Shown: one piece after another, positions 1-64,000 of the stretch
How positions within the stretch are numbered: the first letter of the stretch is position 1
Layout: the number at the start of each line of letters is the position of its first letter
Source: Aequorivita sp. CIP111184
GTDB lineage: Bacteria; Bacteroidota; Bacteroidia; Flavobacteriales; Flavobacteriaceae
Length of the DNA stretch: 64,000 nt
Assembly (NCBI RefSeq): GCF_900489465.1
Contig: NZ_UEFQ01000026.1
Coordinates: 62,001-126,000, forward strand
Direction of reading: 5' to 3'
Notes under the pieces: generated by a model
Databases searched by the model: none
Told to the model about the DNA's origin: nothing
The model's input: only the letters and a program-made list of their open reading frames with translations
Translations under genes and position numbers: made by a program

Positions 1-478
1 TTACCATGGGAATTAGCGTAAACGTAGTAGTTTCCTCGCGGCCATTATGCCCGCCAGCTTCAAAACCTTCAGCAACAACGGCATCAACTCCTGCTTCCTG
101 AGCTTTCAATGCAAATTTTACACTGCTAACCACGTGAACAACAGTAATTCCGTGTTCTTTTAATTTTGAAGTATATGTTTTGGGATTTCCCGCTGAGGTG
201 ATTACTATTTTTACACCTTCTTCAATAATGATATCGATAATTTTATCAATATCAGGATAGAGCATCGGCACATTTACGCCGAAAGGTTTATTTGTAGCAA
301 GCTTGCATTTAAGAATATGCTCGCGAAGTATTTCTGGGTACATCGAGCCTGCACCCAAAAGCCCCAAGCCGCCAGCATTTGAAACAGCACTGGCGAGTCG
401 CCAACCGCTGTTCCAAATCATTCCGGCTTGAATAATAGGATATTGAATATTAAAAAGTTCGGTAACCCGGTTTTGCAC
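1..478 (-). CDS. nitronate monooxygenase family protein (N-terminal part, runs off the window)
   Basis: This is the amino-terminal ~159 residues of an FMN-dependent TIM-barrel enzyme of the nitronate monooxygenase / FabK-like family; the rest lies beyond position 1. Family members oxidise alkyl nitronates using FMN and oxygen. Visible marks are the start region with IQYPIIQAGM, the glycine-rich NAGGLGLLGAGS loop and the flavin-binding EGFEAGGHNGRE motif near residue 150. The start is a GTG that shares one base with the stop of the subtilase gene upstream (TAGTG), which suggests translational coupling. The family assignment is firm; the substrate is not known. Confidence 0.85.
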   Translation of the reverse strand, partial: MQNRVTELFNIQYPIIQAGMIWNSGWRLASAVSNAGGLGLLGAGSMYPEILREHILKCKLATNKPFGVNVPMLYPDIDKIIDIIIEEGVKIVITSAGNPKTYTSKLKEHGITVVHVVSSVKFALKAQEAGVDAVVAEGFEAGGHNGREETTTFTLIPMV

Positions 479-2112
479 TACTCTTTAATAATTTTATAAC
501 TCGTTGTTTTGTTGTTTGAAGTAATTGATGCAATGTACATTCCAGAGGAAAGACCTGAAACATCAATACTATTCTTCAATGAAGTAATTCTTGTTTGAAG
601 TATTCTTTCACCTAAAACATTGTAAAGTGCAAACTCCGCATCTTCAGCAGATTTAGGGAAAGAAATATTTATTTGCGTAGTTACAGGATTAGGGTATAAT
701 GCGAAATTGTTTTCTTGAAGAAATTGTTCATTTCCTAAAAGTAATAATGCATTTAAAGCATCTCCAAAATTTGGAACGCCATAACCATATTCATCTGTTG
801 GATTGTTATATCTATCAGCAGACTCACGAATGGCTTGCATCACTACATCGTTTTTCAAATTTGGAACAGCTGACCATAAAGAAGCTACTGCTCCTGCGGT
901 AATTGGGGAACTAAAAGAAGTTCCGCTTGAGGTAGTTACATTTCCATTTGGGCTAACTATAGCTGCATCACGACCTTTGGCCATTACGTCTGGCTTAATA
1001 ACACCTGCTGCATTGGGACCGCGTGAACTGAAAGATACGTAATTCTCACCAGCATCAACCGCACCTATTGTAAATGAACCAGTTGCATCTGCAGGAGTTG
1101 CAACTTTTCCAAAACCATTTCCATCATTTCCGGCTGAGGTTACATTTATCATGCCCTTATCAAAACCTACATTTGATCCTCTAGCTGCAATAGTAGTTAG
1201 TCCATCCAAGTCTGAATAATCGTGGTCAAAACTTGAATTGTCAAATGCTTGATAACCTAATGAGGTATTGGTAACATAAACGCCCAAACTATCGGCGCGT
1301 TCCAAAGCTTCAACCCAGTATGCTTCCTCAGCAGGAGATTCGCTATTGTCATCTTCTGTAACGTAAAGGTAATATGATGCACCAGGAGCAGTACCTACAA
1401 ACTGACCATTTAAAAATCCTGCAGCGTCACTAAAAGTTCCAGCACCGTGACTTCCGGTACCATCTGGACTTTCTTCACGGGCAACAAAATCATACCAACC
1501 CAATAGTCTTCCATCATTTCGAAGATCTGCAAAAGCAGGATTACTTAACACGTTTGGATAGCCATTATCCATAAAAGCTACGATTATATCTTGTCCTGTA
1601 AAATCATTTTCGTGAAGATAATCTACGTTGATCATCTCGGTTTGGTTGGTTGCGCTCCCGTAGTTATATACAGGTCTTGATGGAAATTGGTTTTCCACTT
1701 CAAATTTGTCTTTTGTGAATTGTTTTCCTGCAGTAGGCCTGTTTAAAGTCTTATCAGCAAACTCCAAATCGACAACAAAAGGAAGGTTTAAAAGGTTGTT
1801 TATATTGGTTTCAGTTCCACGAACATAAACAGCGTTTAACCATTTTGATTTTGCCAGTACGGTAATTCCTGAAGTGGCTTCAATTTGAGCTTTGTATGCT
1901 TCATTTAAAGGCACATCACGGTCATCAATTGCAATACCCTGAGCATTTTTTCTATCTAGTGCTGCTTGGGTTAAAATACTAATCGGATTGCTCAATGCAG
2001 CAGTAACTGTGGCAGGATCCTTCGCTTCAAAAATAACAAGAGCATCCTCAGTTTGTGCAAAACTTAATGCTGAAACAAAAACAATAAATAATAGGGATAA
2101 TTTTTTCATCAT
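478..2112 (-). CDS. secreted subtilisin-like serine peptidase (S8) with type IX sorting domain
   Basis: Secreted serine protease of 544 residues. A signal peptide ends near FAQ at residue 20, then a propeptide-like segment precedes the catalytic domain. The triad reads as Asp182 (MDNGYP), His222 (GSHGAG) and Ser399 (GTSFSSP), with the oxyanion Asn near 329 (SAGND). The last ~75 residues, starting at LYPNPV, are a type A T9SS C-terminal domain with the usual GMY..SI pattern, so the enzyme should be exported by the PorSS and processed at the cell surface. A second Met at residue 2 is an equally good start. The gene just downstream overlaps its stop by one base. Confidence 0.95.
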   Translation of the reverse strand: MMKKLSLLFIVFVSALSFAQTEDALVIFEAKDPATVTAALSNPISILTQAALDRKNAQGIAIDDRDVPLNEAYKAQIEATSGITVLAKSKWLNAVYVRGTETNINNLLNLPFVVDLEFADKTLNRPTAGKQFTKDKFEVENQFPSRPVYNYGSATNQTEMINVDYLHENDFTGQDIIVAFMDNGYPNVLSNPAFADLRNDGRLLGWYDFVAREESPDGTGSHGAGTFSDAAGFLNGQFVGTAPGASYYLYVTEDDNSESPAEEAYWVEALERADSLGVYVTNTSLGYQAFDNSSFDHDYSDLDGLTTIAARGSNVGFDKGMINVTSAGNDGNGFGKVATPADATGSFTIGAVDAGENYVSFSSRGPNAAGVIKPDVMAKGRDAAIVSPNGNVTTSSGTSFSSPITAGAVASLWSAVPNLKNDVVMQAIRESADRYNNPTDEYGYGVPNFGDALNALLLLGNEQFLQENNFALYPNPVTTQINISFPKSAEDAEFALYNVLGERILQTRITSLKNSIDVSGLSSGMYIASITSNNKTTSYKIIKE

Positions 2113-2120
2113 AGATTTTT

Positions 2121-3311
2121 TTAAGATATAACTCCACTTCCCAATAATTCTTGGTCATTGTACCATGCTACAAACTGACCTTCGGTTATTGCGGATTGTG
2201 GTTTGTCAAATATAATATAAAGTCCCGAAACTGTGCAGTGTAAAGTTGCTTTTTCCAATGGTTGCCTGTAGCGTATTCGAGCCATAACCTCCATTTTTTC
2301 TTCTTCGCCAAGTTTTAGGTCTTCCCGGATCCAATGTATTTCGTCACTTTTCACGAAAAGTCCGAGACGGTAAAGTCCAGGATGCTCCTTACCTTGGCCC
2401 GTATAGATTACATTTTCCTCTACATCAGTATCAATTACAAAGAGCGGTTCTTTGGTTCCGCCAACAGCCAAGCCTTTGCGTTGTCCTTTGGTGAAATAGT
2501 GCGCACCATGGTGGATGCCTATTTGTTTGCCATCTACTTTGGAATATTTTCTTTTGGCGGAGAGGTATTTGAATTTTTCCTCTTCGGAAGAAAAATCTGA
2601 TTTTGTTCTTTTATATTCTGAAAAACTTGCCGGTACCTCAACGATCACACCATCTTTTGGTGCCAGTTTTTGTTGAAGAAATTCAGGTAGTCTCACTTTT
2701 CCAATGAAACACAAACCTTGCGAATCGCGTTTTTCGGCGGTAATAAGGTTTTGTTCCGCAGCTATTTTTCGCACGTCAGGTTTTAACAATTCGCCAATAG
2801 GAAATAATGTTTTTGCAAGTTGCTCTTGCGAAAGCTGGCACAAAAAGTATGATTGGTCTTTGTTTGGGTCTTTGCCCGAAATTAATTGATATATCTCTTC
2901 GCCGTCTTTTTCAAAAATACCTTTTCTGCAATAATGGCCAGTTGCTACAAAATCGGCACCTAAATTTAGGGCGATTTTCATAAAAACATCAAACTTTATT
3001 TCACGGTTGCAAAGTACGTCTGGGTTTGGTGTGCGTCCCATTTGATATTCGCGAAACATATAGTCAACAATCCGCTCTTTGTATTCTTCACTTAAATCGA
3101 CTGTTTGGAAAGGAATGCCAAGCTTTTCAGCCACAAGCATAGCATCGTTGCTATCTTCCAGCCATGGGCATTCATCAGAAATTGTTACGGAATCATCGTG
3201 CCAATTCTTCATAAATAGACCAATAACATCGTAGCCTTCTTCTTTTAAAAGATAGGCAGCAACGCTGGAATCAACACCGCCACTGAGTCCGACAACTACT
3301 CGTTTTTTCAT
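2121..3311 (-). CDS. mnmA: tRNA-specific 2-thiouridylase MnmA
   Basis: MnmA adds sulfur to C2 of the wobble uridine in tRNA Lys, Glu and Gln, working with a sulfur relay and ATP. The 396-residue protein begins with the PP-loop GLSGGVDSS at residues 8-16, used for adenylation. The two catalytic cysteines are visible in [10 protein letters not shown] (about residue 102) and in SQGLCFIG (about residue 200), with the conserved DQSYFL between them. Length is slightly above the usual 360-370 because of an insert around residues 225-265, common in Bacteroidota. It lies 8 bases upstream of the subtilase gene, but no functional link is evident. Confidence 0.97.
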
Positions 3312-3430
3312 AAAAATGTATGTGTTTAAAACTTGGCCCTAAATAGATCCTGTTTATGAAGGGGCAAAGGTAAAAAGACTTTCGAAATATAACAGTCGAG
3401 CGATTTCTGGTTTCCTTACCTGAAGATTTA

Positions 3431-4120
3431 CTATTTATCGGGTTTTGGATATGTTTCTTCTAAAACTACTTTGCCGTCTTTGTAATATTTCCAAAGACCG
3501 TGTTTTTTATCATCTTTATAAAATCCTTCGATCACTAAATTTCCATTGGCATCATAATAAAATCCGGGGCCTTGTAGCTGGTCTTCTCTATAAAGTAATT
3601 TTTTAAGCAAAACGCCTTCAGGAGAGTAGTAATTATCTTCCCCTTCTTTTATACCGTTTTTGTAGCTAATTTCTTCAGTTATTTTTCCATTGGGATAGTA
3701 GGTTATCACTTTTCCGTCCAGTTTTCCGTCAACGTAATTTTCTCGCGTCATTACATTTTTGGACTTTTCGTGATAGTAAACCCATTCGCCAATGCGGTCT
3801 TTGTCTTTCATTTTTCCTTCACTTACCAATTTGCCTTTAATAGTATAATATTTCACGTCGGCAATATCGTCTTTACTATTAAAGTTTTTGGTAACCGTTG
3901 GCTTGTCTTTACATTCAAGGCAATAAAATTTGAATTCGCCTACTTCTTTTCCGTGCTCAAAATTGCCTTCGTAGCGAAGCTGGGTCGAACCTTCATATGT
4001 TTTTTTCCAAACCCCATTGCGCTTGCCTTGCGCGTCCATTTGGTTTGTTCCACTTTGTGAAAAAACATGGAGGGAGCCGAAAATTATTCCGAAGAAAAGG
4101 ATTAAAGCGGTTTTTTTCAT
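3431..4120 (-). CDS. secreted MORN-like / YwqK-type repeat protein
   Basis: A 229-residue exported protein with a signal peptide (MKKTALILFF... ending near FSQ) followed by about six copies of a ~23-residue repeat of the form 'G.W..Y..G.L..E..Y..G...G....YY.NG'. This is the MORN_2 / YwqK-antitoxin-like repeat that is abundant in Bacteroidota, where its role is unknown. The start is placed at the ATG giving the signal peptide; a TTG 14 codons upstream is in frame but would spoil it. It is preceded by a strong hairpin that terminates yidC, so it is probably transcribed alone. A paralogue of the same architecture is found at 40141-41094. Confidence 0.8.
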   Translation of the reverse strand: MKKTALILFFGIIFGSLHVFSQSGTNQMDAQGKRNGVWKKTYEGSTQLRYEGNFEHGKEVGEFKFYCLECKDKPTVTKNFNSKDDIADVKYYTIKGKLVSEGKMKDKDRIGEWVYYHEKSKNVMTRENYVDGKLDGKVITYYPNGKITEEISYKNGIKEGEDNYYSPEGVLLKKLLYREDQLQGPGFYYDANGNLVIEGFYKDDKKHGLWKYYKDGKVVLEETYPKPDK

Positions 4121-4180
4121 ACTGTCATTTCGAATACTTAAAAAGTAAACGGTACAATTCAAAATCTATTTTAAATTTAA

Positions 4181-4213
4181 AACGCAGAAAGATTGTTATA
4201 AGCTTTCTGCGTT
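4181..4213 (-). terminator. Rho-independent terminator after yidC
   Basis: Perfect 11-bp inverted repeat AACGCAGAAAG / CTTTCTGCGTT around a ~11-base loop. On the minus strand it is followed by TTTTAAATTT. It lies 11 bases past the yidC stop codon. Confidence 0.8.
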
Positions 4214-4223
4214 CTAGAAAGTT

Positions 4224-6110
4224 TTATCGTTTGCCGCCTTTTTTCTGTTGCTCCGCTTGATCCATCATTTCTGACATTTTTCGCTGGAACTTATTCTGTT
4301 TTTTCGGCTGTGCTTTTTTCACTTGAATTTTAGCGTGGATTTTGTCTTCATCAATAATAAAGTTTTTGATTACTAACATAATTCCAATGGTAATCAAATT
4401 TGAAATAAAATAATATAATGAAAGTCCACTCGCGTAGTTGTTGAAAAACACCAACATAAACAATGGCGACAGATACATCAGGAATTTCATGTTTGGCATT
4501 CCCGGTTGTTGCTGTTGTTGCATATTCTGTCCCATAGTCATCATCATATAAACAAAGATGGCGATGGAAGCCAAAATAGGAAACAAACTAACGTGATCAC
4601 CATAAAATGGAATGCGGAATGGCAATTGTGCAATAGTGTCATAACTGGAAAGGTCATCTGCCCAAAGGAAGCTCTTCTGCCTCAAATCAAAAGCTGAAGG
4701 GAAGAATGTAAATAGCGCATAAAATACCGGAATCTGCAATAATGCAGGCAAACATCCTTTCAGCGGACTGGCGCCGGCGGAGTTTTGCAGCTTCATGGTT
4801 TCTTGCTGGATTTTCAGTTTGTTGTCTTTGTACTTTTCCTTTATTTCATCCATTTCAGGTTTTAAAACCTTCATTTTTGCTTGGGCCAAGTATTGTTTGT
4901 ACTGAACTGGCGATAGCAAAAGTTTTATCAAAATGGTCAAAACTATAATTGCAATTCCCGCAGGTAGAAAATCTGTTAAGAAAGCGAATAAAGGAATGAT
5001 AATGTATTTGTTTATTACCCCAAATATCCCCCAACCAAGTGGCATCGCCTCGTCAAGGTTACGGTCATAAGTTTTAAAAATTTGATAATCAGACGGGCCG
5101 TAATACATATTCATGTTATACGCTAATGCGCCGCCTTTAGGCTCCAAAAGCATTTTTGCCCCATATTGTTTAGTGAAAGTTGTGTCCACTTCTTCGTCTT
5201 TCACCAAATCTACAGAAGTAAGTTTCACTTCTTTAAAAGGAGTGTCTGTAAGTAACATAGAGCTGAAAAAATGCTGGCGGAAGTTCATCCACGTAACATC
5301 CTTTTCCAATTCGTCATCTTCACCAGAAGGAGAAAGTTTTGAATGCTTTTCATCTTCATATTCATACGTTAAACGCGAATAGCGATTTTCATATGAAATA
5401 CTTTTTGCGTGGCGATATCCTTTCAACTTCCAATCTAAATACATAGGTTGTGAAGTATTTATAATGCCATCCAATCCTTGGCTATTGATGCTAAAATCTA
5501 GCATATATTCACCAGGATGCAATGTATATTTATATTCAATAAAACCGTTTTCGGAAGTCTTAAGTTTCATGGAGAGCACGTGGTCCTCACCATTTTTACT
5601 CAAAGTTGGTTGAAAGTATAAATCCTTGGAATTTAAACTTCTATTTTCCGCAGAAAACTGTAGGTCTAAAGATGCGTTTCCGTCTTTAATTAAATAAACG
5701 GGAACAGAATCGTATTGATGGAAATTCTTTAAAAGCGCTTCGGTTATATAACCTCCTTTGTTACTGATTTTCAGCATAAGAACGTCGTTCTCTAAAACAG
5801 TAGTACCTTCAGTTGCGGAAGGAAGTGTTCCAGAATATGCAAAGGAACCAAGCTTGTTTTTCAATTGTTCTAAAGCCAATGAATCGCCAGGCATAACAGC
5901 ATCGCTAATCTCGGTAGTTGCTTCGGACAAAGTGATGTCTTGTTTGCTTTTTTCAGCTTCTGCTTTTTCTTTCGCGGCAGCTTCTGTCTTGGCTTTTTCA
6001 GCTTGAAGTTCTTCCTCGGTAGGTTTGTTGAGGTAAAGCATCCAGATTAGGATTCCACCGATTAATAAAAAACCTATAAGTGAGTTAAAGTCGAATTTCT
6101 TTTTTTCCAT
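4224..6110 (-). CDS. yidC: membrane protein insertase YidC
   Basis: YidC inserts and folds inner-membrane proteins, alone or with SecYEG. The 628-residue product has the Gram-negative architecture: an N-terminal transmembrane anchor (residues ~12-28, then KPTEEE), a charged Ala/Glu/Lys linker, a large periplasmic beta-sandwich domain (~100-350) and the conserved five-helix core. The core includes GWGIFGVINKYIIIPLFAFL, the cytoplasmic coiled hairpin with KMKVLKPEMDEIKEKY, and LKGCLPALLQIPVFYALF. The C-terminus is a basic Lys/Gln tail. It lies about 100 bases downstream of pyrG on the same strand, an arrangement common in Flavobacteriaceae. Confidence 0.97.
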   Translation of the reverse strand: MEKKKFDFNSLIGFLLIGGILIWMLYLNKPTEEELQAEKAKTEAAAKEKAEAEKSKQDITLSEATTEISDAVMPGDSLALEQLKNKLGSFAYSGTLPSATEGTTVLENDVLMLKISNKGGYITEALLKNFHQYDSVPVYLIKDGNASLDLQFSAENRSLNSKDLYFQPTLSKNGEDHVLSMKLKTSENGFIEYKYTLHPGEYMLDFSINSQGLDGIINTSQPMYLDWKLKGYRHAKSISYENRYSRLTYEYEDEKHSKLSPSGEDDELEKDVTWMNFRQHFFSSMLLTDTPFKEVKLTSVDLVKDEEVDTTFTKQYGAKMLLEPKGGALAYNMNMYYGPSDYQIFKTYDRNLDEAMPLGWGIFGVINKYIIIPLFAFLTDFLPAGIAIIVLTILIKLLLSPVQYKQYLAQAKMKVLKPEMDEIKEKYKDNKLKIQQETMKLQNSAGASPLKGCLPALLQIPVFYALFTFFPSAFDLRQKSFLWADDLSSYDTIAQLPFRIPFYGDHVSLFPILASIAIFVYMMMTMGQNMQQQQQPGMPNMKFLMYLSPLFMLVFFNNYASGLSLYYFISNLITIGIMLVIKNFIIDEDKIHAKIQVKKAQPKKQNKFQRKMSEMMDQAEQQKKGGKR

Positions 6111-6209
6111 CTTTTATTTCTTCTTTTGAAATATTTCAAAAGTGTGTTATCGTTAATTTTAACTGGCAGGGCAATAATCCCGCCTTTTTTATAAATACGT
6201 CAAATTGTC

Positions 6210-7874
<1,665 letters not shown>

Positions 7875-7931
7875 TTATTATGGAAAGGAAAGCTATAAAT
7901 TTCAAAATATGGCGGTAGAAGAAAAGGGTTG

Positions 7932-8582
7932 TTAACTCGCAAATTTCTTCCCAATTAATAATGTATTTGTATCGTTCACTTTTGGGTAAACTAGAAATTT
8001 TAAACCGCTCCCGAAGTTGGAACTGACAGTTTCATTGGCTACAGAGTCTTTTTCCAGATTAATGCCCACATTAAAAATTATTGAACCATTTTTTTGAAGT
8101 AATATCGAAATATTTTCGCAAAATTCTTTTCCATAAAAAATAGGGGGTACGTTGGTGTCAATGAAAAGATCAATAATTACTAAATCAAATTTTTCTTTTG
8201 AATTTTTTACAAATTTAAAAGCATCAGCTTCTATAATTTGGAGCTCTTCTGAAGTGCTTATTCCAAACTCATTCTCCGCAAGTTTTATAATCGCTGGATC
8301 AATTTCAACGGCAACTATATTTTTTTTGTATTCAAAAGTATTTCGAAGGGAATGAATTACACTTCCACCTCCCATTCCCAGAAGTAATAGATTTTCAACA
8401 GATTTTAAATCAACTTTCGTCAATCCAAACTCTAGAATTTTTTGAAGGGAACCGTAGGAATAGTTTGCGTTTTCAGTATCTAAAACCTTTTTGCCGTTAA
8501 AATAGGTCACTTCCAAAGTGCCATTTATTTCTGAAGAAAATTGGCGGGTAGTTGGCCAAAAATAGCTGAAAAATCTTTTCAC
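7932..8582 (-). CDS. spermidine synthase-like SAM-dependent methyltransferase fold protein
   Basis: A 216-residue protein with a Rossmann SAM-binding core: LLLGMGGGSVIHSL (motif I), VAVEIDPAIIKLA (acidic residue after beta-2) and DLVIIDLFID (motif for catalysis). This resembles the spermidine synthase superfamily, which also includes many proteins without a polyamine role. The N-terminal beta hairpin found in true spermidine synthases is short here, so the substrate is uncertain. The start is GTG and overlaps the stop of the DUF3820 gene by four bases (GTGA), pointing to a co-translated pair. No ATG is available in a suitable place. Confidence 0.75.
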   Translation of the reverse strand: MKRFFSYFWPTTRQFSSEINGTLEVTYFNGKKVLDTENANYSYGSLQKILEFGLTKVDLKSVENLLLLGMGGGSVIHSLRNTFEYKKNIVAVEIDPAIIKLAENEFGISTSEELQIIEADAFKFVKNSKEKFDLVIIDLFIDTNVPPIFYGKEFCENISILLQKNGSIIFNVGINLEKDSVANETVSSNFGSGLKFLVYPKVNDTNTLLIGKKFAS

Positions 8583-8806
8583 TTTTTAATCAACCTTTGC
8601 AATAAGCCTTCCAGTCCATTTAATTTCAATTCATACATTTCCGCCATCATCCGGCCCAATTTTCCTTCCGGAAATCCCTTCTGTTTAAACCACACAAAAT
8701 AGTACTCAGGGATATTTGCCAAATAATAGCCTTCGTATTTTCCGAAGGGCATTTTGTAGTTGGCCAATTCAATCAAATGTTTTGGGTCCGGGTTACTTCC
8801 AATCAT
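8579..8806 (-). CDS. DUF3820 family protein
   Basis: A 75-residue conserved protein of unknown function. The hallmark is MPFGKYEGYYLANIPEYYFVWF, close to the DUF3820 pattern (MPFGKYKG..L.DLPE.YL.W), followed by a basic leucine-rich tail. The start chosen is the ATG before IGSNPD, which overlaps the end of the DUF922-type gene by 14 bases. A longer in-frame reading from 8890 would overlap the neighbour by almost 100 bases and lacks similarity to the family. It overlaps the next gene by four bases, so three genes (9323 to 7932) form one tight unit. Confidence 0.8.
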   Translation of the reverse strand: MIGSNPDPKHLIELANYKMPFGKYEGYYLANIPEYYFVWFKQKGFPEGKLGRMMAEMYELKLNGLEGLLQRLIKK

Positions 8807-9323
8807 TGTATTCCGCAAGTTGGTTAGCGATGTGTTTTTGCCAGAAAATTTCTTTCTCTTCGTTGCGGGAATGGTCTGTTTCAGCATCAAAGTTAGTCTG
8901 CATCGCTCTTCTTTTTTGTTCTACTTGCTGATAGATTCCTTCAATTTCAGATTTTATCTTTTTTGTAAATGTTTTTTCCTTAAGTTTTTTCCGAAGCATA
9001 CGCGCATGCAATTCCGACACATCAAAATGGGCTTGTTCATGCTTTAAAATATAAGGATTAACTCTTTCGGGAATGTACCAAGAGCTTTCTGGGGAAAAGA
9101 AACTTTTTACGGAGTATTCCGCATTTACAGCTCCATTTTTTATGGAATAGGAATATTGAAAACTGATACCGGTATTGGTACTCGCTACGAAGCTGGCACT
9201 TCTAACTGGTTTTCCGCGAAAATCTTCCCAAGTTAATTTTTGGGTTTCATTCCACATAATTTTTTCCGAACTGTCCTGCGGAAAGAGAAGTAAGGAAAAT
9301 AGAAAGGTGAAAAGTAGTTTCAT
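8793..9323 (-). CDS. secreted DUF922-like putative zinc peptidase
   Basis: A 176-residue exported protein with an N-terminal hydrophobic signal sequence. It contains LTWEDFRGKP near residue 30 and the HEQAHFD motif near residue 95, both typical of the DUF922 family, which is thought to comprise secreted zinc-dependent proteases (HExxH). Here the motif reads H-E-Q-A-H, so both zinc-ligand histidines and the catalytic Glu are present. The C-terminal half is charged and helical. It is the first gene of a three-gene overlapping unit. Peptidase activity is inferred from the motif only. Confidence 0.7.
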   Translation of the reverse strand: MKLLFTFLFSLLLFPQDSSEKIMWNETQKLTWEDFRGKPVRSASFVASTNTGISFQYSYSIKNGAVNAEYSVKSFFSPESSWYIPERVNPYILKHEQAHFDVSELHARMLRKKLKEKTFTKKIKSEIEGIYQQVEQKRRAMQTNFDAETDHSRNEEKEIFWQKHIANQLAEYNDWK

Positions 9324-9390
9324 ATTAATGTGAAATCAAAAATAGTACCTAAAATTGTAGTTATCGGATGCGCTGAAAGCAACGAATATT

Positions 9391-9795
9391 TTAACTCCAA
9401 TTAAAAATAATATCCCTTTCAATATCTGGATGAAGACTATAATGAACGGGACAGGTTCGGGCGGTATTTTCCAGTATTTTTTTTGATTTTTCGTCAATTC
9501 CAGTAGGGAAATTTAAAACCACTTCAATTTTTGAAATTCGGCGTGGATCTGCCGCCATTGTTTTGGTTACCATTGCTGTGGTTCCGTCCATATTCACTTG
9601 CATATCGCGCGCCTTAATGCCCATCATTGTAATCATACAATTGGCAAGACCTGTGGCCACTGTATCTGTTGGCGAAAAAGCTTCACCCTTTCCGTTGTTG
9701 TCTGTGGGCGCATCGGTAATAAATTTATTGCCCGATTTCAAGTGTTCATTTTCTGTACGGAGATTGCCCAGATAGGTTACTTTGGAAGTGCTCAT
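9391..9795 (-). CDS. OsmC family protein
   Basis: OsmC/Ohr-type proteins reduce organic hydroperoxides with a redox cysteine pair. The 134-residue product has the first cysteine in ATGLANCMITMMGI (about residue 52) and the second in NTARTCPVHYSL (about residue 115), the usual spacing. Its ATG overlaps the stop of the LysM lipoprotein gene by four bases (ATGA), so the two are co-expressed. A second, more divergent OsmC homologue is at 22126-22593. Confidence 0.9.
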   Translation of the reverse strand: MSTSKVTYLGNLRTENEHLKSGNKFITDAPTDNNGKGEAFSPTDTVATGLANCMITMMGIKARDMQVNMDGTTAMVTKTMAADPRRISKIEVVLNFPTGIDEKSKKILENTARTCPVHYSLHPDIERDIIFNWS

Positions 9796-11726
9796 TCTAC
9801 AACTTCAAATTTAAGTTCGGCGTTATATTTTAAAATATATGCTGCTTCGTTGCAATATCCTTCTGAGGTTGATTTTTCGTAACGGAATTTGTTTTCAATG
9901 TAAACCGTTTCGTTTTCTGGCATAACTGCATCATAAATATCTTTTTCGGAAGCCAATCGCAGCAGCACATCATAGGTTACATCAAACCCGCGGATGGCGT
10001 ATCTATTTGGAAGTACACCGTATTTATTTTTATAGCTAATTAAAAAAGGATTACGGTCATCTTCTGAAATATTTTTATTTACAGATGGAAATGTAAAGTT
10101 GATTTTTGCCAAGCGTATGCTGGAAACTTCGTGCCATTCATAGGCCTCGTTTTTATTCAAAGTAAATAGGCGTATTTTATAATTGGCCGGTATCGCTGCA
10201 AGAGCGTTTACTGCGCTACTCACTAAAACAGGATTTTCAGACTCAAGGATTACCCAGTTGTCCATTCCTTCGGAAGCTACAGAAGATATATCGCTACCTT
10301 GAACATAGCCACCGCCCCGAGGCGAAACGGTTTTTGCGGTTGGAATTGCAGTTTGTATCATTTCGCGTTGCTTCGCTTTTTTTGAATCGGAAATAATAAT
10401 AATGTTTTTCCCCGAACTGTGTTCTTTTATATATTGGATCATCCTTTTTTCAAGCACGGCGTCTGTGGGAAGGGTTTGAAATAGATTATTGTTCATCACC
10501 ATATCTCTATTACTGAGTGGTGAAAAGACAGGGATTTTTTTGTCTTTCAACATTTCAGAAGCTTTTTCAACATTTTTTTGAAGTAATGGGCCTATTACGG
10601 CATCCACATTTTTGAAATCGCTATTTGAAATAATTGATGCAACTTTAGTGTCGCTTTTTTCTGTGTCATAAACATTCAATGTAACTGAAATTCCCTTATC
10701 CTTTGCAAATTCAGCAGCCATTAATGCCCCGCTGTAAAAATCTAAAGCAACGCGAAGGGTGGGATCTTTCTTAAGCCAGTCTTGGTCATTACTCGTTGAA
10801 TCGCTCGGATTGCGCATTAAGCGAAAAGGAAGCATTAGTGCGACCGTTTTCATTTTTTTGTTATCAATTCTTTTTTCAAGATCAACAACTGAAATATCTT
10901 CTTTTAAAATAGCGTTTTCGTCTTTTGGTATTTTTAAAATCATCCCTTCCTTAAGACCATCTTTTGCATATGGATTTAAAGCGATAATTTCTTCTTCTGA
11001 AAGTCCAAATTTTACTTTTAACCTAAAGAAGCCTTCCTTCGGCTTTACTTCATAATATTGAAAATTCTCGTCGTCAATTTCCGCATTTTCAATTACTGTT
11101 TTTTCTGGCACGATAAGAGTCGTTCCAACTTTCAGGCTCTCTCCCAAATCTGGATTCAAATCTTCTAGTTCCGCGATAGAAATTCCAAATTTTCTGGCAA
11201 TTCCAAACTTTGTTTCTTTTGGTTTAACAGTGTGTTTTTGGGTGCCAGGTAAAATCTTTCCTGGTCCTGAGCTTCCATTTTCTGTAACTTGCGATGCCGC
11301 CGGAATCAATAATCGCTCTCCTTTTTTAAGTCCACGGGAATATAATTCCTTGTTTAATTTTTTAATATCTTCAACACTAACATTGTATAATTGGGCAATT
11401 CCGTAGAGGGTTTCCTTCTTTTTTACTTTGTGCTCGCGGAAGTTATTATTGTTAGTTCCAGAACTTATCAGGTTATTGGATGGTATTATTAAAACGCTAT
11501 TCACCTTCAAACCATTTTTTGCATCTGGATTGAGATTGTAAATAGTTTCTTCAGAAATGTTGAAGTCTTTTGCAATGCTGTAAACCGTTTCCCCTTTTTG
11601 AACCGAATGGCTTTTGTACTGTTGCTGCGCTGCAGAGCCACAACTAACCATAAATAGAAAGGTTACCGAAACGTATATTAAACACTTCAACATAGAGATA
11701 ATCAATTTTTTAGATTTGCTAAACAT
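9792..11726 (-). CDS. LysM lipoprotein with periplasmic-binding-protein-like domain
   Basis: A 644-residue envelope protein. The lipobox VSCGS follows a hydrophobic signal segment, so it should be lipid-anchored. Four LysM modules follow (about residues 35-270 of the longest form), each with an H/Y.V...ET...IA..F..S...L..LNP pattern, for binding peptidoglycan. The C-terminal ~350 residues (KTVALMLPFRL, then DAVIGPLLQKNVEKASE) resemble a type 1 periplasmic binding protein fold. Such proteins are widespread in Flavobacteriia and annotated as LysM/amino-acid ABC-like proteins; the ligand is unknown. A GTG nine codons upstream is also possible but would overlap guaA. Confidence 0.85.
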   Translation of the reverse strand: MFSKSKKLIISMLKCLIYVSVTFLFMVSCGSAAQQQYKSHSVQKGETVYSIAKDFNISEETIYNLNPDAKNGLKVNSVLIIPSNNLISSGTNNNNFREHKVKKKETLYGIAQLYNVSVEDIKKLNKELYSRGLKKGERLLIPAASQVTENGSSGPGKILPGTQKHTVKPKETKFGIARKFGISIAELEDLNPDLGESLKVGTTLIVPEKTVIENAEIDDENFQYYEVKPKEGFFRLKVKFGLSEEEIIALNPYAKDGLKEGMILKIPKDENAILKEDISVVDLEKRIDNKKMKTVALMLPFRLMRNPSDSTSNDQDWLKKDPTLRVALDFYSGALMAAEFAKDKGISVTLNVYDTEKSDTKVASIISNSDFKNVDAVIGPLLQKNVEKASEMLKDKKIPVFSPLSNRDMVMNNNLFQTLPTDAVLEKRMIQYIKEHSSGKNIIIISDSKKAKQREMIQTAIPTAKTVSPRGGGYVQGSDISSVASEGMDNWVILESENPVLVSSAVNALAAIPANYKIRLFTLNKNEAYEWHEVSSIRLAKINFTFPSVNKNISEDDRNPFLISYKNKYGVLPNRYAIRGFDVTYDVLLRLASEKDIYDAVMPENETVYIENKFRYEKSTSEGYCNEAAYILKYNAELKFEVVE

Positions 11727-11743
11727 AGTCTCGATTTCAATTT

Positions 11744-13273
11744 TTATTCCCACTCAATAGTTGCGGGCGGTTTAGAGCTGATGTCATAGACTACTCTATT
11801 AACGCCTTTAACTCGGTTTATTATATGGTTGCTCACTTCCTGTAAAAATTCATAAGGAAGGTTCACCCAATCTGCGGTCATTCCATCTGTGGATTCCACG
11901 GCGCGTAGCGCAACTACTTTCTCGTACGTTCTTTCATCGCCCATTACGCCCACGCTATTTACTGGCAATAGGATCGCTCCAGCCTGCCAAACTTTATCGT
12001 ATAGATCCCATTTTTTCAGACCATTTATAAAGATTGCGTCAACCTCCTGTAATATACGAACTTTTTCTGCTGTAATATCGCCCAAAATTCGAATAGCCAA
12101 GCCTGGTCCGGGGAAAGGATGTCTACCCAATAACTCTGGGTCTATGCCCATTTCTTTTCCAACGCGTCGCACTTCATCTTTAAAAAGCATGCGCAAAGGT
12201 TCCACAATTTTCAGCTTCATAAAATCTGGTAAACCACCAACATTGTGATGGCTTTTTATGGTTACTGAGGGCCCGTTTACCGAAACACTTTCAATAACGT
12301 CTGGGTAAATGGTTCCTTGTGCCAACCAGTCAACACCTGTTAATTGATGTGCTTCATCATCAAAAACTTCTATAAATGCGTTGCCGATGGCTTTGCGTTT
12401 TCTTTCTGGATCGCTTTCGTCTTTTAAGGCTTTCAAAAAACGTTCAGAAGCATCAACGCCTTTTACGTTTAGCCCCATATCTTTATATTGGTGAAGCACA
12501 CTTTCAAATTCGTTTTTACGAAGCAAGCCGTTGTTTACGAAAATACAGTACAGGTTTTTACCGATGGCTTTATTCAACAGAATGGCAGCAACAGTAGAAT
12601 CTACACCGCCACTTAAACCGAGCACCACTTTGCCATCCCCAATCTGTTCTCGCAAAGTTTCAACCGTAGTTTCCACAAAAGCTGCAGGGGTCCATGTTTG
12701 TGGAACTCCGGCAATGTTTACCAAGAAATTTTCAAGTAATTGCTTCCCGTGGGTTGTGTGGTATACTTCTGGGTGAAATTGTATTGCATAGGTTTCTTCG
12801 CCCTCAATTCTGTAAGCCGCATTTAAAACATCAACTGTACTAGCCAAACGCACTCCGTTTTCGGGAAGTTGCGCAATGGTGTCGCTATGGCTCATCCATA
12901 CGTTCGTATTCTCAGGAATATCTTTAAAGAAATCTTCCCCAGATTTTATCATTGAAAGTTTCGCTCTGCCGTATTCACGCAGGTTAGATGGCTCTACGCT
13001 TCCACCACTGAAATGTGCTAAATATTGCGCTCCATAACAAACCGCCAAAAGGGGCTTGTGTCCGCGAATCTGAGAAAGATCTGGATGTGGCGCATCTTCC
13101 GCGCGAACCGAAAACGGACTGCCGGATAGTATTACAGCCTTAAAAGGCTCCAAGTTTTCTGGAATATGGTGGTAAGGGTGAATCTCGCAGTAAATGTTCA
13201 GCTCCCGCACGCGTCTGGCGATTAATTGGGTATACTGCGAACCAAAATCTAAAATGAGGACGTTATTTTGCAT
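11744..13273 (-). CDS. guaA: GMP synthase (glutamine-hydrolysing)
   Basis: GuaA converts XMP to GMP using glutamine and ATP. The 509-residue protein opens with [20 protein letters not shown]. The class I amidotransferase nucleophile lies in [11 protein letters not shown] (about Cys78) and its His/Glu in [10 protein letters not shown]. The ATP-pyrophosphatase P-loop is [12 protein letters not shown] (about residues 220-231) and the dimerisation domain contains [12 protein letters not shown]. The protein ends at the conserved PPATIEWE. The ATG before QNNVLIL is the right start, because the in-frame codon two positions earlier is TTG. It lies upstream of the LysM gene with a 17-base gap. Confidence 0.98.
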
Positions 13274-13347
13274 AGGCAAAAATACTTTAAATATATAAGT
13301 TGGTTAAATGGTTGTGTGTAATTTTTTTAGGGTTTTCAACAGAATAA

Positions 13348-14943
13348 TTATAACTCCAAAACAGTAAAATTAGCATCAAGCGGATTGAGATTTTCTTTTA
13401 ATAAATCCATCAATTCTTCCCCATATTCCAAATAAAACTCAGAAAAATTTAGCTGTCGTTCCTGTAAGCTTTGGTTAGGGAAAAGTTGATTTTGAATAGC
13501 TCTCAAACGATCTAATTCATCGGAAAGATTTCGTTTTTGGGCTTTTAACAAGCGTTTTTCAAGGTTGTCCAAACCGTTCAATTGTTTCTTTTCCTGTGCG
13601 CCAACAGCTCCTAAAAAAGAAACGTCGGTCTTTTCGGCCAAGGTGTATAAATCCTTAAACTGCTGTTTTAAGAAATCCTTTTGTTTTGAGAAGTCTATAG
13701 CTATTTTTGAAATTTTATAGGTGTGCCGGGTAATTAACTCGTGCTGATGAAGAAACAATTCCTCAATTTCTGTATTGAGTTTTTCTAGTTTTTCTGATAA
13801 CATTTTAGGAAACAAAAGCACCGAATTCCGAAGTAATAAAATAGGAAAAGGCACTTCCACTGTATTAAAATAATCTTTTAATTGAAACCAATATGCCAGC
13901 TCGCCGCCGCCGCCAATGTAACAAAGATTGGGTAAAATTTCTTCTTGGTATAAAGGTCGTAGCAAAGCATTTGGTGAAAACCGCTGTGGATTTTCGTACA
14001 GTTCTTTTAAAATTTCTTCTTTTGAAAAAGAGATGTCCGTTTCATTTACATAAAACTTGCCTTCCTGCTCAACAATTCGTTCTCTGAGGTTTTCCTTTAA
14101 ATAAAACAGATTTATTTCCCGTGGATGTACTTGTTCCGAAAAACCTAAATTTGTAAGGTTTTCAGTAGTTTTCGATACTTTTTTAAAGCTGAGATTTTCT
14201 GTAAGTTCCTTTTCGGCATAAGGAATAAAACATTTTTTCAGCGCAGCATCATTCCCATCCACAATAACAAGCCCGTGATGATAGAACATGCTATTTGCCA
14301 AATACCGAGTGGCATCTGCAAGGTTGTCGTGTTTTGTGTATGCGTCGGAAAAATAGGAAATCAATTTTTTGGCGTTTTCGCTTTCCCCAAACTCCTTTTT
14401 CAATTGCTGTTTCACTTCCTCCAAACCTTCCGTAGAAAGTTCGCCAACAGCCCCAGAAGCTTCTCTGTCCCACTTAACTTTTTTTCCAAATAGATTGAAA
14501 TAATTAATTTCCTCAAAATCGTGGTCTTCAGTTGCCATCCAATAAATAGGGACAAAATGATGGTTGTGATATTCCTTATTCAATTTTTCGGCAAGATTTA
14601 TTGCAGAAAATATTTTATATAAAAAGTATAATGGACCTGTGAAAAGATTAAGCTGATGTCCCGTTGTTATCGTGAAGGTGGTATGCTCTTTCAATAAATC
14701 TATATTGCTAAGTGTAGACTGCGAAAGTGAATTGTCTCCATATTGAAGCATAATCCGTTTTGCCAACAAATGCCGTTTATCATCCGTAAAAGTTTTCTGC
14801 TTCTCGGTAATCTGGTGTTTAAAATTCTCCAAGTTTGGAAAGCGATTGTAAAAGGGTTTTAAACTTTCATCTTCAGCGAGATAATCGCATATCAATTTTG
14901 AAAAATAACCTGTGTTTTTATACGGAATGGAATGGTTTGGCAT
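13348..14943 (-). CDS. bshC: bacillithiol biosynthesis cysteine-adding enzyme BshC
   Basis: BshC joins cysteine to glucosaminyl-malate, the last step in making bacillithiol, the low-molecular-weight thiol of Firmicutes and many Bacteroidota. The 531-residue product begins IPYKNTGYFSKLICDYL, characteristic of the family. It has the nucleotide-binding-like core with TGHQLNLFTGPLYFLYKI, WMATEDHDFEE (a HxGH/DH-type region) and a long C-terminal coiled coil (~400-500). The start is the ATG before PNHSIPY; a TTG seven codons upstream is less likely. bshA and bshB are not in the window. Confidence 0.93.
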   Translation of the reverse strand: MPNHSIPYKNTGYFSKLICDYLAEDESLKPFYNRFPNLENFKHQITEKQKTFTDDKRHLLAKRIMLQYGDNSLSQSTLSNIDLLKEHTTFTITTGHQLNLFTGPLYFLYKIFSAINLAEKLNKEYHNHHFVPIYWMATEDHDFEEINYFNLFGKKVKWDREASGAVGELSTEGLEEVKQQLKKEFGESENAKKLISYFSDAYTKHDNLADATRYLANSMFYHHGLVIVDGNDAALKKCFIPYAEKELTENLSFKKVSKTTENLTNLGFSEQVHPREINLFYLKENLRERIVEQEGKFYVNETDISFSKEEILKELYENPQRFSPNALLRPLYQEEILPNLCYIGGGGELAYWFQLKDYFNTVEVPFPILLLRNSVLLFPKMLSEKLEKLNTEIEELFLHQHELITRHTYKISKIAIDFSKQKDFLKQQFKDLYTLAEKTDVSFLGAVGAQEKKQLNGLDNLEKRLLKAQKRNLSDELDRLRAIQNQLFPNQSLQERQLNFSEFYLEYGEELMDLLKENLNPLDANFTVLEL

Positions 14944-14983
14944 AGGTTCTTCAGAAAGATTCAAACAAAAATACAGTATAAAT

Positions 14984-15012
14984 AAGAATTCAGAATTCAG
15001 AATTCAGAATTT
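14984..15012. repeat. short tandem repeat, 8-base unit GAATTCAG
   Basis: About three and a half copies of GAATTCA(G) in tandem, in the 113-base gap between the divergent bshC and M14 peptidase genes. Each unit contains an EcoRI palindrome, so the tract may form alternate hairpins. Confidence 0.6.
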
Positions 15013-15056
15013 GGTAAAACTTTAGTAGTTTTAGACCACTTTTTAAAACCCGCACA

Positions 15057-17531
15057 ATGACGCGCTATTTTACTTTTTTATTCCTAGTTTTTCCTATTTT
15101 TATTTTCGCCCAATTAAAATCTCCTGCTGAATTTTTAGGCTATGAAATAGGAACTCAATTTTCCCGCCACGCTGATGTTGTTGGCTATTTTGATCATGTA
15201 GCTACAAATAGTGGAATGGTAAAATACTTCGACTACGGAAAAACTAACGAACGCCGAAGACTTATTTATGCCGTTATTTCTTCCGAAGAAAACCTTGCAA
15301 ATCTTGAAAAAATACGAACTGATAATTTAAAAAATATTGGCATCCTTTCAGGTAGTGCAACTCCTGAAAAGACAATTGTGTGGCTCAGCTATAATGTTCA
15401 CGGTAATGAAGCAAGTAGCAGCGAGGCAGCAATGAATACTGTCTATAAACTGATTACGGAACATTCCGATTGGTTAAAAAACGTTGTAGTCATTATGGAT
15501 CCTGGCGTGAATCCAGACGGGCGTGACCGTTATGTAAATTGGTATAACCAAGTGAAAGCTTCGCCTTATAATTCTTCACAGGATGCCACCGAACACAACG
15601 AACCTTGGCCTGGCGGAAGACCAAACCATTATTTATTCGATTTAAATCGCGACTGGATGTGGGCAAGTCAAGTGGAAACACAGCAACGCTTAAAAATTTA
15701 CAATCAGTGGATGCCCCAGATACACGTGGATTTTCACGAACAGTATATCAATAATCCATATTATTTTGCTCCTGCTGCGGAACCTTTCCACGAAATAATT
15801 ACACCTTGGCAGCGCGAATTCCAAAACAAGGTAGGAAAGAACAACGCTAAATATTTTGATAAAAACGGTTGGCTTTTCTTTACCCGCGAGAGTTTTGACC
15901 TTTTGTACCCTAGCTATGGCGATACCTATCCACTCTTTATGGGAGCTATTGGAATGACTTACGAACAGGCAGGCCACGGAATGGCTGGTTTGGGAATTAT
16001 GAATGACGAAGATGTGGAACTTACCCTTGTGGACCGTGTGGCACATCATACCACTACAGGTCTTTCCACAATTGAGGTAGCTTCGCAAAACGCAGCGTCC
16101 CTAAATACTGAATTTAAAAAATTCTTTAAAAACGATAATCTAAAATATAAAAGTTTTGTGCTGAAAGGTAATCTCGACAACATTAAAGCACTTACTGAAA
16201 TGCTAGACCGTCACGAAATAAAATACGGATATGCAACTGAGGGAAAAGTAAGTGGCTTTAATTATTCCGAAAATAAAAAAGGAACAATGGATGCCAAAGG
16301 AGCGTTGGTAGTTAGCACCAATCAACCAAAAGGTAAAATGGTGCAGGTACTGTTTGAACCTAATGCTGCGCTTTCAACTCCCGTTACATATGACATTACA
16401 GCTTGGAGCCTACCGTATGCTTTCGGACTGGATGCGGTAGCGAGCACAACGTTGGTTTCAGCAAACGGGAGTTTTCCGAGTAATAGCGTTTCCAATATTC
16501 CTTCGGCAACGGCGGCGGGTTATATTGCCAAATGGAACAGTTTACAGGATGCTGAATTTCTTTCGGCCTTGTTAAAAGCAGATATAAAAGTGCGTTTTTC
16601 TGAAAAAGGACTTGGTTTTGGTGGTAACAGCTTTGGTCGCGGCAGTTTGATTATTACGCGTAGCGATAATAAAACAAATACAGATTTTGACAAAACTGTT
16701 TCTGAAATTGCCAATGAGATGGGGCGCCAATTGTACACTTCGCCTTCAAGTTTTGCTGATAGTTTAACAGATTTCGGATCACAATATGTGCATTTAATTA
16801 AAAATAAAAAAGTAGCAATGTTGCGGGGGGAGGGAACTTCGTCTTTAAGCTACGGCGCACTTTGGCACTTTTTTGAAACACAATTGAAATACCCAATTAC
16901 TTACATTAATACAGAAGATATAGGTAAAATTCAGTGGTCAAATTATGATGTGCTTGTTTTGCCCGACGGAAATTACAAATCCATTTTAAACGAAGCTACT
17001 TTTAAAACCCTTGATGAATGGATTGAAAAAGGAGGAAATGTAATTGCAATTGCAAATGCGGTAAGTATTTTTGAAGACAAAGAAGGTTTTGATCTAAAAA
17101 AGAACGGGGACGAAAAGGCTGAAAAAGAAAAGGATACTTTAGGAAATATGATTCCCTACGCCCAGCGCGAACTGGAAAGTACTAAAGATTTTATTACTGG
17201 AAGTATTTATAAAGTTATGTTAGATAATACCCATCCTTTAGCGTTTGGTTATGGCGATACTTATTACAGTTTAAAACTGGGTAGCGATTCCTATAAATTT
17301 TTAGATGAAGGGTTTAATGTTGGATATATAAAAGAACCCGAAAGCGTTTCTGGTTTTTCGGGTGAAACCGCGAAAGCAGCTTTAAAAAATTCCATCGTTT
17401 TTGCAGAAGCCAGAAAGGGTAGAGGTAGTGTAGTTTATATGGTGGACGATGTTTCCTTTCGCTCCTTTTGGCAGAATGGTAAGTTGTTTTTAGCAAATGC
17501 GATTTTCTTTGTAAATACTGGAAACTTCTAG
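15057..17531 (+). CDS. secreted M14 family zinc carboxypeptidase
   Basis: An 824-residue exported metallopeptidase. A signal peptide (ending near IFAQ) precedes an M14 carboxypeptidase domain. The zinc-binding HxxE motif is in YNVHGNEASSSEA (about residues 119-128), substrate-contact residues are in DLNRDWMW, and the third zinc His is in IHVDFHEQYINNP. Residues ~400-824 form an extra C-terminal region of the kind seen in large flavobacterial M14 proteins, with a glutamine-amidotransferase-like stretch (DVLVLPDG). No T9SS domain is seen, so it is probably periplasmic. It is transcribed divergently from bshC. Confidence 0.88.
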   Translation: MTRYFTFLFLVFPIFIFAQLKSPAEFLGYEIGTQFSRHADVVGYFDHVATNSGMVKYFDYGKTNERRRLIYAVISSEENLANLEKIRTDNLKNIGILSGSATPEKTIVWLSYNVHGNEASSSEAAMNTVYKLITEHSDWLKNVVVIMDPGVNPDGRDRYVNWYNQVKASPYNSSQDATEHNEPWPGGRPNHYLFDLNRDWMWASQVETQQRLKIYNQWMPQIHVDFHEQYINNPYYFAPAAEPFHEIITPWQREFQNKVGKNNAKYFDKNGWLFFTRESFDLLYPSYGDTYPLFMGAIGMTYEQAGHGMAGLGIMNDEDVELTLVDRVAHHTTTGLSTIEVASQNAASLNTEFKKFFKNDNLKYKSFVLKGNLDNIKALTEMLDRHEIKYGYATEGKVSGFNYSENKKGTMDAKGALVVSTNQPKGKMVQVLFEPNAALSTPVTYDITAWSLPYAFGLDAVASTTLVSANGSFPSNSVSNIPSATAAGYIAKWNSLQDAEFLSALLKADIKVRFSEKGLGFGGNSFGRGSLIITRSDNKTNTDFDKTVSEIANEMGRQLYTSPSSFADSLTDFGSQYVHLIKNKKVAMLRGEGTSSLSYGALWHFFETQLKYPITYINTEDIGKIQWSNYDVLVLPDGNYKSILNEATFKTLDEWIEKGGNVIAIANAVSIFEDKEGFDLKKNGDEKAEKEKDTLGNMIPYAQRELESTKDFITGSIYKVMLDNTHPLAFGYGDTYYSLKLGSDSYKFLDEGFNVGYIKEPESVSGFSGETAKAALKNSIVFAEARKGRGSVVYMVDDVSFRSFWQNGKLFLANAIFFVNTGNF

Positions 17532-17686
17532 AGATACTTTGGTCTCCATATTTTCGTAGAGCAATGAACTTTTTTTAACATTGGAACCACAAAGGTTTTT
17601 ATAGAGAACACCACGATTGCTCAGTAAACTTTATGTTCTTCAAAACGTTTTGTGTTTGAAGGAGGATATAAAACATCCTGACTTTT

Positions 17687-18439
17687 TTACTTTTTTTCAA
17701 TAGGAATCACCGAAACATTCTCAGTTTTAATCTCAGATAGTAGTTCTAGTTCTCCCGCTTCAAACAAGGAATCAACAGTTTTTAAATCCACAGATTCCCA
17801 AGGTTCCACTTTGTAGTTTTTGTAATCTACAAAACGTAGCCCATTAATCACTCTTGGGTTATAAGCTTGCCGAAAGCGTATGCCTCCTTCCCCAGTGTAA
17901 AATTTATAGGCAAAATAATCTGCTGTAAAATCACTTTCATGTATCCAGTACATATAAAGATCTTCGTGGTCTGTACCGCCGCCTTCTTTTGTAAATGTTA
18001 CCTTGATTTTGTAGTACTTTTTGCCATCAATCTCAGCTTCCCCAACTAATTCTTTTTGAACCGCTGCTTCATTTAAACCAAAGGGCAATTGTACAAAGTA
18101 ATGCACCGAGTTTAAAGAATTGGCGTATTTGCTGGCCGTAGAATCTGGTAAAATTAGTTTTGTACCATTAATGAAACGTTCAAATTCAGAATTTGTTAGT
18201 ACATCAGTTATTTCTCCCAAAGAATCGGTAAAACTTCGCCTTAACTCAAATAAACCGTTTTCTCTATGGCTACTATAATCAGCGTCTCGAAAGCTAAAAG
18301 CTATATTGGCGGCATCATATTTTTTGCCACCGGCATTTTCAATAGTTTTATCAATAATTTTTTGGGCGGTGAGTTGTTTTTTTTCAGTTTTGCACGATAA
18401 CAATACAAACAGGAAGCAAATTATTGGAGTGAAGCGCAT
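17687..18439 (-). CDS. DUF6503 family lipoprotein
   Basis: A 250-residue predicted lipoprotein. The signal segment ends at the lipobox LLSCKT, so Cys16 should be acylated. The body begins KIIDKTIENAGGKKYDAANIAFSFRD, the opening typical of the DUF6503 (lipoprotein-sorting/LolA-like) proteins of Flavobacteriia, and continues with alternating beta strands. Function is unknown; the fold is probably a half-barrel that binds lipid. It is convergent with the M14 gene and stands alone. Confidence 0.7.
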   Translation of the reverse strand: MRFTPIICFLFVLLSCKTEKKQLTAQKIIDKTIENAGGKKYDAANIAFSFRDADYSSHRENGLFELRRSFTDSLGEITDVLTNSEFERFINGTKLILPDSTASKYANSLNSVHYFVQLPFGLNEAAVQKELVGEAEIDGKKYYKIKVTFTKEGGGTDHEDLYMYWIHESDFTADYFAYKFYTGEGGIRFRQAYNPRVINGLRFVDYKNYKVEPWESVDLKTVDSLFEAGELELLSEIKTENVSVIPIEKK

Positions 18440-18546
18440 GTTTCTTTAGTTTTCACAAAGATACAAAGGCAGAGCCGAATGGATTCATCGAAAGATATAT
18501 AACACGAGATTTGTCCTAAATTTCTTAAAGTATGCAATTTGGTAAT

Positions 18547-19251
18547 CTATAAGGTTGCTCCGAATAAATATCCTACCAAAGCCGTCAAGCCCATAGCAAC
18601 TGTTCCCCAAAATGTAACTCTTATAATTGCTTTTCCAATACTTGATCCTCCTGTTTTGGCGGCTACTATTCCTAAAATTATTAAGAAAACAATGGCAAAT
18701 CCATATAGAAAGTATTCCATATTATCAATGGGTAGAAATAATGCAACAATTAGCGGAAGCACTCCTCCAAAGGTAAATGCTGAACCAGAGGCGAGTGCAG
18801 CTTGTATTGGTTTAGCTTGGCTTATTTCATTAATCCCCAACTCATCTCTTATATGGGCCGCTAGTACGTCGTGTTCCGTTAATTCTTCGGCAACTAACAA
18901 AGCAGTTTCTTTTTTTAGTCCTCTCTTTTCATAAATTTCTGCCAAACGTTGTAATTCAAGTTCGGGTGTTTCTCTTAATTCTATAATTTCTCTTTCAATA
19001 TCAGCTTTTTCCACATCGGTTTGGGAACTTACAGAAACGTATTCTCCCGCGGCCATTGATAAAGCTCCCGCAACCAAACCTGCAAGGGTTGCCAAAATAA
19101 TAGGTTCTCTTAAATCACTGGCTGCAGCAACTCCAATTGCAAGGCTTGCGGTAGAAAGAATCCCGTCATTTGCTCCAAGTACTGCAGCCCGTAGCCAATT
19201 ACTTCTATGTATGTAATGGTTGTCTAAATAATCATCTGGCATATCGCTCAT
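18547..19251 (-). CDS. VIT1/CCC1 family iron/manganese transporter
   Basis: A 234-residue membrane protein of the VIT/CCC1 family, which moves Fe2+ or Mn2+ out of the cytoplasm. Family marks are SNWLRAAVLGANDGILSTASL in the first membrane segment, GALSMAAGEYVSVSSQ in the second, a charged cytoplasmic loop (~80-140) and three C-terminal membrane segments. The start is the ATG before SDMPDDYL; the in-frame TTG/ATG region upstream has no similarity. It follows a ZIP transporter gene on the same strand (about 80 bases apart), which gives a metal-homeostasis pair. Confidence 0.9.
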   Translation of the reverse strand: MSDMPDDYLDNHYIHRSNWLRAAVLGANDGILSTASLAIGVAAASDLREPIILATLAGLVAGALSMAAGEYVSVSSQTDVEKADIEREIIELRETPELELQRLAEIYEKRGLKKETALLVAEELTEHDVLAAHIRDELGINEISQAKPIQAALASGSAFTFGGVLPLIVALFLPIDNMEYFLYGFAIVFLIILGIVAAKTGGSSIGKAIIRVTFWGTVAMGLTALVGYLFGATL

Positions 19252-19329
19252 AATTGCTGATTTAAGGATGTATAAAGTTACTTTTTTAGGCTCATATTGA
19301 ACCCTCAAATTGTATTTGAATTTATGGAT

Positions 19330-20043
19330 TTATCCCAATATTTTTAAACCAATCATTCCAACCAGAAAGCCCAAACAAGCACCAAGTGCCGGAATCCAAT
19401 TTTTTTTCATACTTGATAATGGTGCTATATCTTGAAAAATAAGGTAAACAATTCCACCGGATGAGAAAATCATGAGTGCGCCTATGGTGATGGGCATATC
19501 GGATAAAAAGTAATATCCTAATAATGCCGAAGCCACCCCCGAGAAACTTAAGAGGAAAAGAATTATTAAACATTTCTTTGCAGAATAAATAATTTTTAAT
19601 TCTAGATAAGCATTAAATGCTTCTGGGAAATTTTGAATACCAATAATGATTGCCAATAATATTCCTAATTGCGGATTCTGTGAAAAAACAGCCCCCATAG
19701 CAATGGCTTCGGGAACAAAATCTGAAAGCATCCCTAACAACTGGGCAATGGTACCGCCCTTACGCTGTATATAGCGATCTATTAAAAAGAATGCTATGGC
19801 ACCTGCCATAAAGCATATTGCCATTGGTACTAATGAAAGCGCCTGCATTCCTTCTGGGATCAACACCAATGCTACGGCGGCCATTAAAATACCACCACCA
19901 AAGGCTGTTGAGCTATGAATGATTTCTGCCTTTACTAATCCGCTTTTTACGTGATCCCCAAAATAATAGGATAATAAACCTCCTAAAAAAACAGTTGAGC
20001 CTGAAAGCAAAGAGAACAGTATTATAATTTGAAATTCTGCCAT
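19330..20043 (-). CDS. ZIP family metal transporter
   Basis: A 237-residue membrane protein with about eight hydrophobic segments. The ZIP signature is seen as HSSTAFGGGILMAAV in segment 2-3 and as the paired metal-site helices PEAIAMGAVFSQNP and IQNFPEAFNAYLEL (the latter matching the canonical NFPEG.A pattern). ZIP proteins import divalent cations such as Zn2+ or Fe2+. The His of the usual H-x3-E pair in helix 4 is replaced (PEAIAMG), so selectivity may differ. It lies just upstream of the VIT/CCC1 gene. Confidence 0.85.
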   Translation of the reverse strand: MAEFQIIILFSLLSGSTVFLGGLLSYYFGDHVKSGLVKAEIIHSSTAFGGGILMAAVALVLIPEGMQALSLVPMAICFMAGAIAFFLIDRYIQRKGGTIAQLLGMLSDFVPEAIAMGAVFSQNPQLGILLAIIIGIQNFPEAFNAYLELKIIYSAKKCLIILFLLSFSGVASALLGYYFLSDMPITIGALMIFSSGGIVYLIFQDIAPLSSMKKNWIPALGACLGFLVGMIGLKILG

Positions 20044-20099
20044 CTTAAACGTTAATGGCTAATCGTTATATCTGTTCATTGTATTGCTTTTTACTTTTT

Positions 20100-20531
20100 T
20101 TAACCCTTGTCTTCATCAAGATCATTATGGTTATCTCCTCCCAAACTGTAGTAGTTGTTTTCTTCATCCTCACTACCCACACTTTCCTGTTGATCGTCTA
20201 GTTCTGATCCAGGAATATCTAAATCATCTCCCGATTTATCATCCTTAAACCCTTTTTCATTTGGCGTTCCTTCTGCTTCATTTGGGGTCTTTGTTTTTGA
20301 AGGATCTTCTGGGTTTAGTTCTGTTTCTTCCTTTTCTTTGTTATAAATGTCTTCTGAAGGAGGGTAGGTTGGATATCCTTCATAATTCTTTGACTCTGTG
20401 TCTTTTTTTTCTTTTTTCATAATATGTGTATTTGAGTATTCTAATAATATATCCTGCACGGAGTTATAATATTCTTTAAAATCTTTTGTGCTCATTCCCG
20501 AAGGGACAATTTCTGAATCTTTTTTGGGCAT
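20100..20531 (-). CDS. acidic low-complexity conserved hypothetical protein
   Basis: A 143-residue, highly charged and probably disordered protein with no signal peptide or membrane segment. It has EGYPTYPPSEDIYNKEKEE, then DKSGDDLDIPGSELDD and the C-terminal run SEDEENNYYSLGGDN. This block resembles a conserved protein common in Bacteroidota stress regions. The conserved part starts at the internal Met at position 20420 (KKEKKDTESK), so the true product may be 106 residues; the first 37 residues look coding but are not part of the family as recalled. Function unknown. Confidence 0.6.
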   Translation of the reverse strand: MPKKDSEIVPSGMSTKDFKEYYNSVQDILLEYSNTHIMKKEKKDTESKNYEGYPTYPPSEDIYNKEKEETELNPEDPSKTKTPNEAEGTPNEKGFKDDKSGDDLDIPGSELDDQQESVGSEDEENNYYSLGGDNHNDLDEDKG

Positions 20532-20775
20532 CTCAGAAATGTATTTTGGATAACTCAGGAAATTATGTGTGAATTTACATGGTGATATATGATATCCTGC
20601 TACAATTTAGCTTTTGTTTCCATATATAATAGCTTTTAATTGATTTAAATGAGATATACAATTATCACCTTTTTAGGTAGTAATTGAGTATCCCGTTATT
20701 TATAATTGCTTCTACTTATATCTTACCCTACTAATTAATTGTTTTATTGATTATTCTAAGGAAGTTCAAAATATG

Positions 20776-21153
20776 TTATTGTTCAAAATGATTCTTGACA
20801 AAAACATTTTTTTCATTATCCGTCATCTTATCTGCAGATTTAACGTCAATTTTTATATCCTTAAAATGTGAGTTGTTTTTTAAATAATTATGTAGTTCTG
20901 ATTTTGCATTCGTTGGACCAAATAAGACTACATGATTGTATTTCGAAATCTCCTCTGAAATTTCTTTATAAAATGCTTCTTGCATTTGCTCTTCCTTATT
21001 ATGCATAGTGTATTCACTTCTATTCAATACTTCTTCTTTTGTATTGGACGTAAATTTTGATGCTATGGAATGATTATTTTTAATGGAGTCTAAATCAATA
21101 AAATTTGCTGATGAATGATCCATCCAAATCCCTAAATTCTTTTTTGTTTCCAT
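20776..21153 (-). CDS. conserved hypothetical, eRF1/host-attachment-like small protein
   Basis: A 125-residue soluble protein beginning KKNLGIWMDHSSANFIDL. A central KYNHVVLFGPTNAKSELHNYL segment looks like a beta strand followed by a helix, similar to the middle domain of eRF1/Pelota-like or host-attachment proteins. Small proteins of this form are frequent in Bacteroidota next to YceI/OsmC stress genes, as here, but their role is not established. The similarity is recalled from pattern, not computed. Confidence 0.55.
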   Translation of the reverse strand: METKKNLGIWMDHSSANFIDLDSIKNNHSIASKFTSNTKEEVLNRSEYTMHNKEEQMQEAFYKEISEEISKYNHVVLFGPTNAKSELHNYLKNNSHFKDIKIDVKSADKMTDNEKNVFVKNHFEQ

Positions 21154-21250
21154 ATTCTATTTTTATAATTAATTAAATTATTTGTTCTATAAGTGTATGA
21201 TCCGCTACAATCTCGATCATTGCCAAGCCCCAATGCAGTTTTTTCATAAT

Positions 21251-22042
21251 TCAATTATTGACTTTAGAAAGCACAAAGTCAAAGATTACTGTTATTTCGT
21301 CTCCCACTTTTATGGTTCCAAGAAACATTACAGGTGGCTCCATGCTAAAGTCGGTCATCTTTATTGTTTTGGAAACCTTTAGTTGCAAATCACCATTGGG
21401 CAATAATTTTCCGTGTGCCGAAATAGGAACCGACTTACTTACGCCTGCCATGCTGAGCTTCCCAATAGTTTCCATGCTAACCACACGTGACTTATTCATT
21501 TTTACCTCTGCATTATTAAAAGAATATTTTATATACGGGTACTTGTCTGATTTAAAGGTTTCATAGGTTTTAGCATCCATTTTCTTCCCTTCTTTACTTA
21601 TAATGCCCTTTACAGGAATTTTAATTTCCGCATCTTTTATTGATGCTAGCATATTATCTTTTAGTTGAAATGAACCTTGGCCTTCTATTATTGTAACATC
21701 GGACTCCCAATCGTGCAATGTAGAAGTACCTTTTACTGTTGCCTTTACCGATTTCATAAAAAAGTCTGTGGGTAAAACTACTACCGTCTTTTCGAAAGCT
21801 GAGGAATGGGAAGTAACAAGAACTATAGGCTTAGGGATATCAACAGTTATTTTTTTTGGCTCATGAATGGCCATTGCTTCAGAAATATCCATATACTTTT
21901 TTGTTTTAGAGCTAATCTCTAAAATTGAAGTATTTCCATAAGTTTTTAAATGCGCTTTGGTAATTATAGGGCTTTTATATTCTACAAATGCCAGAGATGT
22001 TACAATACCAAATGCAACGAGTAAAAGATTATATTTCGTCAT
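21251..22042 (-). CDS. YceI family protein (long form)
   Basis: A 263-residue exported protein. A signal segment at the N-terminus is followed by ~70 residues of linker and then a YceI lipocalin-like beta-barrel (about residues 95-260) with VKGTSTLHDWESDV, FKSDKYPYIKYSF and the terminal strand GDEITVIFDFVL. YceI proteins bind isoprenoid-type lipids such as polyprenols in the periplasm. A second copy, without the linker, is at 24423-25037 in the same block; the shared HDWE and SDKYPYI-type motifs show they are paralogues. Confidence 0.85.
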   Translation of the reverse strand: MTKYNLLLVAFGIVTSLAFVEYKSPIITKAHLKTYGNTSILEISSKTKKYMDISEAMAIHEPKKITVDIPKPIVLVTSHSSAFEKTVVVLPTDFFMKSVKATVKGTSTLHDWESDVTIIEGQGSFQLKDNMLASIKDAEIKIPVKGIISKEGKKMDAKTYETFKSDKYPYIKYSFNNAEVKMNKSRVVSMETIGKLSMAGVSKSVPISAHGKLLPNGDLQLKVSKTIKMTDFSMEPPVMFLGTIKVGDEITVIFDFVLSKVNN

Positions 22043-22125
22043 TATTCAGCTTTTTAAGCATCAGACATTCCTTTTCTCATGAACATTTAAAATTTTTCTG
22101 AGTGTGAAAATGCCGATACATTTTT

Positions 22126-22593
22126 TCATTCGCCTTCTATTAAAATGGGTTTTACCTTAACAGTTATTTCCATTGTGACTTTTGACTTTATAGAATGGGT
22201 TATCAAACAAGCATTTTCAGCTTTTTTTAATATACGTGTTGCTTTGTCTATATAAACTTCATTATGAATAACTACGGTAGGTTTGAGCAAGATTTCGCTC
22301 ATCATTAACTTACCTTCAACCATTTCTAGCTTTCCTTCTGCCTGACAGCTGAAACTTTCAAACTCAAGAGTTGAATTTTCTGCTATAGCTAAAAAAGTAG
22401 TCATTAAACAACTACTCACTGAAGCTACAAACAAGTGTTCTGGAGACCAAATACCTTCTATTCCTTTAGGAAATTCTGGGGGAGTGGCTACTTCAATACA
22501 AACGCCATTTTTTTCGTTCAATTCAGGAGAACACATAATGCCTCTACGACTGTTTTTCCAATTTATAACTACATTGTAAATATGTGATTCCAT
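22126..22593 (-). CDS. OsmC family protein
   Basis: A 155-residue OsmC-like protein. The first redox cysteine lies in ASVSSCLMTTFLAIAE (about residue 57) and the second in KKAENACLITHSIK (about residue 128). The WSPEHLFVASVSSC context is the version found in Bacteroidota, distinct from the copy at 9391-9795. It lies directly downstream of the decayed peroxiredoxin gene, so this was probably once a peroxide-defence pair. Confidence 0.85.
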   Translation of the reverse strand: MESHIYNVVINWKNSRRGIMCSPELNEKNGVCIEVATPPEFPKGIEGIWSPEHLFVASVSSCLMTTFLAIAENSTLEFESFSCQAEGKLEMVEGKLMMSEILLKPTVVIHNEVYIDKATRILKKAENACLITHSIKSKVTMEITVKVKPILIEGE

Positions 22594-22621
22594 GGTTCCT
22601 AATTTCTAAAAGTTAAATTTA

Positions 22622-23022
22622 ATCTCCAGACCATTCATCTGCGGTTATTTATTTTTCGGCAACTTCGATACTGTTGTCTTCAATTAAAAGGAAAGTAACT
22701 TCTATGTTTTTCATTCCCTTAAATTCAATCTTGTCTTTTATGCTGCTTACCCAAGCCATATAGTTATATAAACCGTTAATAGACAAACCTCCAACTAACA
22801 GTTTAAAGCTACAAATTAAGACTTGCGGTTTGCATAAGACACAAATTTTAAGGTACACACAGGGGTTAAATCTGCAGGGTGACTGAATAAAATTATTCAT
22901 TTACCTTTATAATCTGCTGGGAAATTGATTTCCCCCTGTGTTGTAACTGCTTTAAATTCGGGAGCAATATTACCAATTCTTGGCATGCTTATTATTTGCT
23001 GTTTTTGATCTTGATTTAGCAT
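22622..23022 (-). pseudogene. decayed peroxiredoxin (1-Cys/Prx6-like) gene
   Basis: Reading from an ATG at 23022 gives MPRIGNIAPEFKAVTTQGEI then FPADYKGK and a TGA at 22897-22899 where the family has Trp. The same frame goes on with ILFSHPADLTPVCT, including the peroxidatic Cys, then meets another stop and AL-N-C. A one-base deletion shifts the rest, GGLSINGLYNYMAW and KGMKNIEVTFLLIEDNSIEV, into another frame, which then stops. The C-terminal half of the enzyme is missing. The order and content match a peroxiredoxin throughout, so this is a remnant and not a novel gene. The 83-residue open frame at 22649-22900 is only its shifted part. Confidence 0.85.
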
Positions 23023-23111
23023 AATAATATGTATTAATTTGGTTTTGGTAAACCATTTAAGTTGCTTGTGAATTGGTATTGATTGATACTGAGTTGTTTT
23101 TTCCGTCAGTT

Positions 23112-24392
23112 TTAGAAGCTAATAGCTGCTTCCAAATTAAAGCCGTCAAATTTTGCTCCTGCAAATCTTCCAGACCAAGCATTACCTGTGTATTCTTGAT
23201 TCACATATTCAGCTTTTACTATGATATTTTTTGAAAGAAACCAGCCACCACCTATATTAAAGCGATTTATTTCTAAATCATCTGTAGCGCTTTCAACTGT
23301 TTTTCCTTTTACGGTATTATATCTTCCTCCAATGTAGAATTTTTCATCCTGGCCAAAACGATAAAGCAATTCGGCAGCCAACTGGGTAAAAGATCCTTCT
23401 TTATCAGCTACTGGGGTAGTAATTTCATTACTTCCTGAAGCCACTTCAAAAATACCGAAGAACTCAAGACCTTTATACTTCACAAAAGGATTGACTTGTA
23501 CAGCAGTAAGTTTTTTGAAACGAGCATTGTATCTACCTTCAAAGTTACCACCTTGACTATTTCCTAAAGAGTCAGGCACTGTTAGCAAAACGTTGTAATA
23601 CCTGCTACCTGCACGATCGCCTCCGTATAACCAAGTGCCACTAGTTGTACCTTGATTCGTGTAGATTGAACCTGTTAAACGGACTCTTAAATCAGTGTTT
23701 ATTTGTTTGTCAACCCCAACTTTACCATAAAAGGAAGGCTTATTATCAGTTAGATCATTTTTAACTACATTTTGATTAAGCTTACCATTGGTAACACCAA
23801 CCACTGCTAGTAATCCACTATTCTGAACCGTTACCTCACCAAAAGCTTCGGTTGAAAAGGAGTCCATTATATAATTTCCTACAAATGGATTAAATATAGC
23901 TCTTGCATTATCTGTTCTGCGAAAATGGGCATCACCATAATTGAATTCATCCAAACCAATTCTAATTGTTGTATAATTCATTATCTCCTCCAAAAACCCA
24001 GGACTAACAAAGTTGAGTTTGTCAATTTGAATATGTCCTCCTTTTACCCAAGTCTCTTCATGGTGTTGTGATGAAAGGTATGCTTTAAGGTGCATTCTCA
24101 CACCGTCAATTAATTGTACATCTAAATTTAGGTTAGCGTTTGGAAGGTTAAAGTCTGAACCTAGCTCAACTAAATTGTTGGCATCATTTTCTTGGCTTAA
24201 GGCCTGAAACTGCATGGCAAAATCTCCGCCTACTTTAACTCTTACACCTTGAAATGTAACAGTGTCAGTTTTGGAAGTTTCAAAAACATTTAGACCATTT
24301 TGATCATTTGGTCTAAAATATTGCAGTTTTTTTTGTTGTGCATTTAGGCTAATTGCGAAAAAGCAAATCGAAAGTAATATGAGTTTTTTCAT
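23112..24392 (-). CDS. outer-membrane porin-like beta-barrel protein
   Basis: A 426-residue exported protein with a signal peptide ending near LNAQ. The rest is rich in alternating aromatic/polar strands ending in a C-terminal FNLEAAISF with terminal Phe, typical of outer-membrane barrels. GGDFAMQFQAL, VRMHLKAYLSSQHHEETWVKGGHIQID and YNTVKGK resemble the OprO/OprP-like porins of Bacteroidota. Substrate unknown. It lies between YceI and the peroxiredoxin remnant, all on the minus strand, so it probably belongs to the same stress-related transcription unit as the alcohol dehydrogenase upstream. Confidence 0.75.
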   Translation of the reverse strand: MKKLILLSICFFAISLNAQQKKLQYFRPNDQNGLNVFETSKTDTVTFQGVRVKVGGDFAMQFQALSQENDANNLVELGSDFNLPNANLNLDVQLIDGVRMHLKAYLSSQHHEETWVKGGHIQIDKLNFVSPGFLEEIMNYTTIRIGLDEFNYGDAHFRRTDNARAIFNPFVGNYIMDSFSTEAFGEVTVQNSGLLAVVGVTNGKLNQNVVKNDLTDNKPSFYGKVGVDKQINTDLRVRLTGSIYTNQGTTSGTWLYGGDRAGSRYYNVLLTVPDSLGNSQGGNFEGRYNARFKKLTAVQVNPFVKYKGLEFFGIFEVASGSNEITTPVADKEGSFTQLAAELLYRFGQDEKFYIGGRYNTVKGKTVESATDDLEINRFNIGGGWFLSKNIIVKAEYVNQEYTGNAWSGRFAGAKFDGFNLEAAISF

Positions 24393-24422
24393 CGTGTTTT
24401 GTTTTATTGGTTAGAAAAAGTG

Positions 24423-25037
24423 TTATCCTTTATTTTGTTTAATATATTTTACTTCAAAGTCAAGTTTAAGCGCATCACCAGTTGACATTGCACCTAGCAT
24501 AAATGATGGTGGTTCAACATTGTAATCTGTCATGTTTAATTCGTATGAACCTTTATAAGTGATTGCGGTATTTTGATTGATTATAAGGTGTATGTCCATT
24601 GCTATATCTTTGGTAGTGCCCGCTATAGTAAGTTTACCGCGTGTTTTTAGCAGAAATCCTCCTTTTTCAGGCGACTCCTCAGAAGAGGTTAGTTTGTAAC
24701 TTATGTATTTATACTTGTCTGCCTTCAATGCTTTGTATGCATTTTTGTCAAGTTTGCTGTTATCGCTTTTTAAATCTTTAACTTCTAAAGTGAACGAAAG
24801 CGCTTTTATTGAAGCGAGTTCACTTTCATTTGTAGTACTAAAAATTAATTGTGCTTCTCCCTTGGCACGAGTGGCATCCATTTCCCAATCATGGAAAGTT
24901 GAGGTTCCGTTTAGTTTCATTGAGACATTTTTGTTGTCTTGAATTCTGTATATAGTCTGTGCATATCCAATACTGCTAATTCCTATCATCATTAAGATAA
25001 GAGCTAAACCTTTTAAGTGCTTTTTCATTTCTTTCAT
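24423..25037 (-). CDS. YceI family protein
   Basis: A 204-residue exported YceI lipocalin-like protein. A signal peptide (ending near GYAQ) is followed directly by the barrel: MKLNGTSTFHDWEMDA, LKADKYKYISYKL, GKLTIAGTTKDIAMDI and the closing GDALKLDFEVKYI. YceI proteins carry long-chain isoprenoids in the periplasm. It sits 22 bases downstream of the alcohol dehydrogenase and upstream of the porin gene. It is the shorter paralogue of 21251-22042. Confidence 0.88.
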   Translation of the reverse strand: MKEMKKHLKGLALILMMIGISSIGYAQTIYRIQDNKNVSMKLNGTSTFHDWEMDATRAKGEAQLIFSTTNESELASIKALSFTLEVKDLKSDNSKLDKNAYKALKADKYKYISYKLTSSEESPEKGGFLLKTRGKLTIAGTTKDIAMDIHLIINQNTAITYKGSYELNMTDYNVEPPSFMLGAMSTGDALKLDFEVKYIKQNKG

Positions 25038-25059
25038 TTTTAGAATTGAACTATTAATT

Positions 25060-26160
25060 TTAGTTTGTCAATATTATTTTAAGTGCCTTTTCTTTGGCAG
25101 CGTTTCCAAACACTTCATAGGCTTGTATGACCTCGCTTAACTTAAAGTGATGGGTGATTAATTTTTCTGGTTGAATTTTTCCGGCGGTAACTGTTTTCAG
25201 CAACATAGGAGTGGTGTTTGTATTTACAAGTCCCATGGTAATGGTGATATTCTGAATCCATAAATCCTGAATTTTCAGATCTACACTTTTTCCGTGTACG
25301 CCAATGTTTGCTATATGTCCTCCCGGACGTATAATTTGCTGGCAGATATCAAAAGTAGCAGGAGCACCTACGGCTTCTATGGCTACATCTACACCATCTT
25401 CTGTTTCAGCCATTATCTTTTTAGCGGCATCTTCTGTACCTGAATTAATAGTGTCTGTAGCACCCCATTTTTTGGCAAGTTTCAGGCGGTTTTCATCCAA
25501 ATCTATCATATATATCTTGGCAGGGGAATAAAATTGTGCAGTTAGTAGGGCAGACATACCAATAGGGCCAGCACCAACAATAGCTATAGTATCTCCAGGT
25601 TTTACGCAACCATTTATTACTCCTATCTCATGGCCTGTTGGCAAGATGTCACTAAGCATTACCAATGCTTCATCATCTACACCCTCTGGGGCAGCATAAA
25701 GACTGTTATCGGCATGTGGAATACGTACATATTCTGCTTGAGTACCATTAATAAGGTTACCTAATATCCAACCTCCATCTTTACAATGACCGTACATTTG
25801 TTTTTTGCAGTACTCACAGGTTCCACAGGCAGTGATACAAGATATAATTACACGATCTCCTTTTTTAAAATGACTCACGCCAGTACCAACTTCTTCAATC
25901 ACCCCAATACCTTCGTGACCCAAAGTGGTTCCTGGTTTTACACTAGGTGTTTTGCCATGCAGAATGCCTAAATCTGTTCCGCAGATCGTGGTTTTAACTA
26001 TTTTTACAATTGCATCTGTTGGCTTTTCAATTTCAGGTTTTGACACCTCCTTATAGGCTATCTTACCCGGACCATCATAAACAAGACCTTTCATGGTTTT
26101 CCGCTGTGCCGAAGTACCGATTGAATGGATTTTTTTATTGGGAACAATTCTACTTGACAT
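25060..26160 (-). CDS. zinc-dependent alcohol dehydrogenase family protein
   Basis: A medium-chain dehydrogenase, NAD(P)-dependent. Family marks are catalytic-zinc residues in TTICGTDLG and LGHEGIGVIEEVG, the structural-zinc cysteine cluster CGTCEYCKKQMYGHC (about residues 115-130) and the Rossmann GAGPIGMSALL (about residue 197). It reduces or oxidises an alcohol/aldehyde; the exact substrate is unknown. The annotated ATG gives 366 residues. A second ATG at 26094 (KGLVYDGPG) gives the usual ~344-residue family length and may be the real start. It heads the YceI-porin-OsmC block and has an FNR-like box upstream. Confidence 0.9.
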   Translation of the reverse strand: MSSRIVPNKKIHSIGTSAQRKTMKGLVYDGPGKIAYKEVSKPEIEKPTDAIVKIVKTTICGTDLGILHGKTPSVKPGTTLGHEGIGVIEEVGTGVSHFKKGDRVIISCITACGTCEYCKKQMYGHCKDGGWILGNLINGTQAEYVRIPHADNSLYAAPEGVDDEALVMLSDILPTGHEIGVINGCVKPGDTIAIVGAGPIGMSALLTAQFYSPAKIYMIDLDENRLKLAKKWGATDTINSGTEDAAKKIMAETEDGVDVAIEAVGAPATFDICQQIIRPGGHIANIGVHGKSVDLKIQDLWIQNITITMGLVNTNTTPMLLKTVTAGKIQPEKLITHHFKLSEVIQAYEVFGNAAKEKALKIILTN

Positions 26161-26237
26161 CGCTTTAGTTTATGTTAATAACTGATTATTAATAATTTAA
26201 CTTAAGCAAAGGTAGAGTGCGGTTTATGAGCAAAAGA

Positions 26238-26249
26238 TGATATTTATCA
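26238..26249. promoter_or_regulatory. FNR/CRP-like box TGAT-ATTT-ATCA
   Basis: Perfect TGAT-N4-ATCA, the core of FNR/DNR-class sites, 77 bases upstream of the longer alcohol dehydrogenase start. Two other copies exist in the window (33257, 55835), both upstream of genes. The regulator is not encoded here. Confidence 0.45.
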
Positions 26250-26856
26250 GGTTTACATCTTATTATTGAAAAGCTGACAATAGTCATTAAAAGCTATATC
26301 AAAATATAACCAGACAATCAACTGAGTAGTGAAAACTGCTTTTCGAAGAAAAAGAATCAAAAAAGGGAGAGGTAAGTATATTTACTTAGAATTGAAACCT
26401 TTTGAAACAACAATATCTAACACAAAATTTGTTTTATTGGGCTTTACAGAGCTATTATTTTTCATATACGTAGCGACAAAAAATGTATGGAATCACAGTA
26501 TAGCCTAAAACAAACAAGACAAGAGACCGAGAAATAGAATAGAATAATGGCAGCTGAAATCGCCCGTTTAGAAAACACAATGAAATTTAATTGCAGTAAA
26601 GCGATGCTAAAGCAATACGCCAATAGTAATTCATACAAGTAGATGGTTTTACATCGCTCTCAAGGGCGGTGAATGAGGAATATATTAAGAACTAATGAAA
26701 TTCCAGAGGGAAAATAGATTAACCGAAGAACCAGAATTATTATTATGCCTGAACCCAAACAACGTTCCAAAATAAAAAGAAGTTCAGTTGCGATAATTTG
26801 GGTTCGGCAATTCCTGCTTTGGGAGAATTAAAGTTTGAATGTGCACTAAGCGATAA
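26250..26856. other. intergenic stretch with no recognisable gene
   Basis: About 600 bases between the first sigma factor and the dehydrogenase promoter. The only candidates are tiny frames, such as a 31-codon one at 26547-26642 with a plausible helical composition but no recognised similarity. Several short frames interrupted by stops (26485-26800, plus strand) suggest a decayed gene, which I cannot identify. Confidence 0.4.
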
Positions 26857-27378
26857 TCAATTACACTTTGAACAATTAGATTCCCCAATCAAACTGCCGT
26901 TTTTGTCAAACTCATATTTGCAGCATTCGTTGAAGTTTTTCTTTAAAATATCTTTTGCCCGCCGTATTCTTGCTTTTAGATTGGCAAGGCTTATAGCTAA
27001 TATTTCAGCAGCTTCCTGTTGCTTTTTTCCTTTTATGTATACCAATTCAATGGGTTTTCTGTATATAAGAGGCAAATCATTTATAAATCTATCAAAACAA
27101 CATACATTTTGATATTTATCTGAAAAGGTTTCTTTGTCCTCATTTAATGCTCCAACATATAAGGATTCCTGCTTGAAGTAATTTGTAATCTCGTTCCGTC
27201 CTATCTGAAATACCCAAGCTTTTATTTTTTCTTCTTCTTTAACCTGGCATAGGTTTTTATGGATTTTCAAAAAGGTATTCTGAAAAATATCATTGGTGGC
27301 GTGTTCGTTTTTTACCTTTTTCAAAATAAAAAAATAGAGTTCATTATTGAACTGACTCCATATTTTTTGTGTTTCCAT
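26857..27378 (-). CDS. SigZ-like ECF RNA polymerase sigma factor, copy 1
   Basis: A 173-residue sigma-70 family protein with region 2 (QFNNELYFFILKKVKNEHATNDIFQNTF) and region 4 (LPLIYRKPIELVYIKGKKQQEAAEILAISLANLKARIRRA). Like SigZ it carries a cysteine-bearing C-terminal tail (NECCKYE...NCSKCN) able to bind a metal or a thiol. A further CC pair is at VCCFDRF. The start is ATG at 27378; the codon two positions earlier is TTG. It follows a metallothionein-like gene, with a hairpin between them. A paralogue of identical length and the same context lies at 43205-43726. Auto-regulation through the shared promoter is an inference. Confidence 0.85.
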   Translation of the reverse strand: METQKIWSQFNNELYFFILKKVKNEHATNDIFQNTFLKIHKNLCQVKEEEKIKAWVFQIGRNEITNYFKQESLYVGALNEDKETFSDKYQNVCCFDRFINDLPLIYRKPIELVYIKGKKQQEAAEILAISLANLKARIRRAKDILKKNFNECCKYEFDKNGSLIGESNCSKCN

Positions 27379-27392
27379 CTTCAAAAATAAGA

Positions 27393-27420
27393 TAAAGGTT
27401 AGCTCTTAAACTAACCTTTA
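27393..27420 (-). other. hairpin between metallothionein-like gene and sigma factor, copy 1
   Basis: Ten-bp stem (TAAAGGTTAG / CTAACCTTTA) with an 8-base loop, between the peptide stop (27427) and the sigma ATG (27378). The equivalent hairpin in copy 2 keeps the stem with a paired G-C for A-T change. It could be a partial terminator/attenuator or an RNA stabiliser. Confidence 0.75.
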
Positions 27421-27426
27421 TTTAAT

Positions 27427-27540
27427 TTAACAACAACTGCATTTATTGCATTCACATGTGTTACAAGGACAGTTGTTTTGCGAGCAGTCTTTGCACTTAC
27501 ACTTTGTGCAATCACAGTTGGTACAGTTACAGTTATTCAT
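27427..27540 (-). CDS. metallothionein-like cysteine-rich peptide, copy 1
   Basis: A 37-residue peptide with 14 cysteines arranged as repeated C-x-C and C-x-x-C motifs (C4, 6, 9, 11, 14, 16, 19, 24, 26, 29, 31, 34, 36, 37) and no aromatic residues. This composition is that of a metallothionein, so a role in binding Zn, Cd, Cu or similar ions in the cytoplasm is likely, though it matches no bacterial metallothionein family I can name. It is preceded by a conserved ECF-like promoter and followed by the sigma factor gene. The paralogue at 43777-43890 has the cysteines in exactly the same positions, which argues strongly that it is translated. Confidence 0.8.
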   Translation of the reverse strand: MNNCNCTNCDCTKCKCKDCSQNNCPCNTCECNKCSCC

Positions 27541-27565
27541 AATTATAGTTTTTAATATTTGTATA

Positions 27566-27594
27566 GTAGACTTATAAAAAGCGAAAAGGATACA
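27566..27594 (-). promoter_or_regulatory. ECF-type promoter TGTATCC-N16-GTCTAC, copy 1
   Basis: On the minus strand, TGTATCC (27594-27588) and GTCTAC (27571-27566) are separated by 16 bases, an ECF-like spacing. The downstream gene starts 25 bases later. The block TGTATCCTTTTC-N10-AGTCTACT is the same in copy 2 while the spacer has diverged. It is most simply the promoter read by the sigma factor itself. Confidence 0.7.
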
Positions 27595-27668
27595 TTTTTT
27601 ACTAATTCTTTTAAATGTTTTTTTATCGGAATACCTATCTTCGAACGTCTAATATTAAAGCACTCACT

Positions 27669-29621
27669 ATGAAGCTATCCGGATGGTTGTTCTTGCTGTT
27701 CTTTTTTACAATCGTAACAGCACAATCACAGTACGAACCCTCAAAAATATTCATCCCCGATTTCTATAAACACAAAGGCGATAACATCCGAAGCGCAAGT
27801 GGTAAACCCAGTTCCGGCTATTGGCAAAACCAAGCCGATTATACAGTAAAGGCTTCCTTTAATGTTGAAAATAAGCTGTTACAGGGAGACGTAACAATAG
27901 ATTATACCAACAACAGCCCAGACCAATTGGATGCCCTTTGGTTACAAATGGATCAAAACACCGAAAAACCTGAGGCTCGGGGAAACACAATAATAAACCC
28001 AGATGTTAGCCAAGACGATACCAAAGGCTACGCCATAAGTAAACTACAACTTTTTAAAGACGGTAAATGGCAGGAAGTTCCCTTTATTGTGGATGGAACA
28101 AGAATGCAGATACGCTTACAAAACACTGTAAAGCCAAAGGAAAAGATACAATTGGCAATTGATTATTCATACACACTGCAACCCGAGAGTGGTGGACAGC
28201 GCTCAGGTTATATGGATTCCAATGATGGTAAAATATTCGAATTTTCATATTGGTACCCACGTATGTGTGTTTATGACGATTATTATGGCTGGAACACGCT
28301 ACCCTTTATTGGAGGGGGCGAAATGTACCTAGATTATGGAACTATTGATTATCAAGTAACGGTTCCTGCCAACCAAGTGGTAGTAGGTGCTGGCGCATTG
28401 ATAAATGAAAAGGAAATTTTAAATGGCATAACCTTACAGCGACTTGAAAAGGCAAGAAATTCTGATGAAACAGTATTTATAAGAACCGCAGAGGAACTAA
28501 ACAAATCCGTTACCAAAAATGGTTCTGGAACCGCAACTTGGCATTTTAGAATGGAAAACACCCGCGATGTTGCTTGGGCAATGTCCACCGGCTATATTTG
28601 GGATGCAGCAAAAATCAACCTTCCCGATGGAAAAACAGCCTTGGCGCAATCTGTATATCCCGTGGCTTCCACCCAAAACAAAAATGCTTGGGCCAGATCT
28701 ACCGAAATGCTAAAGGCATCAGTAGAGGATTTTTCAAAAAAATGGTTTGAATATCCCTACCCGGTAGCTACCTGTGTTGCCGGTCCCGTAGGAGGAATGG
28801 AATTCCCTAGCTTGGCCTTTAACTACTGGGAAGTGGAGTCCTATGATATGTTTTTACTGGCTTCACACGAAATAGGGCACACTTGGTTTCCAATGATTGT
28901 TGGTTCAGATGAACGTCGCCACCCTTTTATGGATGAAGGTTTCAACACCTTTATTGATATTTATGCGCAGGATGATTTTAATAATGGCGAATTTGCACCC
29001 AAACGCGATGGCGAATACGCGCCAGGAGGCGGAAACCCTGCAGATGAAATAGTAAAAGTCATTGAAGATGCCAAAGACGGTCCCACCTTGATGACACCTT
29101 CAGACGATCAAGAATATAAACATGTACATCCGCTGGCCTATTTTAAATCGGCTTTTGGCTTAGTATTGTTACGTGAAGTGATTTTGGGACATGATAAATT
29201 TGATTATTCATTCCAGCAGTACACTAAAGATTGGGCGTACAAGCATCCAAAACCAGAAGATTTTTTTAGAAGCATGGACAATGGGTCGGGAGAAGATCTA
29301 ACTTGGTTTTGGAACGGTTGGTTTTACCATAACTGGCAGTTAGACCAAGCCGTAACAAATATGGAATACACCGAAGGCAAGGAAACTAATGGCGCAACAA
29401 TTACTGTAACCAACAAGCAGCAAATGGTCATGCCTATTTTGGTAACTGTGGAAGAAAGCAATGGAAAAACACATACGTTTAGTGTGCCTGTAGAGATTTG
29501 GAAGTTTGGAAAAGACGCTTCCTTTCATGTAAATACCACTTCTAAAATAACACATATAGAGCTGGATGCTGAGCATCAAATGCCCGATATGGACCGTTCT
29601 AATAATGAATGGAAGGGGTAA
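27669..29621 (+). CDS. M1 family aminopeptidase-like metallopeptidase
   Basis: A 650-residue exported gluzincin. A signal peptide (LLFFFTIVTAQS) precedes the N-terminal beta domain. The catalytic part has the M1 substrate motif GPVGGMEFPSLAFNYW and the zinc site HEIGHTWFPMIVGSDERRHPFMDEGF (HExxH-x18-E), so the active site is intact. The start is ATG 27669, which gives the signal peptide; an upstream ATG adds 18 residues that would disrupt it. It is divergent from the first sigma/metallothionein module and its stop abuts that of the convergent dus gene. Confidence 0.92.
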   Translation: MKLSGWLFLLFFFTIVTAQSQYEPSKIFIPDFYKHKGDNIRSASGKPSSGYWQNQADYTVKASFNVENKLLQGDVTIDYTNNSPDQLDALWLQMDQNTEKPEARGNTIINPDVSQDDTKGYAISKLQLFKDGKWQEVPFIVDGTRMQIRLQNTVKPKEKIQLAIDYSYTLQPESGGQRSGYMDSNDGKIFEFSYWYPRMCVYDDYYGWNTLPFIGGGEMYLDYGTIDYQVTVPANQVVVGAGALINEKEILNGITLQRLEKARNSDETVFIRTAEELNKSVTKNGSGTATWHFRMENTRDVAWAMSTGYIWDAAKINLPDGKTALAQSVYPVASTQNKNAWARSTEMLKASVEDFSKKWFEYPYPVATCVAGPVGGMEFPSLAFNYWEVESYDMFLLASHEIGHTWFPMIVGSDERRHPFMDEGFNTFIDIYAQDDFNNGEFAPKRDGEYAPGGGNPADEIVKVIEDAKDGPTLMTPSDDQEYKHVHPLAYFKSAFGLVLLREVILGHDKFDYSFQQYTKDWAYKHPKPEDFFRSMDNGSGEDLTWFWNGWFYHNWQLDQAVTNMEYTEGKETNGATITVTNKQQMVMPILVTVEESNGKTHTFSVPVEIWKFGKDASFHVNTTSKITHIELDAEHQMPDMDRSNNEWKG

Positions 29622-30584
29622 TTAAAAATCCGCAAGTTTCATTTCCGCATTTAAAATCTGGGCAACCGCTTGTCTGTATTTTATAGGGTTTGACGCTTTC
29701 TTTATGGCTTTGTATGTTTTTTGCGGATTTGATGTTGCTTGCGAAAAGAACTCCCAAAAACCCAGCATCTTCATTTTGATGGGCGTTGGTCCTGACAAGT
29801 ATTCGTCGTATTGCTGGTAAATAATGTTGTGAAATTCTGAAAAAATCTCCCATCTGTTTTCGGGATATTCCGTAGTGTTATCTTTAATCATACTCGGCAG
29901 AAAAGGATCGGCAATTAAGCCACGGCCTATCATAAAATGGTCAATACTTGGAAACCGTTCTTCAATAGCCTTAAAAGCAGCAACGCTGGTAATATCTCCG
30001 TTATAGTACAGTTTGTGTCTGGTGCTGCCTATGCATTTTTCAAACGCATCCAGATCTACCGGGCCTTTGTAGAGTTGCTTTCCTATTCTAGCATGAATGG
30101 CGATGTTCTTAAGCGGATAGTTGTCTAAAATAGTAAAGGCATCCAGAATTTCTTCAGGGTTTTCATAGCCCATTCGCATTTTCATAGAAACTAGAATATC
30201 TGTTTCGTTGTGCGCTTTTTGTAAAACTTCGTTAATTCTATTTGGATTGCAGATTAAACCAGAGCCCATTCCAGATTTAGCGACCATAGGGTAGGGGCAA
30301 CCTAAATTCCAATTCAATTCTTTATAACCTAGACTTTGAACGTATTTGGCAACGTAAACAAACTCATCCGCATCGTTAGTGATTATCTGCGGAATCACTT
30401 CTAAAGTGGTGTTGTTTTCCGGTAAAATATCGTTTTGATAGGATTGTTTAATGTTTAGTTTTCCATTAAGCCTAATGTAGGGTGAATAGAACGTATCAAT
30501 CCCTCCAAAATAATGATTAAACGCATTGCGAAACCTGAAATCTGTAAAGCCTTGTAAAGGGGATGAAAGTAAGGTGGAAGCCAT
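29622..30584 (-). CDS. tRNA-dihydrouridine synthase (DusC-like)
   Basis: An FMN enzyme that reduces uridine to dihydrouridine in tRNA. The 320-residue product has SPLQGFTDFRFRNAF at the flavin end, the catalytic-cysteine region LNWNLGCPYPMVAKSGMGSGL (usual Cys followed by P), and the FMN-phosphate motif FMIGRGLIADPFL. The start is ATG 30584; an in-frame extension to 30689 has no similarity and runs through an intergenic repeat. It is convergent with the M1 peptidase, the stops being adjacent. Confidence 0.9.
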   Translation of the reverse strand: MASTLLSSPLQGFTDFRFRNAFNHYFGGIDTFYSPYIRLNGKLNIKQSYQNDILPENNTTLEVIPQIITNDADEFVYVAKYVQSLGYKELNWNLGCPYPMVAKSGMGSGLICNPNRINEVLQKAHNETDILVSMKMRMGYENPEEILDAFTILDNYPLKNIAIHARIGKQLYKGPVDLDAFEKCIGSTRHKLYYNGDITSVAAFKAIEERFPSIDHFMIGRGLIADPFLPSMIKDNTTEYPENRWEIFSEFHNIIYQQYDEYLSGPTPIKMKMLGFWEFFSQATSNPQKTYKAIKKASNPIKYRQAVAQILNAEMKLADF

Positions 30585-30616
30585 CTTTTTGTTTAGTGTG
30601 TCAAAGATAGGATAAT

Positions 30617-30708
30617 TGTGAGTAGTGAGTATGTAGTATTGAGTATTGAGTAGTTTTTGAGTTGATGGTTTTCTGTACTCAATTCTCACTACTCAATTCT
30701 CAATTCTT
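30617..30708. repeat. TAGTGAGTA/TATTGAGTA microrepeat array with inverted arm
   Basis: The left side (30617-30660) holds several degenerate copies of GAGTAGT/GAGTATT in tandem. The right side (30675-30708) holds complementary ACTCAATTCTCACTACTC copies, so the two can pair as a long imperfect hairpin between dus and the HutD-like gene. Related direct repeats occur at 33140-33170 and 36748-36774. Confidence 0.6.
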
Positions 30709-30710
30709 CC

Positions 30711-31370
30711 TTAATACATTTCCAAAACCACAAGCCCAAAATCATTAGCACTATAGATAGTAATAGAAGAACCGCTGCCATCTTCAATTACCATTAAGTT
30801 CCCTGTTTCCAGTATATAATTTTCATTCCTAAGCTGTATTTGTATCGAGCCGGAAGTAGCGTATAAGAATAAGTTCTTGCACTTCTCTTTGGGTCTTAGA
30901 GTATAATCGCTCCCTGCATCCATTGCTATATGATATAATTTGCTTTGCTGTTTGCCCGTGGTCATCACATTAAAATCGGTACAAGTGCCTACAGCGGTGG
31001 TTTTCCAATCTCCACTAAATTCAGCTACCTCAAAAGGTTTTAGTTTGGTGCTGTATTGGCCTTTGTGTGTAATGGTTATTGCGCCCTCCAAAATCATAAG
31101 CTTCCTATCTATACCTGGCAAGGCCGTGAACGTAGATTCTTCAACTGCTACTTTGGCTGTACTTATCCGTAGCTCAAAATTTCGTTCTGCATAGGTAGCG
31201 TTGGCAGGGAATATATAAAGTTGCGTGGTGCTGCCGCCAGACCATTGGGAGGTATTGAACTGCTTTGGGGAGTGGATTGTTATTTTCAAGAGGTAAAGAT
31301 TGTTTGGTGGATAAAGATAGTTGATTAGCGAATTGTTGGATTGATGCAATGATAAAAAGACAAAAGCCAT
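30711..31370 (-). CDS. HutD/Ves family cupin-like protein
   Basis: A ~200-residue cupin-like protein with the family opening FNTSQWSGGSTTQLYIFP, then FELRISTAKVAVEESTFTALPGIDRKLMILEG and DFNVMT. HutD has been linked to histidine utilisation in Pseudomonas and Ves to cold growth in E. coli, but its biochemistry is unresolved. No hut gene is near. The start is uncertain: the ATG at 31370 gives a 33-residue extension that looks non-coding, and the family start would be near residue 33, where only TTG codons are present. Confidence 0.75.
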   Translation of the reverse strand: MAFVFLSLHQSNNSLINYLYPPNNLYLLKITIHSPKQFNTSQWSGGSTTQLYIFPANATYAERNFELRISTAKVAVEESTFTALPGIDRKLMILEGAITITHKGQYSTKLKPFEVAEFSGDWKTTAVGTCTDFNVMTTGKQQSKLYHIAMDAGSDYTLRPKEKCKNLFLYATSGSIQIQLRNENYILETGNLMVIEDGSGSSITIYSANDFGLVVLEMY

Positions 31371-31425
31371 ATGTGAAAATGACAACTTAATTGGTATTAA
31401 GCTAGTTATAAAATTTAAAATTCCT

Positions 31426-31439
31426 ATGACCTAGGTCAT
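31426..31439. promoter_or_regulatory. perfect 14-base palindrome ATGACCTAGGTCAT
   Basis: Perfect inverted repeat centred 67 bases before the ATG of the DUF6799-like gene. The geometry TGAC-N4-GTCA matches a CRP/FNR-superfamily half-site pair, and it is more GC-rich than its surroundings. Regulator unknown. Confidence 0.45.
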
Positions 31440-31499
31440 TTTTTTAGGCTTTTTAGAACGCTAATTTTATATGAAGAATTAATTTTAAATACAATACTC

Positions 31500-32162
31500 A
31501 TGAAAAAGACACTTTTTTTACTGGCGTTTATAGTATTTGGAACTATAACACTAAATGCCCAAGACAAAGATCAAGTTCGGAGTCAAGACCAGGATCGCGA
31601 CCGACTAATGTTAGTTGATGGTGATGTTCTTCAGATTAGAGACAGAGATCAAATTAGACTGCAAGACAAAGTAACATTGAATGATGGAACCGTTATAAAT
31701 CCTGATGGTACTTTCCAAATAAGAAATCGTGATATGTTGCGATTAAAAGATGGGGAATGCTTGGATGCTGATGGTATACTTTATCGCAACGAATATCAAT
31801 ATCGTTATAAAGTAAACCAAGAAAACAAAGGCTTAAACCAAGCTCAGGTTCAGGAACGCAATCAAAATCGAGTACACTATACCTTAGTAGATGGCGAGGT
31901 ACTCCAAATAAGAAATCAATCGCAAAATCGCCTACAACAACAACTTAATTTTGCCAATGGTGGCTCCGTAAATCCCGATGGAACTTACCAAACACAAAAT
32001 CGTAAACAACTTCGGCTTAATGATGGAGAATGCCTTAATATGAATGGTGAGCTATTTAAAAACACTTATCAGGCTCGAAAAATGGTTAAAAAGGACGTTA
32101 TGAACAAGAAAACTAAAAAGCAGCCAAATATGAAGAAAAAATTAATGAAAAAGGGAGGCTAA
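31500..32162 (+). CDS. secreted two-repeat DUF6799-like protein
   Basis: A 220-residue exported protein: signal peptide (ending near LNAQ), then two copies of a ~62-residue module (residues 37-99 and 127-190, period 90). Each has the form LVDG(D/E)VLQIR..Q.RL....NDG..(V/I)NPDGT.Q..NR..LRL.DGECL...G.L..N. The C-terminus is a Lys/Met-rich tail. The module resembles DUF6799, known from short secreted Bacteroidota proteins of unknown role. It is followed by a strong terminator and probably has its own promoter with the palindrome at 31426. Confidence 0.65.
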   Translation: MKKTLFLLAFIVFGTITLNAQDKDQVRSQDQDRDRLMLVDGDVLQIRDRDQIRLQDKVTLNDGTVINPDGTFQIRNRDMLRLKDGECLDADGILYRNEYQYRYKVNQENKGLNQAQVQERNQNRVHYTLVDGEVLQIRNQSQNRLQQQLNFANGGSVNPDGTYQTQNRKQLRLNDGECLNMNGELFKNTYQARKMVKKDVMNKKTKKQPNMKKKLMKKGG

Positions 32163-32169
32163 TAATGTA

Positions 32170-32202
32170 GCTAAAAAGGGGAGTTAATCTTCCCTTTTTA
32201 GC
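32170..32202 (+). terminator. hairpin terminator after the DUF6799-like gene
   Basis: Perfect 11-bp stem GCTAAAAAGGG / CCCTTTTTAGC with an 11-base loop, beginning 8 bases after the stop codon. It is followed by an AT-rich tract, so it may act in both directions. Confidence 0.7.
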
Positions 32203-32220
32203 TTTATAATAAATAATGTT

Positions 32221-33114
32221 ATGTATACCGAGGGCTTTAAAATTAGTGTTCTTCTTTTTACGCTATTTCTTGTTGCTGGAGTATATGGTCAAAATGCAGC
32301 TGAAGAATATGAAAATACAAAAGCTTCAGACTCATCCTATATTTCTGTGGAAATTAGTTTTATAAATGATGCTATTTTTATGGGAAGAAAGGATTCTATT
32401 TCGGCTCCTTATTTATATCCGTCAATTACCTATCACAATAAATCTGGGTTTTACGCTTCGGGTTCGTTGTCTTACCTCACCAGATCTGAAGAGGCTAGAG
32501 TCGATTTGTTTTTAGTTACTGCTGGTTTTGATTTTACTGCTAAAAAACTGGAAGGAGATATATCTGCAACCAAGTATTTTTTTAATGATGATAGCTATAA
32601 TGTAATTTCTGAAGTGGTAGCAGATATTACCGTTCTGTTGAAGTATGATTTTAACATTATTAATTTAGGATTAGGATCAAGTATTTATTTCAGTAGTGAT
32701 AGTAGTTCCGATTTCTTTTTGGCACCAGAGATTAGTCACGATTTTATATCAAAGGATCAAAAATTTCAAATATCGCCTACTGCGGGAGTCTATTTAGGGT
32801 CTCAGAATTTTTATGAGCAGTATTATATAAATAACCGCTTTGGAAATGGAAGGGGGCAAGGACAAGGACAGGGGAGTGGTGATAACACACAAGGCGATAC
32901 TAATATTGAAATGCAAGAAGGAAAAGAATTTGGTCTTATGGCAATTGAGTTTAGCTTGCCTATGTGGTATTCCTATAAATCAATGACACTATCATTCTTG
33001 CCAGCTTACGTTTTGGCGCAGAATCCGGCGACCTTAACTATTGATGGTGTTGTATTTAAAGAAGATTTGGAAAACACCTTTTATTGGATGATTGGTGTTG
33101 GATATAGATTTTAA
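32221..33114 (+). CDS. outer-membrane beta-barrel-like hypothetical protein
   Basis: A 297-residue exported protein with a short signal segment (LLFTLFLVAGVYGQ). It consists of alternating aromatic strands ending in FYWMIGVGYRF, the C-terminal Phe pattern of outer-membrane barrels. A Gly/Gln-rich loop (about residues 213-226) looks surface-exposed. No family was recognised. It starts 19 bases after the terminator of the preceding gene, so it may depend on readthrough. Confidence 0.6.
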   Translation: MYTEGFKISVLLFTLFLVAGVYGQNAAEEYENTKASDSSYISVEISFINDAIFMGRKDSISAPYLYPSITYHNKSGFYASGSLSYLTRSEEARVDLFLVTAGFDFTAKKLEGDISATKYFFNDDSYNVISEVVADITVLLKYDFNIINLGLGSSIYFSSDSSSDFFLAPEISHDFISKDQKFQISPTAGVYLGSQNFYEQYYINNRFGNGRGQGQGQGSGDNTQGDTNIEMQEGKEFGLMAIEFSLPMWYSYKSMTLSFLPAYVLAQNPATLTIDGVVFKEDLENTFYWMIGVGYRF

Positions 33115-33256
33115 AAGAAGGACAATATGCTGTTTAGAATTATAGTAGTTAGTATTGAGTAGTGAGTAATTATTAAAAGAGCTTATTGTGTGCTCTCTGA
33201 TGGTGTGTTAAGCTAATATTTTGTTTAGTCTTTATTCTGGACGCGTCATTAGTTAC

Positions 33257-33268
33257 TGATATATATCA
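33257..33268. promoter_or_regulatory. FNR/CRP-like box TGAT-ATAT-ATCA
   Basis: Perfect TGAT-N4-ATCA centred 63 bases before the ATG of the sigma-like gene at 33326. The same 12-mer is at the centre of the 42-base palindrome at 55820-55861. Confidence 0.5.
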
Positions 33269-33325
33269 TTTTATCTCGAGAGATATGATACTATCTTTAG
33301 TATTAACAATTTAAGCATACAGATT

Positions 33326-34096
33326 ATGAAACCAAATGCTTCATATTACCAAAGTAAAAAAGAGTTCCGTCTATTCGTAACCAATACTTTTTCTGATCTT
33401 ATTCAACTAAAAAAAGAAGGCAAGCAAGCGTCTTTTAATGAATTGGTATTAAAAATAATGCCCCAGATAAGACAGTATGTAAATGAAAGATTGAATAGGG
33501 CCATAAAAAAAGGAAATTTTTCCAAAGGGAAGTATAAAGCGGATGACTTTATCGATCAATTATTTATTGAAATATACGATAATATTGAAGCGGTTGAAAA
33601 TGAAAAATATTTCTATCTGTGGTTGTTTAAAAAAACCAATGAACTGTTGGAAGATGCTGTAGTAGATGAGGAGTATGATGATTTTTTCCTTAAAAATATT
33701 GATACGTATTCCAAACCTGAGTGGGATGAAATGCAGGAAAAATACAGTACCGATGGTGGTGGCGATTTACTGATGATTGAGGAATTGGATGATATGTCGT
33801 ATAATCATAATGACTATACATTGAACCATGTTTTTATAGAAGATAATGAGAAGGATTTGTTTGAAAAAATAGATGAAGATATAAGTGAGGAAGCAATTCA
33901 AAATCACATAAATCTGGTGTTGCATAATTTACCCTTGGCATCGCGAAATGTTTTTGAATTGTATACAAACCAGCAACTGGAATTAGAAGAAATTGCCCAA
34001 ATACGAAATACAACTGTAAATGAAGCTGAACAACTTTTAAGAGATGCAAAAAAAGCATTACAGCTAAGTTTATTCAATAGGTATTCTCGGGATTAA
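33326..34096 (+). CDS. divergent sigma-70-like protein
   Basis: A 256-residue acidic protein. The N-terminal half (FNELVLKIMPQIRQYVNERLNRAIKKG... KADDFIDQLFIEIYDNI) resembles sigma region 2. The C-terminal ~70 residues (NHINLVLHNLPLASRNVFELYTNQQLELEEIAQIRNTTVNEAEQLLRDAKKAL) resemble region 4 with its helix-turn-helix. Between them is an unusually long, acidic linker (~110-190). It may be an ECF-like sigma factor or a regulator derived from one. An FNR-like box lies in its promoter, but no anti-sigma gene is adjacent. Confidence 0.65.
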   Translation: MKPNASYYQSKKEFRLFVTNTFSDLIQLKKEGKQASFNELVLKIMPQIRQYVNERLNRAIKKGNFSKGKYKADDFIDQLFIEIYDNIEAVENEKYFYLWLFKKTNELLEDAVVDEEYDDFFLKNIDTYSKPEWDEMQEKYSTDGGGDLLMIEELDDMSYNHNDYTLNHVFIEDNEKDLFEKIDEDISEEAIQNHINLVLHNLPLASRNVFELYTNQQLELEEIAQIRNTTVNEAEQLLRDAKKALQLSLFNRYSRD

Positions 34097-34118
34097 ATAT
34101 TTTTGCTTTTTTAGTGCG

Positions 34119-34196
34119 TTAGCATCTCGCTTCTACGTTAATGTTTTAAGACTTAGCAATACGAATTACACGGGCGGGATTGCTACGCCATCGGAG
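34119..34196. repeat. degenerate REP-like palindromes
   Basis: Two short segments (about 34119-34140 and 34169-34196) match, imperfectly, the REP units that flank the RAYT gene; for example CACGGGCGGGAT here versus CACGGGCGGGAC at 38719. They lie between the sigma-like gene and the BLUF gene and are probably relics. Confidence 0.35.
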
Positions 34197-34342
34197 GTGT
34201 ATGCTGTCAATTGGCACCTAAAATAGGTTTGCTTAATTATCAGCCTTCCGTACAGCTTAATGTATTGCAAATAGAAATTGTCAAAGCCATCTAATGTTTC
34301 ACGTATTGGTATGTAAACGGAACACTTGCGCTATTGTGGATT

Positions 34343-34753
34343 CTAATCAAATATCATAAATGGTTTTAATAGCCGAGAAAGTTTATCAGACATAGCGTTA
34401 GTTCTATTGGCTTTAAGGTAATTTCTAATTTCATTTAATTGTATGGAAGTAGTTATTGTTTGAAATTGGGTAAGATAATTTGAAAATATAGGTGATTCAA
34501 TTTCTCTACTAAATACTTCATAAATATTGCTATGCCTTGTATCTTTCTTTATTTTTTCTTCATACAAATGCACAAGATCTTTCTTTTCTCCTTCTAAAAC
34601 TTGAAAAAAATTGCCGAATGAATACAGTAATATTCCGCTTATATCAGTTGCGTTATTGGACGATTCAGTGATTTTAAAAATTTCCTTTACATCATCTTTT
34701 GTAATATCCACCGATGCTTTGCTCACATAACATATAGTGTATAAACGTTTCAT
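34343..34753 (-). CDS. BLUF-domain blue-light sensor protein
   Basis: A 136-residue stand-alone BLUF photoreceptor. The flavin-pocket Tyr is in KRLYTICYVSKAS (residue 4), then NNATDISGILLYSFGNFFQVLEGE carries the Asn and Gln residues that rewire hydrogen bonds on illumination. BLUF proteins bind FAD non-covalently and pass the signal to a partner. The start is ATG 34753; an upstream ATG would add 24 residues of non-conserved sequence. It is not in the photolyase cluster, but the genome clearly senses light. Confidence 0.9.
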   Translation of the reverse strand: MKRLYTICYVSKASVDITKDDVKEIFKITESSNNATDISGILLYSFGNFFQVLEGEKKDLVHLYEEKIKKDTRHSNIYEVFSREIESPIFSNYLTQFQTITTSIQLNEIRNYLKANRTNAMSDKLSRLLKPFMIFD

Positions 34754-34970
34754 AAGTTGGTTTTTTTGATTGGCTGTAAGCAAATTACAACTTTTTTTGA
34801 AAATTGGTCTGTGATTGTGTACCATAAAATTAATCGGTACTTACCGTTGTTAAATCCGCAATCTTGAAAATCTTATAAAGCCAGAAAAGTAGGTAGAACT
34901 TTTAGCTAAGCATATCCATTTAACCCTGCATTAATCCCTATTTTTGTCGTCTATCTATTTATCAAGAAAT

Positions 34971-36743
34971 ATGCGGCATTTAGCGGAAAAATCAAAAGGA
35001 ACAGACAAATCACAGCCAAAAGTTACTATGCTTCAGGCTTTCAAAACAATTATTTGGCCTAGACGAAAGTTGGTTTTTATAGGTTTGTTCTTGATTGTTA
35101 TTAAAAGTTTGTCGGCGTTGGTTTTACCGTGGCAGAGCAAAGTATTGCTGGATGAGGTTGTTCCCAATAAAGATTACGGGCAACTGTACACCTTGATTGC
35201 CATCGTAATTAGTGCCATCACAATACAGGCAGTAACCTCTTTTTTACTTACCAGAATACTAAGCGTGCAAGCGCAATATTTAATCAGCGAATTGCGCTCT
35301 CAAGTTCAGAAAAAAGTGCTTTCACTGCCTATCAGTTTTTTCGATAACACAAAATCTGGCGCTTTGGTTTCACGAATTATGAACGATGTAGAAGGCGTTC
35401 GGAATCTTATCGGTACAGGATTGGTGCAATTGGTTGGTGGAACATTTACAGCAATCGTTTCTTTGGTTATTTTAATAAAACTGAATGCGTGGATGACGCT
35501 TTTTGTGTTTGTACCGCTCTCTATATTTGGGATTGTGGCCTTAAAAGCCTTTAAATTTATTCGCCCAGTTTTTAGAACACGCGGTAAAATTAGTGCCGAA
35601 GTTACCGGAAGGCTAACCGAAACACTCGCGGGTGTTCGAGTTATAAAAGCGTTTAATGCAGAAGAACAAGAGAACACGGTTTTTGAAAAAGGCGTTGATC
35701 AATTGTACCAAAACGTAAAAAAGAGCTTAACGGCAACCGCTTTAATGACCAGTTCTTCCACGTTTTTAATTGGAGTTGCCACCACGGGAATTATGGGAAT
35801 GGGTGGCTATTATATGATGATTGGTGAAATGACCACGGGAGATTTTTTATTTTTCACCCTAATCCTTGGGTTTATGATTGCGCCCATTATTCAAATGAGC
35901 AATATTGGGAGTCAGCTAACCGAAGCGTTGGCGGGTCTGGATAGAACGGAAGAACTGATGAATATGACTGCCGAAGAAGACAACCAAAACCGAACTATTA
36001 AATTGAATACCCTAAAAGGCGATATTGAATTTAATGATGTTTCCTTTTCGTATGAAGAGGGGAAACAAATTTTGCATAACATTACTTTTAAAGCGCCAGC
36101 CGGTTCTGTAACTGCTTTGGTGGGAAGTTCAGGTTCTGGGAAATCTACCATTGCTGGGCTTTCGGCTACATTCTTAACGCCGCAATCTGGGAAGGTTACG
36201 GTTGATAATCAAGATTTATCAAAAGTTAAATTAAGCAGCTACCGCCAATATTTAGGCGTGGTTTTGCAGGATGAATTTTTATTTGAAGGTACGATTCGTG
36301 AAAACATTATGTTCCCAAGACCCAATGCCACGGAAGCCGAAGTGCAGAACGCAGTAAAAGCAGCCTACGTAAACGAATTTACAGACCGTTTTGATAACGG
36401 TTTAGAAACCTTAATTGGCGAAAGAGGTGTAAAGCTTTCTGGCGGACAAAGACAACGTTTGGCGATTGCTCGTGCTATTTTGGCAAACCCAAAAATCATT
36501 ATTTTAGACGAAGCCACTTCCAGTTTAGATACCCAAAGTGAGGCTTTAATCCAGAAAAGTTTGGCGGAATTAGTTAAAGACAGAACCACGATTGTTATTG
36601 CGCACCGTTTAAGTACCATTAGAAAGGCAGACCAGATTTTAGTTATTGAAGCTGGGCATATAGTAGAACGCGGCACCCACGACCAATTGATCGCTAAGGA
36701 AGGTAGATATTTTGAATTGTATACGTATCAGGCTAAGATTTAA
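34971..36743 (+). CDS. ABC exporter (fused permease and ATPase, MsbA-like)
   Basis: A 590-residue half-transporter of the type IV (MsbA/lipid A exporter-like) class. It has six membrane helices (about residues 30-320) and an ATPase domain with Walker A GSSGSGKST, Q-loop VLQDEFLFEG, signature KLSGGQRQRLA, Walker B IIILDEATSSLD and switch His in VIAHRLST. The substrate cannot be told from sequence. The start is ATG 34971; the in-frame TTG nine codons upstream is weaker. A 123-base copy of its 3' end recurs about 1.1 kb downstream. Confidence 0.92.
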   Translation: MRHLAEKSKGTDKSQPKVTMLQAFKTIIWPRRKLVFIGLFLIVIKSLSALVLPWQSKVLLDEVVPNKDYGQLYTLIAIVISAITIQAVTSFLLTRILSVQAQYLISELRSQVQKKVLSLPISFFDNTKSGALVSRIMNDVEGVRNLIGTGLVQLVGGTFTAIVSLVILIKLNAWMTLFVFVPLSIFGIVALKAFKFIRPVFRTRGKISAEVTGRLTETLAGVRVIKAFNAEEQENTVFEKGVDQLYQNVKKSLTATALMTSSSTFLIGVATTGIMGMGGYYMMIGEMTTGDFLFFTLILGFMIAPIIQMSNIGSQLTEALAGLDRTEELMNMTAEEDNQNRTIKLNTLKGDIEFNDVSFSYEEGKQILHNITFKAPAGSVTALVGSSGSGKSTIAGLSATFLTPQSGKVTVDNQDLSKVKLSSYRQYLGVVLQDEFLFEGTIRENIMFPRPNATEAEVQNAVKAAYVNEFTDRFDNGLETLIGERGVKLSGGQRQRLAIARAILANPKIIILDEATSSLDTQSEALIQKSLAELVKDRTTIVIAHRLSTIRKADQILVIEAGHIVERGTHDQLIAKEGRYFELYTYQAKI

Positions 36744-36747
36744 ATTA

Positions 36748-36774
36748 GTAGTGAGTAGTGAGTAGTGAGTAGTG
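36748..36774. repeat. AGTAGTG/AGTAGTG tandem microrepeat
   Basis: About four direct copies of the 7-base unit TAGTGAG just past the ABC exporter stop. It belongs to the same family as the arrays at 30617 and 33140. Confidence 0.65.
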
Positions 36775-36978
36775 AAATTTGCATTTTTAATAAATCTGCT
36801 TAGCTAACACTTTCCTATTGCTTTGGAATTTTTTCTAATTCGTTCTGACTTTTAAACTTCTCGTCTTTAAAATTCAGTTCAGTTTTTTTTTATTCTATGA
36901 ATATACTCTTCCAGTGTAAAAGCTTCATTGTTATTTCATCCTTGTTTGCCTTTCTTTTAAAAAGAAAGCATTCAATTT

Positions 36979-37008
36979 TGTTTAACAGTTTTAGTTAAAA
37001 GTTAAACA
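36979..37008. promoter_or_regulatory. light-regulon operator, site A: TGTTTAAC-N14-GTTAAACA
   Basis: Perfect 8-base inverted repeat with a 14-base spacer. It is 49 bases upstream of the fasciclin gene ATG and 17 bases upstream of a TAnnTTTG -10 box (37026-37033). Three other copies are in the photolyase island. Confidence 0.65.
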
Positions 37009-37025
37009 GAATAGTTTTTATATAA

Positions 37026-37033
37026 TATATTTG
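37026..37033 (+). promoter_or_regulatory. flavobacterial -10 element (TATATTTG) of the fasciclin gene
   Basis: Matches the Bacteroidota -10 consensus TAnnTTTG exactly and lies 24 bases before the ATG. Confidence 0.5.
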
Positions 37034-37057
37034 CTCAAAATTCTAAACCCTTATATT

Positions 37058-37570
37058 ATGAAAAAATTAGTTCTTATTTTTACAATTATCCTGTCTTTCG
37101 GCATTTCTAATAATGTTGCTGCTCAAGGAACAATAGTAGATGTTGCTGTTGGTAACGAAGATTTTTCAACATTAGTTGTAGCCCTAAAAGCTGCCGATTT
37201 AGTTAGTGCTTTACAAGGAGATGGCCCTTTTACCGTTTTTGCTCCAACAAATGATGCTTTCGCTAAAATTGATTCAGCAACATTAAGCTCTCTTTTAGAA
37301 GAAAAAAATCAAAAAGCATTGGCAAATATTTTAACCTATCACGTAATACCAGGAAATTTAATGGCAGCAGATGTAGTTGCTGCATTAAAGAAGGGTAAAG
37401 GCAAAGTAGAATTAAAAGCGCTAAATGGCCAAATGATAATTGTGATGGAAAAAGATGGCAAAATTTGGTTGAAAGACACAAATGGAAATTACAGTGAAAT
37501 TGTTGCTACAGATGTAAAAGCTAGCAATGGCGTAATTCACGTAATTGATACTGTTGTAATGCCTAAGTAA
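37058..37570 (+). CDS. secreted fasciclin-domain protein
   Basis: A 170-residue exported protein: signal peptide ending near VAAQ, then one complete FAS1 domain. The H1 motif appears as GPFTVFAPTNDAFAKI and the H2-like end as VKASNGVIHVIDTVVMP, with the central YHV as in HVIPG. FAS1 domains mediate adhesion or protein contacts; the single-domain secreted form in bacteria often co-occurs with light-inducible gene sets. The operator at 36979 fits that view. The start is ATG 37058; the upstream TTG in frame spoils the signal peptide. A good terminator follows. Confidence 0.9.
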   Translation: MKKLVLIFTIILSFGISNNVAAQGTIVDVAVGNEDFSTLVVALKAADLVSALQGDGPFTVFAPTNDAFAKIDSATLSSLLEEKNQKALANILTYHVIPGNLMAADVVAALKKGKGKVELKALNGQMIIVMEKDGKIWLKDTNGNYSEIVATDVKASNGVIHVIDTVVMPK

Positions 37571-37594
37571 GTTTATTTGTATTTGAGTTAAAAC

Positions 37595-37624
37595 AAAAGC
37601 CTCGAATCTTCGGGGCTTTTTTTA
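37595..37624 (+). terminator. Rho-independent terminator after the fasciclin gene
   Basis: Hairpin AAAAGCC(t)CGA-ATCT-TCG(g)GGCTTTT followed by a T run, 25 bases past the stop codon. Confidence 0.85.
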
Positions 37625-37734
37625 TTTTGTTTTTTGCAAATAATAGTACCATCAATTCTTATCGATTTTTTTACTTCAAAAGAAAAACTTTCGAATTCCG
37701 ATAAAAACAAGAATCATGAGGGTATACACCAAAA

Positions 37735-37857
37735 AGAAAGGCGAATCAAATTTTAGTTATTGAAGCTGGGCATATAGTAGAACGTGGCACCCACGATCAA
37801 TTGATTGCTAAGGAAGGTAGGTATTTTGAGTTTTATACGTATCAAGCGAAGATTTAG
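37735..37857 (+). pseudogene. duplicated 3' end of the ABC exporter gene
   Basis: These 123 bases align without gaps to 36621-36743, the last 41 codons of the ABC exporter. I count 13 differences by hand, most of them synonymous, and the reading frame is kept to a stop (TAG instead of TAA). There is no start or ATPase domain, so it is a fragment. It may be the scar of a second exporter copy removed by deletion, or a partial duplication at the edge of the RAYT/REP region. Confidence 0.85.
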
Positions 37858-37867
37858 ATACAAGGAG

Positions 37868-37943
37868 ACGGGTCGGACCCCCGCACCAGCGAAGTAATAA
37901 AAAGTATCGATAAGAACGCTAGCGCGAGCGTCCCGCTCGTGCC
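37868..37943. repeat. REP palindrome pair upstream of the RAYT transposase
   Basis: Two GC-rich units in opposite orientation: a degenerate one at 37868-37891 and a clear one at 37915-37943 (AACGCTAGCGCGAGCG, then TCCCGCTCGTGCC). The latter differs from the downstream unit at 38658-38686 at only two positions. Each folds into a GAGCG/CGCTC hairpin. Confidence 0.75.
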
Positions 37944-38085
37944 GAAACAGCCGCAAACCAAAGCAATCTACACAGAAGAAAAGAAACAGCATTGCAATTC
38001 CAAGTTTCTAGAGAATAGTATTTAAACCGTAACCACCAGTTTATAAAAGAACTAATTTTAAGTATATTTATTCTTTGTCAGAATT

Positions 38086-38643
38086 ATGAGCAGGAAATAT
38101 AAATTTCATAATGGGTCAGCGGCTTATTTTGTTTCATTTGCCGTAGTTAATTGGATTGATGTATTTACTCGCCCAGCCTATTTTAAAGTAATGACAGATA
38201 GCTTAGACTATTGTCGAAATAATAAAGCAATGGCGCTGTTTGCATATTGCATTATGCCTAGCCATATTCATCTATTGTTTCGAGATGACAACGAAAATCC
38301 TTCTGGATTGTTAAGAGACTTTAAAGGTTTTACTTCCAAAAAAATGATTGCTGCTATTATGGAACATCCTCAAGAGAGCAGAAGGGAATGGATGCTTTGG
38401 ATGTTTAAAAGAGCAGGAACAAAGAACAGCAATGTAAAGGAATATCAATTTTGGCAGCAAAACAATCATCCTATTGAATTGTGGAGCACACCAGTTATAA
38501 AGGAGAAATTTAATTATATCCATAACAATCCAGTAGTTGCTGGCTTAGTAATGGAACCGTGGGATTGGAAGCATAGTAGCGCACGTAATTATGCAGAACT
38601 TGATGCTGTAATTCCTATTGATGATATTGGATTTCTTGGATGA
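38086..38643 (+). mobile_element. REP-associated tyrosine transposase (RAYT)
   Basis: A 185-residue Y1/HUH transposase of the IS200-like RAYT branch. It shows the metal-binding HUH motif in YCIMPSHIHLLFRDD, a long linker with FKGFTSKKMI, and the catalytic tyrosine in EKFNYIHNNPVVAGLV. The C-terminus WKHSSARNY is also typical. RAYTs recognise and spread REP palindromes and have no recognisable terminal repeats of their own. Matching REP pairs lie on both sides (37868-37943 and 38658-38743), so enzyme and substrate are together. It appears intact. Confidence 0.92.
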
Positions 38644-38657
38644 TTTTTTATTTATTG

Positions 38658-38743
38658 AACGCTAACGCGAGCGTCTCGCTCGTGCCGTCACAGTTTGGAG
38701 ACCCAGCTTTACGGGGGACACGGGCGGGACGCCCGCGCCAGCG
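38658..38743. repeat. REP palindrome pair (BIME-like) downstream of the RAYT transposase
   Basis: Unit 1 (38658-38686, plus) and unit 2 (38719-38743, minus) share the frame CGCTnnCGCGnGCGTCnCGCnCGTG in opposite orientation. This inverted pair resembles a bacterial interspersed mosaic element. Confidence 0.75.
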
Positions 38744-38981
38744 GGGGATGTTGTAGAACTTTCAGTTATTATAAAACCCATTTATTTATTTCTCCCAGAT
38801 TGTCCGGGTTCATTGTCAATTCTTTTTGACAGAAAATGTGGTACAATATGCGAACCTTTCTTATCGGCTGGATTTTCGTTACAAATTATGCAGTTTCTCA
38901 TATATAGGTCCAAAATAATAGTGTCAAGATTATTGGAGAAAAAGGATTGTTTTTACCTCAGTTCTTTGTTGAACATATAGA

Positions 38982-39524
38982 TTATTTTATTATTTTCAAT
39001 ATTTCTAATAATCTTGGAATTTTATCAACTTGTGTTTCTGTCCAAAAGGTGTAATTTTTAAACTCACTATCGTCATAACTATTCAGTTTAATCGTTAGCC
39101 TTCTACTTTTTTCATAAATGAAATAAGAAAGTGTCATTTCATTTGCCTTAAAAATGAATTCAGATGATTTATCTTTAAATCTCAAATCCAAATTTGGAAT
39201 TACATTATCCTCAATAAAGCTAATAAATTCATTTATTTCTTCCATTCCAATCCAAGCAGTTTTAAATACTTCGGGTTTTTTGATATTCATATCAAGTTGA
39301 AGAGCATTTCTTTTTTCACCCGTTTTTAAATTTATTACTTCTATTGGATAAAACTCAACTGTTTCTCCGATTCCAGATTTAAATTCAGCGATAGTTGTCC
39401 AGTCTTTATTAATTCTTGTGAATTGAGCTTCGTCAATAAACTTCCGTGTAGATGATTCAATATTTTGTCCGAATGAAATTGTAGTTGAAATTAAAAATAG
39501 AAATACTAAAAATTGATTTTTCAT
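38982..39524 (-). CDS. secreted hypothetical protein
   Basis: A 180-residue exported protein with a signal peptide (LFLISTTISFGQ). It then has a mixed alpha/beta body with EAQFTRINKDWTTIAEFKSGIGETVEFYP and a C-terminal RLTIKLNSYDDSEFKNYTFWTETQV. No family recognised. It is the first of three minus-strand exported proteins of unknown function between the RAYT region and the radical SAM gene, a typical accessory patch. Confidence 0.6.
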   Translation of the reverse strand: MKNQFLVFLFLISTTISFGQNIESSTRKFIDEAQFTRINKDWTTIAEFKSGIGETVEFYPIEVINLKTGEKRNALQLDMNIKKPEVFKTAWIGMEEINEFISFIEDNVIPNLDLRFKDKSSEFIFKANEMTLSYFIYEKSRRLTIKLNSYDDSEFKNYTFWTETQVDKIPRLLEILKIIK

Positions 39525-39658
39525 AAATTATTATTTGGTTGGTTTATAATATTGTAAACATCGTAGAAAAAAACTCCAGTGTTGTATAATCAGCAATGTG
39601 CTTAAGATTATTTTTAAATACTAGAAAACAAATGTGTATATCTAAATCCAAAGTTTTA

Positions 39659-40114
39659 TCAATAATCTTCGTTTTCGTCTTCATCATCCCAAATGTTATC
39701 TTCATCATAATCTTCTTCATCTACAGTAATATTATCTTCTGGAATATAATTCGATAGATTACAATCTCCTTCTTCCCCAATTATTTCCACAGAATATTCC
39801 ACTCCTTTATCACTCTCAAATTCCGCAAATCCATCACTTATATCAGGCGGATAAAAATGGCTGTCATCTAACCAACCGCCATTTGGCCAATGGATAATAG
39901 TTAATTCATTATTTTCAATTTCAACCTCTAACGTATAAGTCGACCTTGTTCCAGTTTTTGAGTAGTAGTATTCAATTTCAGCGCAATATGTTCCGTCCGA
40001 ATAACCATCTTCATCAAAATTTGAATTATATGAACGACTATCGTCGTAATTTCGATTATTATTTTTACAACTAAATGTTAAAAAAATCAGTAATATTATA
40101 TATATTAATTTCAT
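39659..40114 (-). CDS. small acidic lipoprotein
   Basis: A 151-residue predicted lipoprotein: the signal segment ends in a lipobox LTFSCKN. The mature part is strongly acidic and ends in a run of Asp/Glu (DDEDENEDY). A central TLEVEIENNELTIIHWPNGGWLDDSHF looks like a small beta sheet. Unknown function. It lies 26 bases downstream of the MORN-like gene and may be co-transcribed with it. Confidence 0.65.
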   Translation of the reverse strand: MKLIYIILLIFLTFSCKNNNRNYDDSRSYNSNFDEDGYSDGTYCAEIEYYYSKTGTRSTYTLEVEIENNELTIIHWPNGGWLDDSHFYPPDISDGFAEFESDKGVEYSVEIIGEEGDCNLSNYIPEDNITVDEEDYDEDNIWDDEDENEDY

Positions 40115-40140
40115 TTTTAATTTTTTCTGTTTGGTTTATG

Positions 40141-41094
40141 TTATTTCTCTTTTATTTCGCCCCATTCATATTCCGTAGTGTCGCCAATACCTTCTCCATT
40201 TTCTTCATAGCTATAAAAAACTCCGTGATTTATCCAGTTATTTACCTCCTCGTCAAATAATTGTCCGTAGATAAACTTAATATTGCCATTATCCCAATAT
40301 TCTATCTTTGCTCTATATTTGTCAGTTATATCTAACTCACCATTTTCTAAATACCATTTCCATTCTCCATCTCTAATATTTCCAGCATATTTATTTATAC
40401 CATTATCAAATGGGTCAAATAATTTACCATAAACTCTTTTATTACCATTTTCATAGAATTGTGTGTATTCACCAATGTAAGAGTTATTTAAAAACATAAA
40501 AGTTGTGTATTCCTCTTTCTTAATAGTAGAATTTTTGTAATAAATTACTGTTTTTGTTTTTAACCCTTTTACCTCGCTTTTATCATCCGAAAATGTTTTT
40601 TGACTTGCCAATAGGTTGCCATATTGGTCAATGGAATTTTTTATCCATCCGTCATTTAACATTCGTCCAATTTGTTCCACCCAACCTTCATCATCATCCG
40701 GATGATATTTCCAATACACAGTTTCGCCCTCGTCAAATTTTAAAATCTCCATTAAATCTCCATCATCATTCCATTTTTTACTTTCACCTTGTTTGAGACC
40801 TAATTTATAATTTTCGTTGATAATTAAATTTCCTTTTTCGTCATAAAATTTATAGTTTCCATCTAACAGCATTCCGCCATTACCTCCTTTAGTTGACTTT
40901 ATCTTCGAAAATTCTGTGTACCAATAATATTCTTTATTATCATCAAAATCAGTTTTATTATTTCCAACAAGGACATTAAAAATTTCTAAACCATTTGTGT
41001 ACTGTATTCTTATTTCTTCCCTTTTGCCAGAAGATTGTGAATGGAGAAATGCTATTGTAAATATAAATATGAGAGTAAGTAGAGATCTTTTCAT
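40141..41094 (-). CDS. secreted MORN-like / YwqK-type repeat protein
   Basis: A 317-residue exported protein: signal peptide (LLTLIFIFTIAFLHSQ), then repeated G(E/N).K.Y..NG.....Y..G.L segments (for example YENGNKRVYGKLFDP, YWDNGNIKFIYGQLFDE), the MORN_2/YwqK type. It is related in architecture to 3431-4120 but longer and with less regular repeats. The start is ATG 41094, just before the signal peptide; an upstream ATG adds 23 unrelated residues. Function unknown. Confidence 0.7.
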   Translation of the reverse strand: MKRSLLTLIFIFTIAFLHSQSSGKREEIRIQYTNGLEIFNVLVGNNKTDFDDNKEYYWYTEFSKIKSTKGGNGGMLLDGNYKFYDEKGNLIINENYKLGLKQGESKKWNDDGDLMEILKFDEGETVYWKYHPDDDEGWVEQIGRMLNDGWIKNSIDQYGNLLASQKTFSDDKSEVKGLKTKTVIYYKNSTIKKEEYTTFMFLNNSYIGEYTQFYENGNKRVYGKLFDPFDNGINKYAGNIRDGEWKWYLENGELDITDKYRAKIEYWDNGNIKFIYGQLFDEEVNNWINHGVFYSYEENGEGIGDTTEYEWGEIKEK

Positions 41095-41312
41095 TCCTTC
41101 TATATTATCAATATTTTTCAAAATATTTGGGTAATCGCCAAACTTTTTGCTATTATCCCTCACATGTGCTTGAGTTTATTTCCAAATATAATTAAAAGTA
41201 AATCACCCGCATTACGGAAAACCGCAAAGGAGAAAATTAATAGGGGAGAAGTTCAAATATAGCAACTATCAATTAAGAATAACTAATAAACAATTATCAA
41301 TACCTTTGCCCA

Positions 41313-43187
41313 ATGCAATCCAAAATCCTATTTATAACGCCACCGTTTACCCAGCTGAATACAGCCTATCCGGCATCGGCTTATTTAAAAGGTTTTTTGG
41401 AAGGTCACGACATTGCCGTGCAGCAATGCGATTTAAGTATAGAACTCTTTACCGCCATTTTTACGGGCGATTTTCTTCGCGCTGTGTTTAAGGAAGCACA
41501 AGCCTTAAAGCATTTTGATTACCCAGAAGTTCGGAAGATGAAGGCCAAGTACATAGCGTGCGTGGATGTTGTTATTCCGTTTCTTCAAAAGCAGGATCTT
41601 GCAACGGCGCATAAAATTCTGGAACCTAATTTTTTACCGTTGGGTCATCGGCTTTCTAAAGTAAATACTACTATTAAATGGGACGCTGGAGAAATTGGCA
41701 TCATCGATAAAGCAAAACATTACGGAACCCTTTTTATTGAAGAGATAGGCGATTTTATGCAGGCGAATGTGGATGAGTTTTTTGCCTTTACAAAGTACGC
41801 CGAGCAGATTGCCACTTCAGCCAGTAGCTTTAATGAAATAGATGAGTTTTTAAGTTTTCAGCCAACTATCATTGAAGAGAAAATGCTGGATCTTTTAATA
41901 GAAAAGATTAAAAAAGAGCAACCGCTTTTGGTTTGCTTTACCATTCCGTTTCCCGGTAATTTGTTTGCAGCCTTGCGTTGCGCCCAATTTACAAAACAGT
42001 TTTTTCCCGATATTAAAATTGCTTTTGGTGGCGGCTATTGCAACACCGAACTGCGTTCGCTTACAGACCCACGGATTTTTGAATTTGTGGATTTTATTTC
42101 CTTGGACGATGGGGAAGGGCCTTTGCTAAAAATGGTTCAGTATCTGGAAGGGAAGGTTACTATAAATGATTTGGAACGGACGTATGTGCTGGAAGACGAT
42201 GCGGTTGTTTATAAGAATAAATTTCCGAACACCATTTACCATCATAGAAACTTGCCAGCGCCTGATTATTCTGGGCTGCCTTTCGAAAAATATGTGTCTT
42301 TTCTGGATGTGGTAAACCCGATGCACCGTATGTGGACGGATGCCCGATGGAATAAAATGACCATCTCGCACGGCTGTTATTGGAAACAATGTTCGTTTTG
42401 CGATGTGAGCTTGGATTATATTGGGAATTACCAAAACACAACCGCTGAAGATTTAGTCAATAAAATTGAAAAGATAGTTAAAGACACGGGCATTACAGGT
42501 TTTCATTTTGTGGATGAAGCCGCGCCGCCAAAAATGTTACGCGCTTTAGCGAATGCATTAATAGAGCGGAATGTAAAAATTACTTGGTGGACGAATATTC
42601 GTTTTGAAAAGACGTTCAGCTTTGAGTTATGCGAATTAATGGCTCAATCTGGCTGTATAGCCGTAACTGGTGGCTTGGAAGTAGCTTCGGATAGGTTACT
42701 CGCCAAAATGAAAAAAGGGGTCGATATTGCGCAAGTAACGCGGGTTACGCATAATTTTTCTGAAAACAATATTATGGTTCACGCCTATTTAATGTATGGT
42801 TTTCCCACCCAAACGGAACAGGAAACTATTGATTCGCTAGATGTGGTAAAGCAATTGTTTGAACGCAATTGCATTCAGTCGGCTTATTGGCATCAGTTTA
42901 CTACTACTATTCACAGTCCAATAGGCAAAAACCCTGAGGATTTTGGAATACTAGTTACGGGACCTGAGTTTGAAGGTTTTGCCCAAAACGATTTGTGGCA
43001 TGAAGATCCGCAAGGCGCCGATCACCCGAAATATACTAGTGGCTTAAACTTGGCATTGCACAATTATTTAAACGGAACAGGTTTCGATAAAGAAATACAA
43101 CATTGGTTTGACTTTCCGGTGCCTGCAACTACGCAGCCTGCTGGTATGATTGAGGGGTTTTTGGGAGAGATTGTTGCCATTAAATAA
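41313..43187 (+). CDS. B12-binding-domain radical SAM protein
   Basis: A 624-residue radical SAM enzyme. The N-terminus (LFITPPFTQLNTAYPASAYLKGFL) and the middle region (KIAFGGGYCNTELRSL, then FVDFISLDDGEGPLL) fit a cobalamin-binding Rossmann domain. The [4Fe-4S] motif is in HGCYWKQCSFCDVS, spaced C-x4-C-x2-C rather than C-x3-C-x2-C. The rest is a TIM barrel with FVDEAAPPKML and GGLEVASDRLL. The substrate is unknown; such enzymes often methylate or ligate unreactive carbons. It stands alone next to the second sigma/metallothionein module. Confidence 0.85.
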   Translation: MQSKILFITPPFTQLNTAYPASAYLKGFLEGHDIAVQQCDLSIELFTAIFTGDFLRAVFKEAQALKHFDYPEVRKMKAKYIACVDVVIPFLQKQDLATAHKILEPNFLPLGHRLSKVNTTIKWDAGEIGIIDKAKHYGTLFIEEIGDFMQANVDEFFAFTKYAEQIATSASSFNEIDEFLSFQPTIIEEKMLDLLIEKIKKEQPLLVCFTIPFPGNLFAALRCAQFTKQFFPDIKIAFGGGYCNTELRSLTDPRIFEFVDFISLDDGEGPLLKMVQYLEGKVTINDLERTYVLEDDAVVYKNKFPNTIYHHRNLPAPDYSGLPFEKYVSFLDVVNPMHRMWTDARWNKMTISHGCYWKQCSFCDVSLDYIGNYQNTTAEDLVNKIEKIVKDTGITGFHFVDEAAPPKMLRALANALIERNVKITWWTNIRFEKTFSFELCELMAQSGCIAVTGGLEVASDRLLAKMKKGVDIAQVTRVTHNFSENNIMVHAYLMYGFPTQTEQETIDSLDVVKQLFERNCIQSAYWHQFTTTIHSPIGKNPEDFGILVTGPEFEGFAQNDLWHEDPQGADHPKYTSGLNLALHNYLNGTGFDKEIQHWFDFPVPATTQPAGMIEGFLGEIVAIK

Positions 43188-43204
43188 CAGGAACTAACTT
43201 AAGA

Positions 43205-43726
43205 TTAGTTACATTTCGAGCAATTAGGTTCACCAATCAAACTTCCGTTTTTGTCTAATTCGTATTTGCAGCATTCGTTGAAGTTTTTCTTTAAAATGTC
43301 TTTTGCTCGCCGAATTCGTGCTTTTACATTGGCAAGGCTGATATCTAATATTTCTGAAACTTCGTTTTGTTTTTTCCCTTTTAAGTAAACCAATTCAATA
43401 GGCTCTTTGTAGATAAGGGGTAATTGGTTGATAAAGGTATCGAAACAACAAATATTTTGATAGCTTTCAGTATTAATTTCATTGGCTTCTTTTGTAGTTG
43501 CAACATATACTGATTCCTGTTTGAAGAAATTAGCAATCTCATTACGCGCAATCTGAAAAACCCATGCTTTTATCTTTTCTTCTTCTTTAAGCTGGTGTAG
43601 GTTTTTGTGAATTTTCAGAAAAGTATTCTGAAAAATATCGTTGGTAGCGGCTTCATTTTTTACTTTTTTCAAAATGAAAAAGTAGAGCTCCTCGTTAAAC
43701 TGCTTCCAAATTTTTTGGGTTTCCAT
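43205..43726 (-). CDS. SigZ-like ECF RNA polymerase sigma factor, copy 2
   Basis: A 173-residue paralogue of 26857-27378, the same length and about 75-80% identical by eye. Region 2 (NEELYFFILKKVKNEAATNDIFQNTF), region 4 (LPLIYKEPIELVYLKGKKQNEVSEILDISLANVKARIRRA) and the cysteine-bearing tail (NECCKYE... NCSKCN) are kept. The most divergent piece is the linker around VYVATTKEANEINTES. The start is ATG 43726; a TTG 12 codons earlier is in frame but lies inside the hairpin. It follows the second metallothionein-like gene. Confidence 0.85.
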   Translation of the reverse strand: METQKIWKQFNEELYFFILKKVKNEAATNDIFQNTFLKIHKNLHQLKEEEKIKAWVFQIARNEIANFFKQESVYVATTKEANEINTESYQNICCFDTFINQLPLIYKEPIELVYLKGKKQNEVSEILDISLANVKARIRRAKDILKKNFNECCKYELDKNGSLIGEPNCSKCN

Positions 43727-43741
43727 ATTCAAAAGTATAAC

Positions 43742-43767
43742 AAAGGTTGGCTTTTGGGCCAACCTTT
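43742..43767 (-). other. hairpin between metallothionein-like gene and sigma factor, copy 2
   Basis: Ten-bp stem AAAGGTTGGC / GCCAACCTTT with a 6-base loop. Compared with copy 1 (AAAGGTTAG/CTAACCTTT), the differing stem pair changes on both sides, so pairing is maintained by selection. Confidence 0.75.
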
Positions 43768-43776
43768 ATTTTTAGT

Positions 43777-43890
43777 TTAACAACAACTGCAATTGTCACA
43801 TTCACATTTTTCACAAGGGCAATTATTTTTTGAGCAGTCTTTACAGTTGCATTTTGGACAAGCGCAATTTGTACATTTACAAGTATTCAT
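43777..43890 (-). CDS. metallothionein-like cysteine-rich peptide, copy 2
   Basis: A 37-residue peptide with 14 cysteines at exactly the same positions as copy 1 (27427-27540). Roughly a quarter of the non-cysteine residues differ, including the pairs TN..AC/TN..DC and EK/NT. It likely chelates soft or borderline metal ions. The maintained cysteine pattern with changed intervening residues is good evidence of a real protein. It is followed by the sigma factor gene and preceded by the conserved ECF-like promoter. Confidence 0.8.
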   Translation of the reverse strand: MNTCKCTNCACPKCNCKDCSKNNCPCEKCECDNCSCC

Positions 43891-43915
43891 AGTTATAGTT
43901 TTTAAAATTCACAGA

Positions 43916-43944
43916 GTAGACTGAAACTTGTTGAAAAGGATACA
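43916..43944 (-). promoter_or_regulatory. ECF-type promoter TGTATCC-N16-GTCTAC, copy 2
   Basis: Same elements, spacing and distance to the ATG (25 bases) as copy 1 at 27566-27594, with a diverged spacer. Confidence 0.7.
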
Positions 43945-44125
43945 TTTTTGAAACAATTTTTAATGAATAAAATTTTCTATGCAACAATTCATCAATCAAT
44001 ATAATAATCCTCATTCCATGGAAAGTTCATTTGGTATCATCTAAAATATATCTATTTTATTTTTTTCGATTCCTTAATAGCTAAATAAAAATCTAAGGGA
44101 TATATGAACAATATCAAAAAGTTAA

Positions 44126-44177
44126 GTCAAACATTAACAAATCATTCTGTTTAACATTATGAATAAATAGTTAAACA
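44126..44177. promoter_or_regulatory. light-regulon operator, site B with third half-site
   Basis: A perfect pair TGTTTAAC (44148-44155) and GTTAAACA (44170-44177) with a 14-base spacer. An extra half-site GTCAAACA (44126-44133) lies exactly 14 bases upstream, so half-sites repeat every 22 bases. A -10-like TATCTTTA follows at 44183-44190, and the operon starts at 44229. Confidence 0.65.
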
Positions 44178-44228
44178 TTTTTTATCTTTACGCTCTATTA
44201 AAAAAGAATTTAAATAAAAATCTAAAGG

Positions 44229-44393
44229 ATGTTTCGATTATTTAGTAAGAAATCAGAGAAAGATAAATTATACGAACAATATCAAAAGCTATTAAAAGAG
44301 TCGCATAGCTTGTCTACAACAAACAGAAAGCAAAGTGATCAAAAGGCTTATGAAGCAGAGGAGATTATGAAAAGGTTAGAACAGTTAACCTAG
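44229..44393 (+). CDS. family Lacal_2735 small protein
   Basis: A 54-residue protein (MFRLFSKKSEKDKLYEQYQKL...) with an amphipathic helical body and the ending EIMKRLEQL. It matches the pattern of the flavobacterial family named Lacal_2735 (MF.LFKKK.E..KL...Y.KL..E...LS..NR..SD), whose role is unknown. It is the first gene after operator site B and starts 50 bases past it, which places it at the head of the photolyase operon. Confidence 0.75.
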   Translation: MFRLFSKKSEKDKLYEQYQKLLKESHSLSTTNRKQSDQKAYEAEEIMKRLEQLT

Positions 44394-44396
44394 TTT

Positions 44397-44801
44397 ATGA
44401 ATGATACAAAGATCCCTGATCAAGTAGTTTTTGACGTAGCAACTCAAAAATATGATTCCTCCTTAAAGCCATACGCTACAAATGTTGGTGCTCCAGTGAT
44501 AACAACCACAGATACTGTGGCTTGGAAAAACAGAAGCATTAACAAACTGAATCACAAAGTACAAACACGGTATCAAGAAATAAAAGCGCAATACGATCAA
44601 TTAATACAAGAGTTTGAATACAACAACTTAATATATAATGCTAAATTTTCATTCGAGCCCATTATAGGCGATAGCTATCACTTATACATTCGCGCTAATG
44701 ATGAGACATTCCTATCGCTAATAGCACCAGAACAATGCAATTTTAAATCATTGGGAAGTTTCCGTTTAAACAGCGATCAAATTTGGGAAAAAATAGTGTA
44801 A
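44397..44801 (+). CDS. DUF2452 family protein
   Basis: A 134-residue soluble protein of the DUF2452 family, marked by the opening PDQVVFDVATQKYDSSLKPYATNVGAPVI, central helix KVQTRYQEIKAQYDQLIQEFEYN and the C-terminal FEPIIGDSYHLYIRANDETFLSLIAP. The role is not known, though it is often found beside photolyase genes in Flavobacteriia. It is 3 bases after the preceding gene and overlaps the next, so they are in one operon. Confidence 0.8.
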   Translation: MNDTKIPDQVVFDVATQKYDSSLKPYATNVGAPVITTTDTVAWKNRSINKLNHKVQTRYQEIKAQYDQLIQEFEYNNLIYNAKFSFEPIIGDSYHLYIRANDETFLSLIAPEQCNFKSLGSFRLNSDQIWEKIV

Positions 44802-45091
44802 ATATAGTTTTGGAAAAAGAATTTACAGAACGGCAATTAGACCGTATTATAGAAATGGCTTGGGAAGATAGAACGCCTTTTGAAGCTATAGAGTTTCAGT
44901 TTGGAACTCCAGAAAAAGAAGTGATTCTACTAATGCGCGAAAACTTAAAAGAATCTAGTTTTAAACGCTGGAGAAAACGTGTAAACAGTGGTGTAAGCTC
45001 CAAACATTTGAAAAAACGAGGTGCAGAGATTAATCGTTTTAAATGTTCAAGACAAAGTGCCATTTCTGGTAATAAAATAAGTAAACGTTAA
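44783..45091 (+). CDS. TIGR03643 family protein (TTG start)
   Basis: A ~100-residue protein of the TIGR03643 family, marked by RIIEMAWEDRTPFEAIEFQFGTPEKEVILLMRENLKESSFKRWRKRV. It is a small conserved partner of photolyase/cryptochrome genes. No ATG exists in this frame before the conserved part; the possible starts are TTG at 44783 (overlapping DUF2452 by 19 bases) or TTG at 44810. Its TAA shares one base with the ATG of the photolyase gene. Confidence 0.8.
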   Translation: MGKNSVNIVLEKEFTERQLDRIIEMAWEDRTPFEAIEFQFGTPEKEVILLMRENLKESSFKRWRKRVNSGVSSKHLKKRGAEINRFKCSRQSAISGNKISKR

Positions 45092-46206
45092 TGCATAGTG
45101 AACCAGATACAAAGGCACAGTTTCCAACGGCTTTTGATGCTATTTTAGAAAAAATCACAACTATTGATCCTATTGCTTATGGTCCTTCAAGAAACTACGT
45201 AGATGGTGCAGTAAGTTACCTATCGCCTTATATTTCTCGCGGGGTTATTTCCACGAAATTTGTTTATCATCAATTAATGGAGCGCGGCTTTCATCCAGGT
45301 CCGATTATGAAATTCACTCAAGAATTGGCATGGCGCGATTATTGGCAGCAGTTTTGGATTGCCAAAGGTGATGCTATTAATCAAGATTTAAAGCACAAAC
45401 AGGCTCCAGTTATAAGTATGGAGATATCTTCGGCATTGGCTGCAGGAAATATAGGCATTACAGCTATAGATTTAGCTATTCAACAATTATATACAACAGG
45501 CTATATTCACAACCATTTGCGTATGTACCTTGCAAGTATTGCGTGTAACATAGCTCATAACCATTGGAAAACACCTGCACAATGGATGTACTATCATTTG
45601 TTGGATGCTGACTGGGCTAGTAATGCACTAAGCTGGCAATGGGTTGCAGGAGCCAATAGTAATAAAAAATATTATGCCAATCAGGAGAATATAAATAACT
45701 TTTGTTACAGCAACCAGACCAATACTTTTCTAGATGTTTCATATGACGCTTTTGAAAATTTACAGATTCCAGAAGTGCTAATTGACACACAAATATTAAG
45801 CCTCACCACATCCTTACCAGAACAAAAAGAGATTGTCATAAATGCAGCACTACCTACCTGTATTTATAATTTCTACAACTTAGATCCTATTTGGAAAAAA
45901 GAAGAGTCCATAAATCGTATTCTTTTATTGGAACCTTCACATTTTAAGCAATATCCAGTTTCTAAAAAGACCATTGATTTTATACTCGATCTTTCTAAAA
46001 ACATACCCAATATCCAAATATTTGTAGGTGAATTTGATGAACTTATTAGTAGCTATAAACTGAACACTATTTATTATAAAGAGCATCCTTTAAATAATCA
46101 TTATAAAGGTATCGAAGAACCACGGGATTGGATGTTTGATGTAAAAGGATATTACCCATCTTTCTTTGCTTTTTGGAAAAAATGTAAAAAGGAAATTATA
46201 TTTTGA
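45091..46206 (+). CDS. photolyase/cryptochrome FAD-domain protein with unusual domain order
   Basis: A 371-residue protein. The FAD-binding helical domain of DNA photolyases begins right at the N-terminus: NYVDGAVSYLSPYISRGVIS, FTQELAWRDYWQQ, then HNHLRMYLASIACN and LDADWASNALSWQWVAGANSNKKYY, the flavin-pocket motifs. The alpha/beta antenna domain usually in front is missing. Instead an alpha/beta-like segment (INRILLLEPSHFKQYPVSKKTIDFILDL... WMFDVKGYYPSFFAFWKKCKKE) follows, about residues 270-371. It may repair pyrimidine dimers with light or act as a sensor. The last bases before it form TAATG coupling. Confidence 0.85.
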   Translation: MHSEPDTKAQFPTAFDAILEKITTIDPIAYGPSRNYVDGAVSYLSPYISRGVISTKFVYHQLMERGFHPGPIMKFTQELAWRDYWQQFWIAKGDAINQDLKHKQAPVISMEISSALAAGNIGITAIDLAIQQLYTTGYIHNHLRMYLASIACNIAHNHWKTPAQWMYYHLLDADWASNALSWQWVAGANSNKKYYANQENINNFCYSNQTNTFLDVSYDAFENLQIPEVLIDTQILSLTTSLPEQKEIVINAALPTCIYNFYNLDPIWKKEESINRILLLEPSHFKQYPVSKKTIDFILDLSKNIPNIQIFVGEFDELISSYKLNTIYYKEHPLNNHYKGIEEPRDWMFDVKGYYPSFFAFWKKCKKEIIF

Positions 46207-46264
46207 ACCGGTGCCGTTTCGCTATAGAGAAGCATTCAAGAGTTAATAAAGTTCCTAAATTGGT

Positions 46265-46393
46265 ATGAAGAAGCAAGATTTACCCCAAAAAATATGTGTC
46301 GCTTGTGAACGACCTTTTACTTGGCGGAAAAAATGGGAAAAGAATTGGAAGGATGTAAAATACTGTAGCGAGCGTTGTAAAAAGAATAAATGA
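46265..46393 (+). CDS. DUF2256 small zinc-ribbon-like protein
   Basis: A 42-residue protein with the DUF2256 pattern [29 protein letters not shown]: four cysteines as C-x2-C and C-x3-C likely hold one zinc. DUF2256 genes regularly adjoin FeS-type cryptochromes. It sits between the two photolyase genes and its TGA overlaps the next ATG (ATGA), so the stop-containing gene below is clearly part of the operon. Confidence 0.85.
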
Positions 46394-47877
46394 AAAGCAT
46401 AAACATAATATTTCCGCATCAATTATTTCAAGAATCTCCACTTTTTGAAAACAAGGTGCCTACGTATGTTGTTGAAGAATATTTGTTCTTTAAGCAGTAC
46501 CCATTCCACAAGCAAAAAATAGCCTTTCATAGAGCTACTATGAAACGGTATGCAGATTTTCTTCGGAAAGAGAAAAACTTAGAGGTTATTTATGTTGAAG
46601 CTATTGCGAAGATATCAGATATCAGATTACTTATTCCTGAATTAAAACAACAAGGTATTCAGCATATTAATTATATAGATCCCACAGACAATTGGCTTCA
46701 AAAGAGATTGGATACTGGTTTTCAAGAAAACGGATTAACTGGAAAGCAGTATTCATCGCCTTTATTCTTAAATTCTAAAGAGGATTTAGCTACTTTTTTT
46801 AAAAGTGATAAAAAGAAATACCATCAAAGTGCTTTTTACACAGAACAACGTAAAGAGCGTAACATACTTATGGAACCTGATGGTAAACCAACAGGTGGTA
46901 AATGGTCATTCGATTCCGAAAATAGAAAAAAATATCCTGCTAAAAAGACACCGCCAGCTATTTAATTTCCTGATGTTGATGAATATTATGATGAAGCAAA
47001 ACAGTATGTAGAAACACACTTCGCAGAACACTTGGGAAAGCTTACCAATCAATCCTTATATCCCACTAGTTTTGAAACTACAAAAGCCTGGCTTAGTCAA
47101 TTTTTTGAGCATCGTTTTATGGAGTTTGGTGCTTATGAAGACGCTATTGACACTGAAAACTCTATACTTCACCATAGCGTATTGACCCCAATGCTTAATG
47201 TTGGTTTAATAACTCCGAAGGAAATTATTGATGTTTGTTTATTGTACGCAGAAGAAAACGAGGTGCCCATTAATTCTACAGAAGGATTTGTACGTCAAAT
47301 TATTGGATGGCGAGAATTTATAAGAGGTGTTTATGAATCTAGGGGCAGCGAAGAACGAACAACCAATTTCTGGAAATTTAAAAGGAAAATACCAGCCTCA
47401 TTTTATGATGGTACTACGGGTATTTTACCCATCGATCAAACAATTAAAAAAGTATTGCAAACGGGCTATTGCAATCATATAGAACGTTTAATGATACTCG
47501 GCAATTTTATGATGTTATGCGAATTTGATCCAGATGAAGTTTATCAATGGTTTATGGAACTCTTTATAGATTCTTATGATTGGGTAATGGTCACCAATGT
47601 ATATGGGATGAGTCAATTTTCCGATGGCGGATTAATGGCTACTAAGCCATATATAAGTGGCAGTAATTATCTGCTAAAAATGAGCAACTACCAGAAAGGA
47701 GGATGGCAAGACGTTTGGGATGGACTGTTTTGGCGATTTATGCATACACATCGCGATTTCTTTTTAGGAAATCCTCGATTGGGAATGTTAGTACGGATGT
47801 TTGATAAAATGCCGGATAGTAAAAAAGAAAGGCATATAATAAATGCAGAAGCTTATTTAAAAACTTTAGTATTATAA
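46390..47877 (+). pseudogene. CryB / FeS-BCP-type photolyase-like gene broken by one in-frame stop
   Basis: One continuous frame of 495 codons, interrupted by TAA at 46963-46965 (codon 192), with no frameshift before or after. The first part (INIIFPHQLFQ, then WSFDSENRKKYP) and the second (FPDVDEYYDEAKQYVETHF, EGFVRQIIGWREFIRGVY, NHIERLMILGNFMML, YGMSQFSDGGLMATKPYISGSNY) together make a full-length bacterial (6-4)-photolyase-like protein. The cysteines that hold the [4Fe-4S] cluster in PhrB-type enzymes are absent from the KMSNYQKGGWQDVWDGLFW region; one Cys (GYCNHIE) remains. The protein is lost unless the stop is read through. Confidence 0.85.
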
Positions 47878-47911
47878 AATCAATTAATAGGATTCAGTAA
47901 AATAATACAAT

Positions 47912-48265
47912 ATGAGTATTTTAACTATAGCTGTATTTTTATCAGGTGGCGCCTTCCTATTCTATGGTCTTAGCTGTTTGATTTCACAGAAAATGACCGA
48001 TGAATTTATTCGATTTGGTCTTGACAAACAAAAAAGATTATTAACTGGGTATTTGCAAATATTAGGAGCCTTAGGATTAATTTTTGGAAACTTTTTTTTA
48101 GATGATTTAGTTTTTATTGCTTCGGCGGGATTATCAGTTCTAATGCTTTTGGGATTTGCCATAAGAATTAAAATTAAAGATAGTATTTCACAATCCCTAC
48201 CATCTTTAGTAGTTGCCTTTCTCAATCTTTACATCTGTATAGAATATTACTACAAAATTTATTAA
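47912..48265 (+). CDS. DoxX-like small membrane protein
   Basis: A 117-residue protein with four hydrophobic segments (about 4-22, 42-60, 68-87, 95-112) and the middle loop SQKMTDEFIRFGLDKQKRLLTGYLQILGALGL, resembling the DoxX/SURF4-like fold of four-helix membrane proteins. The role is unknown. It starts 34 bases after the broken CryB gene and probably shares its operon. It is convergent with the next DoxX-family gene. Confidence 0.7.
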   Translation: MSILTIAVFLSGGAFLFYGLSCLISQKMTDEFIRFGLDKQKRLLTGYLQILGALGLIFGNFFLDDLVFIASAGLSVLMLLGFAIRIKIKDSISQSLPSLVVAFLNLYICIEYYYKIY

Positions 48266-48273
48266 TATGATCT

Positions 48274-48636
48274 CTAAGCAAATGCAATAACTAAGCACAT
48301 AACTAAAAATAATGCGGCTGGAAAAGATTTAAATAGAGGGTCTTTTATTTTGATATGCATAGCTACAGATCCTAATAATAGGGCGGCTAATCCTAATGCT
48401 GCTGGTTGTTTTAATACGGGATACCATATTGCAGCAATAAGTAAAATAGCAAGTATTACTTTTATAACTCCTACAATATACATTAGGGTAGTTGATAAGC
48501 CATATTCTTTAAACTCTTCAGTAATGGTCGTAGCGTTTCCTCCACGCCATTTCGTTGGTTTCTTCCCTTGTAAAAGCCATACATTTAGAATACTAAGGCC
48601 TACGATAATTTGAAATGCTATAACTATATAATTCAT
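48274..48636 (-). CDS. DoxX family membrane protein
   Basis: A 120-residue four-helix membrane protein: IAFQIIVGLSILNVWLLQ, then FKEYGLSTTLMYIVGVIKVILAILLIAAIWYP and LGLAALLLGSVAMHIKIKDPLFKSFPAALFLVM. The last motif matches the conserved IKDPL.K..PA segment of DoxX family members. Substrate unknown. It is divergent from the hypothetical at 48789 with operator site C between them. Confidence 0.8.
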   Translation of the reverse strand: MNYIVIAFQIIVGLSILNVWLLQGKKPTKWRGGNATTITEEFKEYGLSTTLMYIVGVIKVILAILLIAAIWYPVLKQPAALGLAALLLGSVAMHIKIKDPLFKSFPAALFLVMCLVIAFA

Positions 48637-48717
48637 ATCTATAATTGAATGTTTATCTAATAAAACTAATCATAAAAACCGTTAAAAAATATTTTTCGGC
48701 TATAAAAGCACTATTTT

Positions 48718-48747
48718 TGTTTAATATTTTTAAGTAATTGTCAAACA
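48718..48747. promoter_or_regulatory. light-regulon operator, site C: TGTTTAAT-N14-GTCAAACA
   Basis: Inverted pair with the same 14-base spacer as sites A, B and D and two mismatches from perfect. It is placed between divergent genes, 82 bases from the DoxX start and 42 bases from the 48789 start. Confidence 0.6.
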
Positions 48748-48788
48748 AGAATATATACAGATTTTTCTAAAGTTGAAAAACAAAGCAA

Positions 48789-49214
48789 ATGCTATTTAAC
48801 ACAAGCTATACAAATAAAGAGTATAACCAGCAAAGCGTAAAGATATTGGGCAAATCATTTTCTTTTTTTGAAAAAATAAAAATGGGAGGTATTGGGTCTA
48901 GCAGATTTATGATTAAAGAAATAAGCCCTAATTTAAAACCCAAAAACTTTCAAAGTATAGCTAGCAATTATTCGAATATTGAATTAAGGCCTAAAGGAAT
49001 AATTATACATTTTACAAATAGACTAGACCGCTATTCGTGGATCATTCCATATTATCGTTTAGTAACCTACAGCACGCAGACCTTCAGTATTCACTCAAGC
49101 GGAAGTTTTATAAAACTTAAAAAAAATAAGAATTATATAGATAATAAAAAGTTTATTGATAAAATGCTAGCTCTAAAAAGCAATTTTTTAAATCTAGATT
49201 ATTATGATGCTTAA
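48789..49214 (+). CDS. conserved hypothetical protein next to operator C
   Basis: A 141-residue soluble protein with mixed beta structure. The first half has SVKILGKSFSFFEKIKMGGIGSSRFMIKEISP and the second NIELRPKGIIIHFTNRLDRYSWIIPYYRLVTYSTQTFSIHSSG, which looks like a PH-like or small beta-barrel domain. No family recognised. It is the first plus-strand gene after operator C, 20 bases before the CIA30 gene, and so is likely light-induced. Confidence 0.55.
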   Translation: MLFNTSYTNKEYNQQSVKILGKSFSFFEKIKMGGIGSSRFMIKEISPNLKPKNFQSIASNYSNIELRPKGIIIHFTNRLDRYSWIIPYYRLVTYSTQTFSIHSSGSFIKLKKNKNYIDNKKFIDKMLALKSNFLNLDYYDA

Positions 49215-49234
49215 CGCATAACACTGAGAAAAAA

Positions 49235-49771
49235 ATGATTATTAATTACTCAATTTTACTGATTTCAATTGTAACTACGATGCAAACAACAACAATTTTT
49301 GATTTTAATAAAACAATCAAAACCAATGATTGGAATGTTGTAGACGATGTGGTAATGGGAGGCAAGTCTTCAGGAACATTCTATGTGAATAAAGAAGGAA
49401 ATGGTGTATTTGAAGGTCGTGTTTCTTTAGAAAATAATGGCGGATTTTCATCTTTGAGGTATCGCTTTAACAAAATCACTACAAAACAGTATGCAAAAAT
49501 TGTTTTGAGAATTAAAGGCGATGGAAAGGCCTATCAATTCAGAATAAAAAATAAGTCATCTAATTATTATTCTTATATCGCTTATTTCGATACCACAAAA
49601 AATTGGGAAACCATAGAGTTAAATTTATCTGATATGTACCCAACATTTAGAGGTCAAAAAGTCAATATGCCAAATTATGATAACGAGAGTATCGAAGAAA
49701 TTGCGTTTTTAATAGGCAATAAAATGGCAGAGGATTTTAAGCTGGAAATTGATTCTATAGTTTTAAAGTAA
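49235..49771 (+). CDS. CIA30 family protein
   Basis: A 178-residue protein of the CIA30 (NDUFAF1-like) family. It has TIFDFNKTIKTNDWNVVDDVVMGGKSSGTF, FEGRVSLENNGGFSSLRYRF and LRIKGDGKAYQFRIKN, a jelly-roll carbohydrate-binding-like fold. In mitochondria CIA30 helps complex I assembly; in bacteria the function is not known. The N-terminal hydrophobic stretch may be a signal peptide. It lies in the island with photolyase genes. Confidence 0.85.
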   Translation: MIINYSILLISIVTTMQTTTIFDFNKTIKTNDWNVVDDVVMGGKSSGTFYVNKEGNGVFEGRVSLENNGGFSSLRYRFNKITTKQYAKIVLRIKGDGKAYQFRIKNKSSNYYSYIAYFDTTKNWETIELNLSDMYPTFRGQKVNMPNYDNESIEEIAFLIGNKMAEDFKLEIDSIVLK

Positions 49772-49793
49772 AGTTAGGTTTCAATTTAACTTG

Positions 49794-50210
49794 TTATTCC
49801 AAGAAATAAAATATAAAACTATATATAAATAGTAGCGTCCATAAAGCAGTACGTATCCAATTTTTATTTACTAAGGAAACCAATAGTTTTTCGCTGACAA
49901 TACCTTTTGAAATCGAAGTATGTATGGGCACAAATTGCAAGAAAGTAGCCAACCAGACAAATATTATAATTATCAGACTTATCACCGTATAAACACTTGG
50001 CAGCAGGATGGTTTGATACACCGCAATACCAATTTGCCCTAGCATTAAGGGAATTACGATAACACTAAAACGGGCGGTGTATACTTTATGCCATGCAATA
50101 AGATTTTTGGCAGGATAATATCGAAAACTAGGATACACAATGCATTGTATCATCCAAATTAAAACAACTAATCCAAAATCGAGTAAAAGTCGAATTAGTT
50201 CAATAGACAT
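49794..50210 (-). CDS. four-helix membrane protein
   Basis: A 138-residue membrane protein with hydrophobic segments at about 6-25, 48-65, 72-92 and 115-137, with FRYYPAKNLIAWHKVYTARF between the first two. It resembles an uncharacterised small DUF membrane family of Bacteroidota. Its ATG shares one base with the stop of the glutathione peroxidase gene (TAATG), so the two are translated together, which suggests a role in the same oxidative stress response. Confidence 0.55.
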   Translation of the reverse strand: MSIELIRLLLDFGLVVLIWMIQCIVYPSFRYYPAKNLIAWHKVYTARFSVIVIPLMLGQIGIAVYQTILLPSVYTVISLIIIIFVWLATFLQFVPIHTSISKGIVSEKLLVSLVNKNWIRTALWTLLFIYSFIFYFLE

Positions 50211-50734
50211 TATAAGTGCTTCGTAATTTTTGAACTCATTGGTTTAGTGATTGAAAAGTAATAATCAATCAGATTGCCCTTATCATCCACCAAATATTTT
50301 TGAAAGTTCCATTTTACACTTGAACTCTTCTTGCCGTTAAGCTCTTTTGAGGTAAGCCATTTGTATAATGGATGTTGCTTGCTACCTTTTACCGCTATTT
50401 TCTCGGTAAGTAAAAATGTTACCCCAAAATTTAATTCACAAAATTCTTGAATTTGAGTAGCATTTCCAGGCTCTTGTTTCCCAAATTGGTTACACGGAGA
50501 ACCAATAACAACGAGTTTATCAGCATATATATCGCTCAATGCTTGTAGCTCTTTATATTGATTTGTGAATCCACATTCCGAAGCGACATTTACAAAAAGT
50601 ATCTTCTTCCCTTTAAAAGCTTTAAGAGAAATAGGTTTACCATCCAACTCATTTATGGCTATATCATAAATAGAATGCCTTTTTATTTCAGCAGCAACTG
50701 TAGTTGGTGTTTTTGCTTTATCAGGTGTATTCAT
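50210..50734 (-). CDS. glutathione peroxidase family protein (cysteine type)
   Basis: A 174-residue thiol peroxidase. Active-site features are VNVASECGFTNQYKEL (peroxidatic Cys in place of selenocysteine), PCNQFGKQEPG (Gln, resolving region) and VKWNFQKYLVD (Trp/Asn of the tetrad). It reduces hydroperoxides with thioredoxin or a thiol such as bacillithiol. It has no signal peptide. A weak TACCTTTG -10 element is seen on the minus strand at 50798-50805. It precedes the four-helix membrane gene. Confidence 0.92.
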   Translation of the reverse strand: MNTPDKAKTPTTVAAEIKRHSIYDIAINELDGKPISLKAFKGKKILFVNVASECGFTNQYKELQALSDIYADKLVVIGSPCNQFGKQEPGNATQIQEFCELNFGVTFLLTEKIAVKGSKQHPLYKWLTSKELNGKKSSSVKWNFQKYLVDDKGNLIDYYFSITKPMSSKITKHL

Positions 50735-50849
50735 AGTTATATTTTAAAAGGAACAATACCACAATCTGTTTCAAAGAATCATTCAAATTCTCTTAACCAA
50801 AGGTATTATTGTTATAGATGAAATTTTGTATCAAAACGCAGTTTCAACA

Positions 50850-51548
50850 TTATTTTAAATAATTCTGCAATTCAGCAATTTTGTTTGGTGTATTAAATAC
50901 CCCGCCATAAAACGAAGTTACAGTGGCAGAAGTATCATCTTTTATTCCACGAGAAGAAACACATAAGTGTTTTGCATCTATAATTACTGCAACATCTTTT
51001 GTATCTAATATTTCAGTAAGTTCAGCAGCAATCTGATTGGTTAAGCGCTCCTGTACTTGAGGTCTTTTGGCATAATATTGAACAATTCTATTAAGCTTGG
51101 AAAGCCCGATCACTTTTCCAGAAGAGATATAGGCAATATGAGCCTTTCCTATAATTGGAACAAAGTGATGCTCACAATTAGAATAAAATGTAATATTTTT
51201 TTCAACCAGCATTTGGTTGTATTGATATTTATTATCAAACAAAGCAACTTTGGGTTTGTTAGCTGGATTTAAACCTGAAAAAATTTCTTCTATGTACATT
51301 TTGGCCACTCGATTAGGCGTGCCTTTTAAGGAGTCGTCAGTAAGATCCAAGCCCATAACATCCATTATTTCTGCAAAAAGACCTGATATTTTGTACTTTT
51401 TTTCTTCATCAGACATTTCAAAAGCATCGGCTCTCATAGGAGTTTCAAGTCCGGAATAAATATGGTCATCGCCAATTTCTTCGTCTGAAAATCCGTTTAG
51501 TCTATTATTTTTAATGAGGGTATTCAACATAGTTTCTTGGTGTTTCAT
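50850..51548 (-). CDS. folE: GTP cyclohydrolase I
   Basis: FolE opens the purine ring of GTP to make dihydroneopterin triphosphate, the precursor of pterins. The 232-residue enzyme has NITFYSNCEHHFVPIIGKAHIAYI (zinc Cys and two His), VIGLSKLNRIVQYYAKRPQVQERL, and CVSSRGIKDDTSATVTSFYGG (third zinc Cys). It overlaps the QueD/PTPS gene by up to 38 bases; a second ATG at 51530 is possible. Together they can make the pterin that photolyases use as a light antenna. Confidence 0.95.
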   Translation of the reverse strand: MKHQETMLNTLIKNNRLNGFSDEEIGDDHIYSGLETPMRADAFEMSDEEKKYKISGLFAEIMDVMGLDLTDDSLKGTPNRVAKMYIEEIFSGLNPANKPKVALFDNKYQYNQMLVEKNITFYSNCEHHFVPIIGKAHIAYISSGKVIGLSKLNRIVQYYAKRPQVQERLTNQIAAELTEILDTKDVAVIIDAKHLCVSSRGIKDDTSATVTSFYGGVFNTPNKIAELQNYLK

Positions 51549-51921
51549 AAAGTTTAATCTTTAATTCTAGTTTAGCTTCAATCGCTGGTCGTAACAAGTT
51601 GTAAATAGTTATCGCAATATTCTCGGCAGTGGGATTCAGATCTTTAAATTCAATGGTATCCAGATTAAGGTTTTTGTGGTCGAATTTATCTAAAATTTTC
51701 TCCTTTATTAAGTCAGATAAAATCTTTGTATCTATAACATATCCAGTCTCCGGATCACACGGCCCAATAACTTTTACTTCTAAATCATAATTATGACCGT
51801 GATAATTAGGGTTGTTGCATTTTCCAAAAATGGCTTTGTTTTTTTCGTCACTCCAATTTTTATTGTGTAATCTGTGTGCTGCGTTAAAGTGTTCACACCT
51901 TACAATGGCAATCTTATTCAT
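51511..51921 (-). CDS. 6-pyruvoyl-tetrahydropterin / 6-carboxytetrahydropterin synthase family protein
   Basis: A 136-residue PTPS/QueD-fold enzyme. The zinc ligands are in CEHFNAAHRLHN and NYHGHNYDLEV, with FKDLNPTAENIAITIYNLLR near the C-terminus carrying the conserved Asn/Glu pair. It acts on dihydroneopterin triphosphate, the product of the adjacent folE. The final product could be a pterin antenna for the photolyases, tetrahydrobiopterin-like compound or queuosine precursor; the location in a photoprotection island favours the first. Operator site D is 61 bases upstream of its start. Confidence 0.9.
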   Translation of the reverse strand: MNKIAIVRCEHFNAAHRLHNKNWSDEKNKAIFGKCNNPNYHGHNYDLEVKVIGPCDPETGYVIDTKILSDLIKEKILDKFDHKNLNLDTIEFKDLNPTAENIAITIYNLLRPAIEAKLELKIKLYETPRNYVEYPH

Positions 51922-51981
51922 TTATGCTGTGTATAGATTTTTGTTTATCGTATTTTGTAGTGTAAAAGTATTCTATTTTTT

Positions 51982-52011
51982 TGTTTAATCTTTTATATAT
52001 ATTGTTAAACA
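51982..52011. promoter_or_regulatory. light-regulon operator, site D: TGTTTAAT-N14-GTTAAACA
   Basis: Inverted pair with a 14-base spacer between the divergent PTPS/folE pair and the FAD oxidoreductase. A TAACTTTG -10 box (52026-52033) points towards the oxidoreductase. Confidence 0.65.
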
Positions 52012-52025
52012 AAAATTAAAACTAT

Positions 52026-52033
52026 TAACTTTG
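52026..52033 (+). promoter_or_regulatory. flavobacterial -10 element TAACTTTG
   Basis: Exact match to TAnnTTTG, 29 bases before the ATG of the FAD oxidoreductase and 14 bases after operator D. Confidence 0.5.
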
Positions 52034-52062
52034 TCGGCAATAGATATATTTATCAACTAGAA

Positions 52063-53316
52063 ATGAAAAATTCGGATTACAAAATACATATCATTGGAGC
52101 GGGAGTTAGCGGCTTAATTGCGGCTACTGTTCTTGAGCAAAATGGATTTTCTCCTGTTATTATTGAGGCTACTGATAGGGTGGGAGGAAGAGTAAAAACG
52201 GATCTTTTAGAGGGATATCAATTAGATCATGGCTTTCAAGTATTACTAACCGCTTACCCATATGCCCAGAAGTATCTCAACTTGGAATCTTTAGATTTAC
52301 AAAAATTCTTACCAGGAGCAGCCATTTATAAAAATGGGAAACAAATTGTGATAGGCGACCCCTTAAGAGATGCGTCGTTGTTATTTTCTACACTATTTTC
52401 AGGCATCGGAACTTTTTCAGACAAACTTAAAATACTTCAGCTGAACCATAATTTGAAGAAAAAAACGTTGTCCACCATATTTTCTGATAAAGAACAGACT
52501 ACGTTATCTTATTTAAAAGATTTTGGTTTTTCAAATGAAATGATAGACGACTTCTTCAAACCTTTTTTCAGCGGTATTTTTCTTGAAAACAAATTAGAAA
52601 CCTCCAGTAGAATGTTTGAATTTGTGTATAAAATGTTTGGAGAAGGTTATGCCGCATTACCAAAAGCCGGTATTGAAGCGATTCCGAAGCAACTTTCCCA
52701 AAATCTAAAGCATACCACTTTTAGGTTCAACACTAAAGTGACCGCAGTAAAAGATGGAGAAATTACACTTGCTGATCATACCCAATTAGAAAGTGATTTT
52801 ACTATTTTGGCTACAGATGCAAATAACCTAATTGAAAATTTAAAAAATCAAGCATTGAAGTGGAAGTCTTGTGATACTTTATATTTTGAAACTGAAAAGA
52901 GAACCATTAAAAAACCGTTAATCGGTCTTATTCCAAAAGAGGGAACTTTAATAAATAATATTTTTTATCATACGAGTTTAGCTACAACCAAAAAACCGAA
53001 TAAAGAATTGCTATCGGTAACCGTTATAGAGCGTCAAAACTTAAGTGATCAAGAACTTATAGATCGGGTGAGCGAAGAATTAAAAGAGCACTGTCGTATT
53101 GTTACGAGTAGGTTTATTAAACAATATACCATACCAATGGCATTACCAGATTTGGCGGACTTACGCTACGAAATGTCACCTTCGGAAACACGTTTAACAG
53201 ATGGCCTTTTTTTAGCCGGAGACACACAATTAAATGGTTCTTTAAATGCTGCTATGATTTCTGGAGAACGCGCTGCACTTGGGGTGATAGAAACGATATC
53301 AAGTACCATTTCTTAG
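52063..53316 (+). CDS. FAD-dependent oxidoreductase (amine oxidase / phytoene desaturase-like fold)
   Basis: A 417-residue flavoprotein. The dinucleotide-binding fold is KIHIIGAGVSGLIAATVLEQNGFSPVIIEATDRVGGRVKT, followed by YQLDHGFQVLLTAYP, and the C-terminal FAD motif is LTDGLFLAGDTQLNGSLNAAMISGERAA. This is the NAD(P)-binding Rossmann/amine oxidase family seen beside photolyase genes in many light-inducible clusters; the substrate has not been settled. It begins 52 bases after operator D. It is divergent from the pterin genes. Confidence 0.85.
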   Translation: MKNSDYKIHIIGAGVSGLIAATVLEQNGFSPVIIEATDRVGGRVKTDLLEGYQLDHGFQVLLTAYPYAQKYLNLESLDLQKFLPGAAIYKNGKQIVIGDPLRDASLLFSTLFSGIGTFSDKLKILQLNHNLKKKTLSTIFSDKEQTTLSYLKDFGFSNEMIDDFFKPFFSGIFLENKLETSSRMFEFVYKMFGEGYAALPKAGIEAIPKQLSQNLKHTTFRFNTKVTAVKDGEITLADHTQLESDFTILATDANNLIENLKNQALKWKSCDTLYFETEKRTIKKPLIGLIPKEGTLINNIFYHTSLATTKKPNKELLSVTVIERQNLSDQELIDRVSEELKEHCRIVTSRFIKQYTIPMALPDLADLRYEMSPSETRLTDGLFLAGDTQLNGSLNAAMISGERAALGVIETISSTIS

Positions 53317-53397
53317 GAAAAAGGTTTTAGTAACGATACTTAAACCAAGGGTTTAATGCTGTTCCCAGAACATTCAATTTGATAGTTGTGCCCATGC

Positions 53398-53625
53398 CTA
53401 AATTCCTGAGCTGGGTCTTCCTTTTAATCGAATATCAATCCTTTTTTTCTTTTCCGTCAAGCGCTTCATTACCTCCATTAAAGAGTCATCTTTTGTTTTT
53501 TTGTAAATCTCGTTAATGGCGAGAATAAGTCGCTTTGCTTCTCGTGTAGCTTCTACTCTATCACTGGTAGTAAGATTACTCATACTAGCCTCTTCAAAAG
53601 CTGTTGCTTCTTGTAAAATATCCAT
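53398..53625 (-). CDS. small helical hypothetical protein
   Basis: A 75-residue soluble protein, all-helical by composition (LTTSDRVEATREAKRLILAINEIYKKTKDDSLMEVMKRLTEKKKRIDIRLKGRP). It looks like a conserved small Bacteroidota protein but I do not recognise the family. It stands alone and is convergent with the FAD oxidoreductase. Confidence 0.5.
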   Translation of the reverse strand: MDILQEATAFEEASMSNLTTSDRVEATREAKRLILAINEIYKKTKDDSLMEVMKRLTEKKKRIDIRLKGRPSSGI

Positions 53626-54082
53626 AGATAATTTTGATTAATCGCTGGTAAAACTATTAAATCAAAACAGATTTTACAAGTACTAGAGCCTAGTTATGAA
53701 TATTTTAACAGGACAGATCGCAGTAGATAAGCTTATTATTGGTTTTGAAATAAAAATCACTAGAAATTTTATTCCAGTACCAATGAATATAGCGCTTTGC
53801 CAAAAATAGAGTTTGGAATTCCATTATTTATAAATCTTTTCACCTAGAACTTTTTTACTGTAATGACGTTTAAACTGCCAATAGAGTAAGACCCTTTATT
53901 GTTCTAACAGTAACTAAAATATCAATAATTACTACTACAATCTCTAATGGTGTATTTAAGATTCTTAGACGGTTGGTATGAGATTAGTTGAGGTATATTT
54001 TCAAGCCACGAACGAAATGAACTGGTTCAGAGATTTTAGTAAGTAGGTTAGAACTAGCAATAAGTTATAAACGGAGTTAGCC
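53626..54082. other. intergenic stretch with no clear gene
   Basis: About 450 AT-rich bases. A 37-codon open frame at 53696-53809 (plus) has a plausible residue composition but no recognised similarity. No repeat or hairpin of note. Confidence 0.4.
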
Positions 54083-55234
54083 TTAGTATTTTCTAATATA
54101 TTTATTTAAATCAGAACTTAGTATTTCTTTTAATTCTCTTTCATTTCCTTCACTTGTTTCAGTAAATAAAATTCCAAATGCAGGGTATTTATTAAAATCT
54201 AATTTTCTAATAACTAATATATTTTCTAAATCTTGTTTAAGCATATCAAAATCAAAATGAGAGATTTCTGATGGTTTAAAACCTGAATTATTGTTTAATA
54301 AAATGATGCTATAAATTTCATCTTTCTTATTTTTAAAAACTTCATCCCAATTCGGTTTTTTATTTTGAATGAAATATTGGTATGAATTAAACTTAAATGC
54401 ATACCACGAAAGATCTCCAGTCGTGCACCACCCTCCAAATCGTTGCGGGTTTATTTCTATTGGTTTTATGATTCCTTTTTTATCAATTCTAACCTCTACA
54501 TGTAAAGGAAAATTTTTCAAATCAGCTTTTTTCCCTATGGGTTTTAAAAACTCTTCAACGCTTTCTTTGTACTTGCGAATTATGCTTTGAGAATCACTTA
54601 CATCAGTACTTGAAGAAAACATATGATGTAGAATATTTAGAATAACCACTTCTCCATCATTATTAAAATAGGCATCTATGGCAAATTCTTCTCCTTCTAT
54701 GTATTCTTCTATAATAAAAGTAGAAGCATCCATTACCTCTTTAGGATAAATGCTTTTTAGATTATCATAGTTTAACTCTTTTTGAGCAGTATGCCAGTCA
54801 GACTTGTTACGAACAATATGTACTCCAATACTAAAAAAACCTAATGAAGGCTTAATAACAAATGGAAGTTTTAATTCATTAATATCTAAGGTTTGAATAT
54901 CATCTATTTTAATTTTTCTAAACAGGAAATCAGGAAATATATCTTTAGTTAATTCTCTAAATTTAAGCTTGTCCTTAAATAACCTTATTTGGTTAGGTAG
55001 GTTAGTTTTTTTTAGATTGTTGAAAATCCAAGTTAATGCGTTCTCGGAATTTGTGTAAACAAGAGGATTTGGACTGTTTAGGATTTTATTCTTCGCATCA
55101 TTTTCAGAAATCCAATTCAAAGAATTATCATTAATCAATGACTTCGCTTCTTTAGTAGAAACAATTTCAAAATTATTTTCTTTAATAGTTCTTACTAGAA
55201 AATCTGAAATATATGGGTTGTCTATAAGTATCAT
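54083..55234 (-). CDS. ATP-grasp domain protein
   Basis: A 383-residue carboxylate-amine/thiol ligase-like protein. ATP-grasp marks are FRELTKDIFPDFLFRKI, LPFVIKPSLGFFSIGVHIVRN (phosphate-anchoring loop), FIIEEYIEGEEFAIDAYF and the metal-binding HVEVRIDKKGIIKPIEINPQRFGGWC. It probably joins a carboxyl group to an amine, but the substrate is unknown and no partner biosynthetic gene is next to it. The start is ATG 55234 (ILIDNPYISDF); an ATG at 55303 adds 23 unrelated residues. Confidence 0.85.
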   Translation of the reverse strand: MILIDNPYISDFLVRTIKENNFEIVSTKEAKSLINDNSLNWISENDAKNKILNSPNPLVYTNSENALTWIFNNLKKTNLPNQIRLFKDKLKFRELTKDIFPDFLFRKIKIDDIQTLDINELKLPFVIKPSLGFFSIGVHIVRNKSDWHTAQKELNYDNLKSIYPKEVMDASTFIIEEYIEGEEFAIDAYFNNDGEVVILNILHHMFSSSTDVSDSQSIIRKYKESVEEFLKPIGKKADLKNFPLHVEVRIDKKGIIKPIEINPQRFGGWCTTGDLSWYAFKFNSYQYFIQNKKPNWDEVFKNKKDEIYSIILLNNNSGFKPSEISHFDFDMLKQDLENILVIRKLDFNKYPAFGILFTETSEGNERELKEILSSDLNKYIRKY

Positions 55235-55338
55235 TTTTATGTTCGTGTTCGTGTTGGTTAAGGCTAACATATAGATAAACACTATTATAGTTTTTACTCC
55301 CATAATATAGTTATCTACTTAAAGAACTTCCAAATATA

Positions 55339-55572
55339 TCAATAATTCCAACTTAGTTTTTTCTTAAAAAAATAAATGAGCAAATTAAGAGGTTCTCCAA
55401 GTGTCGCTATATTTTCGTTTAGTTCTACTTGTTTAACAATCTCAGAAAAATCACCTGTTAGTTGACGATTCCAACAAATCGTGTTTATTTCTCCTTGAAA
55501 AGGCGTGGAAACCAGATCTTGAAAATTTTTGACCAGTTGGATTTGATTTGTAGCATGAGGTAAATCTATCAT
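55339..55572 (-). CDS. short hypothetical, possibly a truncated protein
   Basis: A 77-residue protein. Residues 11-60 (IQLVKNFQDLVSTPFQGEINTICWNRQLTGDFSEIVKQVELNENIATLGE) resemble the beginning of a longer DUF1826-like protein; after that the sequence becomes LLIYFFKKKLSWNY, which looks unlike a domain. I suspect a C-terminally truncated gene. The similarity is from memory and should be treated as weak. Confidence 0.4.
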   Translation of the reverse strand: MIDLPHATNQIQLVKNFQDLVSTPFQGEINTICWNRQLTGDFSEIVKQVELNENIATLGEPLNLLIYFFKKKLSWNY

Positions 55573-55819
55573 AGGGGAACTTTAAGTATTAATTATAAAG
55601 TCGAAAAGAACGGGGTAAGGTTGCTAAATACGTTTGATCTTAATCTTCTATTGTACTTATACTGCAGCTATTTGTAAGATTGTTTTCAAATATAAAATAA
55701 AAGTAAAATATCCGCGATCACTGGAAAATTCATGAAGTATATTATTGAGCTTCTTTTATTATTTTAAGGGTTTACTAGAGTTGCCCGCAATTGTATTTTA
55801 ATAAATTGATTCATAGTGT

Positions 55820-55861
55820 TTATTTGATTATAAATGATATATATCATTTATAATCAAATAA
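55820..55861. promoter_or_regulatory. perfect 42-base palindrome containing an FNR-like box
   Basis: The two 21-base arms are perfect reverse complements with no loop, starting TTATTTGATTATAAATG and meeting in ATAT. The centre, TGATATATATCA (55835-55846), is the same 12-mer as at 33257. It ends 37 bases before the membrane-protein ATG at 55899. Confidence 0.7.
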
Positions 55862-55898
55862 TTAAGTGCTATTTTTATATAATTAAAAAATAAATATT

Positions 55899-56225
55899 AT
55901 GGGTAATGTTACTAAAGGAACAAGTAAAATAATTTATTGGGTTCTATTGCTATTGTCATTTGTTATTGGTGTTGTTTTTTACAATCTCCTTCATGGTCAA
56001 TTTAGCATGCAATTTCTTCTGTTTTTCTCAGGGGTACCATTTTTTTTCTTTGTTGCAGGAGTTTACGGTTTAATGTGGCCAATTATTAAACCTTCTGGAG
56101 ATGCAACCTACATAAGTCATGCAATTATAGTAGGGGTATTTTTTGTTATATTATTTTTTATCCACGTTTGGCTAATCTTACCTCAAATATGTCCTGATTT
56201 TGGAGCCTGTCTGCTTGGGGGGTAG
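55899..56225 (+). CDS. three-helix membrane protein
   Basis: A 108-residue membrane protein with hydrophobic segments at about 12-30, 37-60 and 74-94, separated by short loops (HGQFSMQF and KPSGDATYISH). The C-terminal CPDFGACLLGG has two cysteines that could be redox-active or bind a metal. No family recognised. Its promoter contains the large palindrome, so it is probably strongly regulated. Confidence 0.6.
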   Translation: MGNVTKGTSKIIYWVLLLLSFVIGVVFYNLLHGQFSMQFLLFFSGVPFFFFVAGVYGLMWPIIKPSGDATYISHAIIVGVFFVILFFIHVWLILPQICPDFGACLLGG

Positions 56226-56316
56226 ATTCAAAATGAAATTAACTTCTTACGTATGACCCAGTATTAATTATAGTTTTATTAATACGGTGGTTATTATACG
56301 GGTATCAGTGTGCTTT

Positions 56317-56967
56317 TTATTCAGATTTGCTGTTGTCAAATCGTATATTAGGTAAGCCTAAAAGCCCTCTTAAGAATCCGTGAATAATCGCGATTGGCAG
56401 AAACAGGATGCTTATTATTAGCATGCTAAGTTCGTAAAATAAGGAACTGTCTTTGTATGGTTTTCCTTTAAGTCTAGATTGCAATGCACTGAGGGGGATT
56501 CCGTACATATTTCCTGTAATCATCATTTGGGAAGCCGAAAGTATAATTTGTGCTTTTTCTTGTCCGTATTCTTTTACAATTGCGTCATAAGCGTATTTCT
56601 TTGGGAACCCTCTTGAATCTGCAAAATGTTGGGCAAATAGTATTGCTTTTGCTTCTTCAGGTTTAATAAAATTACCTCCGCCTCCTTCACTTAAAAAGCT
56701 GTTTATTTCTTCGTTACCCATTCCTTGGCGCAAAGCCATTTTAGCGTGGCCATAGGAGCAGATTGCACAACCATTTACTTCGGTTACTGCCAATTGTATG
56801 CGCTTCACAAAATTTTGGTCAACTAACTTACTTTTATTATTTCCAATTAGTTTTGACATTGCCCTTGGGGCAAAAACGGCGGCGCGATACATTTCCAATA
56901 AACTGAATTTACGTTTAAATTCACTTCTTGAACTTATTGATTTTGGTAATGTTATACGCTCTTTCAT
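56317..56967 (-). CDS. carboxymuconolactone decarboxylase / AhpD-like family protein
   Basis: A 216-residue AhpD-type protein. The redox CxxC is in VNGCAICSYGHAKMALRQGM (residues ~70-80), as in peroxidase-associated AhpD. The rest is helical, with a hydrophobic tail near the end (LIISILFLPIAIIHGFLRGLLGLP) that could be a membrane anchor. It probably serves as a thiol reductant for a peroxidase. No peroxidase is adjacent, apart from the decayed one at 22622. Confidence 0.8.
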   Translation of the reverse strand: MKERITLPKSISSRSEFKRKFSLLEMYRAAVFAPRAMSKLIGNNKSKLVDQNFVKRIQLAVTEVNGCAICSYGHAKMALRQGMGNEEINSFLSEGGGGNFIKPEEAKAILFAQHFADSRGFPKKYAYDAIVKEYGQEKAQIILSASQMMITGNMYGIPLSALQSRLKGKPYKDSSLFYELSMLIISILFLPIAIIHGFLRGLLGLPNIRFDNSKSE

Positions 56968-57090
56968 TTTTTATTTGCTTCTCAATTTCTTTAGCTGATC
57001 GCTAAGAGTTTTCAGCTAGTAGAGGAGTCGCATTTTTACCGAAATACTATCTTTTTGATACGTGTTTTTTGCGTTTTTTTATGCCGCTAG

Positions 57091-57702
57091 CTACTTTCTA
57101 CCTGTTAACAAGAAAATAGGATAATTACCTATTGGTTTTTCCATTACACTTGCGGTTTGAATCTTCAATTCTTTAAAACCAGCTTTTTTTGCAATGCTTA
57201 AGAATTCGTTTCTGTCAAATCCATTATGAAACACTCCAGTGTCCTCTGTATGAAACGAACCATCCTCTGTGTCGAGATCGGCTATGGCAATGGTTCCATT
57301 ATCCTTAAGCAAGGAATAAAATTTATTGAAAAGCTCTTGAACGTTTTCAATATGATGAATAGTCATAGACGAAATGATAGCATCAAATTTTGTGTCTAAT
57401 GTTTCTTTGGTTAAATCTAGCTGCACTATTTGAACCTTGCAGTCTATGGTATCTATTTTAGATTTTAAAACGCCAATCATAGCTGCAGAAACATCGACTG
57501 CTGTAATTTCACTAACATATGGAGCAACTTGAGATAATAACAATCCTGTGCCGGAACCAAAATCCATAATATGCATTTCCTTTGAAAATGATAGCTCCTT
57601 TAGTATTGTTTGGCCAATATTAGCTACATTTTGAGTTCTGGTTTTTTCTCCATCATATTCCTTTGCCTTTTCTGCAAAATAATCTTTTTGTTCTGATTTC
57701 AT
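57091..57702 (-). CDS. class I SAM-dependent methyltransferase
   Basis: A 203-residue methyltransferase. Motif I is HIMDFGSGTGLLLSQVAPYV, motif II TAVDVSAAMIGVLKSK, motif IV DAIISSMTIHHIENVQELFNKFYSLLKDNGTIAIADLD. These are typical of small soluble UbiE-like methyltransferases, so the substrate is unknown. The start is ATG 57702; the in-frame TTG 13 codons upstream is less likely. Confidence 0.85.
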   Translation of the reverse strand: MKSEQKDYFAEKAKEYDGEKTRTQNVANIGQTILKELSFSKEMHIMDFGSGTGLLLSQVAPYVSEITAVDVSAAMIGVLKSKIDTIDCKVQIVQLDLTKETLDTKFDAIISSMTIHHIENVQELFNKFYSLLKDNGTIAIADLDTEDGSFHTEDTGVFHNGFDRNEFLSIAKKAGFKELKIQTASVMEKPIGNYPIFLLTGRK

Positions 57703-57780
57703 TTTTTGATTTATTTTAAAATTCAGCCATCTCAGCTGCAATTAGTAATTAGTAATGAATAAAAAAAAGCTAATAAAAGT

Positions 57781-57875
57781 CTATTCAACAATTAAACACC
57801 TCAACAATTAAACAATTCAACAATCTAACAATCCAACAGTCCAACAGTCCAATAGTCCAACAATCCAACAATCAA
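57781..57875. repeat. degenerate tandem array of CAACAATCC/CAACAGTCC units
   Basis: About nine or ten copies of an 8-10-base CAACAATTNAA / CAACAGTC unit between the methyltransferase and PEP synthase genes. It is typical of flavobacterial intergenic microrepeats and not a CRISPR array, since units abut without spacers. Confidence 0.7.
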
Positions 57876-57880
57876 AAACT

Positions 57881-60274
57881 CTATTCCCCCTCAGCCATTG
57901 CAATATTTTCAATTCCCTTTATTAAAGCATCAGGATTAAAGGAAATACTATTAATTCCATTTTTCACCAAAAACTGGGCATATTCAGGATAGTCACTTGG
58001 CGCCTGTCCACAAAGGCCCGTATGTGTTTTTGTCTTTTTTGCTTTTGTCAAAGTCATTTCTATTAGCTGCATTACAGCGGGATCAAAGGGGTTGAAGATT
58101 TCACTCAACAATTCAGAATCTCTGTCTGCCCCTAGTGTAAGTTGGGTAAGGTCGTTAGAACCTATAGAGAAGCCGTCAAAGTGTTTTGCAAATTCTTCGG
58201 CAAGCAAGGCATTGCTTGGTATTTCTATCATTACATACAACTCCAAGCCGTTTTCATTGCGTTTTAATCCGCATGTGCGCATTACTTCAATTACTTTTTC
58301 AGCTTCAGGAATTGTTCTGCAGAAAGGGATCATCAGTTTTACATTGGTCAAGCCCATTTCATCGCGTACCATTTTCATCGCCTTGCATTCCATCTCAAAC
58401 GCGTCTTTGTATAAAGGATGATAATAACGGGAAGCACCTCTAAAACCTATCATGGGGTTTTCTTCACTAGGCTCAAATTGCTTTCCTCCAATGAGATTTG
58501 CATATTCATTGGATTTGAAATCACTCATCCTCACAATTACATCTTTGGGATAAAAAGCGGCTGCCATTTTTGCCGTTGCCTCAGCCAAGGTCTGAATAAA
58601 ATACGCTTCCTTGCTTTTATACAAGCGCGTTGTTGCTTCAATTTTTTCTTTTGCAACCAAATCCTCAACTTTATCAAAATGCTTTAATGCCATTGGATGA
58701 ATGCCGATGGTATTGCTGATAATAAACTCCATACGCATTAAACCCACACCATCGTTTGGCAAAAGTGAAAACCCAAAGGCCTCATCGGGATGCGCAAGAA
58801 TAAGCATGGCTTTTGTCTTAATCTTTGGCACATTGGAAATATCTATTACTTTTTCGTCCCATTTTAATAAACCATCATAAACCACCCCCATATTTCCGTT
58901 TGCAGTAGAAACGGTGATTAGTTGTCCGTCAACAATATTCTTTGTTCCATCCCCCGTTCCAACTACGGCACTGGCGCCTAATTCCCGGGCAACAATGGCA
59001 GCATGGGATGTTCTTCCTCCTTGGTCTGTAATGATAGCTGATACTTTTTTCATAACAGGATCCCAATCGGGATCGGTACGTTCAGTCACCAAGATATCTC
59101 CCTTGTTTAATTTTGATATTTCAGAAGGAGATCTTAGTAATCTAGCTTTTCCTGAAACAATTTTATTTCCTAAGCCAGCACCGCTGCAGAGTGTTTTTCC
59201 TTTTTCTAGTAGGCTGTATTGTTTGAATATATTTTGTTTTTTATTACTATGAACAGTCTCTGGGCGTGCCTGCACTATGTATATTTTTCCGTCTTCTCCA
59301 TCTTTAGCCCATTCTATATCCATTTGGCATTTGTAGTGCTCCTGAATAATGCAGGCCCATTTTGCTAGCTGCACTACTTCTTTATCAGACAGTACATATT
59401 GATCTCTTTTTTCTGCCGTTGTATCCAGATTTATAATGGCCTCTTCTGGTTTTAAAATTTCATTGGCTTGAACGGAAGAATATACCATTGTTTTTATTTT
59501 ACTTCCCAATTTACGTGCAATGATTGGTTGTTTAACCTTTCCTAGCAAGGGTTTAAAAACAAGAAACTCATCTGTATTCACAGTTCCTTGCACCACGTTT
59601 TCCCCCAATCCCCATGCACCAGAAACGAGCACCACATTTTCAAAACCTGAATCAGGATCTATAGTAAACATCACACCCGAACTGGCAATATCTGAACGTA
59701 TCATCATTTGGACACCAATAGATAGCGCCACTTTCATATGGTCAAAGCCATTGTCGAGTCTATATTTTATAGCTCTATCAGTAAACAAAGAGGCGTAACA
59801 ACGCAGGCAAGCCTTTAATAGGTTTTCGGGGCCTTTAACGTTTAAATAGGTTTCCTGCTGCCCTGCAAAACTTGCATTTGGCAAATCTTCGGCTGTGGCG
59901 CTGCTGCGAACGGCAAATGTTTTTTCTGAACCAACAGCTAATTGCAATTTGGAATACGCCTCAATGATATTTTCTTTAAGTATCTCGGGGAAGTGACCTG
60001 ACAGTATCAAACCTCTGACTCGGAGTCCGATTTCAGATAGGTTATTGAAAGTGGTGGTATCTAGCTCTGAAAGCATTTCAGTTAAACGAGGAACAAAATT
60101 ATTTTCATTTAAAAACATCCAATAAGCTTCAGCGGTAATTGCGAAACCCTCCGGCACCGCAACTCCTTTTGATGAAAGTGCTTGGTACATTTCCCCAAGG
60201 GATGCGTTTTTACCACCAACAATTGGAATATCTTTTATACTTACTTCCGAAAAATGTTTTATTAGTTCCTTCAT
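57881..60274 (-). CDS. ppsA: phosphoenolpyruvate synthase
   Basis: PEP synthase makes PEP from pyruvate and ATP, the gluconeogenic step. The 797-residue length fits. The N-terminal ATP-grasp-like domain has GGKNASLGEMYQAL and AVRSSATAEDLPNASFAGQQETYLN. The phosphohistidine domain holds TDQGGRTSHAAIVARELG (catalytic His), and the C-terminal PEP-binding domain has MRMEFIISNTIG and IGSNDLTQLTLGADRDS, with the Cys in TGLCGQAPSDYPEYAQF. It stands alone. Confidence 0.97.
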   Translation of the reverse strand: MKELIKHFSEVSIKDIPIVGGKNASLGEMYQALSSKGVAVPEGFAITAEAYWMFLNENNFVPRLTEMLSELDTTTFNNLSEIGLRVRGLILSGHFPEILKENIIEAYSKLQLAVGSEKTFAVRSSATAEDLPNASFAGQQETYLNVKGPENLLKACLRCYASLFTDRAIKYRLDNGFDHMKVALSIGVQMMIRSDIASSGVMFTIDPDSGFENVVLVSGAWGLGENVVQGTVNTDEFLVFKPLLGKVKQPIIARKLGSKIKTMVYSSVQANEILKPEEAIINLDTTAEKRDQYVLSDKEVVQLAKWACIIQEHYKCQMDIEWAKDGEDGKIYIVQARPETVHSNKKQNIFKQYSLLEKGKTLCSGAGLGNKIVSGKARLLRSPSEISKLNKGDILVTERTDPDWDPVMKKVSAIITDQGGRTSHAAIVARELGASAVVGTGDGTKNIVDGQLITVSTANGNMGVVYDGLLKWDEKVIDISNVPKIKTKAMLILAHPDEAFGFSLLPNDGVGLMRMEFIISNTIGIHPMALKHFDKVEDLVAKEKIEATTRLYKSKEAYFIQTLAEATAKMAAAFYPKDVIVRMSDFKSNEYANLIGGKQFEPSEENPMIGFRGASRYYHPLYKDAFEMECKAMKMVRDEMGLTNVKLMIPFCRTIPEAEKVIEVMRTCGLKRNENGLELYVMIEIPSNALLAEEFAKHFDGFSIGSNDLTQLTLGADRDSELLSEIFNPFDPAVMQLIEMTLTKAKKTKTHTGLCGQAPSDYPEYAQFLVKNGINSISFNPDALIKGIENIAMAEGE

Positions 60275-60371
60275 TATTTCTGTTTTTTATATTTTTTTAA
60301 TCAACTACAAGAGCCAAAAGCCAAGGACAGAGACGACCCACGAATCACAACTCACGCTTCACGACTAACCA

Positions 60372-61055
60372 TCAACCAAAAACAATCCTTCCGTCATCCA
60401 GTTCTATAATTCGCTCCGTTTTATTCGCAAAATCTAGATCGTGTGTTACCACCAATAGAGTTTTATTAAAAGTCTCAGTGAGTTCTTTAAAAATATTGAA
60501 TACAATATCGGCATTCTTGCTGTCCAAATTTCCAGTAGGCTCGTCACACATTATTATTAGTGGGTCGTTTATCATAGCGCGCGCTATTGCAACTCGTTGT
60601 TTTTCGCCACCTGATAATTGATAGGCCATTTTCTTTGCTAATTTCTCGATGCCTAGATCTTTTAAGAATTCATAGGCATTGTGTTCTAATTCTGCTTCGC
60701 TTAACTTATTCAGTTTAAAACCAGGTAGCATTACATTTTTTAGGGCAGTAAATTCATTTAACAAATAGTGAAATTGAAAAACAAACCCAATCTTTTCATT
60801 TCGAATAGCGGCTAACTCTTTTTCTGATTTGTCGCGTATGCTAACATTATCTATCAAAAGCTCTCCCGTATAGTCCGTATCCATCGTTGAAAGAATATAG
60901 AGGAGCGTAGATTTTCCACTTCCCGATCTACCAATTATGGAAGCGTATTCCCCACGAGAAAGGGTAAACGAGATATCTTTTAAAACATCAATCTTAACCG
61001 GATCGTGGAATGATTTACAAATTGAACGTGCCTCTAAAACGATATTATTTTCCAT
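60372..61055 (-). CDS. ABC transporter ATP-binding subunit (LolD-like)
   Basis: A 227-residue ATPase of the MacB/LolD group: Walker A IIGRSGSGKSTLLY, Q-loop FVFQFHYLLNEFTA, signature YQLSGGEKQRVAIARA, Walker B LIIMCDEPTGNLDS, switch His in VVTHDLDFA. It forms an export or lipoprotein-extraction machine with the FtsX-type permease just upstream; the stop of the permease and its start are adjacent (1-base gap). The three genes 63397-60372 form one operon. Confidence 0.93.
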   Translation of the reverse strand: MENNIVLEARSICKSFHDPVKIDVLKDISFTLSRGEYASIIGRSGSGKSTLLYILSTMDTDYTGELLIDNVSIRDKSEKELAAIRNEKIGFVFQFHYLLNEFTALKNVMLPGFKLNKLSEAELEHNAYEFLKDLGIEKLAKKMAYQLSGGEKQRVAIARAMINDPLIIMCDEPTGNLDSKNADIVFNIFKELTETFNKTLLVVTHDLDFANKTERIIELDDGRIVFG

Positions 61056-62315
61056 TTACTTACCTCTAATTATTATTACAGGATCAACCTTACTTGCCTT
61101 TCTTGCTGGTAACCATCCTGCCAAGTAGGTTGTTGCTAGCGCAAATATTGCTGCAATTGAATAATATTGCATTCCATAATTTATGGGGTAGGTGGTTACC
61201 GTTGGCAGAGAAGTAGTATGAAATGGAATGGCATCAATAACTAACGAGAGTAAAAACCCGAAAAGTAAACCAGCCAAAGCCCCCGCAATACCAATACTCA
61301 TTGAAATGGTGATAAATATTTTTTTTACATCGGCACCAGCAAAGCCAGTGGCTTTTAAAATGGCAATGGTATCCATTTTTTCATAGATCAGCATATTGAG
61401 GATGTTATAGATCCCGAAACCCGATACTATCAATAAAGTAATTCCCACCGCATACGAAATTATAGAACGCACACTGCTTCCTGTTTCAAATTGTGCATTG
61501 GCAGTTTGTATATCTTCAGCATCAATTTTAAAAAAGTTTCCATATTCAATGGCTAGTGCAGGAGCCTGGACTATGTCTTTTAATTTTATTTGAATATCAC
61601 TTATATAATTACTGTTTTCCCCAAGAATTTTCTGCGTAGTTGATAAGCTGGCGTAGCTTTGCACCTTGTCTATCTCAGCGATACCCGACTGAAAAAAACC
61701 GATAACTTTTAAGGAAAATTGCTCCCCTTCGGTGGAAGTTACAGTTATTATGTCGCCAATTTTGGCCATCATTATATCAGCCGCTCCTTTGCCAAGGATT
61801 ATGCTATTTGGAATGATTTTGAGTTCTTTGTAATTCCCATCAATTATATAATCGCTAAAAGAAAAAAGCTTTTCCTCCTGCTCAGTATCAACACCGTTTA
61901 TAATCCCATTCAGGTCAATATTTCCGAGGTTATAAAAAACTTGGGCTGTAATTTTAGGAGCTACACCAAAAACGCGTTTGTCTTTTTTTAATTGGTTAAT
62001 AATTTGTTGTGCATTATATATTTCTTTTCGGGTATTGATCGGTTTTACAGAACTAATAAAATTATGGTGATCCTTGTATTCTTTGCTCAAGTCAATAGGC
62101 TGTAGCTTGGAGGGAAGAATATCATTGTACAGTCTTACGTGCGGGGTGCGATTTAAAACCATTCCATCTAGCAGTTCATTTAAACCTTCCATAAAACCTA
62201 GTAAGGATATAAAAAAGGCAATGCTAAACGTTACACCAATGGCAGCTACGAGGGTTTGCTTCCAACGAGCGAGCATAAGGGCAATAGCAATTTCTGTAAT
62301 ATGTTTTACCTTCAT
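61056..62315 (-). CDS. ABC transporter permease of the FtsX/MacB-LolE type
   Basis: A 419-residue permease with four membrane helices: one at about 17-42, then a large periplasmic domain, and three at about 282-305, 335-358 and 380-405, the FtsX-domain layout. GRIGATF-like regions read as MLARWKQTLVAAIGVTFSIAFFISLLGFMEGLNELLDG and ILNMLIYEKMDTIAILKATGFAGADVKKIF. With an HlyD adaptor and an ATPase it forms a tripartite exporter. It overlaps the HlyD gene by 4 bases. Confidence 0.9.
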   Translation of the reverse strand: MKVKHITEIAIALMLARWKQTLVAAIGVTFSIAFFISLLGFMEGLNELLDGMVLNRTPHVRLYNDILPSKLQPIDLSKEYKDHHNFISSVKPINTRKEIYNAQQIINQLKKDKRVFGVAPKITAQVFYNLGNIDLNGIINGVDTEQEEKLFSFSDYIIDGNYKELKIIPNSIILGKGAADIMMAKIGDIITVTSTEGEQFSLKVIGFFQSGIAEIDKVQSYASLSTTQKILGENSNYISDIQIKLKDIVQAPALAIEYGNFFKIDAEDIQTANAQFETGSSVRSIISYAVGITLLIVSGFGIYNILNMLIYEKMDTIAILKATGFAGADVKKIFITISMSIGIAGALAGLLFGFLLSLVIDAIPFHTTSLPTVTTYPINYGMQYYSIAAIFALATTYLAGWLPARKASKVDPVIIIRGK

Positions 62316-63397
62316 TCTTCCGGCAGTTCTATGAGAGTGGTCTTGTTTATCCCGCTTTTTATTTCAACTAAATCGTAATCCATTAAGCCTGTTTCTACTT
62401 TTTGGAGTTTACCTCCTTCCAGCATAACATAGGTGTCGTTGATTAAATAATTTCTCGGAATGGTTAGGGCATCTTCTTTTGAGTTGATTAAAATATTTGC
62501 CTCTGCGGTAAGATTTGGAAAAAGAGCGCCAGGTTTTTTAGTAAATATTGCTTCAGCCTGAAAGGAGCGCGTTCGTATGTTCATCATTGGATCAATAGTT
62601 ATAATTTCAGCTTCAAACACTTGGTCTTTATAACTATCCATCGTAATAAGTACTTGCTGGCCTTTCTTTACTTTTACGATATCGAGCTCGTCAATACTCA
62701 ATTCTATAATAAATTCATCTGTACCAATTACGGCTTCGGGTTCTAGGCCATTGGTTAGCTCGCCTTTCTCTTTGTTAATTTTGTAAACCACGCCATCTAC
62801 CTCGCTCCTAATAATGAAATCGTCTTCCATTAGCTTTGCGATTTCTAAATTGTTCTTACTTTGGTCTGATAGCAGTTTTAACTGACGTTTTAAGTCCTGA
62901 TAATTAGTACTTGCCCTAGCTAAATCTACTTTAGCGTTTTCAAAATTTAATTCCTTTTGCTCAAGTTCTACTTTGCTCCCTATGTTATTACTCCATAGAT
63001 TTTTTTGTCTATGGTATAAAAGGGAATCGTTTGTAAGTTTTTTAGTTGCCATATCAATGGCTTTACCTGCATCCTGTAATTTGTCGGCATTTAATTTATA
63101 GTCGGCAGTAGCTGAGGCAAGCCGCGCATTTTCAGTAGCTATTTTTAAATCTTTATTATCCAATTGAAAAATTGGGTCGCCCTTTTTTACTTGCATCCCC
63201 TCAGTGACAAATATTGTTTTGATTATGCCACTAAACCTACTGTACACTTCGTATTGCTTTTTACTTTTTATAAATCCCGAGGCGTAAACGCTTTCAGTAA
63301 TGCTTTTAACTTCAGGCGTAATGGACTCTTTTTTTTTGGTACAGGAGAGGGTTAAGTAAATAAATACTGAAAGTAAAAAAAGAGGTTTATAGTTCAT
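62312..63397 (-). CDS. HlyD/RND-type periplasmic adaptor lipoprotein
   Basis: A 361-residue membrane-fusion protein. The signal ends in the lipobox LTLSCTKK, so Cys19 is likely lipidated. The body has the biotinyl-lipoyl half-motifs (SGIIKTIFVTEGMQVKKGDPIF and the matching VDGVVYKINKEKGELT), a long coiled-coil hairpin (~90-190) and a beta-barrel domain. It links the inner-membrane permease to an outer-membrane channel. It is the first gene of the adaptor-permease-ATPase operon. Confidence 0.9.
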   Translation of the reverse strand: MNYKPLFLLSVFIYLTLSCTKKKESITPEVKSITESVYASGFIKSKKQYEVYSRFSGIIKTIFVTEGMQVKKGDPIFQLDNKDLKIATENARLASATADYKLNADKLQDAGKAIDMATKKLTNDSLLYHRQKNLWSNNIGSKVELEQKELNFENAKVDLARASTNYQDLKRQLKLLSDQSKNNLEIAKLMEDDFIIRSEVDGVVYKINKEKGELTNGLEPEAVIGTDEFIIELSIDELDIVKVKKGQQVLITMDSYKDQVFEAEIITIDPMMNIRTRSFQAEAIFTKKPGALFPNLTAEANILINSKEDALTIPRNYLINDTYVMLEGGKLQKVETGLMDYDLVEIKSGINKTTLIELPEE

Positions 63398-64000
63398 GAG
63401 TGGTTTTATTTTTTTCTAAAGAAAGAAACTGCTTCTATTTTTCTAGGTGAAAGGCGCAGTATCTTGACAGCATTTAATTTTTATTTGTTGAAGTTTTATT
63501 TTAATTCTATACAGTCTACCAAGGGTTGCATAATAATTCGTCTTTAAATTATTTTAAAATAATCTTAGCTCATCTAGAATCAGCCTTTAAAAAAAATCAA
63601 GTTTAGCTTTTGAGTACTTGGCTTCATTTTTCAAGCTACATATTGAGCATAGCGAAGTATTGTTTCGGGTGCGGTAGCTGGTTCTTTCCCAGAACTAGTT
63701 CTTGTATAAATATAGGGAATCTTTTGGAGTTGACATCAGATGGATGTCTTTGATTTGTTGCCGAATACTAGTGATTAAAACTAGTTCAAAAATATGGAAA
63801 AGGGATTTTTCTTTCCATAAATGGGCCACTCACGGATACTCCATAGCAAAGCCATAGCAAAGCCATAGATACTTCATCAAATTGTAAGAAAAAGGGCCTT
63901 TTTTCCTACAAAATTAAAACAAGCCCTACGGAAGTGTTTAATAATTGTTCAAAAAGAAATAGCATATAATTCGAAGCACCTCTTGATGACTCAAAAGATT
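63398..64000. other. terminal intergenic region with palindrome and short tandem repeat
   Basis: No gene recognised in about 600 bases. It holds a perfect 12-base palindrome AGAACTAGTTCT at 63691-63702, a separate ACTAGT..ACTAGT pair at about 63768-63786, and 2.7 tandem copies of the 11-mer CCATAGCAAAG at 63841-63868. Confidence 0.5.

Follow-up and report, generated by a model that had tools for sequence, protein, structure and literature searches.

The window analysed here, a stretch of 64,000 nucleotides from Aequorivita sp. CIP111184, contains four interrupted palindromes that most likely serve as operators for a LitR/CarH-type regulator from the same contig, with repression in the dark being relieved by light. 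The protein that reads these sites is very probably a light sensor based on vitamin B12, which turns on sun protection. We observed the sites themselves, their enrichment, promoter position and conservation, and their co-occurrence with LitR.

Inverted half-sites in four predicted promoters

In the window, a pattern search found all four sites where the sequence-only reading had placed them, each with a spacer of 14 bases, and all of them lie between or 5' of open reading frames (Table 1). When up to two mismatches were allowed, the window held 10 matches, compared with a mean of 0.54 and a maximum of 4 in shuffled sequences. The palindromic core is TGTTTAAY-N14-RTTAAACA and corresponds to inverted TGTTTA ... 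TAAACA half-sites with 18 bases between the hexamers and 30 bp in total. Read outward, TAAACA ends seven of the eight arms and CAAACA the right arm of site 3, which is one base off the core. In the pattern first proposed, TGTTTAAY-N14-GTYAAACA, the Y of the right arm fits site 3 alone. In the counterpart promoters of site 2, aligned from eight named records, TGTTTAA and TTAAAC were invariant and the spacer was variable.

Table 1. Operator sites, -7-like elements and genes of the window, with the regulator gene on the same contig
Feature	Coordinates	Strand	Remarks
BLUF protein gene	34343-34825		
Operator site 1	36979..37008	.	TGTTTAAC-N14-GTTAAACA, 5' of small secreted fasciclin gene
Site 1 -7-like element	37026-37033		TATATTTG
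Fasciclin-domain secreted protein	37058..37570	+	listed ORF start TTG 37031; ATG 37058 matches relative
Operator site 2	44148..44177	.	TGTTTAAC-N14-GTTAAACA, 5' of photolyase operon
Site 2 -7-like element	44183-44190		TATCTTTA, five bases downstream of site, offset 35
Short ORF, 54 aa	44229..44393	+	first gene of operon behind site 2, read directly
DUF2452 protein	44397..44801	+	operon behind site 2
DUF2805/TIGR03643 protein	44783..45091	+	
Photolyase/cryptochrome FAD-binding-domain protein	45091..46206	+	PF03441
Photolyase-related (DPRP) gene	46390..47877	+	reading frame broken by a single in-frame TAA, 46963-46965
DoxX-like protein	47912..48265	+	probably end of photolyase operon
DoxX-like protein	48274..48636	-	left gene of pair divergent from site 3
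Operator site 3	48718..48747	.	TGTTTAAT-N14-GTCAAACA
Conserved protein without Pfam match	48789..49214	+	right side of site 3
CIA30-domain protein	49235..49771	+	probably on same transcript as 48789-49214
GTP cyclohydrolase I, folE	50850..51548	-	
6-Pyruvoyl/6-carboxytetrahydropterin synthase (PTPS) family protein	51511..51921	-	
Operator site 4	51982..52011	.	TGTTTAAT-N14-GTTAAACA, between divergent PTPS-folE and FAD-oxidoreductase genes
Site 4 -7-like element	52026-52033		TAACTTTG
FAD-dependent oxidoreductase	52063..53316	+	HpnE/protoporphyrinogen-oxidase/desaturase-like, all under curated cut-offs
LitR (MerR + B12-binding)	G000:C13:182610-183512		contig of the window

A scan of the complete Aequorivita genome (3,536,078 bases, i.e., 3.54 Mb, in 44 contigs, 99.9% complete) returned the pattern first proposed at exactly the four window places on the plus strand, and none for the reversed control. 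When one mismatch to the core was tolerated, 13 places were found, again with none in the control. Besides the window sites, nine places carry one mismatch, five of which adjoin kinds of genes that have sites in other genomes. Up to three mismatches gave no excess (198 places versus 248 in the control), which counts against the LitR reading; weak sites are thus not callable from the pattern alone.

Orthologous promoters, whose comparison the sequence-only reading had suggested, bear out the conservation of the motif, which also precedes counterparts, in other genera, of genes that follow each of the four window sites. The fasciclin behind site 1 has a homologue with a site in another genus (locus L122, 76% identity). 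The conserved protein right of site 3 shares 47% identity with a 142-aa protein from the photolyase/pterin operon of other genera (L046:13635-14063), whose gene is preceded by a site at a distance of 46 nt. For the PTPS-family protein next to site 4, identity is 72% to L027:1563-1985, with a site 48 nt in front of that gene. A short ORF similar to the 54-aa ORF, judged by eye, is found at locus L120. The BLUF protein encoded in the window was set aside as the light sensor behind the sites and is a possible extra input.

The probable regulator and the distribution of the sites

The regulator had been expected outside the window, and a LitR/CarH-type gene indeed lies about 57 kb past it on the same contig. 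Its product combines an N-terminal MerR-type helix-turn-helix (PF13411, E 6.4e-12; PF00376, E 4.2e-07) with a C-terminal cobalamin-binding region (PF02607, E 2.2e-10). Over the cobalamin-binding region, it matches the CarH structures 5c8d (phmmer E 2.1e-09, best stretch 125-221) and 3whp. The W-H, E-H and lower-ligand H residues are aligned with and identical to those of CarH, i.e., at His177, at His132 and at the positions that we take to be W131, E141 and H142. Numbering of the lower His177 and the light-state His132 follows the consulted part of a CarH study (PMC10442372). Directly downstream of litR are crtI-like, phytoene synthase, hydroxylase-like and lycopene cyclase genes, and a one-mismatch site lies between litR and crtI, in this genome as in two others of the genus. 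Around the best LitR matches, 21 of 30 loci contain an exact site, 20 of them at the litR 3' end. The Aequorivita genome also has a match to a cobalamin adenosyltransferase.

Across 299 family genomes, for which the name Flavobacteriaceae derives from named relatives, 591 copies of the exact core were counted, spread over 215 genomes, compared with 19 for the reversed control. A 15-base spacer was found at 34 places (counted from the list) in 31 of the 299 genomes, and a few of these places adjoin regulon genes. Fourteen bases are thus the dominant spacer and not the sole one; the claim of exactly 14 holds for the window sites and fails as the only form in the family. Since the motif letters are mostly A and T, such palindromes might arise by chance, but this explanation has a negligible probability and was ruled out by the reversed pattern of the same letters and by the scarcity of 15-base spacers. 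In a phylum sample, 37 of 247 genomes had a match. Split by family as read from the table, these were 24/27 in the same family, this genome included, and 13/220 elsewhere, so the exact form of the motif is mainly a family trait.

Nearly all of the distinct sites examined lie in front of genes, with 78 of 79 having an ORF start within 350 nt against a background of 28%; these 79 come from loci in the listed part of the motif matches rather than being all 591, and genes were counted as ATG-start ORFs of at least 60 aa, not taken from a trained gene finder. Among 101 promoter proteins behind sites were 17 fasciclins, 14 TetR_C_23 proteins and 12 phytoene-desaturase-like proteins, and none of these three occurred in the 25 families listed for 58 control proteins. 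Fasciclins, crtI and the photolyase/pterin operon are the recurrent neighbours in the family. The motif, which is far over background, is located at photolyase, carotenoid and merR genes, in favour of the proposed light-response regulon. In many genera, TetR_C_23 is the first gene of the photolyase/pterin operon; it is also present in the Aequorivita genome.

Of the 220 genomes that encode this LitR, 205 have sites, compared with 10 of the 79 that do not encode it. Taking one genome for each of 236 genera, the figures were 168/178 and 7/58. Eight genera are mixed for LitR; sites differ as predicted in five of them, are absent in two and are contrary in one. LitR matches were split by eye at a gap in E-values into strong (up to 1e-80) and weak (1e-48 to 1e-56), and the presence/absence totals agree with the source tallies of 215, 241 and 197 genomes. 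Two groups of exceptions count against the LitR reading. The first comprises the 15 of 220 LitR genomes without an exact site, among them both other members of the genus; at up to two mismatches, these two show a modest excess over the control (22 versus 10 and 19 versus 11). The second consists of the 10 of 79 genomes that have sites without this LitR. Six of these ten have no LitR match at all; completeness is 73-81% for five of the six and 94% for the other.

Binding to a palindrome in the promoter of the own gene is common among TetR proteins, and the motif precedes the TetR_C_23 gene in 14 of the 101 cases above. The TetR_C_23 protein could hence bind the palindrome with LitR as a bystander, yet we regard this as very unlikely. 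Sites occur in 42 of 45 genomes that have LitR and lack TetR_C_23, in 6 of 22 that have TetR_C_23 and lack this LitR, and in 4 of 57 that have neither. Moreover, crtI sites exist where TetR_C_23 has no match in the genome, e.g., in G143 (L044) and G072 (L052). On presence and absence across the 299 genomes, TetR_C_23 was rejected as the reader of the motif.

A putative dark repressor and its light switch

We infer LitR binding, dark repression and light induction from sequence. LitR carrying adenosylcobalamin would bind the site in the dark and block RNA polymerase, because the site, as we propose, covers or abuts the -7 element. Light would break the cobalt-carbon bond, upon which LitR would release the DNA and permit expression of carotenoid, photolyase/pterin, fasciclin and FAD-oxidoreductase genes.

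The placement of the sites on predicted promoters is consistent with this. In a set of 112 sites, which includes those of LitR-anchored and TIGR03643-anchored loci, a -7-like element lies at offset 15 in 41 and at offset 35 in 34, compared with 0.63 per offset at 55-100. Two Lutibacter loci have identical site sequences. In the offset-15 arrangement, the right half-site shares a G with the -7 element and extends to about +1; in the offset-35 arrangement, the site covers the -33 region and ends shortly before the -7 element. Most sites thus appear to occupy two fixed places on the -7 element, as for a repressor, and to overlap the predicted core promoter, as in CarH operators. In the window, site 2 conforms; the other three (1, 3 and 4) match neither of the common placements, which counts against the LitR reading. 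LitR might also bind as an activator, like many MerR proteins, and the -33 region at offset 35 would suit one. A protein bound at offset 15, however, would obstruct the promoter, and CarH and PmlR2 are described as repressors in the consulted parts of the respective papers (PMC4557120; PMC9758184), which makes activation quite improbable.

Excerpts of published work give the CarH DNA unit as nnnnTnnACAn with the half-site TnnACA, arranged in tandem direct repeats (PMC9304148). TAAACA fits this unit. The sequence-only reading had anticipated neither this agreement, in its inverted arrangement, nor the fixed placement on the -7 element. Against the LitR reading count the C at the place of the T in the right arm of site 3 and the arrangement, since the arms are inverted here and the tandem 11-bp direct repeats were not found. 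Cytosine makes up only 29 of 994 spacer letters in 71 oriented sites, so a further ACA in the spacer is not a rule. In the vicinity of four divergent LitR-like genes, 10 inverted TGTnnA/TnnACA pairs were found, and 9 of them had a spacing of 18 or 19 bases, within an allowed range of 4-30. A lack of the lower cobalamin-ligand His in the divergent LitR-like proteins was ruled out, as the alignment has it in five of five.

CarH needs His132 to come apart in light, according to the portion of the study consulted (PMC10442372). In an alignment of 73 LitR proteins, three of this genus included, this place holds His in 4 and Gln in 69, which counts against light as the signal. LitR may then bind the sites with cobalamin supply or the redox state, more than light, as its main signal, all the more as His132Ala CarH is reported in the same excerpt to be mostly tetrameric after light (PMC10442372). 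We nevertheless consider this unlikely: photolyase and carotenoid genes are among the targets, the LitR of the Aequorivita genome retains His, and all 73 proteins keep the lower-ligand His as well as the tryptophan and the glutamate, and 70 of 73 the neighbouring His142. The replacement in nearly all genera read might instead indicate a different photochemical step for the same cobalamin sensor. We may tentatively speculate on a family-wide light regulon with inverted CarH half-sites at two -7 positions, switched in nearly all genera read by a Gln-LitR through such a step, while this genus keeps the CarH version. This reading gained some weight from the 40 LitR proteins taken from lower in the list, of which 39 have Gln.

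Comparison with known light-responsive systems

Flavobacteriaceae are major heterotrophs of sunlit water. If light control by LitR is true, one short DNA word would predict their light-answering genes, genome by genome, and uncharacterised families (DUF2452, TIGR03643/DUF2805, the 142-aa protein, DUF4397, secreted fasciclins and Porph_ging proteins) would join sun protection. For CarH-based tools, another phylum would supply an operator that is compact and inverted, and proteins that naturally differ in Gln or His at the His132 place would make ready pairs for testing DNA release by B12 photoreceptors. Among the matches listed in open-licence literature, as far as titles and abstract starts tell, neither this motif nor a LitR regulon in Bacteroidota was described. 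The regulator family is known, whereas the operator and its regulon are real and apparently undescribed.

Within the phylum, Chryseobacterium lacus forms a light-dependent carotenoid pigment, and its authors proposed a CarA/LitR-like gene as "bold speculation"; the consulted part of that work describes no operator or regulon (PMC7064467). The clustering of photolyase and photolyase-related genes seen here was found, in the excerpt available, to be enriched in proteorhodopsin-bearing marine Flavobacteriia, in a study on gene content in whose main text the words MerR and light-induc are absent (PMC5932025). The Pseudomonas LitR proteins PplR1/PmlR2 recognize T(G/A)TACA-N12-TGTA(C/T)A, with light-inducible targets included, and PmlR2 is a class II LitR that is itself unaffected by light and has a LOV photoreceptor as partner, as far as the consulted part of the paper goes (PMC9758184). 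Their sites likewise have two TGTnnA/TnnACA hexamers, with 12 bases between them in place of 18, and the Pseudomonas hexamers are themselves near-palindromic. In Thermus thermophilus and Bacillus megaterium, the CarH operators share the TnnACA half-site, the core-promoter overlap and a MerR plus cobalamin-binding regulator. In contrast to their three or four tandem 11-bp repeats, two inverted half-sites with 18 bases between them are used here, and the family gene set, unlike theirs, also takes in fasciclins, pterin genes and DUF genes.

Near-exact sites in the genome and the family

The four promoter sites that the sequence-only reading had claimed were all found exactly as given (see table). 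In a whole-genome scan (3,536,078 bases) with its pattern, TGTTTAAY-N14-GTYAAACA, they were the sole matches, and the reversed control, which reads the pattern's letters in reverse, gave none. With at most one mismatch, the core TGTTTAAY-N14-RTTAAACA occurred at 13 places in this genome versus 0 for the control, whereas up to three mismatches gave 198 versus 248. The signal is hence confined to near-exact sites. One-mismatch sites precede another DUF2452-TIGR03643-flavin reductase operon, another fasciclin gene, a crtI-like gene and a DUF4397 protein gene, and one adjoins a TetR-ABC1 pair. The DUF4397 site recurs at the same place in genome G027, with similar sequence in G254, and the site of locus L029 is likewise followed by a protein that looks DUF4397-like by eye. 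The remaining four (contigs C7 and C10, two on C38) had no confidently nameable neighbours of regulon kinds. One C38 site precedes an egtB-egtD-like pair (ergothioneine; names by eye); two sister genomes had no similar site at this pair among the matches listed there.

Across the family (299 genomes, 236 genera, one to three genomes per genus), the exact core was far commoner than a random background would give, with 591 places in 215 genomes against 19 for the reversed pattern. A 15-base spacer occurred at only 34 places in 31 genomes; thus, both letters and spacing are selected. By coordinates, at least 5 of these 34 have a TetR_C_23 match no more than 0.5 kb away (G256, G104, G263, G283, G113) and one has a litR match at a distance of about 25 bases (G077), so that 14 bases is the usual spacer but not an invariable one. 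A draw across the phylum gave matches in 37 of 247 genomes, 24/27 within the family and 13/220 outside (split read from the table of results).

Features of the region and of related loci
Feature	Position	Strand	Remark
Site 1	36979-37008		fasciclin
Site 2	44148-44177		photolyase operon
Site 3	48718-48747		DoxX/141-aa protein pair
Site 4	51982-52011		PTPS-folE/FAD-oxidoreductase pair
ECF-type sigma factor gene	33326-34096	+	near regulon genes
BLUF protein (blue-light, FAD)	34343-34825	-	about 2.2 kb from site 1
ECF-type sigma factor gene	43205-43762	-	near regulon genes
DPRP gene, photolyase-related	46390-47877	+	single in-frame TAA, 46963-46965; frame open on both sides
LitR profile match	G000:C13:182640-183509		window's genome
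LitR ORF	C13:182610-183512		300 aa, GTG start
One-mismatch site	L101:4260-4289 (G000:C38:40259-40288)		about 70 bases before egtB-egtD-like pair
Two sites, 42 bp apart	L049:7203-7274 (same as L012)		mnmA/fasciclin gap; about four helical turns

Genes behind the sites

In the fetched loci, 78 of 79 distinct sites had an ORF start at most 350 nt away and directed away from the site; the same held for 28% of the positions across 16 control stretches. The 101 proteins behind sites included 17 fasciclins, 14 TetR_C_23 proteins, 12 phytoene-desaturase-like FAD enzymes, 10 MnmA (divergent from fasciclins in the loci listed) and 6 Porph_ging proteins; the commonest family among 58 control proteins had 2 members. 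The proposed association with photolyase, carotenoid and MerR genes was borne out by two settings recurring in the loci listed. In one, a site stands at each end of an operon that encodes TetR, ABC1 kinase, flavin reductase and DUF2867/epimerase proteins and, by eye, also photolyases, the 142-aa protein, TIGR03643, FolE, a short-chain dehydrogenase and a glutathione-peroxidase-like protein; in five loci the two sites are 8.5-8.6 kb apart. The other setting is intergenic, with a MerR gene on one side and crtI on the other.

Each window site also adjoins a gene whose counterpart in another genus has a site: the small fasciclin of site 1 (76% identity, L122), DUF2452 of site 2 (62%, L120), the 141-aa protein of site 3 (47%, L046) and the pterin synthase of site 4 (72%, L027). 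Counterparts of the site 2 promoter in eight named records (Polaribacter twice, Gillisia, Cellulophaga, Aequorivita, Allomuricauda, Ulvibacter, Algibacter), picked for having a site there, two with one mismatch, align with invariant TGTTTAA and TTAAAC, a varying spacer and a TATCTTTA-like element downstream, at similar distance in most. Exact sites were present in 19 of 80 TIGR03643-anchored loci (21 sites over 1.28 Mb, and none for the reversed control); one mismatch gave 32 versus 2 reversed, and spacers of 13 and 15 gave 2 and 3.

Within the window, the BLUF protein gives the region a second kind of light sensor. Of the two sigma factors, one is SigZ-like and one longer. The DPRP stop marks either a decayed gene or a sequence error, which are indistinguishable here.

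The LitR gene and its co-occurrence with sites

The regulator had been placed outside the window, and the probable one, a MerR protein with B12-binding domain, lies about 57 kb beyond its end on the same contig. In four of the first loci, such a protein was encoded next to the TetR operon or between sites and the crtI gene, and a profile of these four had this one relative in the window's genome. It contains MerR_1 and B12-binding_2 domains, is 47% identical to the L048 protein and aligns to CarH structures across the cobalamin region; a cobalamin adenosyltransferase match is present in the genome. This LitR shows every LitR/CarH family feature that could be tested. Carotenoid genes follow 3' (crtI-like, phytoene synthase, hydroxylase-like, lycopene cyclase), and the one-mismatch site lies two bases before the crtI-like start codon; it is shared by two further genomes from this genus. 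Among the family's 30 best LitR matches, 21 loci had an exact site, in 20 at the litR 3' end.

Sites were present in 205/220 genomes with a strong LitR hit, 4/21 with weak LitR-like proteins and 6/58 without a hit, five of these six being drafts of 73-81% completeness. With one genome per genus, the counts were 168/178 with strong LitR versus 7/58 without. Eight genera were mixed for LitR: in five (g7, g30, g32, g47, g59) only the LitR genome had sites, in two neither genome had any, and in g51 a LitR-less draft (76% complete) had two versus one in the LitR genome. TetR_C_23 was also considered as reader of the motif; its presence across genomes fails to explain the site pattern.

Site layout and comparison with CarH

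Bacteroidota promoters have a -7 element of consensus TAnnTTT(G/A), the last letter being loosened here. At 112 sites, the predicted element started 15 bases from the site start in 41 and 35 bases in 34, compared with 0.63 per offset at 55-100. At offset 15, right arm and element share a G; at 35, the arm ends five bases upstream. The litR-crtI site is of the former and site 2 of the latter kind; sites 1, 3 and 4 match neither. At either placement a bound protein would keep RNA polymerase off, as excerpts of PMC4557120 describe for CarH in the dark, and from the regulator family we infer that light would release LitR from DNA.

According to excerpts of PMC9304148, CarH operators are built from nnnnTnnACAn units. 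TAAACA is one of these, with TGTTTA as its complement, and the site thus reads as two facing units with 18 bases between hexamers. For divergent LitR-like genes, selected intergenic stretches of four loci, searched at spacings 4 to 30, gave ten TGTnnA/TnnACA pairs, five at 18, four at 19 and one at 5, which suggests the same inverted layout with other inner letters. In this divergent group (L095-L098), too, the LitR-like gene adjoins crtI, and inverted TnnACA pairs seem to occur at spacings of 18 or 19.

In CarH, His132 comes to bind cobalt once light has acted, and the His132Ala variant stays mostly tetrameric (excerpts of PMC10442372). Of 73 strong LitR proteins, 69 have Gln at the position equivalent to His132: 30/33 in a first set (L054-L083), with His in the three of the window's genus (L084-L086), and 39/40 among lower-ranked matches (L235-L274), with His in one of another genus (L258). 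All 73 retain the tryptophan, the glutamate and the lower-ligand His, and 70 retain His142; five weak LitR-like proteins retain these residues as well and have T, G or S in place of His132. The prevailing Gln is a point where something new may lie.

Among the matches listed in open-licence literature (titles, abstract starts), we found no description of this operator or of a Bacteroidota LitR regulon. That LitR/CarH regulators control carotenoid genes is already known, as is the family itself. Operator and regulator likely work like CarH/LitR, although the CarH operator consists of tandem repeats, a feature the inverted site described here does not share.
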